DNA from: Sedimenticola hydrogenitrophicus
Lineage (GTDB): Bacteria; Pseudomonadota; Gammaproteobacteria; Chromatiales; Chromatiaceae
Assembly: GCF_025175675.1 (NCBI RefSeq)
Contig: NZ_JANIOA010000044.1
Location: forward strand, 1-35,182
DNA length: 35,182 nt
Direction of reading: 5' to 3'
A program made the translations under genes and the position numbers. The notes under the pieces were generated by a model. It was not told where the DNA came from. It searched no databases and saw only the letters and a program-made list of their open reading frames with translations. Of this stretch, positions 1 to 35,182 are shown piece after piece (within the stretch, counting starts at the first letter, position 1; each line of letters starts with the position of its first letter).

Positions 1-258
1 GGCGCCGCGCTGGTCGATCCGGGTGATCTGGTTGTTGCCATCGTAGCTGTAGCGGTGGTCGACGAAGCGGGTGTTGGCGTCCAGTCCTTCGCTGTCCGGG
101 TCGTAGCCGAGGTCGGTGTAGGCGCGGTGCAGGTTGCCGGCGGCATCCCACTGGTAGTGGGTGTGCAGGCCGGTGACGCTGTCGACCCAGCGTACCATCT
201 GGCCGATGGCGTCGTATTCGTAGCGGATGCTGTTGCCTTCGCCCTCGGCGGTCTGATA
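1..258 (-). pseudogene. RHS-repeat protein fragment, truncated
   Basis: Read on the minus strand, positions 258 to 1 give an uninterrupted frame with RHS/YD-repeat texture: IRYEYDAIGQMVRW, HTHYQWDAAGNLHRAY and YSYDGNNQITRIDQRG. RHS proteins are large repeat-built polymorphic toxins or wall-associated proteins. The frame runs off the left edge of the window. On its upstream side it meets an in-frame TAA at 286-288, and no ATG, GTG or TTG lies between that stop and the repeat-like sequence. The fragment therefore has no start here and looks cut. The break lies just before the AbiE-type cassette, which suggests that the cassette's arrival removed the upstream part. An assembly artefact is possible. 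The RHS identity is fairly secure; the pseudogene status is inferred. Confidence 0.65.
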
Positions 259-307
259 CCAGGCTATCCTTCGCCCAGCGCAAACTTATTTTCACTATAA
301 TCAGGCC

Positions 308-391
308 TTTCAGCGAATGCTGAAATCTATCGTCTAGTGAAATTTACCTTGACACTTTCACCGTTAATGGTATTTTCAACGAATGCTGAAA
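308..391 (+). promoter_or_regulatory. AbiE promoter with two palindromic operators
   Basis: Two near-identical 18 bp inverted repeats, TTTCAGCGAATGCTGAAA at 308-325 and TTTCAACGAATGCTGAAA at 374-391, flank a good sigma-70 promoter: TTGACA at 349-354, a 16 bp spacer and TATTTT at 371-376. The second palindrome covers the expected transcription start and the ATG at 383. AbiEi antitoxins are known to repress their own promoter by binding paired inverted repeats, so these are likely autoregulatory operators. Assigning the sites to AbiEi is inference. Confidence 0.7.
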
Positions 392-1465
392 CATACCAAA
401 TCAGTGAAAACTGTCGTGCGCCAAGCAGCCGATGCCTTACGACTGCTATTGGGGCAAGTGCCTGTGATCAAGCTCCAGGACGTTGAGCTCGAGGCGCCTG
501 GGCCTGACCAAGGCATAGACATCGTGGTACATATCGACGTCTCGGGCAGACGCCATGCGCTCGTCTGCGAAGTGAAATCCACTGGGCAGCCACGCCACGT
601 TCGGATGGCCTTGCTGCAACTACGCAGCTACGTGGACCACCAAACGCAAGATGCCACGCCCATTTTCATCGCCCCTTATCTGTCACCCGACGCCCAAACG
701 TTGTGCCGTGAGCAAGGCGTGGGCTTTCTTGACCTCGAAGGCAATGCGTGCCTGATCTTCGACGGCGTCTTCATCGAACGCCAGGTCGCGAGCAAGCCGG
801 TTGCCGAACGGCGTGAACTCAGATCGCTGTTCAAGCCGAAGTCTGCGCAAGTATTACGTGTGATGCTTCGCAATCCCGGTCAGGCGTGGCGTGTCTCGAA
901 GCTTGCGCGGACCGCCGATGTCAGCCTGGGTCACGTCAGCAATGTCCGCTCTGCTCTACTTGATCGCGAATGGGCACAGGTGTCCGAGGATGGCTTGTTC
1001 CTGTCCGAACCCGACGCGCTGTTGGATGAATGGTGCGACGCCTATGAGCCCCCCGCCGGAAAACGTCTGACACTCTATACAACCCTGCATGGCAGCGCGT
1101 TTGAAGAAGCTGCGCGCCAAGTGCTGCGCTCGGACGGCGGCACGGGTCTGGCGGTCTTTGCGTCCTTCTCCGCGGCCCACTGGCTTGCTCCATACGGCCG
1201 GACAGGTACACAGTATTTCTATGCGGATGAAACAGGTCTCGAACGACTTCAGTCCGCTTTGAAGTTGTCCGCCATTTCCAAAGGCGAAAATGTGAATGTG
1301 ACTGTGCTCAAGGACTCCGGTCTGTTTCGCGATACGGTAGAACCCGCGCCTGGAGCAATTTGTACGAGCCCTGTTCAAACCTATCTTGATCTGGCCTACG
1401 CCGGCGAACGTGGTCAAGAGGCAGCCGATCATCTACGACGAGAAAAGCTGATATGGCCGAAATGA
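383..1465 (+). CDS. AbiEi-like antitoxin/regulator with nuclease-like N-terminal core
   Basis: This 360-residue protein is the upstream gene of a two-gene unit and overlaps the AbiEii-like gene by 13 bp. The N-terminal half has a PD-(D/E)XK-like arrangement, with Asp46 in GIDIVVHI and E63-x-K65 in VCEVKSTG. About residues 150-210 look like a winged helix-turn-helix (QVLRVMLRNPGQAWRVSKLA, then SLGHVSNVRSALL). AbiEi-type proteins combine an N-terminal DNA-binding part with a toxin-neutralising part and repress their own operon. This one seems to be a long variant of that role. No ribosome-binding site precedes the ATG and the promoter's expected +1 falls on it, so the message may be leaderless; a downstream GTG start cannot be excluded. 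The family role rests mainly on the neighbour. Confidence 0.65.
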   Translation: MLKHTKSVKTVVRQAADALRLLLGQVPVIKLQDVELEAPGPDQGIDIVVHIDVSGRRHALVCEVKSTGQPRHVRMALLQLRSYVDHQTQDATPIFIAPYLSPDAQTLCREQGVGFLDLEGNACLIFDGVFIERQVASKPVAERRELRSLFKPKSAQVLRVMLRNPGQAWRVSKLARTADVSLGHVSNVRSALLDREWAQVSEDGLFLSEPDALLDEWCDAYEPPAGKRLTLYTTLHGSAFEEAARQVLRSDGGTGLAVFASFSAAHWLAPYGRTGTQYFYADETGLERLQSALKLSAISKGENVNVTVLKDSGLFRDTVEPAPGAICTSPVQTYLDLAYAGERGQEAADHLRREKLIWPK

Positions 1466-2322
1466 CCCCTGGCGAAGCACAGTCCGCTGCCGACTACGAC
1501 GATCGCACAACAGCAGCCGTGAAGACGGTCCTGATCGAAATCGGACAAATCCTGGGAAGCTTCAAAGGCAAGTTTGCCATCGTCGGTGGCGTGGTACCAT
1601 GGTTGCTGCTGGGCAACGAAGACATGCCGCATGTCGGCACGCTCGATGTGGATATCGGGTTGGATGCGGAGGCGCTGGGTGATGGTGAGTACGCCACGCT
1701 CATCGACGCCATGCGTGGCCACGGCTATCACCAACGCGAAGAGTTGCGGCGTTTTCAACTCATGCGACAAGTGCCCACTCAGGATGGCGGGGCTCCGATC
1801 GACATCATTGTGGATTTCCTGATGCCGCATGATGCCGAGATCGTCAAAAACATCCCGCCCTTGATCAGCGACTTTGCGGTGCAAAGAGCGAACGGTGCTG
1901 ACTTGGCCATGCGCTTCTATCAGTTTGTGGCAATCACCGGACCGATGCCGGCGGGAGGCACGAACCGCGTCGAGATCGCGGTCTGTTCGATCCCTGCCCT
2001 GCTCGCGATGAAGGGACACGCGGTCGAGGGGCGCTACAAGCAAAAGGACGCCTATGACATCTACTACTGCATCCGCAACTATCCAGGTGGCCCCGAAGCG
2101 CTTGCCGAGGAGTGCCGCCCACTGCTCGAACTCCCGAGCGGGGCGAAGGGCTACGGCTTCATTGCTGGTAAATTCGACACCATTGAGGGTTTTGGGCCGA
2201 CATGTGTGCGCCGTTTTGTCGAAGACACGAATGTGATGGGTGACCGCAGCCCGGAACAGTGGCAGCAAGACGCCTTTGGTCAAGTCGATGCCTGGTTGCG
2301 AGCCCTTGGCTTGAGGAGCTAA
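1453..2322 (+). CDS. AbiEii-like nucleotidyltransferase toxin
   Basis: This 289-residue protein resembles the AbiEii/AbiGii nucleotidyltransferase toxins of type IV toxin-antitoxin (abortive infection) systems. Visible motifs are the glycine pair in FAIVGGVVPWLL (G45-G46), the metal-binding pair in TLDVDIGLD (D65, D67), and the C-terminal lysine-rich motif with K187 in LLAMKGHA and KQKDAYDIYY (K198, D199, D202). The pattern fits the DNA polymerase beta-like fold, and the K...KD..D signature is typical of AbiEii. Such toxins transfer nucleotides, in studied cases to tRNA, and halt growth. The start overlaps the antitoxin-like gene, as expected of a translationally coupled pair. The substrate cannot be told from the sequence. 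Confidence 0.72.
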   Translation: MAEMTPGEAQSAADYDDRTTAAVKTVLIEIGQILGSFKGKFAIVGGVVPWLLLGNEDMPHVGTLDVDIGLDAEALGDGEYATLIDAMRGHGYHQREELRRFQLMRQVPTQDGGAPIDIIVDFLMPHDAEIVKNIPPLISDFAVQRANGADLAMRFYQFVAITGPMPAGGTNRVEIAVCSIPALLAMKGHAVEGRYKQKDAYDIYYCIRNYPGGPEALAEECRPLLELPSGAKGYGFIAGKFDTIEGFGPTCVRRFVEDTNVMGDRSPEQWQQDAFGQVDAWLRALGLRS

Positions 2323-2350
2323 CGAAACGGGTCGGTGTGATTTAAATTTA

Positions 2351-2460
2351 CCCGATCGTTGCAAAAATTAACCTGTAGGAGCGGTGCCTCGCCGCGAAAT
2401 CGGCCCGGGGGCGGGCCTCCTACAGGGTGCAATGCTGGACTCCACCAGCGGTGCATCCCA
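2351..2460 (+). repeat. Palindromic element, copy 1 (inverted partner at 4034)
   Basis: The core at 2372-2426 is a hairpin with arms CCTGTAGGAG and CTCCTACAGG around a GC-rich centre. Flanking sequence on both sides (CCCGATCGTTGCA to the left, GGTGCAATGCTGGACT to the right) also matches the partner at 4034-4142 in reverse orientation, so the repeated unit is about 110 bp. The rest of the gap 2323-2657 shows no gene. Confidence 0.8.
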
Positions 2461-2657
2461 GGAAACCATGCAACATGGCTATTTCATCCGGCAGATAACG
2501 GGGTGAAACAAATCATTGGGTCATAATTAATGCAACTATTGGGTTTATACAGCCTCGTAGGATCGCATCTCTTTTATGCCCCTCTGCCAAACCATTCCAA
2601 TGATACCGCGTGGACACAAAAAGCGTGCCCACGATACTGTTTCCTCAATCCCTGAGC

Positions 2658-2879
2658 TTACTCCTTCCAGAAAGGTTTGCTGCTCTCACGCTCCACATCC
2701 GCCCGACTGACGCCGATATCACTCAGCATGCGGTCATCAAGCTTGAGCAACGCCTGGCGTTGGCGTTGTCGCTCATAGGCGGCGTACAGCCATTGAAAAA
2801 AGATGCTCACCCGTCGCCTTAACCCGATCGGGCGAGTAACCGAAATCACTGGATTGAGATGCCTGGTCTGCGTCGTCAT
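2658..2879 (-). CDS. DUF1127 family small basic protein
   Basis: This 73-residue protein ends in the DUF1127 (YjiS-like) signature: ALLKLDDRMLSDIGVSRADV at about residues 43-62. The preceding stretch is basic and aromatic (RRRVSIFFQWLYAAYERQRQ). DUF1127 proteins are small; some bind RNA or modulate phosphate and carbon metabolism, but no general biochemical role is established. The ATG at 2879 is preceded by AAGGAA at a suitable distance. The gene is divergent from the LysR gene at 3037, and both lie between the inverted repeats at 2351 and 4034. Nothing in the sequence ties it to aromatic metabolism. Confidence 0.8.
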   Translation of the reverse strand: MTTQTRHLNPVISVTRPIGLRRRVSIFFQWLYAAYERQRQRQALLKLDDRMLSDIGVSRADVERESSKPFWKE

Positions 2880-3036
2880 GATCGTTCCTTATCCCGATTG
2901 CCTGGCGATCAAGCTACGTCTCCGCCGATAGCCGATCCAATCGTATGATCGGATACCGCCCTTCGGGAATTGTGATGACACCGCCCGCCCGATATCTGCT
3001 TTAATTACTCCTCACCAAGATCCCTGCGAGGAAGCC

Positions 3037-3954
3037 ATGGAACTCTATCAGCTCAAGACCTTCGTGAAGGTCGCCGATGAAGGCAATCTCACGCGCGCGG
3101 CCGAGCAGTTGTTTACCAGCCAGCCGGCCATCAGCGCCCATATCAAGGCGCTGGAAGAGGAGTTGGGGGTCGAGCTGTTCCAGCGCACCCCCAAGGGGAT
3201 GCTGCTCACCCCGTCGGGCGAGCTGCTGTACCGGAAGGCGGCAAGCATCCTGGTCTCGGCGGACGAGCTGAAATCGGCGACCCAGTCGCTGCGAGACGAG
3301 TTGGTGGGCGAACTCAGGCTCGGCGTGCATACCGACTTCGAGTTTGTGCGCATTGCCTCCCTGTTGAAAAACTTCGCGAACAAGCATCCCAGGATGCAGC
3401 TGCATTTTCTGACAGGCATGTCGGCCACCAATATTCCCGATGTACGCAAGGGCAACCTGGATGGCGGGTTTTTCTTCGGCCCGGCGAAGAGCGCCGATCT
3501 GGCCACCCTGGAATTGGCCCAGGTCCCGATGAACGTGGTGGCGCCGGCCGCCTGGCGTGAGCGGGTGGAGCAGGCCTCTCCCGAGGCATTGTGTGCCCTG
3601 CCCTGGATCTATACCTCGCAAAACTGCCCCTTCTATGCCCTGCGCGACCAGATGTTTGGCGATTATTCGTGTATACCCAACAAGGTGGCCTTTGCGGACA
3701 GCGAGGACGCGGTCCGGGAACTGATCCGGGCCGGTTCCGGGATCGCCCTACTGCGCCGGGACGACGCCGAGCGGATGGAACGGGAGGGGGTGGGCTGCCG
3801 CTGGTCCGGTGAGGTGCCCTCCATTGCGCTCAGCTTCGCCGTGCAGAAGCGACGCAAAAACGAACCTCTGATTCAGGCGGCGATTAGCGAGATCGGTGCT
3901 CTCTGGGGCATCGAGTCGGGACCCTCGACCGAGGCCATGATCGATTCGGCCTGA
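3037..3954 (+). CDS. LysR-family transcriptional regulator
   Basis: This 305-residue protein has a standard LysR layout. The N-terminal winged helix-turn-helix (residues 1-60) contains LKTFVKVADEGNLTRAAEQL, QPAISAHIKALEEELG and LFQRTPKGMLLT. An effector-binding domain of two alpha/beta lobes follows from about residue 90 to 290. GAGGAAG upstream of the ATG supports the start. The gene is convergent with the glutaryl-CoA dehydrogenase gene at 4255-5454. In Azoarcus and Pseudomonas a LysR-type regulator, GcdR, controls gcdH and lies next to it, so this could be its counterpart. The arrangement here is convergent rather than divergent, so that link is only a hypothesis. The family assignment is secure; the effector and targets are unknown. 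Confidence 0.9.
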   Translation: MELYQLKTFVKVADEGNLTRAAEQLFTSQPAISAHIKALEEELGVELFQRTPKGMLLTPSGELLYRKAASILVSADELKSATQSLRDELVGELRLGVHTDFEFVRIASLLKNFANKHPRMQLHFLTGMSATNIPDVRKGNLDGGFFFGPAKSADLATLELAQVPMNVVAPAAWRERVEQASPEALCALPWIYTSQNCPFYALRDQMFGDYSCIPNKVAFADSEDAVRELIRAGSGIALLRRDDAERMEREGVGCRWSGEVPSIALSFAVQKRRKNEPLIQAAISEIGALWGIESGPSTEAMIDSA

Positions 3955-4033
3955 GCCGGTGACGGCGTGGGCTCAAAATACGATAATGAATGGGACCTTG
4001 TTGGAGTTCGCAAGCTCATCCCAACCTACGAAC

Positions 4034-4142
4034 TGGAATGCACCGCTGGTGAAGTCCATTATTGCACCCGTAGGGGCGGCGCCCCGCCGCGATTTCGGCC
4101 CGGGGGCGGGCCTCCTACAGGCCGATCTTTGCAATGATCGGG
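4034..4142 (-). repeat. Palindromic element, copy 2 (inverted)
   Basis: This is an inverted copy of the element at 2351-2460. Read on the minus strand it has the same order: the GATC...TTGCAA block, a hairpin closed by GTAGGAGG/CCCTAC-type arms, then GGTGCAAT-TGGACT and CACCAGCGGTGCAT. The two copies diverge at scattered positions, including in the hairpin, so they are not a recent duplication. Confidence 0.78.
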
Positions 4143-4178
4143 ATAAGCCCCACCCAGTATAAAAATGGGATAGGGCCC

Positions 4179-4203
4179 AAAAAAAGGCCCCGGGAGTGGG
4201 GCC
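4179..4203 (-). terminator. Intrinsic terminator of gcdH
   Basis: On the minus strand this is GGCCCC, a six-base loop, GGGGCC and then seven T residues, a textbook rho-independent terminator. It lies about 50 bp past the gcdH stop. On the plus strand the hairpin is not followed by a T run, so it should work mainly for gcdH. Confidence 0.85.
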
Positions 4204-4254
4204 AAAATGAGAGCAGGGAAATACGCGATTAAATGACCGGCGATTGGCGTAGCC

Positions 4255-5454
4255 TCAGGGCGCGAACGCCTGGATTCCGGTCTGGGCACGGCCCAGGATC
4301 AGGGCATGCACATCGTGCGTGCCTTCGTAGGTATTGACCGCCTCCAGGTTCATGGCATGGCGGATCACATGGAACTCGTCAGAGATACCGTTGCCGCCGT
4401 GCATGTCGCGGGACATACGGGCGATATCCAGCGCCTTGCCGGCGTTGTTGCGCTTCATCAGCGAGATCGCTTCCGGTGCCGCCTGGCCGCTATCGAACAG
4501 GCGCCCGAGCTGCAGGCAGCCCTGCAGTCCCAGGGTGATCTCGGTCTGCATGTTGGCCAGTTTCAGCTGGATCAGCTGATTGGCCGCCAGCGGCCGGCCG
4601 AACTGCTTGCGGTCCAGGGTGTAGGTGCGGGCGCGATGCCAGCAATCCTCCGCCGCCCCCAGCACGCCCCAGGCGATGCCGTAACGGGCGCGGTTGAGGC
4701 AGCCGAAGGGGCCGGCAAGCCCCTTCACGTTGGGCAACAGGTTCTGTGCCGGGACGAACACCTCGTCCATCACGATCTCGCCGGTGATGGAGGCACGCAG
4801 CGAGAACTTGCCCTCGATCTTGGGGGCGGAGAGCCCCTGCATCCCCTTCTCCAGGATAAAGCCGCGAATCACACCCTCGTCGTCCTTGCCCCAGACGATG
4901 AATACATCGGCGATGGGCGAGTTGGTGATCCACATCTTGGAACCGGAGAGGGAGTAGCCGCCATCCACCGTGCGGGCGCGGGTCTTCATTCCCGCCGGAT
5001 CGGAGCCGTGATCCGGCTCGGTCAGGCCGAAACAGCCCACCAGCTCGCCGGTGGCCAGTTTCGGCAGGTATGTCTCGCGCTGCTCCTCGGTGCCGTAGGC
5101 ATAGATCGGATGCATTACCAGGCTCGACTGCACGCTCATGGCCGAGCGGTAGCCCGAGTCGACCCGCTCCACTTCGCGGGCGATCAGGCCGTAGGAGACG
5201 TAGTTGAGCCCGGCGCAGTCGTAACCGTCGATGGTGCAGCCCAGCAGACCCAGTTCGCCCATTTCATTCATGATCTCGCGATCAAAATGTTCGTGGCGGT
5301 TGGCCTCAAGCACCCGCGGCATCAGCTGTTCCTGACAGTACTTGTAGGCGGTGTCCCGCACCATCCGCTCCTCCTCGCTCAGCTGCTGATCCAGGAGTAA
5401 GGGATCTTCCCATTTGAATGGGGCTCTTGCCTGTGTTTTTGAGTTCATAGCCAC
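4255..5454 (-). CDS. gcdH: Glutaryl-CoA dehydrogenase
   Basis: This 399-residue acyl-CoA dehydrogenase has strong GcdH features. It catalyses the FAD-dependent oxidation and decarboxylation of glutaryl-CoA to crotonyl-CoA in the cytoplasm. Family blocks include [51 protein letters not shown] and [12 protein letters not shown]. The catalytic glutamate is E377 in [16 protein letters not shown], the motif of human and bacterial GcdH. Length is normal. In anaerobic aromatic degradation GcdH acts after ring opening, on the glutaryl-CoA produced from pimeloyl-type intermediates, which fits the upstream bcr cluster. The gene stands alone, with repeats on its 5' side and its own terminator. Lysine degradation is an alternative or additional role. 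Confidence 0.95.
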
Positions 5455-5473
5455 TTTTCCGGTTGTCTGAGAA

Positions 5474-5503
5474 TGGTGGATGCGCTTCGATTATCCACCC
5501 TAC
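5474..5503. repeat. Short palindrome GGTGGAT...ATCCACC
   Basis: GGTGGATGCG, a short centre and TTATCCACCCTAC form a small hairpin. A close copy in the opposite orientation is at 31110-31138 (GTAGGGTGGACAAGCG...GCATCCACC). It belongs to a type of REP-like sequence common in proteobacteria. It lies in the leader of gcdH. Confidence 0.65.
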
Positions 5504-5600
5504 GTCTGCATTAATTGTAGGTGGGACAGGCCACGGCCGCATCCACCGGTTCCAAGGGATCAGAGTCAAATTGAATAAATGTGGTGAATTCTTTATTCAT

Positions 5601-5709
5601 AGTAACTACTCACCCACCTGCAAGCGATTGGCCTGGATTGTTGGCCGATCTTGATCCAGCCATCGTGTGAGGCCGGCAAGGCAGGCCAATCACCCCGTGA
5701 GTAGTTACT
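5601..5709. repeat. GTAACTACTC palindromic element, short form
   Basis: The ends are AGTAACTACTCAC and GTGAGTAGTTACT. Inside, GATTGGCCTGG...TTGGCCGATC and GAGGCCGGCAAGGCAGGCCAATC pair imperfectly. The longer copies at 19041-19236 and 34756-34962 match it, except that they carry an extra internal hairpin where this copy reads GATCTTGATCCAGCCATCG. No gene is visible in the gap 5455-5775. Confidence 0.8.
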
Positions 5710-5775
5710 ATTAAAAAATCAAGACAATTTGACGCTGCCCCCAACATTTTTGCCATCATCCTTCCACCCGCCCTG

Positions 5776-6489
5776 TTAAATATATTGACCGCTGTCCACC
5801 TTGATTACTTCACCGGTGATCATGCGCGCCGCGTCGGAGAGCAGGAACAGCACCGCGTTGGCGATATCCTCCGGCGCGGCCAGCTCCTTCAGCACGGTCT
5901 CATCCAGCGCCTTCTGCAGGAACTCCTCCGGCAGCTTTTTCGCCATTTCGGTGAGCACCATGCCGGGAGCGACCGCATTCACCGTCACCCCCTTGCCGCC
6001 CAGTTCCCGGGCCGCCGTCTTGGTCAGGCCGATCATGCCCGCCTTGGCGGCACTGTAGTTGGCCTGACCGAATTTGCCGCGCATGCCGTTGATCGAGGTG
6101 ATGTTGACGATCCGCCCATAACGCTGTTCGCGCATGCGTGGCGCCAGCGCCCGGATCAGGTAGAAGGCGCCCCCCAGATTGATATTGATCACCGAGTGCC
6201 ACTCTTCATCGCTCATCTTGACCAGGCTGCGGTCGCGGGTGATGCCGGCGTTGTTCACCAGCAGGGTCACGTCCTCCGGCAGTTCGTCCACCGCCTCCTG
6301 GACACTCTCCGGATCACCGATGTTGACCTGGTGAAAGATGCCGGGGAGGGAGCCGCTGTCCCCCGCACTCAGGTCGAAGATATGCACCTCGGCGCCCGCC
6401 GCGTTCAGCATCTCGGCGATGGTACGGCCGATGCCGGAGGCACCCCCGGTAACCACCGCCTTTTTGCCCGAAAAATCCCACATAGTCAT
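5776..6489 (-). CDS. SDR-family 3-hydroxyacyl-CoA dehydrogenase / 3-oxoacyl reductase
   Basis: This 237-residue short-chain dehydrogenase has the cofactor motif TGGASGIG (residues 14-21), NNAG at 79-82 and the catalytic set N104, S132, Y145, K149 (YSAAK). It resembles FabG and PhaB. The second beta strand ends in HIFDLS with Asp39, the position where an acidic residue favours NAD over NADP. That would suit oxidation of a 3-hydroxyacyl-CoA in the lower benzoyl-CoA pathway rather than fatty-acid or polyhydroxybutyrate synthesis. The start lies 4 bp after the GNAT stop, so the two are probably cotranscribed. The fold and catalytic residues are secure; the substrate (3-hydroxypimeloyl-CoA or another) is inference from context. 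Confidence 0.85.
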   Translation of the reverse strand: MTMWDFSGKKAVVTGGASGIGRTIAEMLNAAGAEVHIFDLSAGDSGSLPGIFHQVNIGDPESVQEAVDELPEDVTLLVNNAGITRDRSLVKMSDEEWHSVININLGGAFYLIRALAPRMREQRYGRIVNITSINGMRGKFGQANYSAAKAGMIGLTKTAARELGGKGVTVNAVAPGMVLTEMAKKLPEEFLQKALDETVLKELAAPEDIANAVLFLLSDAARMITGEVIKVDSGQYI

Positions 6490-6493
6490 GGCC

Positions 6494-7408
6494 TCAGAGT
6501 GCGCAGGAGAGTGACAGTTCCTGGGCAGGACGGAAGCCCGAGCCGGCCAGGAAACGGTTCAGGTCGAAATTATCCCACTCCACTTCGGTGCGCACATGTT
6601 CCACCTGCAGCGACGCCAGGTTATCCATCAGCTGCGCCATCAGTGCGGATCCGATGCCGCTGCCCTTGTACTCCGGCCCCACCCCCAGGGTATCGACCAC
6701 GGCGGTGGACTCGGCACAACCGAAGCTGCCGTAGTCGACCCGCGCCATTACGAAGCCGGCCACCAGGCCATCCTGCTCGGCCACCATGGAGACCCGGATA
6801 CCGCTGTCGGAGATCACCTCCGCCACCTTCTGCTGCAGGTAGTCGGCACGATCCTCTCCGGTGATGTGCCGGTCGATGCGGCGGATCGAATCGAGATCCG
6901 ACGCGGCCAGCGAGCGCACCGGCCGCAGCCCGGTGGCATCCTCTTCAGCCAGGGTCAGTGGCCGGGTGTCCCGGGTCAGCACGTTGCGCGCGGCCAGGGA
7001 GAAGCCGGCATTGGCAAAGTAGGCCAGCAGCTCCTGCTGGTGCCAGTTGGCCTCGGTACGCAGGCTGCCGCAGCCACGTTTCGCCGCCTCATCTTTAAGC
7101 GCGTTCATCAGCAGCATACCGACACCGGAACCCTGATCACCGGGTTGTACGCCGAGGGCGTCGATCACCGCCACCGGCTGCTGGGTGCCGAATTCGCCGC
7201 TCAGTACATTGGCGAACAGAAATCCGCACAACTGCCCGTTCACACTGGCCACGAAGCAGATATAGGTTGATGGGGAACGGCCCATCGCCTGCAGGCGTTT
7301 ATGGAAAAACTCCGGGCGCGCACTGCCCCCGAGATTCTTGTCCAGTCCGATGACCTGCTCAATATCACCGTCCTGCAATGGCTGTATCTGGCAATTTCTT
7401 TCCAACAT
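6494..7408 (-). CDS. Tandem-domain GNAT acetyltransferase
   Basis: This 304-residue protein contains two GNAT N-acetyltransferase domains, about residues 5-150 and 160-300. Each has an acetyl-CoA binding motif, GDQGSGVGMLLM in the first and EYKGSGIGSALM in the second, preceded by VIDALGV and VVDTLGV strands. The ATG at 7408 has a strong ribosome-binding site (GGAGG at 7418-7422). The gene lies downstream of the bcr operon on the same strand, separated by the structured element at 7482-7627, and leads into the SDR gene. GNAT enzymes occur near other benzoate clusters (for example badL in Rhodopseudomonas) and acetylation is known to control acyl-CoA ligases there. The target here, protein or small amine, is unknown. 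Confidence 0.88.
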   Translation of the reverse strand: MLERNCQIQPLQDGDIEQVIGLDKNLGGSARPEFFHKRLQAMGRSPSTYICFVASVNGQLCGFLFANVLSGEFGTQQPVAVIDALGVQPGDQGSGVGMLLMNALKDEAAKRGCGSLRTEANWHQQELLAYFANAGFSLAARNVLTRDTRPLTLAEEDATGLRPVRSLAASDLDSIRRIDRHITGEDRADYLQQKVAEVISDSGIRVSMVAEQDGLVAGFVMARVDYGSFGCAESTAVVDTLGVGPEYKGSGIGSALMAQLMDNLASLQVEHVRTEVEWDNFDLNRFLAGSGFRPAQELSLSCAL

Positions 7409-7445
7409 CGCAACCCACCTCCGGGTATTTTGTTAAGCGTGCGGA

Positions 7446-7459
7446 TGCACCGATGTGCA
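7446..7459. promoter_or_regulatory. Possible BzdR/BoxR-type box TGCA-N6-TGCA
   Basis: Two TGCA tetramers are separated by six bases, within the imperfect palindrome GGATGCACCGATGTGCACC. From memory, BzdR and BoxR operators are built from TGCA repeats with this spacing. The site lies about 40 bp upstream of the GNAT start. About half a chance match is expected in 35 kb, so this is only suggestive. Confidence 0.25.
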
Positions 7460-7481
7460 CCGCCTGACCGCGGCCCTCAGG

Positions 7482-7627
7482 GCTTTCGGGTGAGAGGATT
7501 CCAAGACCGTCGGCGGCAGGAGGAGTGGTACAGGGATGTACCGTTCACGCAGCCGAGGATGCATTGCCGCCACCGAGCCCCCAGGGATGGGTTTACGGCG
7601 TGTCTTGGAATCCTTTCGCCCGAAAGC
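7482..7627. repeat. Structured element with AGGGAT-loop hairpins, copy 1
   Basis: Arms of about 26 nt (7482-7507 and 7602-7627) pair with few mismatches and enclose a branched core. Hairpin 1 is GGCGGCA...TGCCGCC, with a nested GGTAC-AGGGAT-GTACC. Then come ACCGAGC, hairpin 2 CCC-AGGGAT-GGG, and TTTACGGCGTGTC leading back to the closing arm. The same order recurs at 35046-35147 with different arm sequences. On the minus strand it lies between the ferredoxin and GNAT genes, where it could act as a transcript end, attenuator or processing site. Confidence 0.75.
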
Positions 7628-7660
7628 TTTCCGCACAGCATCAGAATCTGACAAGTAGAA

Positions 7661-7903
7661 TCAGTGCAGCGTATCGTACTTCGCCTGCAGTTCGTCCCGG
7701 GTCTCCTCGAAATCCGGATTGGGCACAATGCAGTCCGGCGGGCAGACCAGCTGGCACTGCGGCTCGTCCTCGGCGCCGACGCACTCGGTACACTTCATCG
7801 GGTCGATAATGTACATCGGATCACCGGCGGTGATGGCGTCGTTCGGACACTCGGTCGGGCAGGCGTCACAGGCGGTGCAATCTTCGTTGATCATAAGGGC
7901 CAT
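7661..7903 (-). CDS. fdx: 2[4Fe-4S] ferredoxin, electron donor to benzoyl-CoA reductase
   Basis: This 80-residue ferredoxin has two cluster motifs: C9-x2-C12-x2-C15-x3-C19 and C38-x2-C41-x8-C50-x3-C54. The eight-residue insertion in the second motif and the C-terminal helical extension are the marks of the Allochromatium-type low-potential ferredoxins, the kind used by benzoyl-CoA reductase in Thauera. It would carry electrons from the 2-oxoglutarate:ferredoxin oxidoreductase (korAB, 15777-18379) to BcrCBAD. GGAG upstream of the ATG supports the start. It is the last gene of the had-oah-dch-bcrCBAD-fdx series, 26 bp after bcrD. The extra C58 is outside the usual ligand set. Confidence 0.93.
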   Translation of the reverse strand: MALMINEDCTACDACPTECPNDAITAGDPMYIIDPMKCTECVGAEDEPQCQLVCPPDCIVPNPDFEETRDELQAKYDTLH

Positions 7904-7929
7904 AGTATTCTCCTTACGTAAACAGTGGG

Positions 7930-8772
7930 TTAGGAAGCGATGGCCAGTGAGCCCTGCTCAGCCAGCTTGTCGTAGCGATAGGCACCCCAGATGGCGGCAC
8001 CGATGGCGCCGGCATAGGGTGAATCGGGGTGGTTCACCGCCTTGGTCGGAATCTTCATCTTGACCATGGAGGCGTTGATCGAATCCATCAGCCCCTCATC
8101 CAGCGCCAGGCCGCCACTGAGGAAGGTGACCCCTTCGTCGGCCTTGATCACGCGCAGCAGCTTTACCAGCCGACCCGCCATGGAGTCGTGGATACCGCGC
8201 AGGATATTGGGCGCGCTGATGCCGCGCGACACCATGTTGATGACGTCGGTCTCGGCCAGCACCGCGCAGATGCTGGAGACGTTCTCCGGGTCGTCCGCCT
8301 GCTTGGACAACTCGCCGATCTCGTTCTGGGCGATGCCCAGGTAGCGCGAGATGTTCTCCAGGAACTGACCCGAGCCGGAGGCGCACTGGCTGGTCATGCG
8401 ATAGGTCAGCACCTTGCCGTGCTCGTCCATCTTCACCGCGCGGCCGTTCAGGGCCCCCATGTCCAGCACCGAGCGGGACTCGGGGTTGAGGTAGATGGCG
8501 CCACGGGCGTGCGTGGTCATGGAGTAGAAGTGACCGGTCGAAAACTCGATGTTCTCGCCCTCGCCGGTGGTGGCGGTGTACTGGATATCGGCCTCGGTCA
8601 GGCCGGCCTCCTCGATCACCTCTTCGTAGGCGCGCCGCGCCAGCTCCATCGGGTCGCGCTGGCGGATCTTGTCGTTGCGGCGGGCGATCCATTCGATGTT
8701 GTCGCCGTCGACCTTGAACAGCACGGTCTTGATACAACCGGTTCCCACATCTATGCCAATACTTGTCGTCAT
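7930..8772 (-). CDS. bcrD: Benzoyl-CoA reductase, ATPase subunit D
   Basis: This 280-residue protein belongs to the BadF/BadG/BcrA/BcrD ATPase family of the ASKHA fold. BcrA and BcrD form the electron-activating module that hydrolyses two ATP per electron pair and holds a bridging [4Fe-4S] cluster. Visible motifs are the phosphate-binding SIGIDVGTGCIKTVLF at the N-terminus, the cluster cysteine in TSQCASGSGQFLENI, SSICAVLAETDVI, and the adenosine-binding FLSGGLALDEGL. Length matches Thauera BcrD. It starts 2 bp after the bcrA stop, with GAGGAGG upstream, so the two are translationally linked. Confidence 0.95.
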   Translation of the reverse strand: MTTSIGIDVGTGCIKTVLFKVDGDNIEWIARRNDKIRQRDPMELARRAYEEVIEEAGLTEADIQYTATTGEGENIEFSTGHFYSMTTHARGAIYLNPESRSVLDMGALNGRAVKMDEHGKVLTYRMTSQCASGSGQFLENISRYLGIAQNEIGELSKQADDPENVSSICAVLAETDVINMVSRGISAPNILRGIHDSMAGRLVKLLRVIKADEGVTFLSGGLALDEGLMDSINASMVKMKIPTKAVNHPDSPYAGAIGAAIWGAYRYDKLAEQGSLAIAS

Positions 8773-8774
8773 GG

Positions 8775-10094
8775 TTATGCCTCCTCAACGGCACGGCGGG
8801 CAAATTCCGCACCGCCCAGTGCACCGGTATAAATTGAATCCGGGTTGATATTGATCTGCACGTCGCCATAGTTCTCCTGAACCAGCTCGCGCAGCTGCTT
8901 GACCGCCGCCTCGTTCTTGGCCACACCCCCGGTGAAGGTGAACTCGTCGGTAATACCACCGGAGCGCGAGATGATGGACATGGCGCGCAGGATGATGGCG
9001 CGATGCAGTCCGGCCATGATGTCCTCGCGCTTCTCGCCCAGTGCCAGGCGGTCACGCAACTCGGCACCGGCAAATACGGTACAGGTGGAGTTGATGCGCA
9101 CCGTCTTGGTCGCCTTCATCGCCATCGGCCCCAGTTCATGCAGGCCGAGGTTCATCTCGTCGGCGATGTAGCCGAGGTAGCGTCCGCAACCGGCGGCACA
9201 GCGGTCGTTCATCTGGAAGTTGACCACGATACCCTTGCCATCGATCTGGATACCCTTGGTATCCTGCCCGCCGATATCCAGCACGGTACGGGTCTTGGGG
9301 TACATCAGGTGCGCGCCCAGGCCGTGACACAGAATCTCGGAACGGATGTGCTCCTTGGGGAACGGCAGGCGCACCCGGCCATAACCGGTACCGACCACAT
9401 AGGTCTCCTCCAGGTCCATGTCCAGGACGCTCTTGATCGCCTTCATCACGTCATCCGAACTGACGCTGAGGTCGGTCTCTTCCGCCAGCACGTTGGTCAG
9501 GGCGCGGAGGAATTTGCCTTCCATGTCGTCGTTCGGCGGACGATTCTCCACCTCGATGATCGACTTGTCGTAGATGTTGATCAGGGTATCGAAATTCATA
9601 CCCATCTCCTTCGCGGTCTGTTCGGCGATGTTCATATACTCGGAACCGGCCAGATCACGGAAGAAGTCCGACTTGCGCACCACGCCCGGCGCGAACAGCC
9701 CCTGCAGCTTTTCGCGCAGGCGGGCAAAGGCCACATCCAGCACCGCGCAGATCTTCGCCTTCTGCCCCGGGTAACGCAGGTCGCCGGCGTTACCCGCGCA
9801 GGTCTGGTGCAGATCTTCCAGCTGCTCCAGGAACAGCTCCAGGCGGAAGTGGCGCTCCAGGTTCAACAGCAGGCGGTCGATCTTCTCGCCCTCGAGGCCG
9901 GAGAGTCCTTCCAGCGCGCGATGAAACAGGGTCAGGCGTGTACTGATGAACGCCTCCAGTTTGGCCACGCGGCTGGCGGTATCGTAATTGGAGCGGGAGT
10001 TGGTGATACCGCGCCCCAGTACTTCGCCAAACTCATCCATCACCACGGCCTTGGTAGTGGTGGAACCCAGGTCAATGCCTATATAACACTTCAT
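8775..10094 (-). CDS. bcrA: Benzoyl-CoA reductase, ATPase subunit A
   Basis: This 439-residue ATPase subunit is the larger partner of BcrD. It starts with [20 protein letters not shown] (phosphate-1 motif). It carries the cluster-binding region [20 protein letters not shown] and [12 protein letters not shown], and an adenosine-type motif [12 protein letters not shown]. About 130 extra residues (roughly 50-200, including [20 protein letters not shown]) set it apart from BcrD. That long form is typical of the Thauera/Rhodopseudomonas Bcr/Bad class rather than of the Azoarcus Bzd class. The frame is open upstream to 10259, but the ATG at 10094 follows GAGGGGG and the start lies 13 bp after bcrB, so this start is preferred. 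Confidence 0.94.
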
Positions 10095-10107
10095 GCTCTG
10101 GCCCCCC

Positions 10108-11400
10108 TCAAGCGGTTCTGGTTGAACGACGTTTCTGGTCGACCATCTGGAAATAACTCTCCAGGCGGTTTTTGACGTTGGCCGCGGAGAAGTAACGCGG
10201 ATCCACCAGATCGGTCTCGATAAAGGCACCCGGCTTGCCGGTGCGTTTCTCAATTTCATTCATCATCATCAGCTGGCCGGCGGAGAAGCTGTTGCAGCTC
10301 TTGATGGAGTTGATGAGCAGACCGTCGGCCTGGTACTCATTCATGTATTTCTCGATCAGGTCGACACGGCTGGGCATGTTGCGGTTGGTGTAACAGCCCA
10401 GGCAGTAATCGGCCAGCGACTCCAGCGGGTTGGTCGGGTCATGGCGGAAACCCTCGTCATACACACCACCAACCTTGGTATAGGTGCTGGCCACGACCAC
10501 GGCGCCCTCGTCATAGAACATCTTCCAGAACTCGCGGAAGCTGGTCCAGTTGGGCGGACCCTCCACCACCAGGCGGTATTTCTCTTCGCCCATATCGCCT
10601 TCCGGGGTGACCGGACCCAGACCATCTTGCATCCGCTTCTCGATCTCGCCGCGCAGCAGCTGATAGTACTCGATGGCATCCTGGGTGCCGCGGAAGGCGG
10701 TGAAGATCGGGCCGATGTAGTAGACGCCGCCGAAGTAGGCGTCGATCGGTGAGCGCACATTCTTGGCACTCTCCAGCACCCACACCAGGTCATCCTCCGC
10801 CTTCGCGGAACGGGCCATGTTTTCCCGCAGCCGGTCGATATCGAACTTCACACCGGAAGTCTTCTCCAGTGCCGGAATCACCTCTTCCTTCAACTGTTTG
10901 ACCACGAAATTGCGCATGTTGTCGGTGATCACGCCATCGCCGGTATAGGGCACCTGCAGCATCACCGTGTCGCAGTTGTACTCCTTGCGCAGCAGCTCGA
11001 ACCACTTCATGAAGGTGAAGCAGCCGGTATAGGAGAGCAGCAGCAGATTGGGCGGCGGCATCACCTTGCCGTTGGGCGCGATGTTGCCCTTGGACATCAT
11101 GCCGATATCCGCCTTCACATAGGTGCAGACATCCTCGGAGTGGCCGCTGCGCTCGGCGTCCATGATCATGGCGCCACTCTGTTTGCGCATGCCGTTGTTG
11201 ATCGCATTGATCTCCGGCAGGTTGTTGAGCAGACCGAAACTGTTGATCAGTTCGTTCAGGTTGCCCGGCACGAAGGTGGAGACGATCTTCTTGCCGCTCT
11301 CGGGTGCGCCGGTCAGGGCATCGTAGTTGCGTGCGATCATCTCTTTCTGCTTGAGCATCGACGCGTCTTTGATGGCTTCCGGCTTGGTTGCGGTATTCAT
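10108..11400 (-). CDS. bcrB: Benzoyl-CoA reductase, substrate-binding subunit B
   Basis: This 430-residue protein belongs to the 2-hydroxyacyl-CoA dehydratase component family (FldB/FldC-like), which includes BcrB and BcrC. The BcrBC module binds benzoyl-CoA and [4Fe-4S] clusters and carries out the Birch-type reduction to cyclohexa-1,5-diene-1-carbonyl-CoA. Likely cluster cysteines are in [28 protein letters not shown] and [14 protein letters not shown]. The frame is open to 11487, but the ATG at 11400 follows a GGAG site and lies 7 bp from the end of bcrC. Length is close to the 438 residues I recall for Thauera BcrB. Confidence 0.94.
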
Positions 11401-11407
11401 AATGGTG

Positions 11408-12568
11408 TTAGCTCCACAGTTTGATCGAGTCGGCAAAGGTACCTGCCTGTTCACGGATCGGCTGCATCTGACCCGAGTTCTCTGCATACTTGAAGGAGAT
11501 GTGCGGTACGTTGTTTTCGCTCATCTTGGCCGACAGCAGCGGGCGTTCCAGCAGGGCCGGATCACAGAAGCTGGGGGCGGCGAAGATCACACCCTCGGCC
11601 TTGTTCTTGATCACCGAGTCGAGCAGGTACTGACCCACCTTCTCCTGGGTGTCGCAGTACTTGGCCGAGGAGTCGGCCGAGTGATGCAGGAAGGCATCGG
11701 CCAGGCTCTTGATCGGGTCGCCGTCGGTCGGCACCTCTTCCATCAGCCAGCGGTTGACCAGCATGTAGTCGTCGTCCACCACGTAGCAGCCGGCCATCTC
11801 GATCGACTTGATCAGGTTCAGCGGCGGCTGCTCACAGAACGAACCGCAGGTGATGATGCGGCATTTATCACGAATCGGTTTATCCTCTTTCACTACCGCT
11901 GCCAGGTACTCGTTCAGCATGACGATATGCTCTTCCACCGGAAGGACCTGCCCGGCACGCATCACCAGATAGACCTCTGAACTGGGCACCTTCCAGGGCT
12001 CGGCGGAACGCATGGCGTAGACATCGCGCACCAGTTGCCGGTGCTGGTTATAGATGGCAATGGAGTTGTTCAGCGCCTCATCGGTAATGGTGTTACCGGA
12101 GAGCTTCTCCATGTCGTGACGCAGTTCCTGCATCTCGTTCTGGTAGTAGGTGCCGCCGATATCGTCGCGGTAGTTCTGGGGCACATCGAAGTACTTGGCG
12201 TAGACGCCCGGCTTCATCAGCTTCCACATACCGGAGAGGTTGCGGATCACGTCGCAGATGCTGGGAAACAGCATGCCGTCGACAAAATCCAGCCGCCCGG
12301 TCAGTCCCAGTTCGATGGTGGAGCGGGGAATGCGGCAGATATAGCTCTGATAGAAGGCGTCGCCATGAATCACTTCCAGGTTGTCACCACCACCCAGGAT
12401 ACCCAGAGGCAGCATGCCGGCGGCATGAATGATCTCTTCCGGGATATAGACCGGCATGAACCCAACCACCTTGCGGCCGGGCACCGCCTCTTTCCAGGCA
12501 CGTGATGCGGCGAAGGTGGTATCTTCATACAACTCTTCACAGCGTGCGATTATCTCTGCAGTACTCAT
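11408..12568 (-). CDS. bcrC: Benzoyl-CoA reductase, substrate-binding subunit C
   Basis: This 386-residue partner of BcrB is in the same dehydratase-like family. Candidate cluster cysteines are in FYQSYICRIPRSTIELG, FPSICDVIRNLSG, ITCGSFCEQPPLNL and FAAPSFCDPALLERP. Blocks such as GFMPVYIPEEIIHAAGMLP are characteristic of the family. An ATG at 12586 would add six residues, but it sits in front of its own GGAGG. The ATG at 12568 has that GGGAGG about 9 nt upstream and lies 2 bp after the dch stop, so it is the better start. The order dch-bcrC-bcrB-bcrA-bcrD-fdx is that of Thauera aromatica. Confidence 0.94.
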   Translation of the reverse strand: MSTAEIIARCEELYEDTTFAASRAWKEAVPGRKVVGFMPVYIPEEIIHAAGMLPLGILGGGDNLEVIHGDAFYQSYICRIPRSTIELGLTGRLDFVDGMLFPSICDVIRNLSGMWKLMKPGVYAKYFDVPQNYRDDIGGTYYQNEMQELRHDMEKLSGNTITDEALNNSIAIYNQHRQLVRDVYAMRSAEPWKVPSSEVYLVMRAGQVLPVEEHIVMLNEYLAAVVKEDKPIRDKCRIITCGSFCEQPPLNLIKSIEMAGCYVVDDDYMLVNRWLMEEVPTDGDPIKSLADAFLHHSADSSAKYCDTQEKVGQYLLDSVIKNKAEGVIFAAPSFCDPALLERPLLSAKMSENNVPHISFKYAENSGQMQPIREQAGTFADSIKLWS

Positions 12569-12570
12569 GC

Positions 12571-13341
12571 TTAGCTGTCCTCCCATTTGGCTGGACGTTT
12601 CTCGATGAATGCATTCAAACCTTCTACAGCATCATGACTGGCCATCAGACCGTCCAGATAAAGGGCTTCAACGCTTGCCAGTTTGGCCTTGATACGCGCC
12701 ACCATGTCGCTCCGTACCGCCTGCACCGCGAAGCGCAGCGAGGAGGCCGAATGGGGCGCCAGAAATTTATCGAAATAGGCGATCGCCGCCGCCTGCGGGT
12801 CTGCCGCCAGCTGGTTGACCAGCCCCATGCGCAGGGCCTCGTCACTGTTCACGCTGCGACCGGAAAACAGCAAGTCCTCGGCATGCGCCTGACCGATGCG
12901 CTCCGGCAACAGACAGGAGGCGGCCGGGGCGAACACCGCCAACTGGATCTCCGGTTGGCCCATACGGGCGTCGCTCGCGGCAAACAGCTGGCTGCCGGCG
13001 GCGGCCACTTCCAGGCCGCCTCCCAGACACTGGCCCTGGATGGCGACCAGGATCGGCAGCGGGAAATCCAGCATGGTCTCGATCAGCCGGTGCAGTGAAC
13101 GCAGCATGCTGGCGCAACTGCCGGGCAGGTGCTCCTCCACGCTGGCGCCGAAGCTGAAGTGGGGACCTTCAGCGTCCAGCAGCACAGCGCGTAGCGCGGC
13201 CTGCCCGGCATATTGCTCGAAGGCCGTCTGCAGTGCGCCGATCATGGCGGCATCCACAATATTGGCCTTGGGTCGGTTAAGGCGCAGCCGCAGCAGCGCC
13301 CCGTCCCGGTCCAACCAAACCTTGAGCGGCGAATCGCTCAT
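12571..13341 (-). CDS. dch: Cyclohexa-1,5-diene-1-carbonyl-CoA hydratase
   Basis: This 256-residue crotonase-fold enzyme would add water to the dienoyl-CoA product of benzoyl-CoA reductase, giving 6-hydroxycyclohex-1-ene-1-carbonyl-CoA. Crotonase features are the N-terminal LRLNRPKANIVDAAMI, the first oxyanion-hole region HFSFGASVEEHLPG and the second, QGQCLGGGLEVAAAGS. The GASVEEHLP block is characteristic of Dch, BadK and related enzymes. It is placed between oah and bcrC with gaps of only a few bases. The specific substrate is inferred from context, but the context is strong. Confidence 0.92.
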   Translation of the reverse strand: MSDSPLKVWLDRDGALLRLRLNRPKANIVDAAMIGALQTAFEQYAGQAALRAVLLDAEGPHFSFGASVEEHLPGSCASMLRSLHRLIETMLDFPLPILVAIQGQCLGGGLEVAAAGSQLFAASDARMGQPEIQLAVFAPAASCLLPERIGQAHAEDLLFSGRSVNSDEALRMGLVNQLAADPQAAAIAYFDKFLAPHSASSLRFAVQAVRSDMVARIKAKLASVEALYLDGLMASHDAVEGLNAFIEKRPAKWEDS

Positions 13342-13344
13342 GCC

Positions 13345-14481
13345 TCAGTCCTCCCTGCCCGGCATCAGGCTCTCGATCAGCTCGGGAGTCCAGGGGGTCG
13401 CCTCGGCCAGGGCCTGGCGCAGGGCGACGAAGTCGATCTCGCGACCCACCTCGCGGTTGCCCTCATTGAAGGCGCGGAAGCCGGTGCGGGCCTCGTTCAT
13501 CATGTTCAGGGCCAGCCAGGCGCGGGAGTTCTCCTTGTTGCGGTTCCAGGCATCCAGCTTCGGCTTGCGCAGCTCTTCCAGACTCTTGGTCATGCACTCG
13601 GGGAAGGTCTCGAGCAGCTTGGCGCAGAGCTCCTCGACCGCCTGGTCGAGCAGGCTCAGATCGATCTCGCCCTGCTTGATCAGCGCCTTGGCCGCCTTGG
13701 CCGCTTCGCCGCTCTTGAATTCGCCATGCACGATGCGGCCGTACTCATCCAGCATCTGGTCGGTGACCGCCATCGGATTGGCGACAAATTTACCGTCCAG
13801 CTTCAGCGCCGGCACGATCTGCGAGACGATGCCGAGGCGATACGCCTTGTGTGCCGAGAAGGGTTCGCACAGGGTGCCGGAGACCATCGCCTGCTCGCAG
13901 CCGATCATCACCGGCAGAAAGTCGGTAGCGCCGCCGATGGCCGCGGAACCGTGCTTGGGACCGGCCTGGCCGAAGTTGGCCAGATCCTGGGCTACCGAGT
14001 AGTCCGCCGCCATGCCGATCTCCTGGCCGCCGCCGATACGCATGCCGTTGACCCGGCAGATCACCGGTTTGTCACAGCCCAGCATGGCGCTCACCATGTC
14101 GTTGAACAGGCGCATGTACTGGCGGTACTCCTGCGGATTGCCGGCGTAGTACTCGGCGTACTCCTTGGTGTTGCCACCGGTACAGAACGCCTTGTCGCCG
14201 GCGCCGGTGAACACCACGGCATTGACATCGCGGGCGCAGCTGGCGGCGCGGAAGGCGAGGATCACGCCCTTCACCATCTCGGTGGTGTAGGAGTTGTACT
14301 GGGCCGGATTGTTCAGGGTGATCCACAGATTGTAGAGCCCTTCCGCCACGCTGCCGTCACGACGTTTGGCGGGCCGCTTCTCCACCAGCAGGCCCTCAAA
14401 GCTGAGCTCCGGCACCAGGTTGTGGTCGACCACGGCGGCCGGCTTGGAATCGTTGATAATGCTGCGCGTTGAATCTCTCAT
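13345..14481 (-). CDS. oah: 6-oxocyclohex-1-ene-1-carbonyl-CoA hydrolase (ring opening)
   Basis: This 378-residue member of the crotonase superfamily is longer than ordinary enoyl-CoA hydratases, as is usual for Oah/BamA. It adds two waters to 6-oxocyclohex-1-ene-1-carbonyl-CoA and cleaves the ring to 3-hydroxypimeloyl-CoA. Visible blocks are FTGAGDKAFCTGGNTKEYAE (first oxyanion hole), CRVNGMRIGGGQEIGMAADY (second) and FGQAGPKHGSAAIGGATDFL. The last two are highly conserved in BamA, a diagnostic marker of anaerobic aromatic degraders. The ATG at 14481 follows AAAGGGG; an in-frame ATG at 14520 lies inside had and is rejected. It ends 3 bp before dch. Confidence 0.95.
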   Translation of the reverse strand: MRDSTRSIINDSKPAAVVDHNLVPELSFEGLLVEKRPAKRRDGSVAEGLYNLWITLNNPAQYNSYTTEMVKGVILAFRAASCARDVNAVVFTGAGDKAFCTGGNTKEYAEYYAGNPQEYRQYMRLFNDMVSAMLGCDKPVICRVNGMRIGGGQEIGMAADYSVAQDLANFGQAGPKHGSAAIGGATDFLPVMIGCEQAMVSGTLCEPFSAHKAYRLGIVSQIVPALKLDGKFVANPMAVTDQMLDEYGRIVHGEFKSGEAAKAAKALIKQGEIDLSLLDQAVEELCAKLLETFPECMTKSLEELRKPKLDAWNRNKENSRAWLALNMMNEARTGFRAFNEGNREVGREIDFVALRQALAEATPWTPELIESLMPGRED

Positions 14482-14494
14482 GAAAACGTCCCCT

Positions 14495-15568
14495 TTAAAG
14501 ATTCGGAACCAGAATGGCACGCTCGGTCAGAAGGTGGCCCTTGGCCGCTTCGAACACCGCGTTGATATCGTTGAGTGGATGAAGTTTTACGAACGGCTTC
14601 ATCTGGATCTTGTTCTGCAGCACCAGATCAAGCGCCTTGGGATAGTATTCCGGCAGACAGCCCCAGTTGCCCTGCAGGCGGGCGCTGAAGGCCATCAGGT
14701 TGGAGAGCCGCAGCTCCAGCTTGGCCATGGTGAAACCGACCACCGCCAGGTGCGATCCGTAGGTCAGCAGGCTGAAGGCGGTCTCCTGGCCGGGCGTCGA
14801 GCCGGAGCACTCGAATATCCTCCACTCGGTGGCGCGCAGGCCGTTTGCCTTCACATGCGCCTTGATCAGTTGCTTGATGGCGCGGGCGTCATGCTCCTTG
14901 GCATTCAGGGTCAGCTCGGCACCGAAATCCTTCAGCTGGTCCAGCTTCGCCTGATCCACATCGATGGCCACCACATGGGCGCCCATGGCGTGGGCGATCT
15001 GCACCGCGTAACCACCGACACCGCCGACACCGATCACGATGGCCAGGTCGCCCTCGTTGATCCCGGCCAGCAGCGCTGCCTGATAGGGTGTGGTCACCGC
15101 GTCCGCCAGCACCGCCACCTCGGCCAGGCTCATGCCGGCCGCCTCCAGCTGTTTCTCATCCACCGGACAGAGTCCGCGGGCCGGCACGGTGATATGGCTG
15201 GCAAAGCCGCCCTGGATATCGTTGCCGGGCATCTTCTGACCGCGGCACAGGGTGCCCAGACCGCGTTGGCAGAGGTCGCACTCGCCACAGGGCATCACCG
15301 CCGGGATCACCACCGCCTTGCCCAGCAGCCCCTCGGCACCTTCACCGCAGGCCACCACCCGGCCGCTGATCTCATGACCCAGGGTGAGGGGCAGTTCATG
15401 ATTGGTACGGACACCGTCATAAAGAAAGCCGAGATCGGTATGACAGACACCACAACCGGCCACTTCCACCGTGACTTCACCGGCAACCGGTGTTTCGAAG
15501 CTGCAATCCTCTTTAACGAAAGGCGCTCCCACTGCGGTCATCTGCCAACGGTATCCGTTAATACTCAT
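14495..15568 (-). CDS. had: 6-hydroxycyclohex-1-ene-1-carbonyl-CoA dehydrogenase
   Basis: This 357-residue zinc-type medium-chain alcohol dehydrogenase would oxidise the 6-hydroxy intermediate with NAD. Catalytic zinc ligands appear as C39 in AGCGVCHTD and H65-E66 in LGHE. The structural zinc site is C94, C97, C100, C108 in [16 protein letters not shown]. The Rossmann motif is [20 protein letters not shown]. The gene opens the had-oah-dch-bcrCBAD-fdx operon, with GGAG upstream of the ATG and a strong promoter at 15620-15647. Length and neighbours match Thauera Had. Confidence 0.94.
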
Positions 15569-15616
15569 AGTCTGTGGTCTCCAAAATTCTTATTTCACGC
15601 ACTAATGCTGTGACAA

Positions 15617-15647
15617 TGAATTATATTTCACTTTCAACCCTTGTCAA
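15617..15647 (-). promoter_or_regulatory. Promoter of the had-oah-dch-bcr operon
   Basis: On the minus strand, TTGACA (15647-15642), a 16 bp spacer and TATAAT (15625-15620) form a consensus sigma-70 promoter with a start near 15613. The spacer and -10 contain GGTTGAAAGTGAAATA (15624-15639, given here on the minus strand), repeated at 15703-15718. TGAA-N6-TTCA covers 15617-15630. A consensus promoter with a repeat inside it suggests repression when no inducer is present. Confidence 0.8.
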
Positions 15648-15672
15648 CTTAATTTTATGTACTATATTTCCT

Positions 15673-15718
15673 TTGACATTGCCGATATCATGAAATATGA
15701 TTCATTTCACTTGCAACC
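15673..15718 (+). promoter_or_regulatory. Promoter of the korAB operon
   Basis: TTGACA (15673-15678), a 17 bp spacer and TATGAT (15696-15701) predict a start near 15708. TGAA-N6-TTCA (15691-15704) overlaps the -10, and the repeat CATTTCACTTGCAACC (15703-15718) covers the start site. The same two motifs occur, 74-79 bp away, at the opposing had promoter, suggesting that one regulator controls both. Confidence 0.78.
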
Positions 15719-15776
15719 AATCGGGTAATACCCAGCAAAATCCTGCGATATATGTCATATATATAAGGTATATCTA

Positions 15777-17540
15777 ATGAATGATTCTGCATCCAACCCA
15801 CTAGCACCCCCCCAATCCAAAGGGGCGCCGCGCTCCCTCTCCATCGCCATGCTCGGCAGCGGCGGCTCCGGCGTCATGACCGCGGGGCAGCAGCTGCTGG
15901 ATGCCGCGGGACAGGCCGGCTGGTATGGCATGATGACCCGCTCGTCGGGCCCGCAGATCCGCGGCGGCGAGGCCGCCGCGCTGCTGCGCCTCTCGCCCCA
16001 GCCGGTGGAGACCCACAAGGGCCGTTTCGATATCCTGCTGGCCATCGACTGGCTCAACGCCGACCGTTTCGTGGGCGAGATCACCCTGGACAGCAACAGC
16101 GTGGTGATCGGCGACGTGGGCGGCAAGGTGCCCGAGGCGATCAGCGCCATGGGCGGCCGTTATATGGAACTGCCCCTGAGTGAACTGGCCAAGGGGATCA
16201 GCGGCGGGCGCCCCAACATGGTGGCGCTGGGCGCCCTGGCCCAACTGATCGGCCTGCCGCTGGAGGCACTGGAAAAGGGATTGACCAAGTCGCTGGCGAA
16301 GAAGGGCGAGGCGGCCATCGAAGCCAGCATGGCCGGCGTACGGGCTGGTATCGAGCAGGCTTCGGCCATTCCCGACATCCCGCCGTTTCGTATCGACGCC
16401 AACAGCCAGCGGGAGCGCTGGAGCATCACCGGCAATGAAGCGGCCGGCCTGGGCGCGATCCGCGGCGGCGTCCGCTTCGTCGCCGCCTATCCCATCACCC
16501 CGGGCACCGAGGTACTGGAGTGGCTGGCGCCCAATCTGAAGAAGGTCGGTGGCGTGCTGGTGCAGGCGGAAGACGAGTTGGCCTCGATCAACCAGCTGAT
16601 CGGCGGCTCTTTCGGCGGCACCCCCTCACTCACCGCCACCTCCGGCCCCGGCCTGGCGCTGATGATCGAATCTATCGGTCTGGCCGTCGCCTCCGAGACC
16701 CCGGTGGTGATTGTCGACGTGATGCGTGGCGGCCCCTCCACCGGGATCCCCACCAAGTCCGAGCAGAGTGACCTCAATATCGCCCTCTATGGGCTGCACG
16801 GCGACGCCCCGCATATCGTGGTGGCGCCGATGTCGATCGGCGACTGCCTGTTCACCACCCAGTGGGCGACCCACCTGGCCGAGACCCTGCAAACCGCGGC
16901 CATCGTGCTCTCCGATCAGTCACTGGGCCAGACCCGCGCCCTGATCGACCGCCCGGCGGACATCGCCTTTGTCTCCGGTGGCCGCAAGATCACCCGCCAG
17001 GCGGAGGATTTTCGCCGCTACGTGGTCAACGAGTCCGGCGTTTCGCCCATGTCCATCCCCGGCACACCCGGCTGCCAGTACACCGCCGACGGCCTGGAAC
17101 ACTCGCCCACCGGCACCCCGTCGAGCCGCGCCGAGGACCATATCCAGCAACTGAACAAGCGCAAGCGCAAGCTGGACCGGTTCGACTATGGCAGTCACTG
17201 GGCCAAGGTCGAGGGCGAGGGTGATATCGCGGTCCTCACCTGGGGTTCCAGCACCGGGCCGGTCAGCGAGGCGATCGACATGCTGGCGGCGGAAGGCCGC
17301 AAGGTCAGACTGGTCAGCATGCGCCTGCTGTTGCCGGCACAGCCGGAACGACTGGCCGCCGCCCTGGCCGGGGTGACGCGGACCCTGGTGGTCGAGCAGT
17401 GTCACGGCGCCCAGTTCTATCACTATCTGCGCGCCCATTACGACCTGCCCGGCGAACTCCGCTCCATGGCGGTCCCGGGCCCCCTGATGATCCGTCCCGA
17501 TGATGTCTACAGCGAACTCAAAGCGTGGGAGCACCTCTGA
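15777..17540 (+). CDS. korA: 2-oxoglutarate:ferredoxin oxidoreductase, fused gamma/alpha subunit
   Basis: This 587-residue protein joins the gamma domain (about residues 20-190, with MLGSGGSGVMTAGQQLL and SSGPQIRGGEAAALLRL) to the alpha domain (about 210-587, with YPITPGTEVLEW, EDELASINQLIGGSFGG and TATSGPGLALM). This layout is typical of KorA. With KorB it oxidises 2-oxoglutarate to succinyl-CoA and reduces ferredoxin. In Thauera this enzyme supplies the low-potential electrons for benzoyl-CoA reductase. AAGG lies 8 nt before the ATG. It is divergent from the bcr operon. Other 2-oxoacid substrates are possible. Confidence 0.93.
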   Translation: MNDSASNPLAPPQSKGAPRSLSIAMLGSGGSGVMTAGQQLLDAAGQAGWYGMMTRSSGPQIRGGEAAALLRLSPQPVETHKGRFDILLAIDWLNADRFVGEITLDSNSVVIGDVGGKVPEAISAMGGRYMELPLSELAKGISGGRPNMVALGALAQLIGLPLEALEKGLTKSLAKKGEAAIEASMAGVRAGIEQASAIPDIPPFRIDANSQRERWSITGNEAAGLGAIRGGVRFVAAYPITPGTEVLEWLAPNLKKVGGVLVQAEDELASINQLIGGSFGGTPSLTATSGPGLALMIESIGLAVASETPVVIVDVMRGGPSTGIPTKSEQSDLNIALYGLHGDAPHIVVAPMSIGDCLFTTQWATHLAETLQTAAIVLSDQSLGQTRALIDRPADIAFVSGGRKITRQAEDFRRYVVNESGVSPMSIPGTPGCQYTADGLEHSPTGTPSSRAEDHIQQLNKRKRKLDRFDYGSHWAKVEGEGDIAVLTWGSSTGPVSEAIDMLAAEGRKVRLVSMRLLLPAQPERLAAALAGVTRTLVVEQCHGAQFYHYLRAHYDLPGELRSMAVPGPLMIRPDDVYSELKAWEHL

Positions 17541-18379
17541 TGGAAAACGCAAACAGCTGTCCCAGCCTGAAACCGAACGAGTACAAATCCGGCACCAAGC
17601 CCGTCTGGTGTCCGGGGTGTGGTGACTACAGTGTGCTGCTCTCCATCACCAAGGCGATGTCCGAGCTGAACCTGGAGCCGGAAAACGTCGCGCTGGTCTC
17701 CGGTATCGGCTGCTCCTCGCGCCTGCCGGCCTACCTCAATGTCTACGGGTTCCATGCCGTGCACGGCCGCGCCCTGCCGGTGGCCACCGGCCTCAAGGTG
17801 TCGCGCCCCGATCTCACGGTACTGGCCGCGGGCGGTGACGGCGACGGTTTCTCCATCGGCGGCAACCACTTCATGCACGCCTGCCGGCGCAACGTGGACA
17901 TGACCTATATCGTCATGGACAACCAGGTCTACGGCATGACCAAGGGCCAGGCCTCCCCCACCACCGATCCGGACTGGGACAAGAGCAAGCTGACCCCGGG
18001 CGGCACCAAGATCAATCCCTACTATCCGCTGGTGATCGCGCTGGCCTCCGGCGCCAACTTTATCGCCCGCGCCTCCAGCACCGATCCCAACGGCGCGGCC
18101 AAGGTGCTGGTGGATGCCATCCGCCACCCCGGTTTCTCCTTCGTGCACATGCTCAGCCCCTGCGTCACCTTCCGTCCCGAGCAGAAGGAGTGGAAGAAGA
18201 TGGTACGCCCGGCTCCGGTCGAGCCGACCACCGACGCGGCCGTTGCGGCTAAGCGGCTGATGACCGACGATAACTTCTTCCTCGGTACCCTGTACAAGGG
18301 CAACCGTCCGGCCTATCAGCCGGAGCTCAAGAGCACGGTGGAACACCTGTCGGAGCTGGAGCAGGGGTTCATCCTGTGA
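17540..18379 (+). CDS. korB: 2-oxoglutarate:ferredoxin oxidoreductase, beta subunit
   Basis: This 279-residue beta subunit binds thiamine diphosphate and one [4Fe-4S] cluster. Cysteine ligand candidates are C24 and C27 in VWCPGCGDY, C58 in GIGCSSRL and the later cysteine in MLSPCVTF. The thiamine/magnesium motif starts at AGGDGDGFSIGGNHFMHA and ends with VMDNQVYGMTKGQ. The ATG at 17540 overlaps the korA stop by one base (TGATG). The frame is open to 17525, but that earlier ATG lies inside korA without a ribosome site. Confidence 0.94.
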   Translation: MENANSCPSLKPNEYKSGTKPVWCPGCGDYSVLLSITKAMSELNLEPENVALVSGIGCSSRLPAYLNVYGFHAVHGRALPVATGLKVSRPDLTVLAAGGDGDGFSIGGNHFMHACRRNVDMTYIVMDNQVYGMTKGQASPTTDPDWDKSKLTPGGTKINPYYPLVIALASGANFIARASSTDPNGAAKVLVDAIRHPGFSFVHMLSPCVTFRPEQKEWKKMVRPAPVEPTTDAAVAAKRLMTDDNFFLGTLYKGNRPAYQPELKSTVEHLSELEQGFIL

Positions 18380-18894
18380 CCGCGCTACGCATCGCCAACA
18401 AGCCGGAGCTGCTGGCACGTACCCTGACCATGCTGTCGGAGACCGTGGAGCGCTACGACCTGTTTGCCGACCAGATGGAGGTGGTGAACAACCCGCAAGC
18501 GGCGGAGATCTTCCGCTGGCTGGAACAGAAGCAGCGCGAGCGCACCCAGGTGGTTCAGGATCTGAGCGAAGGCCTGGCGCTGCCGCATATCCCGCCCTGG
18601 GACTACCACTGGGATGACGCCATCAATATCGAGGTACCGGGCCATGCCAGTGCCCACTACATGATGACGCCCTATCACACCCTGACCCTGGCGATCGATG
18701 TGGAGCAGGGCGCCGCCGACCTGTTCGACAACATCGAACGTGACACGGAGTTGCCCGAGGTGCGGAAGCTGGCCCACGGCTTCGCCCGCGAGGCGAATGC
18801 TTTTTGCGATTACCTGAAACAGAAACGGGAACAGTATCCGCTGCCACAGGCGGGCTGGGACGAGGACGAGGATCCGCCCCAGTTCCTCGAATAG
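18376..18894 (+). CDS. Ferritin-like (rubrerythrin-like) protein
   Basis: This 172-residue, largely helical acidic protein starts at a GTG overlapping the korB stop (GTGA). The pattern looks like a four-helix ferritin/rubrerythrin fold: RYDLFADQMEVVNNPQAAEI in the first pair of helices and LAIDVEQGAADLFDNIERDT in the second, with glutamates at helix-compatible spacing. There is no C-terminal rubredoxin-type CxxC pair. Coupling to korB suggests a role in guarding oxygen-sensitive Kor and Bcr enzymes, or in iron handling for their clusters; that is inference. Whether all di-iron ligands are present I cannot tell by eye. Confidence 0.65.
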   Translation: MTALRIANKPELLARTLTMLSETVERYDLFADQMEVVNNPQAAEIFRWLEQKQRERTQVVQDLSEGLALPHIPPWDYHWDDAINIEVPGHASAHYMMTPYHTLTLAIDVEQGAADLFDNIERDTELPEVRKLAHGFAREANAFCDYLKQKREQYPLPQAGWDEDEDPPQFLE

Positions 18895-18958
18895 CGGAAT
18901 AGATGGTTTCTTATGCAACGTTTTTATGAGGTTTTTATAACGTGATAGATGCAGAGGA

Positions 18959-19037
18959 TTCGTTGGGTTACGCGGCGCTCGGGTGTTGTCGTGTTCTGGA
19001 AGCGTGGTGCCTGTGCGCCGCTAACCCAACCTACGAA
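18959..19037. repeat. TTGGGTTACGCGGCG palindrome, copy 1
   Basis: TTCGTTGGGTTACGCGGCGC and GCGCCGCTAACCCAACCTACGAA form a hairpin around a ~35 bp centre. A near-identical copy in the same orientation is at 19303-19382. It lies in the gene-free stretch 18895-19622 between the kor and pad operons. Confidence 0.8.
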
Positions 19038-19040
19038 ACT

Positions 19041-19236
19041 GTAAGTGATTGGCCTGCCTTGTTGGCCGATCTTGATGGCGCCTCGAATCAGGCCCCTTTT
19101 TCAGATTCAAGCCTGCGCTTGTTTGAGCGAAGCGAGTTTGGGCAGGCGCTGAAAAAGGGGCCTGATTCGAGAAAGCAAGCCATCGTGTGAGGCCGACAAG
19201 GCAGGCCAATCACATACCAACCGGGTGAGTAGTTAC
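19041..19236. repeat. GTAACTACTC palindromic element, long form, copy 2
   Basis: The outer part matches the element at 5601-5709 (GATTGGCCTGCCTTGTTGGCC ... GGCCGACAAGGCAGGCCAATC, ending GAGTAGTTACC). An extra hairpin is nested in it: arms 19082-19104 and 19149-19171 pair almost perfectly (TCAGGCCCCTTTTTCAG with CTGAAAAAGGGGCCTGA). The left end reads GTAAGTGATT rather than GTAACTACTC, so that terminus is eroded or replaced. Confidence 0.78.
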
Positions 19237-19302
19237 CATCCGTCATTGAGAAACGGTGTGGAGAAGCAGAGGTTTTTGTAGGGAAGGTTAGACCGTCGAG
19301 GA

Positions 19303-19382
19303 CTCGTTGGGTTACGCGGCGCTCGGGGTGTTGTCGTGTTCTGGAAGCGCGGTGCCTGTGCGCCGCTAACCCAACCTACGAA
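19303..19382. repeat. TTGGGTTACGCGGCG palindrome, copy 2
   Basis: This is a direct copy of 18959-19037 with one base inserted in the centre and a few substitutions. The two copies bracket the long-form GTAACTACTC element. Confidence 0.8.
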
Positions 19383-19485
19383 TAAGATGGTGTGTGGATA
19401 TACGGGTTAACCCAAAGATGTATCGGCACTGGCGGCACAGTTGATGACTAATGTCATAAATAAGCAAGATCAGAACGAAAAGAGG

Positions 19486-19521
19486 TTGACGTAAAAACCA
19501 TTTAGTTTATTTTGAAACTAA
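19486..19521 (+). promoter_or_regulatory. Promoter of the pad operon with a palindrome
   Basis: TTGACG (19486-19491), a 16 bp spacer and TATTTT (19508-19513) make a plausible sigma-70 promoter. The palindrome TTAGTTT-N6-AAACTAA (19502-19521) lies over the -10 and the start, a natural place for an operator. It does not resemble the repeats of the had/kor region, so the pad operon may have a different regulator. Confidence 0.6.
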
Positions 19522-19622
19522 TTAATAATAAGAAACACGATTTTTAAAACCGTATCGGATTGCCACCGATAATCCGCGTACGGCACCCTTACTTGAACAA
19601 TAAACAGACGAAGGCATTGGCG

Positions 19623-20027
19623 ATGAAAGAGAGCTTACAGGCAGGACTCGCAACAACCGATCGTTACCAGATCGACAAGCCACGCACCGTGAACTTTGTC
19701 GGCGACGACTGCGCGGTCTACTCCACCCCCAGCCTGATCTACGACATGGAAGTGACCAGCCGCAACCTGCTGCTGGAGCATCTCGACGCCGGCGAGGACT
19801 CGGTCGGCACCCGCGTGGAGATGGACCACACCGGCGCCACCCTGCTCGGCATGTGGGTTGAGATCACGACCACCATCAGCGAGGTCAAGGGCCGCATGGT
19901 GAACTATGAGTTCAGCGCCCGTGACGCCCTGGAGAATGTCGCCAAGGGCAAGCACACGCGCTTTATCGTCGACACCGAACAGACCGCCGCGCGTCTCAAG
20001 GCAAAGGCCGCGAAAGCCACCAGCTAA
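19623..20027 (+). CDS. FlK-like hotdog thioesterase
   Basis: This 134-residue protein resembles the fluoroacetyl-CoA thioesterase FlK family of hotdog-fold enzymes. The FlK catalytic triad, Thr42-Glu50-His76, maps with identical spacing to Thr35 (YSTPSL), Glu43 (YDMEVTS) and His69 in GTRVEMDHTGATLLG. It is the first gene of the pad operon, 12 bp before padB, and AAGG precedes the ATG at 19623. Phenylacetyl-CoA oxidation passes through an acyl-CoA level before free phenylglyoxylate appears, so this enzyme might hydrolyse phenylglyoxylyl-CoA or clear dead-end thioesters. Family and residues are seen; the substrate is inference. Confidence 0.82.
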   Translation: MKESLQAGLATTDRYQIDKPRTVNFVGDDCAVYSTPSLIYDMEVTSRNLLLEHLDAGEDSVGTRVEMDHTGATLLGMWVEITTTISEVKGRMVNYEFSARDALENVAKGKHTRFIVDTEQTAARLKAKAAKATS

Positions 20028-20039
20028 AGGCAGACAGGC

Positions 20040-22778
20040 ATGACCACTGAATCACCCACCGGCAAGACCAAGATACCCACCTACTGCTACCAGTGCGTGG
20101 CGGGGCCGGACCTGCTCAACGTGCGGGTGGAAGACGGTATCGCCACCGAGGTGCAACCCAACTTCGACGCGGCGGCCGTGACCCCGGCCGGCGGCAAGGT
20201 GTGCGTCAAGGCGTTCGGGCTGATTCAGAAGGTCTACAATCCCCATCGCATCCTCACCCCGATGAAGCGGACCAATCCGAACAAGGGGCGCGATCAGGAC
20301 CCGAAGTTTGTCCCCATCAGCTGGGATGAGGCGCTGGACACCATCGCCAACAAGGTGAAGCAGATCCAGGCCGAGGGCAAGACCGACGAGGCGGGCTATC
20401 CCAAGATAGCCGCCAGCTTCGGCGGCGGCGGCACCTCCACCTACTACATGGGCACCTTCCCCGCCTTCCTCAGCGCCATCACCCCGATCGACATGGGTTT
20501 CGGCAGCGGCCAGGGCGTCAAGTGTTACCACTCGGAGCACCTCTACGGCGAACTCTGGCACCGCGCCTTCATCGTCGCCCCGGACACCCCGAAGTGCGAT
20601 TACATCATCTCCTTCGGAATGAACATCGAGGCCTCCGGCGGCGTCTGCGGCGTAAAGCGCCACGCCGACGCCCGTGACCGGGGGGTCAAGCGGATCCAGA
20701 TCGAACCCCATCTGTCGCAGACCGGGGCCGCCTCCGCCGAGTGGGTGCCGATCAAGCCGAAGACCGACCCGGCCTTCATGTTCGCCCTGATCCATGTGCT
20801 GCTGCACGAGCAGCGCGAGCGGCTGGACAAGGTGTTCCTGCGCGACCGTACCGGCTCCCCCTACCTGGTGGCGCCCAACGGCTACTACCTGCGCGACCCG
20901 GAGACGCAAAAGCCGCTGATCTACGACCTGAAACGGACGCAGGCGGTCCCCTTCGACACCCCCGATACCGAACCGGCGCTGGAGGGGCAGTACGTTCTCA
21001 GCGGCATCGAGCTGGGGGCCGATGACGACCGCTGGGAACACCGCGACATCAAGGTCACCACGGCGTTCGAGAAACTGGTCGAACACATGAAGCCGTTCAC
21101 CCCGCTGTGGGCCGGACGGGTCTGCGACGTGGACCACAAGATCATTCGCCGCATCGCCCTGGAGTACCTGGATCACGCACGCATCGGCGAGACCATCGAG
21201 GTGGACGGCCGCACCATGCCGCTGCGCCCGGTCGCCGTCACCCTGGGCAAGACCGTCAACAACGGCTGGGGCGGCTACCAGTGCTGCTGGGCCCGCACCA
21301 TGCTGGCGGTGCTGGTGGGTGCCCTGGAGGTGCCGGGCGGCACCATCGGCACCACGGTGCGCATCAACCGCCCCGCCTCGGACCGCAACGACAGCGTCAA
21401 GCTCTCCGAGGACGGCTTCCTCGCCTACCCGATGAACCCAACCGACAAGGAGAACTGGCTGGCCACCCCGGATGTGCGCAACGCCAACCGCACCCTGGTG
21501 CCGCTGGTGGGCAACTCCGCCTGGAGCCAGGCCCTGGGCCCCACCCACCTGGCCTGGATGCAGCAGGAGAAGGGGCCGGAGCACTGGCCGCAGGCGACCA
21601 AGCCGGCGCTCTGGTTTGTCTATCGCACCAACCCGGCGGTCTCCTTCTGGGACACCGAGCAGATCACCCGGACCATCGCCACGTTTCCGTTCACGGTCTG
21701 TTTCGCCTATACCCGCGACGAAACCAACCACATGGCGGATATCCTGCTGCCGGACCGCACCGACCTGGAAGGGCTGCAACTGATCCGCGTCGGCGGCACC
21801 AAGTTTATCGAACAGTTCTGGGACCACCAGGGTTTCGCCCTGCGCCAACCGGTCACCGAACCCCAGGGCGATACCCGCGATTTCACCTGGATCAGCACCG
21901 AACTGGCGAAACGCTGCGGCGTGCTGGAACAGTACAACAAGGCGCTCAACCGCGGCGCCGCCGGCGTCGCCCTGAAGACCGACTATTACGACTTCAGCCT
22001 GGACGTGGACCAGGCCCATGACGTGGAGACCATCTGGGAGGCCAACTGCAGGGCGGCCAGCGCCGAGATCACCGGCGGCAAGGAGAGCCAGGGCCTCGAC
22101 TACTACAAGGAGAAGGGCTATCGCCTCACCGGCTTCCCGCGCATCAAGTGGTATCTGACCGCCAAAATGGAGGACGAGGGGGTGCGTTACGAACTGCCCT
22201 ACCAGGAGACCCTGAAGCGGGTCGGCGTCCAGCTCGGCCGGCGCCTGCACGAGCGCGGCATCAGCTGGTGGGACGAACAGCTGGAGGAGTATGCGGCGCT
22301 GCCCGAGATGATGGACTTCCAGGCGCTCTGGGTGGGGGCGCTGGAGCGCAACTTCGGCATCAATATCAGCGATTACCCGTTCTGGTTGGTCACCTCGCGC
22401 AGCATGCAGTACGCCTGGGGCGGCAATGTCTCGATCCAGATGATCCGCGAGGTGTCGAAGAACATCGGCACCCATGGCGGCCTGGTGATGAACACCGGCC
22501 AGGCGCACAAGCTGGGGCTCAAGGACGGCGACCGGGTGGAGATCACCTCCCCGCTCAGCGCCACCCGCGGCATCCTGGTCACCCGTGAGGGCATCCGTCC
22601 CGACACCCTGATGCTGATGGGCCAGTTCGACCACTGGGCCACCCCGTTCGCAAAGGAGTTCGACGTACCCAGCATGAACGCCCTGGTGCCGATGCTGCTC
22701 GATCTGACCGACTCCAGCGGCTCCGGCGCGGACCTGGCCAGGGTCAAGATCAAGAAGATTGGAGAGGCCAAGAAATGA
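20040..22778 (+). CDS. padB: Phenylacetyl-CoA:acceptor oxidoreductase, molybdopterin subunit
   Basis: This 912-residue member of the DMSO reductase family is the probable catalytic subunit of the membrane-bound enzyme that oxidises phenylacetyl-CoA to phenylglyoxylate, passing electrons to quinone. Blocks include TYCYQCVAGPDLLNVRVEDG, KVYNPHRILTPMKR, FVPISWDEALDTIA, FTVCFAYTRDETNHMADILL and the C-terminal molybdopterin-binding region with LGLKDGDRVEITSP. The N-terminal iron-sulfur motif shows C16, C19 and C55, but the usual third cysteine position holds Pro23. No twin-arginine signal is present, so the subunit probably faces the cytoplasm. It is followed by ferredoxin and membrane subunits in the DMSO/polysulfide-reductase layout. 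Identification rests on operon context with padEFGHI and paaK. Confidence 0.88.
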   Translation: MTTESPTGKTKIPTYCYQCVAGPDLLNVRVEDGIATEVQPNFDAAAVTPAGGKVCVKAFGLIQKVYNPHRILTPMKRTNPNKGRDQDPKFVPISWDEALDTIANKVKQIQAEGKTDEAGYPKIAASFGGGGTSTYYMGTFPAFLSAITPIDMGFGSGQGVKCYHSEHLYGELWHRAFIVAPDTPKCDYIISFGMNIEASGGVCGVKRHADARDRGVKRIQIEPHLSQTGAASAEWVPIKPKTDPAFMFALIHVLLHEQRERLDKVFLRDRTGSPYLVAPNGYYLRDPETQKPLIYDLKRTQAVPFDTPDTEPALEGQYVLSGIELGADDDRWEHRDIKVTTAFEKLVEHMKPFTPLWAGRVCDVDHKIIRRIALEYLDHARIGETIEVDGRTMPLRPVAVTLGKTVNNGWGGYQCCWARTMLAVLVGALEVPGGTIGTTVRINRPASDRNDSVKLSEDGFLAYPMNPTDKENWLATPDVRNANRTLVPLVGNSAWSQALGPTHLAWMQQEKGPEHWPQATKPALWFVYRTNPAVSFWDTEQITRTIATFPFTVCFAYTRDETNHMADILLPDRTDLEGLQLIRVGGTKFIEQFWDHQGFALRQPVTEPQGDTRDFTWISTELAKRCGVLEQYNKALNRGAAGVALKTDYYDFSLDVDQAHDVETIWEANCRAASAEITGGKESQGLDYYKEKGYRLTGFPRIKWYLTAKMEDEGVRYELPYQETLKRVGVQLGRRLHERGISWWDEQLEEYAALPEMMDFQALWVGALERNFGINISDYPFWLVTSRSMQYAWGGNVSIQMIREVSKNIGTHGGLVMNTGQAHKLGLKDGDRVEITSPLSATRGILVTREGIRPDTLMLMGQFDHWATPFAKEFDVPSMNALVPMLLDLTDSSGSGADLARVKIKKIGEAKK

Positions 22779-23428
22779 CCCGTTATGTGATGGTCGCCGA
22801 CATCAACCGCTGCGTCGGTTGCCAGACCTGCACCGCGGCCTGCAAGCACACCAATGCCACCGCGCCCGGGGTGCAGTGGCGCAAGGTGCTGGATTTCGAA
22901 GTGGGCAGTTACCCCAATGTTCGCCGCGCCTTCATCCCGGTGGGCTGCAACCACTGCCTGGATGCGCCCTGCGCCGAGGTCTGCCCGACCCAGGCCACCT
23001 ACAAACGGCCCGACGGCATCATCGCCATCGACTACGACCGCTGCATCGGCTGTGCCTACTGTATCCAGGCCTGCCCCTACCAGGCACGGAATCGGGTGGA
23101 TATCCCCAACAAGGCCTACGGCAAGGCGTTCGGCCAGATGAAGCATGAGCAGAAGGTACCGCACAGCGAGCGTCGCGCGGTGGCCCAGAAGTGCACCTTC
23201 TGTGTCGAGCGCATCGACTACGGCACCGCTAACGGCCTGATCCCGGGCATCGACCCGGACGCCACCCCGGCCTGCGCCAACAGCTGTATCGCCGACGCCC
23301 TGACCTTTGGCGATATCGAAGATCCCGACAGCAACGTATCCAAACTGCTGCGGACCCATGAATACTTCCAGATGCATGCGGAGCTGGAGACCGGCTCCGG
23401 CTTCTATTACCTGTGGGAGCGTAAATGA
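22775..23428 (+). CDS. padC: Phenylacetyl-CoA:acceptor oxidoreductase, iron-sulfur subunit
   Basis: This 217-residue DmsB/NrfC-type protein has cysteine groups for four [4Fe-4S] clusters: NRCVGCQTCTAACKH, GCNHCLDAPCAEVCP, DRCIGCAYCIQACPY and KCTFCVERI with the later CANSC. It would carry electrons from PadB to the membrane subunit PadD. The start overlaps the padB stop by 4 bp (ATGA), and its own stop overlaps padD in the same way, so the three subunits are translationally coupled. Confidence 0.9.
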   Translation: MTRYVMVADINRCVGCQTCTAACKHTNATAPGVQWRKVLDFEVGSYPNVRRAFIPVGCNHCLDAPCAEVCPTQATYKRPDGIIAIDYDRCIGCAYCIQACPYQARNRVDIPNKAYGKAFGQMKHEQKVPHSERRAVAQKCTFCVERIDYGTANGLIPGIDPDATPACANSCIADALTFGDIEDPDSNVSKLLRTHEYFQMHAELETGSGFYYLWERK

Positions 23429-24312
23429 TGCTGGCTCCAACCCTACAGAAACGCTGGGACTGGCGCGCCGCCGGTAACTTCATCTGCGGCGGCAGCGGCT
23501 CCGGCCTGATGATCATGGCCGCCCTGCTGTCGCTCCTCGGACTGCACGCCAGCGGCTATGCCCTGCCGGCCAGCGCCCTGGTCGCCACCGGCCTGGGCCT
23601 GGTGTGGCTGGAGATCGGCCGGCCGCTGCGCTCCATGAACGTGTTCCGCAACCCGCGCCGCTCCTGGATGACCCGTGAGGGCCTGGTGGCCACCGTGCTG
23701 CTGCCGCTCGGCGCATTGGCCTTCCTCAGTGAATCCACTCCGCTGCTGATTCTTGGCGCTGTGGCGGCGGCCCTGTTTCTCTACGCCCAGGCGCGAATCC
23801 TGCACATGGCCAAGGGGATCCCGGCCTGGCGTACCGACGCCATCAATCCGCTCATCGTCAGCACCGGACTGACCGAAGGGATGGGTCTGGTGCTGATCTT
23901 TGCCGGTCTGGTGCAGGGCAACGTGGCGGCCCTGTTCAGCGGTTACGGCTGGATCCTGGCCCTGGCCCTGGTGTTCCTGCGCGGGGCGGCCTGGATCAAT
24001 TACCGCTATTCCCTGGCCAACAACGCCCCGGAGGCGACCCTGCAGGTACTGGACAGGGCGCATGGCGTGATCGCCCTACTCGGCGTCGCCGCCCCGATCG
24101 TACTGCTGTTCCTGGGTAAGAGTTACCCCGCCTATCAGCTGCCGCTGGCGGCGGCGGCCGGATTCTTCATGGTGCTGTGCGGCTGGTTCTGCAAGTATCA
24201 GATCATCCTGCGCGCCGCCTACTCCCAGGGCTATGCCATTTCACACACCCCGGCCCGCGGCGGCGGCAAGCCCGGCCCCGGGTTGAAACCCGGCTGGAGA
24301 TTGCCACAATGA
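23425..24312 (+). CDS. padD: Phenylacetyl-CoA:acceptor oxidoreductase, membrane anchor
   Basis: This 295-residue hydrophobic protein has about eight predicted membrane segments, for example GLMIMAALLSLLGLHASGYA, ATVLLPLGALAFL, LGAVAAALFLYA, GLVLIFAGLVQGNVAALF, ILALALVFL, VIALLGVAAPIVLLFLG and LAAAAGFFMVLCGWF. It resembles NrfD/DmsC quinone-interacting anchors, with the early motif WLEIGRPLRSMNVFRNPRRS typical of such subunits. It would attach PadBC to the inner membrane and pass electrons to quinone. The tail is basic and glycine-rich. It overlaps padE by 4 bp. Confidence 0.88.
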   Translation: MMLAPTLQKRWDWRAAGNFICGGSGSGLMIMAALLSLLGLHASGYALPASALVATGLGLVWLEIGRPLRSMNVFRNPRRSWMTREGLVATVLLPLGALAFLSESTPLLILGAVAAALFLYAQARILHMAKGIPAWRTDAINPLIVSTGLTEGMGLVLIFAGLVQGNVAALFSGYGWILALALVFLRGAAWINYRYSLANNAPEATLQVLDRAHGVIALLGVAAPIVLLFLGKSYPAYQLPLAAAAGFFMVLCGWFCKYQIILRAAYSQGYAISHTPARGGGKPGPGLKPGWRLPQ

Positions 24313-24908
24313 CCACTGCTGTAGAACAGAAAATCACCCACGAGGTGCGTCTGCACGGGCGCGGTGGCCAGGGCGCGGTGCTCGCCTCCAAGATCCTCGC
24401 CAAGGCCCTGGTGTTGAGCGGACAACACGTCACCGCCATCCCCTCGTTCGGCTTCGAACGGCGCGGCGCACCGGTGGCCGCCTTCATGCGCTATTCCAAC
24501 CGGCCGATCCGCGCGGTGACCAATATCTACGCCCCCGATTACATCATCTGTATCGATCCGAGCATCCCCAAGGCGGTGGATATCTTTGCCGGGGTGCAGC
24601 CCGACAGCACCCTGATCCAGGCCACGCGCAACTCGGCCGAGTCCCTGAACTGCCCGGCAGCCGTCACCCGGGTGGTGTTGTGCGATGCCATCGCCATCGG
24701 CATGGAGGTGTTCCGGCGTCCCATCACCAACACCATCATGCTCGGCGCCTTCGCCAAGGCCACCGGCATCGTCACCCTGGATGGGCTGCGCGCCGGCCTG
24801 GAGTCGGCCAACTTCCGCGACGCCGGCCTGGAGCAGAACCTGATCGCGGTGGAGCGCGGCTTCAACGAATCGATCGTCAAACAGCGGCAGGGAGATACCT
24901 GGGTATGA
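24309..24908 (+). CDS. padE: Phenylglyoxylate dehydrogenase, gamma subunit
   Basis: This 199-residue gamma-type subunit of a 2-oxoacid:acceptor oxidoreductase begins with VRLHGRGGQGAVLASKILA and has SFGFERRGAPVAAFMRYS, both family hallmarks. With PadF, G, H and I it forms the enzyme that oxidatively decarboxylates phenylglyoxylate to benzoyl-CoA and CO2. The frame is open to 24177, but the ATG at 24309 overlaps the padD stop and gives the expected length. It ends in an ATGA overlap with padF. Confidence 0.9.
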   Translation: MTTAVEQKITHEVRLHGRGGQGAVLASKILAKALVLSGQHVTAIPSFGFERRGAPVAAFMRYSNRPIRAVTNIYAPDYIICIDPSIPKAVDIFAGVQPDSTLIQATRNSAESLNCPAAVTRVVLCDAIAIGMEVFRRPITNTIMLGAFAKATGIVTLDGLRAGLESANFRDAGLEQNLIAVERGFNESIVKQRQGDTWV

Positions 24909-25198
24909 GCAAGATGAGAGCCCATCCGCGGCCGGACATGAGCCAGGTGCCGGACGACCTCTGCCCGGTCGCCATCATCGAAAACGGCATGCTGCCGGGT
25001 GACTGGCGCGCCGAGCGGCCGGTGGTGGACCGCGCCAAGTGCGTCAAGTGCGCCGTCTGCTGGATCTTCTGCCCGGTGCAGTGCATCGTCGAGAAGCCGG
25101 CCTGGTTCGACGTCAACTACGACACCTGCAAGGGCTGCGGCATCTGCGCCGTCGAGTGCCCGCACAACGCCATCCGGATGATCGAGGAGGTCAAATAA
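24905..25198 (+). CDS. padF: Phenylglyoxylate dehydrogenase, delta (ferredoxin) subunit
   Basis: This 97-residue subunit has two classical [4Fe-4S] motifs, C46-x2-C49-x2-C52-x3-C56-P and C75-x2-C78-x2-C81-x3-C85-P. It corresponds to the delta subunit of 2-oxoacid:ferredoxin oxidoreductases. Its N-terminal arm includes GDWRAERPVVD, usual in this family. The start overlaps padE by 4 bp and the TAA overlaps the padG ATG by one base. Confidence 0.9.
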   Translation: MSKMRAHPRPDMSQVPDDLCPVAIIENGMLPGDWRAERPVVDRAKCVKCAVCWIFCPVQCIVEKPAWFDVNYDTCKGCGICAVECPHNAIRMIEEVK

Positions 25199-26436
25199 TG
25201 GCCACGCCCGCCCTGAAGCTGAAACACCCCGGCTGCGCCCAGTCCATCGTCTGCGACGGCAACGAGGCGGCCGCCTGGGCGGTCGCCCTGGCCCGTCCCG
25301 ATGTGGTGGCGGTCTATCCGATCACCCCCCAGTCCTCGCTGGTGGAGTACGTCTCCCAGTTCATCGCCGACGGCAAGATCGAGGCGGAACTGATGAACGT
25401 GGAGGGCGAGCACAGCGTGCTCTCCGCGCTGCACGGCGCCGCCCTGGCGGGCGGCCGCACCTACACCGCCACCTGCGGTCCCGGCCTCGCCTTCATGTTC
25501 GAACCCTACTGGCGCACGCCCGGCATGCGCCTGCCCATCGTCGCCTCGCTGGTGACCCGCGACGGCATCACCCCGCAGTGCGTCTGGGGCGGCCAGCAGG
25601 ACGCCATGACCATGAAGGAGACCGGCTGGATCCAGATCTATTGCGAGACCGTGCAGGAGGTGCTGGACACCACCGTGATGGCCTACCGCATCGCCGAGCA
25701 CCACGACGTGATGCTGCCGGTGAACATCTGCCACGACGGCAACTACCTCTCCTACGGCGTCACCCAGGTGGAGGTGCCGGAGCAGTCGGCGGTGGACGAC
25801 TACCTGGGGGAGAAGAACATCAACTGGCACGTGGCCCTCGACCCGCTGCGGCCGATGGCGGTGGACCCCCTCACCGGCGGCGCCGGCGGTCCCGGACCGG
25901 CCAAGTTCGTCGCCTACCGCAAGGGGCTGTGCCAGGGCATGCAGAACGCCCTCGGCGTGATCGAGCAGGCACATGCCGACTGGGCCGACATCTTCGGCCG
26001 CGACTACGCGCCGCTGGTGGAGGAGTACCGGCTGGACGACGCCGACTACGCCCTGGTCACCATCGGTTCCATGACCGGCGCCGCCAAGGATGCGGTGGAC
26101 AGCGCCCGCGAGCGGGGCCGGAAGGTCGGCCTGATCAAGATCAAGACCTTCCGTCCGTTCCCCGTGGCCGCCATGACCCGGGCGCTGAGAAAGGTCCGGG
26201 CGGTCGGCGTGGTGGATCGCTCGGTGCACTACGGCTGGGACTGCGGCCCCCTCTACCAGGAGGTGTTGAGCTGTCTCTACCGCGCCGGCCAGCCGATTGC
26301 CGCCGGCTCCTTCATCGGCGGCCTGGCCGGCGCCGATCTGACCGAGGGTCACTTTGCCCGCGCCATCGAGCGCACCGCGCAGCTGCTGGCCGGTGACGAA
26401 TTCGACAGTCCGGTATGGCTGAACGAGCATGATTGA
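25198..26436 (+). CDS. padG: Phenylglyoxylate dehydrogenase, alpha subunit
   Basis: This 412-residue alpha subunit of the pyruvate:ferredoxin oxidoreductase type has VAVYPITPQSSLVEYVSQF at about residue 37, the domain-I motif NVEGEHSVLSALHGAALAGG and TATCGPGLAFMFEPYW. The C-terminal domain includes SMTGAAKDAVDSARERG. Length fits PadG of phenylglyoxylate:NAD oxidoreductase (about 45 kDa). The frame is open to 25039 inside padF, but the ATG at 25198 overlaps the padF stop and gives the proper N-terminus. The substrate is inferred from the pad context; pyruvate or other 2-oxoacids are alternatives. Confidence 0.9.
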   Translation: MATPALKLKHPGCAQSIVCDGNEAAAWAVALARPDVVAVYPITPQSSLVEYVSQFIADGKIEAELMNVEGEHSVLSALHGAALAGGRTYTATCGPGLAFMFEPYWRTPGMRLPIVASLVTRDGITPQCVWGGQQDAMTMKETGWIQIYCETVQEVLDTTVMAYRIAEHHDVMLPVNICHDGNYLSYGVTQVEVPEQSAVDDYLGEKNINWHVALDPLRPMAVDPLTGGAGGPGPAKFVAYRKGLCQGMQNALGVIEQAHADWADIFGRDYAPLVEEYRLDDADYALVTIGSMTGAAKDAVDSARERGRKVGLIKIKTFRPFPVAAMTRALRKVRAVGVVDRSVHYGWDCGPLYQEVLSCLYRAGQPIAAGSFIGGLAGADLTEGHFARAIERTAQLLAGDEFDSPVWLNEHD

Positions 26437-26446
26437 GGAGCGCCCG

Positions 26447-27700
26447 ATGAACACGACCCACTATCTCGTCGCCGGCGCCAGCCATGCCGGCCTGGAAGCG
26501 GTGCACCGCATCCGCCTGGTGGATGGGACCTCCCCCATCACCCTGGTGACCCGCGATGCCCATGCGCCCTACTCGCCCACCATCCTGCCCTACGTGGTGT
26601 CGGGACAGAGCGCCCCGGAGCGGGTGGTGCTGCGTCCGGCGGACTATTTCCTACAGCACAATATCACCCTGATCAGCGACAACGAACTGGTGTCGATCGA
26701 CGAGACCGGCAAACAGGTCACGCTCAAGTCGGGCGACCGCTGGCAGTACGCAAAACTGCTGCTGGCCACCGGGGCCGATCCGATCATCCCGCCGATCCCC
26801 GGACTCAGCGAGACCCCGTTCCATGTGCTGCGCACCATGCAGCACGCCATCGACCTGCGCGACCACGCCGGCAAGGCGAAGCGTGCCGTGGTGCTGGGCG
26901 CCGGCCTGATCGGCATGCACGGCGCCGAGAACCTGCGTCATGCCGGACTGGATGTCACCATCGTGGAGATGTGCGACCAGGTACTGCCGGGCTATTTCGA
27001 TGCGCGCGCCGCGGCGCTGATCGAGCACGCCTTCAATGCCAACGGCATCCGTATGCTGATGGGCAGCCGGGTGGTGCGGGTGGAGCCGTTGGGCGACGGC
27101 TGCCGGATCACCCTGGAGAACGGCGACAGCCTGGAGGCTGATCTCTTGCTGGTCGCCACCGGCGTGAAACCGCAACTGGATTACCTCAAAGGCACCTCGG
27201 TGCAGGTGGACCAGGGCATCCTGGTGGACCGCCGGATGCGCACCGACGCGCCGCATATCTGGGCCGCCGGCGACGTCGCCCAGGCCGCCGATTTCTACGG
27301 CGAGGAGAAGGTGATGATGGGCATCCTGCCGGACGCCGTCACCCAGGGCGCCGTGGCCGCCATGGATATGACCGAAGACCACGCCCTGAAACCCTATATC
27401 GGCGGCGTGCCGATCAATACCTACACCTTCTTCGGCCAGCAGGCGATCTCGGTCGGCCAGAGTCTGGCCGACGCATCGCTGGAAGAGCTGACCCGGGTGG
27501 ATGAGGAAAACGGCCGCTATCTGAAGATCCTGCTCAGGGAGAACCGGCTGCAGGGTATCTCCAGTATCAACCAGGAGATGGATGCCGGCATCATGTGGCA
27601 GCTGATCCTGCGCAAGGTCGATCTCACCCCGGTAAAAGACGCCTTTATCGCCCGGCCGCTGGAGACCGGCCGCGCTCTCATGTCCAGCACCTGGCGATAA
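26447..27700 (+). CDS. padH: Phenylglyoxylate dehydrogenase, FAD-dependent NAD(P)H oxidoreductase subunit
   Basis: This 417-residue flavoprotein has two dinucleotide-binding motifs, VAGASHAGLEAV near the N-terminus (FAD) and VVLGAGLIGMHGAENL at about residues 150-165 (NAD). It also has the ATGVKPQLDYL and WAAGDVAQAADF blocks of pyridine nucleotide-disulfide oxidoreductases, without a redox-active CxxxxC pair. In the Azoarcus enzyme this subunit lets phenylglyoxylate oxidation reduce NAD. An ATG at 26429 would overlap padG; the ATG at 26447 has GAGGAG six bases upstream and is preferred. Confidence 0.87.
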   Translation: MNTTHYLVAGASHAGLEAVHRIRLVDGTSPITLVTRDAHAPYSPTILPYVVSGQSAPERVVLRPADYFLQHNITLISDNELVSIDETGKQVTLKSGDRWQYAKLLLATGADPIIPPIPGLSETPFHVLRTMQHAIDLRDHAGKAKRAVVLGAGLIGMHGAENLRHAGLDVTIVEMCDQVLPGYFDARAAALIEHAFNANGIRMLMGSRVVRVEPLGDGCRITLENGDSLEADLLLVATGVKPQLDYLKGTSVQVDQGILVDRRMRTDAPHIWAAGDVAQAADFYGEEKVMMGILPDAVTQGAVAAMDMTEDHALKPYIGGVPINTYTFFGQQAISVGQSLADASLEELTRVDEENGRYLKILLRENRLQGISSINQEMDAGIMWQLILRKVDLTPVKDAFIARPLETGRALMSSTWR

Positions 27701-27715
27701 CGGGAGAACAGATTA

Positions 27716-29047
27716 ATGACCGCCTATAACACCATCGCCTTCGATCCGTCACGCTGCGAGCTGTGCAATGACTGTGATGCCTGCATCACCGCCTGCGCCC
27801 AGGTTAAGTCGGGCAGCGACGACCCGCTGCACTCGCGCATCAAGATCGTCGCCGGCTTCAACGGTAACCCTCCGGAACTGGCGCTGTGCCGCCAGTGCGG
27901 CGACCCGGAGTGCGTCAAGAGCTGCCCCTCCACCGCGCTGACCAAAAACCCGGATACCGGCCTGATCGACTGGGAGAAAAGCCTCTGCGTCGACTGCCTG
28001 CTCTGTACCGTCGGCTGCAGCTACGGCGGCATCACCTACAATGCGACACTGCAGCATGTCGCCAAGTGCGACCTGTGCGACGGCGACCCGGCCTGTGTCA
28101 AGGCGTGCCCGAGCGGGGCGCTCAGTTACATCACCTCGGCCAGCATCTTCAACGAGCAACACGAACGCGAGGATCTGTTCGTGCCCGGGCTCTCCGCCTG
28201 TCAGGGCTGCAACTCCGAGATGATCATGCGCCACTCGCTGCGCAAGGTGGGCCCGGATACCGTCCTGGCCACCCCGCCCGGCTGCATACCCGGCATGGGC
28301 TCGGTTGGTTTCAATGGCACCACCGGCACCAAGGTCCCGGTGTTCCATCCGCTGCTGACCAATACCGCCTCGATGCTGGCCGGTCTGAAGAAACAGTACA
28401 ACCGCATGGGCCGCAACGTCACCGCCATGGCGTTGGCCGGCGATGGCGGCGCCGGCGATGTGGGCTTCCAGTCGCTCTCCGGCGCGGCGGAACGCAATGA
28501 CCAGATCCTGTTTATCTGTGTTGACAACGAAGGCTACATGAACACCGGCATGCAGGCGTCCGGCAGCACTTCCTACGGCTCCTGGACCACCACCACGCCG
28601 GTCGGCAGCGAAATGAAAGGCAAGCGTACCAGCCAGAAAAACCTGGCCATGATCATGATGAACCACAACTGCGAGTATGTGGCCACCGCCTCCACCGCTT
28701 TCGTGGAGGACTATTATGAAAAACTGGACAAGGCGCTGGCCGCCTCCGAGCGCGGCTTCGCCTATCTGCACATCTACTCGCCCTGCCCCACCGGCTGGCG
28801 CTTCCCCTCGTCGCAGACTATCGAGGTGTGCCGCAAGGGCGTGGAGACCAACTTTGCTCCCTTGTGGGAGTATGAACGGGGCGGTGACCTGCACTTCACC
28901 CACCCCATCGACAACCCCCTGCCGGTAGAGGCCTACCTGAACCTGAGTGGCAAGTACCGCCATGTCAATGAGGAGCAGCTGGCTTGCATCCAGCAGCAAG
29001 TCAATGAGCGGGTAAGGACCCTCAAACGCTATGCCGGACTTAATTAG
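27716..29047 (+). CDS. padI: Phenylglyoxylate dehydrogenase, beta subunit fused to ferredoxin domain
   Basis: This 443-residue protein has two parts. Residues 1-140 form a cysteine-rich HydN-like domain with several cluster motifs: CELCNDCDACITAC at 14-27, then CRQCGDPECVKSCP, CVDCLLCTVGC and CDLCDGDPACVKACP. From about residue 155 it is a thiamine diphosphate beta subunit with CQGCNSEMIMRHSLRKVGPD, LAGDGGAGDVGFQSLSGA and VDNEGYMNTGMQASGSTS. The fused ferredoxin domain is the mark of PadI against ordinary PorB or KorB, and would link the thiamine site to PadH. It follows padH by 15 bp and closes the tightly packed operon. Confidence 0.9.
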   Translation: MTAYNTIAFDPSRCELCNDCDACITACAQVKSGSDDPLHSRIKIVAGFNGNPPELALCRQCGDPECVKSCPSTALTKNPDTGLIDWEKSLCVDCLLCTVGCSYGGITYNATLQHVAKCDLCDGDPACVKACPSGALSYITSASIFNEQHEREDLFVPGLSACQGCNSEMIMRHSLRKVGPDTVLATPPGCIPGMGSVGFNGTTGTKVPVFHPLLTNTASMLAGLKKQYNRMGRNVTAMALAGDGGAGDVGFQSLSGAAERNDQILFICVDNEGYMNTGMQASGSTSYGSWTTTTPVGSEMKGKRTSQKNLAMIMMNHNCEYVATASTAFVEDYYEKLDKALAASERGFAYLHIYSPCPTGWRFPSSQTIEVCRKGVETNFAPLWEYERGGDLHFTHPIDNPLPVEAYLNLSGKYRHVNEEQLACIQQQVNERVRTLKRYAGLN

Positions 29048-29051
29048 AGAC

Positions 29052-29195
29052 AAGGTGTCGGAGTCAAATTTATCCCAAGCTAAGGTGTCGGAGTCAGATT
29101 CATCCATCGCTATGGGTTGCGCTATACCCTATCGAGGAATCTGACTCCGACACCTGATCGAGTTTACCCTGTCGAAGAATTTGACTCCGACACCT
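29052..29195. repeat. GGTGTCGGAGTC palindrome, two nested copies
   Basis: The outer arms AAGGTGTCGGAGTCAAATTT (from 29052) and AATTTGACTCCGACACCT (to 29195) enclose an inner pair: AAGGTGTCGGAGTCAGATTC (from 29082) and GAATCTGACTCCGACACCT (to 29155). The inner arms differ from the outer by G instead of A and C instead of T at several places, yet stay fully complementary. One element seems to sit inside another. Further copies are at 30545-30619 and 30902-30976. Confidence 0.85.
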
Positions 29196-29229
29196 GATGA
29201 TGAAAACAAATATAGAGGAGTGTGACACC

Positions 29230-30540
29230 ATGTCGAATACTGGTGCCGATAATTACTATTATGATGCCGAAGCCGAGTGCATGCCACGCGGGCAACTTTT
29301 GCAACTGCAGTTGCAGCGTCTGAAGACGCGCCTGCAGCACGCCTATGACAACGTACCGCACTACCGGGCGGTATTCGATGCCCAGGGGGTGAAACCGCAC
29401 GACCTGGAGCGCCTGGAGGATCTGGCCAAGTTTCCCTTCACGGTGAAGAACGATCTGCGCGACGCCTACCCGTTCAACATGTTCGCCGTGCCCCGGGAGC
29501 AGGTCTCGCGGCTGCACGCCTCCTCCGGCACCACCGGCAAGCCGACCGTGGTCGGCTACACCGAGGGCGACATCAACAACTGGGCCGACCTGATGGCGCG
29601 CAGCCTCTCCTGCGCCGGCGCCCGCCCCGGCGACATCGTGCACAACGCCTATGGCTACGGCCTGTTCACCGGCGGGCTGGGTGCCCACTATGGCGCCGAG
29701 CGGCTGAAGTGCACCGTCACCCCGATGTCCGGCGGCAACACCGAGAAGCAGATCGCGGTGATGAGCGACTTCGGCTCCCACGTGCTGCTCTCCACCCCCT
29801 CCTACGCCCTCAACATCGCCGAGGTAGCAAGAAATGAAGGGGTGGACCTGGCGGCCGGCCCGCTGCGTGTGGGCGTGTTCGGGGCCGAGCCCTGGAGCGA
29901 CGAGATCCGCGGCGAGCTGGAGAAGCAGCTCGGCATCAAGGCGATGGATATCTACGGCCTGTCCGAGATCATGGGCCCCGGCGTGGCCTGTGAATGCGCC
30001 GAGCAGAACGGCCTGCACGGCTGGGAGGATCACTTCCTGTTCGAAATCATCGATCCCGACACCCTGCAGCCGCTGCCCTACGGCGAGGCGGGCGAACTGG
30101 TGATCACCACCCTGACCAAGGAGGCGCTGCCGATCATCCGCTACCGCACCCATGACATCACCAAGCTCAGCGCAGAGCCCTGCGCCTGCGGCCGCTCCCA
30201 CGTACGCATCCTGCGGGTCACCGGGCGCAACGACGACATGATGATCATCCGCGGCGTCAACGTCTATCCGTCGCAGATCGAGTCGGTGCTGGTGGGCATC
30301 AACGGCGTCGCCCCCCACTACCAGTTGGTGATCCGGCGCGAAGGGATACTCGACACCCTGACCGTGGATATCGAGGCGGAGCCCGATTTCGGCGGCGACA
30401 AACAGGCGCTTGGCGCCGAGGTGAAGCACCACATCAAATCGCTGATCGGCGTCACCTGCACGGTCAACGTGCTGGAGACCGGCGCGGTGCCGCGTTCCCA
30501 GGGCAAGGCGGTGCGGGTACGCGATCTGCGCAAGAAGTGA
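29230..30540 (+). CDS. paaK: Phenylacetate-CoA ligase
   Basis: This 436-residue adenylate-forming enzyme is of the PaaK family. It turns phenylacetate, ATP and CoA into phenylacetyl-CoA, the substrate of PadBCD. The phosphate-binding loop is SSGTTGKPTVVGYT (S98 to K104). Other family blocks are YGYGLFTGGLGAHYGAERLK, YGLSEIMGPGVACEC, ITTLTKEALPIIRYRT and RNDDMMIIRGVNVYPSQIES. Benzoate-CoA ligases of the BadA/BzdA type are about 520 residues, so this is not one of them. The ATG at 29230 follows GAGGAG; an in-frame ATG at 29197 lies next to the repeat and lacks a ribosome site. Palindromic repeats flank it on both sides. Confidence 0.93.
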   Translation: MSNTGADNYYYDAEAECMPRGQLLQLQLQRLKTRLQHAYDNVPHYRAVFDAQGVKPHDLERLEDLAKFPFTVKNDLRDAYPFNMFAVPREQVSRLHASSGTTGKPTVVGYTEGDINNWADLMARSLSCAGARPGDIVHNAYGYGLFTGGLGAHYGAERLKCTVTPMSGGNTEKQIAVMSDFGSHVLLSTPSYALNIAEVARNEGVDLAAGPLRVGVFGAEPWSDEIRGELEKQLGIKAMDIYGLSEIMGPGVACECAEQNGLHGWEDHFLFEIIDPDTLQPLPYGEAGELVITTLTKEALPIIRYRTHDITKLSAEPCACGRSHVRILRVTGRNDDMMIIRGVNVYPSQIESVLVGINGVAPHYQLVIRREGILDTLTVDIEAEPDFGGDKQALGAEVKHHIKSLIGVTCTVNVLETGAVPRSQGKAVRVRDLRKK

Positions 30541-30544
30541 AGAC

Positions 30545-30619
30545 AAGGTGTCGGAGTCAAATTTATCGAATGCTTTCAGTTGCGAAGCACCATGTCGAAA
30601 AATTTGACTCCGACACCTG
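30545..30619. repeat. GGTGTCGGAGTC palindrome, copy 3
   Basis: AAGGTGTCGGAGTCAAATTT and AAATTTGACTCCGACACCT bracket a ~35 bp centre. It begins a few bases after the paaK stop and ends 25 bp before the small four-cysteine gene. It could end or stabilise the paaK transcript. Confidence 0.85.
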
Positions 30620-30643
30620 GAAGGAAAACGTGAGGAGATGATC

Positions 30644-30850
30644 GTGGGCTTTTGCAACGACTGCAGTCACTGGCGCTTCGAGCTGAACGTCACGCTGCGA
30701 AACGAACATGAACAGGATGGCTTCGGCCTCTGCGAGCTGTTCGAGCAGATGCGCGCCAACCCGTTGCGCGCCCTGGTGCGTAGCGATGACGAATTCGCCG
30801 AGATCCAGACCCGCGGCGAGTTCGGCTGCAGCCTGTTCGAGCAGAAGTAG
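30644..30850 (+). CDS. Small four-cysteine protein, unknown
   Basis: I do not recognise a named family. Starting at the GTG at 30644, which has AGGAG six bases upstream, it gives 68 residues; the ATG at 30638 abuts that AGGAG and is a poorer start. Four cysteines stand out: C4 and C7 in MGFCNDCSHW, C30 in FGLCELFEQ and C62 in GEFGCSLFEQK. The spacing suggests one metal site (zinc or iron, rubredoxin- or zinc-ribbon-like). It lies between paaK and the aldehyde oxidoreductase, with palindromic repeats on both sides. A role as a small electron carrier or maturation factor is only a guess. Confidence 0.6.
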   Translation: MGFCNDCSHWRFELNVTLRNEHEQDGFGLCELFEQMRANPLRALVRSDDEFAEIQTRGEFGCSLFEQK

Positions 30851-30901
30851 TGATTACCGCACGCGGCGTCCACGGCCCGCAGGCCGCTGGTCGGTAAAGC
30901 C

Positions 30902-30976
30902 AAGGTGTCGGAGTCAAATTTTTTCGGCAATGTGGGTCGCAATTGCATGTATTCGGTAAATTTGACTCCGACACCT
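30902..30976. repeat. GGTGTCGGAGTC palindrome, copy 4
   Basis: AAGGTGTCGGAGTCAAATTT and AAATTTGACTCCGACACCT are separated by ~37 bp unlike the centre of the other copies. It is in the gap 30851-31204, which holds no gene but also contains the palindromes at 31110-31138 and 31156-31186. Confidence 0.85.
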
Positions 30977-31109
30977 GATGAAAGAGTGAAGAAATATACA
31001 GGGCTGCCGGCAAAGGGAGCAACACAGGGAGTGGGCGTGACAGACAGCGGATGACTGGACACGCCCGACCCGCCTGCAACGACAGTGGCCGGTGCAGGAC
31101 AAAAAACAG

Positions 31110-31138
31110 GTAGGGTGGACAAGCGCAGCGCATCCACC
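31110..31138. repeat. Short palindrome GTAGGGTGGA...TCCACC
   Basis: This is an inverted copy of 5474-5503 in the leader of the aldehyde oxidoreductase gene. Confidence 0.6.
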
Positions 31139-31155
31139 GGAAAGATCATATCGGA

Positions 31156-31186
31156 GCAGGCGGTGTCGGAGCCGACACCCGCCTGC
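31156..31186 (+). promoter_or_regulatory. Hairpin in the leader of the aldehyde oxidoreductase gene
   Basis: GCAGGCGGTGTCGG and CCGACACCCGCCTGC pair almost perfectly (one bulged C) around two bases. The hairpin ends about 5 bp before the A-rich AAAAGGA ribosome-binding site of the gene at 31205. It has no T run, so it is not a typical terminator. It could affect translation or message stability, or be a compact relative of the GGTGTCGGAG repeats. Confidence 0.45.
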
Positions 31187-31204
31187 CGGACAAAAGGAAC
31201 CACT

Positions 31205-33529
31205 ATGAGCATCAGAGACCGTATCGACGCCCTGCTGGAACGCATGCCGGATGCCCCCCAGTATCCCACCCAGGGCGCCGTCCTGTTTGTGGATCTGGAG
31301 CGGCGCAGCCAGCGCAAGGCCTACCTGCCGAAGGAGGTGCTGACCACCTTCCTCAGCGGTCGCGGCGGTAATATGTTCCTGCTCTACAACCTGCTCTCCG
31401 GCGACAACGTGAAACCACTCGATCCCGAAGTTCCGCTGATTTTCGGCAGCGGGGTCTTTACCGGCTACATGGCCTCCGCCACCCGCGGCAACGTCACCAG
31501 CCTCTCCCCGGAGAGCGACGCCATCCTCGACAGCAATGCCGGCGACTACTTCCCCGCCTTCATGCGTCACCACGGTTATGACCACCTGGTGCTGTATGGA
31601 CGCAACCCCCAGTGGACCCTGCTGAAGATCTCTTTCGAAGAGGTGCAGTTTCTGGACGCCACCCCCTACCTGGGAATGGATAACCTGGATATCACCGAAG
31701 CCATCCAACGCGATTTCGAACGTACTGAACGCAAGGACATGGCACTGGCGCGCATCACCAGCGCCGGCGAAAACCAGGTGCTCAGCTCCGGCATCATGGG
31801 CGGCATCAAGGCGATCTGGGCACGCGGTGGCGCCGGCGCCAAGATGGGCTCGCTGGGGCTGAAGGCGATCATGATCGACGGCGCGCCGGGCAAGATCGTC
31901 TCCTCTCGGGAGTTCAAGCTGGGCGCCAAGGAGATCAGCAACAAGGTGATCGGCACCAGCGTGATCCACAATGCCCTGAAGACCGTCGGCACTCCGTTCC
32001 TGTACAAGCCGAGCCGTATCCTCGGCGCCATCGGCACCAAGAACAACCAGGAGAATACCTGGGTCGAGGATCTGGACGCCGACAACTTCGATGTCTACCG
32101 CACCGGCATGGATGGCTGCTACAAATGCCCGGTGAAGTGCCGGCCACTCAACGACATGACCCCCGGGGCCACCGGCGGCTTCGGCGCCAATGCATTGAAA
32201 GGTGTTACCGGCAATGCCAGCTACGACACCGCCCAGGCCGAGGTACAGCATGAACATCGCGCCGGCTATCGGGGCATCAAGGGCAATGGCGTGTTCGACC
32301 GCTACGACAAGGGCGACGGCCCGGAGTATGTCACCGTCGGCAAGTTCGGCCCCAACATCGGCATAAAAGAACCGGAGCAGGTGCTGCGTCTGAACAACAT
32401 CCTCAACGACCTGGGGCTCGACTCCTCCGGCACCGGCGGCGCCATCGGCTGGGCCATGGAACTGTATCAGCGCGGCATTATCGACCAAACCACCACGGGC
32501 GGCCTGGACCTGAGCTGGGGCAACTACGCGGTGGTGGAGAAACTGCTGTTCATGCTGGCCAAACGCGAAGGCTTCGGCGACGTGCTGGCCGACTCCAGCC
32601 AGGCAGTCGCCACCGGCAAATATCCGAAGGAAGCATTGGACTACCGCATGACGGTCAAGGGGCTGTTCCAGTCCGATCCCCACGACAGCCGCATCCTCAA
32701 GGCGTTTGCCCTGGGCCTGGCGGTGGCCACCCGCGGCATGGACCACCTGCGTAACCGGGTGACCCTGGAGATCAACGCCCGCATCAATGACGACGCCGAG
32801 TTCAAGACCGCCCTGTATGGCGGCCAGGTGTCGGCCGAACCCAATCAGTACAGCGGCAAGGAGTACGCGGTACGTCGCTGCGAGGACACCTTTGCGGTCG
32901 GTGACTCGGTGGGTATGTGCCGCTTCACCACCAAGCTGTTCAACTCCCCGTCGCTCACCGGCACCGAGGAGTTTGCCGTGCAGCTCAAGCTGCTGACCGG
33001 GATCGACATGAGCAGCGACGACCTGCTCAACAGCGGCCGCAACGTGATCGCCGTGGAGCGCATGATCAATGCCATCCGCGGCCTCGGCGACGTCGATGAC
33101 ACCCTGCCCCGGCGCTGGTTCGAGGAGCCCAACAGCGCCGGCCCGTTCAGCGGCGAGAAGATCGATCCGCAGGCGTTCGCGGAGCTGAAATTGCGCTTCT
33201 ACGAGATCTCCGGGTTTGAACCGGACGGCCTGCCCGGCAGCGACTGGTGGGAGCGGCTCTCCCAGGTGCTGACCGGCTACAGCCTGAAGGTGCAACTGCC
33301 GGAGCTGCCCGGAGTGAAACGCCACAGCCTGGTCATCAACCGGCCGGTGAGGAATATCCAGGAGCTGAGACAACGCCTGATCAGCAGCCTGCCGCAGGCG
33401 GCCGAGGCGCTGCAGGACAGCTCGTTCGGCATTTCCATTAACGATCAACTGGTGGTCGCCTCGGAACAGGGGCTGGCCCTGCACAATGGCGACCAGGTGA
33501 GCCTGGTGCCGATGTTGGCGGGAGGGTAG
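31205..33529 (+). CDS. aor: Tungsten-type aldehyde oxidoreductase with C-terminal MoaD-like domain
   Basis: This 774-residue protein belongs to the aldehyde ferredoxin oxidoreductase (AOR) family, tungstopterin and [4Fe-4S] enzymes that oxidise aldehydes to acids. Cluster cysteines are C305, C308 and C312 in DGCYKCPVKCRP and C572 in DSVGMCRF, the P. furiosus AOR pattern. The N-terminal domain includes GRGGNMFLLYNLL and RGGAGAKMGSLGLKA. From about residue 697 a ubiquitin-fold MoaD/ThiS-like domain follows, ending in NGDQVSLVPMLAGG with the Gly-Gly tail at the very C-terminus. The likely role here is oxidation of phenylacetaldehyde or benzaldehyde. In Aromatoleum, AOR has partner subunits for electron transfer that are not seen nearby. 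AAAAGGA supports the ATG at 31205 over the open frame from 31085. Confidence 0.88.
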   Translation: MSIRDRIDALLERMPDAPQYPTQGAVLFVDLERRSQRKAYLPKEVLTTFLSGRGGNMFLLYNLLSGDNVKPLDPEVPLIFGSGVFTGYMASATRGNVTSLSPESDAILDSNAGDYFPAFMRHHGYDHLVLYGRNPQWTLLKISFEEVQFLDATPYLGMDNLDITEAIQRDFERTERKDMALARITSAGENQVLSSGIMGGIKAIWARGGAGAKMGSLGLKAIMIDGAPGKIVSSREFKLGAKEISNKVIGTSVIHNALKTVGTPFLYKPSRILGAIGTKNNQENTWVEDLDADNFDVYRTGMDGCYKCPVKCRPLNDMTPGATGGFGANALKGVTGNASYDTAQAEVQHEHRAGYRGIKGNGVFDRYDKGDGPEYVTVGKFGPNIGIKEPEQVLRLNNILNDLGLDSSGTGGAIGWAMELYQRGIIDQTTTGGLDLSWGNYAVVEKLLFMLAKREGFGDVLADSSQAVATGKYPKEALDYRMTVKGLFQSDPHDSRILKAFALGLAVATRGMDHLRNRVTLEINARINDDAEFKTALYGGQVSAEPNQYSGKEYAVRRCEDTFAVGDSVGMCRFTTKLFNSPSLTGTEEFAVQLKLLTGIDMSSDDLLNSGRNVIAVERMINAIRGLGDVDDTLPRRWFEEPNSAGPFSGEKIDPQAFAELKLRFYEISGFEPDGLPGSDWWERLSQVLTGYSLKVQLPELPGVKRHSLVINRPVRNIQELRQRLISSLPQAAEALQDSSFGISINDQLVVASEQGLALHNGDQVSLVPMLAGG

Positions 33530-33533
33530 CTAA

Positions 33534-33693
33534 GGACCCGCGCAAGAATAAGTTCCTGTATTCGGTCGCCCCTGGACCCCGCTGGCGGCGTTACGCTTTT
33601 TGCCAAGGGAACAGCCATTGCCTGCAAAGCGTGCCTTGCCAGCGTGGCCCAGGAACGCCCTCGGTACTACGGAATTATTCTTGCGCGGGCCCT
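33534..33693. repeat. Long imperfect palindrome (160 bp)
   Basis: GGACCCGCGCAAGAATAA (33534) pairs with TTATTCTTGCGCGGGCCCT (33693). The interior also pairs imperfectly along its length (GGTCGCCCCTGGACCCCGCTGG against CCAGCGTGGCCCAGGAACGCCC). Transcribed, it would be a single long hairpin. It lies directly after the aldehyde oxidoreductase gene and may end or protect its message. No second copy is in the window. Confidence 0.7.
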
Positions 33694-33783
33694 AAGAGAG
33701 AGAGAAAGCGCGTGTGGAAAAGGTACAAATATCAGTATCATGTTAATATCAGGCAGGAGAGGAGACCAATAGGAACGTGACGC

Positions 33784-34677
33784 ATGACTGAGATCGTCAA
33801 CTCCCCCGCGGGGGAAGAGGTAAGCATTGAGGAGCTGACCGAAGTGGTCGGGGCGCGGGTACGCTCGGTACGCTCACGGCGTGGTCTGACGCGCAAAAAC
33901 CTCGCCTTTCATTCAGACGTCTCAGAGCGTTACCTGGCCCAGCTGGAGCGTGGCACCGCCAACGTCTCACTGGCCCTGTTGTCGCGGATCGCCAAGGCCC
34001 TCGGGGTGCGGATCGGCTCACTGCTGCCGGAGCAGGAGGAGAGCTGCATCAAGTACCCGCCGCTGGGCGAGTTGATCGAGACCTTCACGCCCGAGGCACA
34101 GGAGAAGGCGTTCCAGCTGTTGCGCAACGCCTTTTCGCCGGGCCAGGGGGCCTATCGCGGCATCGCCCTGATCGGGCTGCGCGGCGGTGGCAAGAGCACC
34201 CTCGGTGAGCGGCTGGCGAAGCATTTTCAGGTGCCGTTCATTCGCATGCAGAACGTGATCGCGCAACTGGCGGGGATGGACATGGGCGAGCTGATCTCCC
34301 TCACCGGCCAGGGCAACTACCGCCGGCTGGAGCTGCAGGCACTGCAGCAGACCATCACCGACTACCGGCACGTGGTGCTGGAGACCGGCGGCAGTCTGAT
34401 CTCCGAGGCGGAGACCTTCCGGGTGCTGCGCGAGAACTTCTACACCGTCTGGGTGCGCGCCTTGCCGGAGGATCACATGAACCGTGTCATCGAGCAGGGT
34501 GACATGCGTCCCATGGCCGGCAACCAGCAGGCGATGGATGACCTGAAACTGATACTGGACGAACGTGAAGCGGATTACCGCCTGGCCAATTTCGAGATCC
34601 TGACCTCGGGCCAGACCATCGAGCAGAGTCTCGAAGTGCTGATCAAGCAGTGCGCGCCCTATCTGCAGGGCGGCTGA
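33784..34677 (+). CDS. bzdR: BzdR/BoxR-like regulator (XRE domain plus shikimate kinase-like domain)
   Basis: This 297-residue protein has the unusual BzdR/BoxR architecture. An XRE-type helix-turn-helix covers about residues 20-85 (RVRSVRSRRGLTRKNLAFHS, then SERYLAQLERGTANVSL). A linker leads to a shikimate kinase-like domain from about residue 120, with the Walker A motif LIGLRGGGKSTLGERLA. BzdR is a repressor that senses benzoyl-CoA through the kinase-like domain in Azoarcus; BoxR does the same for the aerobic box pathway. Length matches BzdR (298). AGGA 9 nt upstream supports the ATG. It is the only visible regulator of this type, so it probably controls the bcr, kor or pad promoters. BzdR and BoxR cannot be told apart by eye. 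Confidence 0.88.
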   Translation: MTEIVNSPAGEEVSIEELTEVVGARVRSVRSRRGLTRKNLAFHSDVSERYLAQLERGTANVSLALLSRIAKALGVRIGSLLPEQEESCIKYPPLGELIETFTPEAQEKAFQLLRNAFSPGQGAYRGIALIGLRGGGKSTLGERLAKHFQVPFIRMQNVIAQLAGMDMGELISLTGQGNYRRLELQALQQTITDYRHVVLETGGSLISEAETFRVLRENFYTVWVRALPEDHMNRVIEQGDMRPMAGNQQAMDDLKLILDEREADYRLANFEILTSGQTIEQSLEVLIKQCAPYLQGG

Positions 34678-34694
34678 ACGTTCGTTGCTCCATG

Positions 34695-34725
34695 CGGCCG
34701 GCCCTGCCGGCCGTCCCTACCTTTT
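34695..34725 (+). terminator. Possible terminator after bzdR
   Basis: CGGCCGGC-CCT-GCCGGCCG is a perfect 8 bp stem with a three-base loop, 18 bp after the stop. It is followed by pyrimidine-rich GTCCCTACCTTTT rather than an immediate T run, so its strength is uncertain. Confidence 0.45.
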
Positions 34726-34755
34726 CCCGCACTTTTTTATAACTCAAGTTTCGGG

Positions 34756-34962
34756 GTAACTACTCACGGGGTGATTGGCCTGCCTTGTCGGCCTCACACG
34801 ATGGCTTGCCTCCTCGAATCCGGCCCCTTTTTCAGCGCCTGCCCAAACTCGCTTCGCTCAAACATGGGCAGGCTTGAATCTGAAAAAGGGGCCGGATTTG
34901 AGGCGCCATCAAGATCGGCCAACAAGGCAGGTCAATCACTTACAGACCGAGTGAGTAGTTAC
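34756..34962. repeat. GTAACTACTC palindromic element, long form, copy 3 (inverted)
   Basis: Ends are GTAACTACTCAC and GTGAGTAGTTAC. It is the long form found at 19041-19236 in reverse orientation, with the same nested hairpin, here TCCGGCCCCTTTTTCAG with CTGAAAAAGGGGCCGGA. The A-T pair of the other copy is replaced by C-G, keeping the stem. Confidence 0.82.
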
Positions 34963-35045
34963 GTTTCGGCGTTCATTTCACATCCGTAGGGTGTGAAAAT
35001 GAACAGTTAGTTTATCTGGTTTCGGAGTTCAAAAGTCGTCGTTCA

Positions 35046-35147
35046 GGGCGGGCCACCCCCTTTCCGGGACCGTCGGAGGCAGGGATGCCGACGCCGAGCG
35101 TACAGGGATGTATTAATAGCGTGTCCCGGGAAGGGGGTGGCACGCCC
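35046..35147. repeat. Structured element with AGGGAT-loop hairpins, copy 2
   Basis: Arms 35046-35070 and 35123-35147 (GGGCGGGCCACCCCCTTTCC with GGAAGGGGGTGGCACGCCC) enclose a core with two hairpins, GGC-AGGGAT-GCC and TAC-AGGGAT-GTA, separated by GACGCCGAGCG and followed by TTAATAGCGTGTC. The order matches 7482-7627, but arms and stems have different sequences. Weaker pairing may extend to about 35021-35173, up to the window's end. Confidence 0.75.
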
Positions 35148-35182
35148 GGCGTCTGCAACTGAGCTCCGAAGTTTAAATTATT

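Follow-up and report, generated by a model that had tools for sequence, protein, structure and literature searches.

Two members of a single repeated element, designated E, are confirmed in the window, i.e. the whole stretch of 35,182 nucleotides analysed in this study, and sequence comparison suggests that E is a mobile, bivalent candidate CsrA-binding RNA module, a reading to which we give a probability of about 0.5. The element is ~110 nt long and consists of a variable helix of ~25 bp, closed by GAC/GTC and topped by two hairpins, which are set in the fixed head frame GACCGT-hairpin 1-CGAGC-hairpin 2-GCGTGTC. GACCGT was found in 124 of the 128 extracted E cores. The CGAGC linker is invariant in the seed alignment (A1) of the covariance model (R1), but the search pattern itself fixed these letters.

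Copy 1 forms a whole hairpin of arms and head on the + strand at 7480-7629 (R1 match 7495-7614, 73.8 bits, E-value 2.2e-13), the 5' arm (7480-7504) pairing with the 3' arm (7605-7629) in the fold. Between the arms lie the conserved 5' head entry GACCGT (7505-7510), hairpin 1 (7511-7571), the CGAGC linker (7574-7578), hairpin 2 with the structure CCCC-AGGGAT-GGG (7578-7592, CAGGGATG at 7582-7589) and the conserved 3' exit GCGTGTC (7598-7604). Copy 2 occupies 35046-35148 of the same strand (R1 match 35058-35135, 87.6 bits, E-value 1.6e-16), with GACCGT at 35068-35073, hairpin 1 at 35074-35093 (CAGGGATG at 35080-35087), hairpin 2 at 35099-35112 (CAGGGATG at 35103-35110) and GCGTGTC at 35119-35125; this copy was contained in the seed alignment, copy 1 was not. 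On the + strand both copies folded better than all of 200 shuffles (z -7.75 for copy 1 and -5.39 for copy 2), and the - strand folds too, more weakly (z -6.32 and -4.02). The sequences and the common layout of the two copies are as the sequence-only reading had claimed, and the closing arms, unlike in sequence, do pair in both copies. That reading also described four hairpins with AGGGAT loops; the loops are present, but the GGTAC/GTACC stem belongs to an insert of ~45 nt, named M (about 7519-7563, + strand), a separate abundant repeat which interrupts the hairpin 1 loop of copy 1, so this hairpin is not a simple one. Exactly four CAGGGATG octamers are held by the window, all within the two copies; since four or more were obtained in 14 of 100 shuffled windows (mean 1.97), the octamer count alone is no proof.

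Selection on a folded single strand, as proposed from the sequence, is supported by the pairing pattern of further copies. Pattern rows in the fetched loci numbered 169, of which 41 were dropped for lack of a 5' partner or for running off the end and 13 for arms below 12 bp, leaving 115; cores longer than 66 nt (6/115) were excluded from alignment and spacing, and 73 of the remaining 109 were retained as non-redundant. Covariation of the pairs reached 0.645 against 0.153 in shuffles, with none of 500 shuffles equalling it, while counting the pairs with both members changed proved a weak measure (19 observed and 18.0 in shuffles, with 19 reached by 32 of 500). The arms of these rows lean toward pairing because rows were chosen for arm complementarity, whereas the hairpin 1 loops were not selected on. 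In the arms, G-U pairs exceeded A-C pairs 105 to 13 (p 5e-19), and therefore selection for folding acts on the GGA-bearing strand; the excess recurred in non-seed arms (38 against 5) and in S. maltophilia (32 against 7).

The impression that similar sequences occur in other gammaproteobacteria was borne out, and neither of the outcomes named as refuting the sequence-only reading occurred: the covariance search yielded many additional copies, and their stems kept their complementarity. With R1, this genome yielded 33 E copies and one congener 52, against 0 in seven other congeners. Among 369 sampled genomes of gammaproteobacteria E was present in 71, belonging to 64 of 272 sampled genera, and the 28 positives of a 398-genome survey are all of the same class, the share of other classes among the 398 not being shown; copy numbers from these two surveys are floors, as scoring was limited to 12 and 11 candidates in each genome, respectively. 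A pattern survey of other genomes gave at least 120 stretches, including probable chance matches in coding DNA (L067, L095 and L175), and L004 of an earlier pattern listing likewise resembles a chance match in coding DNA. E matched no Rfam family at gathering score; at an E-value up to 10 there were only eight matches, all far under the gathering scores and none to a Csr/Rsm family, and the best of them, MIR8670, was taken as a chance match (23.7 bits; gathering score 150). A single 62-nt E copy used as blastn query had no match among plasmids and phages, a weak negative because E varies; viral contigs held no exact match to the strict E pattern, and no paper on E was found among open-licence PMC texts, which were covered without figures or preprints. 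The site of copy 1 is free of E in six congeners, where the intergenic DNA is too diverged for a clean join.

CsrA is a global regulator, and sponge RNAs determine how much of it is free. Both head loops of E fit C-ANGGAN-G, the hexaloop with C-G closure and variable N that marks a CsrA/RsmA hairpin site. GGA is present in the hairpin 1 loop of 111 of the 115 copies, which were selected on hairpin 2 only, and the flanking N positions there take G/T/A/C and T/C/A/G. Among the 58 parsed model matches outside the seed pattern (5 of 63 could not be parsed), GGA was found in 57 for hairpin 1 and 56 for hairpin 2, under a model that favours the seed N letters as strongly as GGA. In S. maltophilia D457 the counts are 38/38 for hairpin 2, where the N letters vary, and 37/38 for hairpin 1. 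The distance between the two GGA motifs is 20 nt in 83 of 108 copies and 19-22 nt in 105. Excerpts of the published work agree with this arrangement: the CsrA SELEX consensus is RUACARGGAUGU with six-nt loops, CsrA can bridge two sites at distances of 10 to 63 nt with an optimum >18 (both PMC7652899), a range into which the E head falls, and RsmE contacts ANGGAN with variable N (PMC3791407). The SELEX hairpins, as far as the excerpted text of PMC7652899 goes, mostly have four base pairs or fewer, and the often longer hairpin 1 stems of E count against the CsrA reading. The sponge RNAs CsrB, CsrC and RsmX/Y/Z and the CsrA-bound mRNA leaders likewise carry several hairpins per molecule with GGA in six-nt ANGGAN loops; however, they are single-locus sRNAs or 5' leaders, whereas E is dispersed as a repeat and combines a long, variable closing helix with a fixed head of two hairpins, and no match to a CsrB/RsmZ-type family attained its gathering score. 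Conserved GGA alone does not identify the binding protein.

Presence of the protein itself was compared by hand between lists of genomes at least 90% complete and at most 5% contaminated. PF02599 (CsrA) is missing in 1 of 58 E-bearing against 33 of 256 E-less genomes (Fisher p 0.009), a difference which genome size may confound, and over all 369 genomes the corresponding counts are 5 of 71 and 51 of 298 (p 0.04). The association may reflect small genomes that have neither, and the E-bearing genome G228, which is 98% complete, shows no CsrA.

If the GGA-bearing strand of E is made as RNA, it would form a long hairpin with a Y-shaped head, whose two C-ANGGAN-G hexaloops ~20 nt apart would offer a bridging target for one CsrA/RsmA dimer. 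Transcripts crossing an E copy would then bind CsrA, and the outcome may be either titration of CsrA by a dispersed sponge of E copies, or delivery of CsrA to the transcript 3' end with altered decay or read-through. The fold and its strand, the loop pattern with its spacing, and the dispersed, intergenic occurrence of E are demonstrated here; transcription of that strand, binding by CsrA and the consequences of binding are inferred. A wider proposal is that tens to ~100 copies per genome of this bivalent site, spread by MITEs and inverted duplication and accompanied by the loop-nesting GGA module M, constitute a CsrA sponge across the whole genome or link CsrA to many transcript ends in a large part of the gammaproteobacteria; we hold it tentatively and consider it doubtful. 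If true, a dispersed mobile repeat with two ideal CsrA loops at bridging distance would give transposable DNA a new way to rewire or titrate a global RNA-binding protein. The sequence-only reading left the role open between a structured RNA, a site of RNA processing and a mobile hairpin substrate; the loops point to a CsrA/RsmA-type RNA site, which it did not name, and a single-stranded DNA substrate of Y1 transposases (RAYT/TIRYT) is unsupported at the loci examined.

The best surviving alternative, though an unlikely one, is that a mobilising nuclease, of HUH type or another, recognises E as a single-stranded DNA hairpin in the way RAYT recognises REP; the loops would then make DNA-protein contacts and play no RNA role. 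It agrees with the strand-specific fold and with the placement of E, which is intergenic and avoids divergent promoters. Like REP/BIME, E is a palindromic multicopy repeat with head-to-head inverted pairs: close neighbours stand in - + order in 34 of 44 cases, and in 31 of 31 in S. maltophilia D457. E differs in being much longer, with two hairpins and the foot GACCGT/GCGTGTC rather than GTAG. Against such a substrate, 36 Y1_Tnp loci (20 of the 47 matches of one search and 16/16 of a second) gave no credible E, the lone hit scoring 14.6 bits (E-value 0.34); membership in REP/RAYT or TIRYT is therefore unsupported, and genome G271 carries at least 12 E copies without a Y1_Tnp match. In genome G742, splitting the halves at 2.2 Mb leaves 22 of the 28 listed copies pointing with replication (p 0.006). 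This bias is not independent because the copies sit in tandem clusters; by cluster (hand count) it becomes 14/21, and GC skew places the terminus nearer 2.0 Mb. A lagging-strand bias is therefore doubtful: in G742 the copies are clustered and the bias depends on where the terminus is placed, and single copies in S. maltophilia are balanced (11/10 and 7/9, p 0.74). The TIRYT long inverted repeats of S. maltophilia (Di Nocera 2013, PMC3733652) are, like E, self-complementary and found in close pairs, with strain D457 included; however, all 5 Y1 loci of D457 are without credible E, and on both sides of its Y1 gene L360 stand GGGGTCAGATCC... repeats, a motif that agrees with the GGGGWSAS of PMC3733652. 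E was also considered as the inverted repeat of S. maltophilia ORF 1152 (PMC3733652) and rejected, as the D457 loci showed a different repeat. CGTC-tagged REPs (PMC3733652) recall the CGTC at the hairpin 1 foot of many E copies (GACCGTC), but their single stem of 8-9 bp bears a loop of 4-5 bp and they are mostly alphaproteobacterial, and in E the base after CGT varies. Should the loops instead serve mobility as single-stranded DNA, E would represent a class-wide hairpin element for which no nuclease is known; on either account, a structured repeat in 64/272 genera and below Rfam thresholds merits a name and a model.

Ranked below this, and also improbable, is a structured RNA of another role (processing site, mRNA 3' stabiliser or antisense blocker between convergent genes), whose GGA loops would bind a partner other than CsrA or make tertiary contacts. 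Among 70 intergenic copies with both neighbours called by the analysis's own gene caller, 28 are convergent, 17 codirectional sense, 20 codirectional antisense and only 5 divergent, which favours this role, as does the finding by eye that relatives lacking E bear other hairpins at the same gene end, where E or its MITE sits here. The exact retention of GGA and the closing C-G while both N vary is left unexplained by it. The absence of a sense-strand bias relative to adjoining genes counts against CsrA binding; in G742, 18 of 26 copies are antisense to both neighbours and 4 are sense. No shared promoter was seen by eye in the S. maltophilia E spacers.

We find it quite unlikely that E is a MITE passenger without host function, kept by common descent, even though in this genus it is nested in two MITE families (A and B) with unrelated ends. 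The family A right end, AATCTGACAAGTAGAA, lies at 7645-7661 (+) and abuts the stop codon of a gene on the - strand (7661-7894), and in this copy the left end is unrecognisable; the family B MITE carrying copy 2 spans approximately 35018-35174, with ends TTTCGGAGTTCA and TGAGCTCCGAA. A 4-bp target duplication was found in 6 of 11 family A copies and 5-bp duplications, by eye, in family B loci L184, L193, L197, L203, L257 and L028. Terminal inverted repeats with target duplications, as in ERIC, Correia and QMITE, thus belong to the carriers of E only; its core is common to MITEs with unrelated ends, and in other species E has no known ends. Genome G006 has a family B copy of 61 bp that lacks E. 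Neutral decay would not keep GGA, and pairing with G-U above A-C, across dozens of genera. The long GC-rich hairpin close to gene ends recalls an intrinsic transcription terminator, which is very improbable as at least five T in the 8 nt past the 3' arm were seen in 0/115 copies and at least five A ahead of the 5' arm in 6/115.

The M insert has its own ANGGAN hairpin (CAGGGATG at 7531-7538) and more GGA motifs. The segment 7516-7567 recurs by itself elsewhere, and the 19-nt hairpin has 116 matches with at most one mismatch in its own genome. For the nesting of M in hairpin loops, the test with 5-bp stems was uninformative (28/30 against 357/514 controls), and that with 8-bp stems gave 17/30 against 93/1025 controls.

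Two copies of E, a dispersed element of about 110 nt in which a variable helix closed by GAC/GTC leads into hairpins hp1 and hp2, were identified from sequence and fold at 7480-7629 (copy 1) and 35046-35148 (copy 2) of the window. As the sequence-only reading had proposed, both copies share the layout GAC-CGT-hp1-CGAGC-hp2-GCGTGTC, and their long arms, unlike in sequence, were found to be still complementary on folding. Of its four loop-bearing hairpins, all do carry CAGGGATG, whose four occurrences within the window all lie inside these copies, but hp1 of copy 1 is interrupted at about 7519-7563 by a separate repeat, M (GAGGAGTGGTACANGGANGTACCGTTTACGGA...AGGATG). The stems were also expected to stay complementary in further copies, and this is borne out by R1, a covariance model built from 73 non-redundant E copies. 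Compared with shuffles, its alignment has shown a covariation of 0.645 vs 0.153, 524 vs 152.5 double changes and 91.7% vs 65.7% of cells paired. The number of pairs in which a double change occurs at all (19 vs 18.0) is uninformative. Across 115 copies the median arm length is 25 bp, with quartiles at 23 and 28, and E is therefore of set length though the arm sequences differ. In Stenotrophomonas maltophilia D457, 38 copies from 20 stretches hold 34 distinct 26-nt 5' arms, and the GAC/GTC pair can co-change to GGG/CCC (15 copies), GAG/CTC (3) or AAC/GTT (1). G-U pairs outnumber A-C pairs in the arms (105 vs 13), a strand preference which is not expected of a double-stranded DNA palindrome and which identifies the GGA-bearing strand as the one that folds, either as RNA or as single-stranded DNA.

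The seed pattern set hp2 to CAGGGATG and left hp1 free; GGA was present in 111 of 115 hp1 loops, preceded by G, T, A or C and followed by T, C, A or G. In the 58 parsed model matches outside the seed pattern, GGA occurs in 57 hp1 and 56 hp2 loops. The hp2 loops of D457 read CAGGGACG (11), CAGGGATG (8), CATGGACG (5), CATGGATG (5) and CAAGGACG (4), plus five others, with GGA retained in 38/38 hp2 and 37/38 hp1 loops. According to two papers (PMC7652899, PMC3791407), the SELEX consensus of CsrA is RUACARGGAUGU and the CsrA/RsmA hexaloop is ANGGAN with variable N; both loops of E share this GGA in ANGGAN with variable N. Of 108 copies, 83 have their two GGA 20 nt apart and 105 have them 19-22 nt apart, a spacing that falls within the range for bridging by CsrA given in PMC7652899 (sites 10 to 63 nt apart, optimum >18). 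The anatomy of E, its folding strand and its loop pattern, which is that of a CsrA/RsmA-type site, are established by these results; that E is transcribed, bound by CsrA and exerts an effect is inferred, and this CsrA reading is given a probability of roughly 0.5. Alternatively, E could serve as a single-stranded DNA substrate for mobility, which is considered unlikely. Dispersed palindromic repeats and CsrA-type hairpins are both known kinds, and neither the E family nor the combination of the two was found in the literature search.

One CsrA match (3.2e-25) was found in this genome. CsrA is missing from 1/58 good-quality genomes with E vs 33/256 without it (p 0.009), and from 5/71 vs 51/298 among all genomes (p 0.04), and reduced genomes may confound both comparisons. 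The exception G228 (98% complete) has E and no CsrA match; G095 and G332 of the same family have CsrA. Out of 71 copies 70 are intergenic, with neighbours convergent in 28, codirectional in 37 (17 sense, 20 antisense) and divergent in 5. In genome G742, E runs antisense to both adjacent genes in 18 of 26 copies, and this placement speaks most strongly against E acting as RNA within flanking mRNA. Close E neighbours are mostly inverted (-+ 34, +- 8, -- 1, ++ 1; in D457 31/31 close pairs are -+, with 99 copies listed). Transcription of an inverted pair from either side gives one GGA-bearing copy, and the copy closest to the stop codon is often antisense.

In Sedimenticola, E is carried in two MITEs, family A (TTCTACTTTGTCAG; 4-bp duplication in 6/11 copies) and family B (ACTCAAGTTTCGGAGTTCA; 5-bp duplications by eye), and genome G012 has two further carriers. 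A family B copy of 61 bp in the congener G006 carries neither E nor its inner arms; E is therefore a separable module, gained or lost. In six congeners the site of copy 1 has no E. RAYT/TIRYT-type (Y1) transposases did not accompany E at the loci examined, and G271, rich in E, has none.

A pattern search of this genome gave seven matches, six being E and one coding DNA by inspection. At E<=0.01, R1 gave 33 matches here, 52 in G006 and none in seven other congeners. The relatives suspected in other gammaproteobacteria were found: 71/369 genomes (64/272 genera) of the class sample match R1 at E<=1e-5. Hosts among the pattern matches listed include Shewanella, Halopseudomonas, Xanthomonas, Stenotrophomonas, Alteromonas, Marinobacter, Microbulbifer, Zobellella, Oceanisphaera and Rheinheimera. 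In the phylum sample, 28/398 genomes match the E model, all labelled as the same class. Viral contigs gave no exact match to the strict E pattern, and plasmids and phages no blastn match to one 62-nt E copy. Also among the listed pattern matches is E on a MAG contig labelled Klebsiella pneumoniae (L134), probably through mislabelling or contamination. Tandem arrangements were seen in G575 (C1 94431-95645; six E matches in one orientation, ~227 bp spacing) and in G742 (L321, L327, L331), where E forms part of longer repeats that recur at intervals of ~480-990 bp, the intergenic stretches being 1 kb or longer; L321 and L327 had no Rfam match at gathering score.

The hairpin of M has 116 matches in this genome, and M was also located at L268-L297, L252, L255 and L258. 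By hand count, 22 of the 33 single-mismatch variants listed hit the two N positions of 19, so the M loop shows the same ANGGAN pattern as E. The ANGGAN loops in which M sits nested belong to M (three levels deep in L287), to hp1 of E and to other repeats. At 17/30 loci vs 93/1025 controls, M is enclosed by a flanking stem of at least 8 bp, and relative to genes it occurs in all four orientations (10 ++, 8 --, 8 +-, 3 -+; n=29). Another repeat with an ANGGAN-type loop, GTCCAGGGATGGACTTATGCCGCG-AGGCC...GGCCGGGAGCGGC, is host to M at L272, L276, L278, L283 and L258. At L069, L083, L111, L124, L166, L169 and L173 a larger module that contains GCCATGGATGGC (or its complement) as well as TGCAGGAGC stands by eye in place of E hp1, in either orientation. 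A palindromic MITE-like repeat at 34756-34962 of the window (GTAACTACTCAC...GTGAGTAGTTAC) apparently breaks a family B end (AACTCAAGTTTCGG, ~34741). In D457, a Y1 transposase gene (L360) is flanked by self-complementary repeats GGGGTCAGATCC..., probably the published TIRYT repeat, and this sequence is also found between E pairs.
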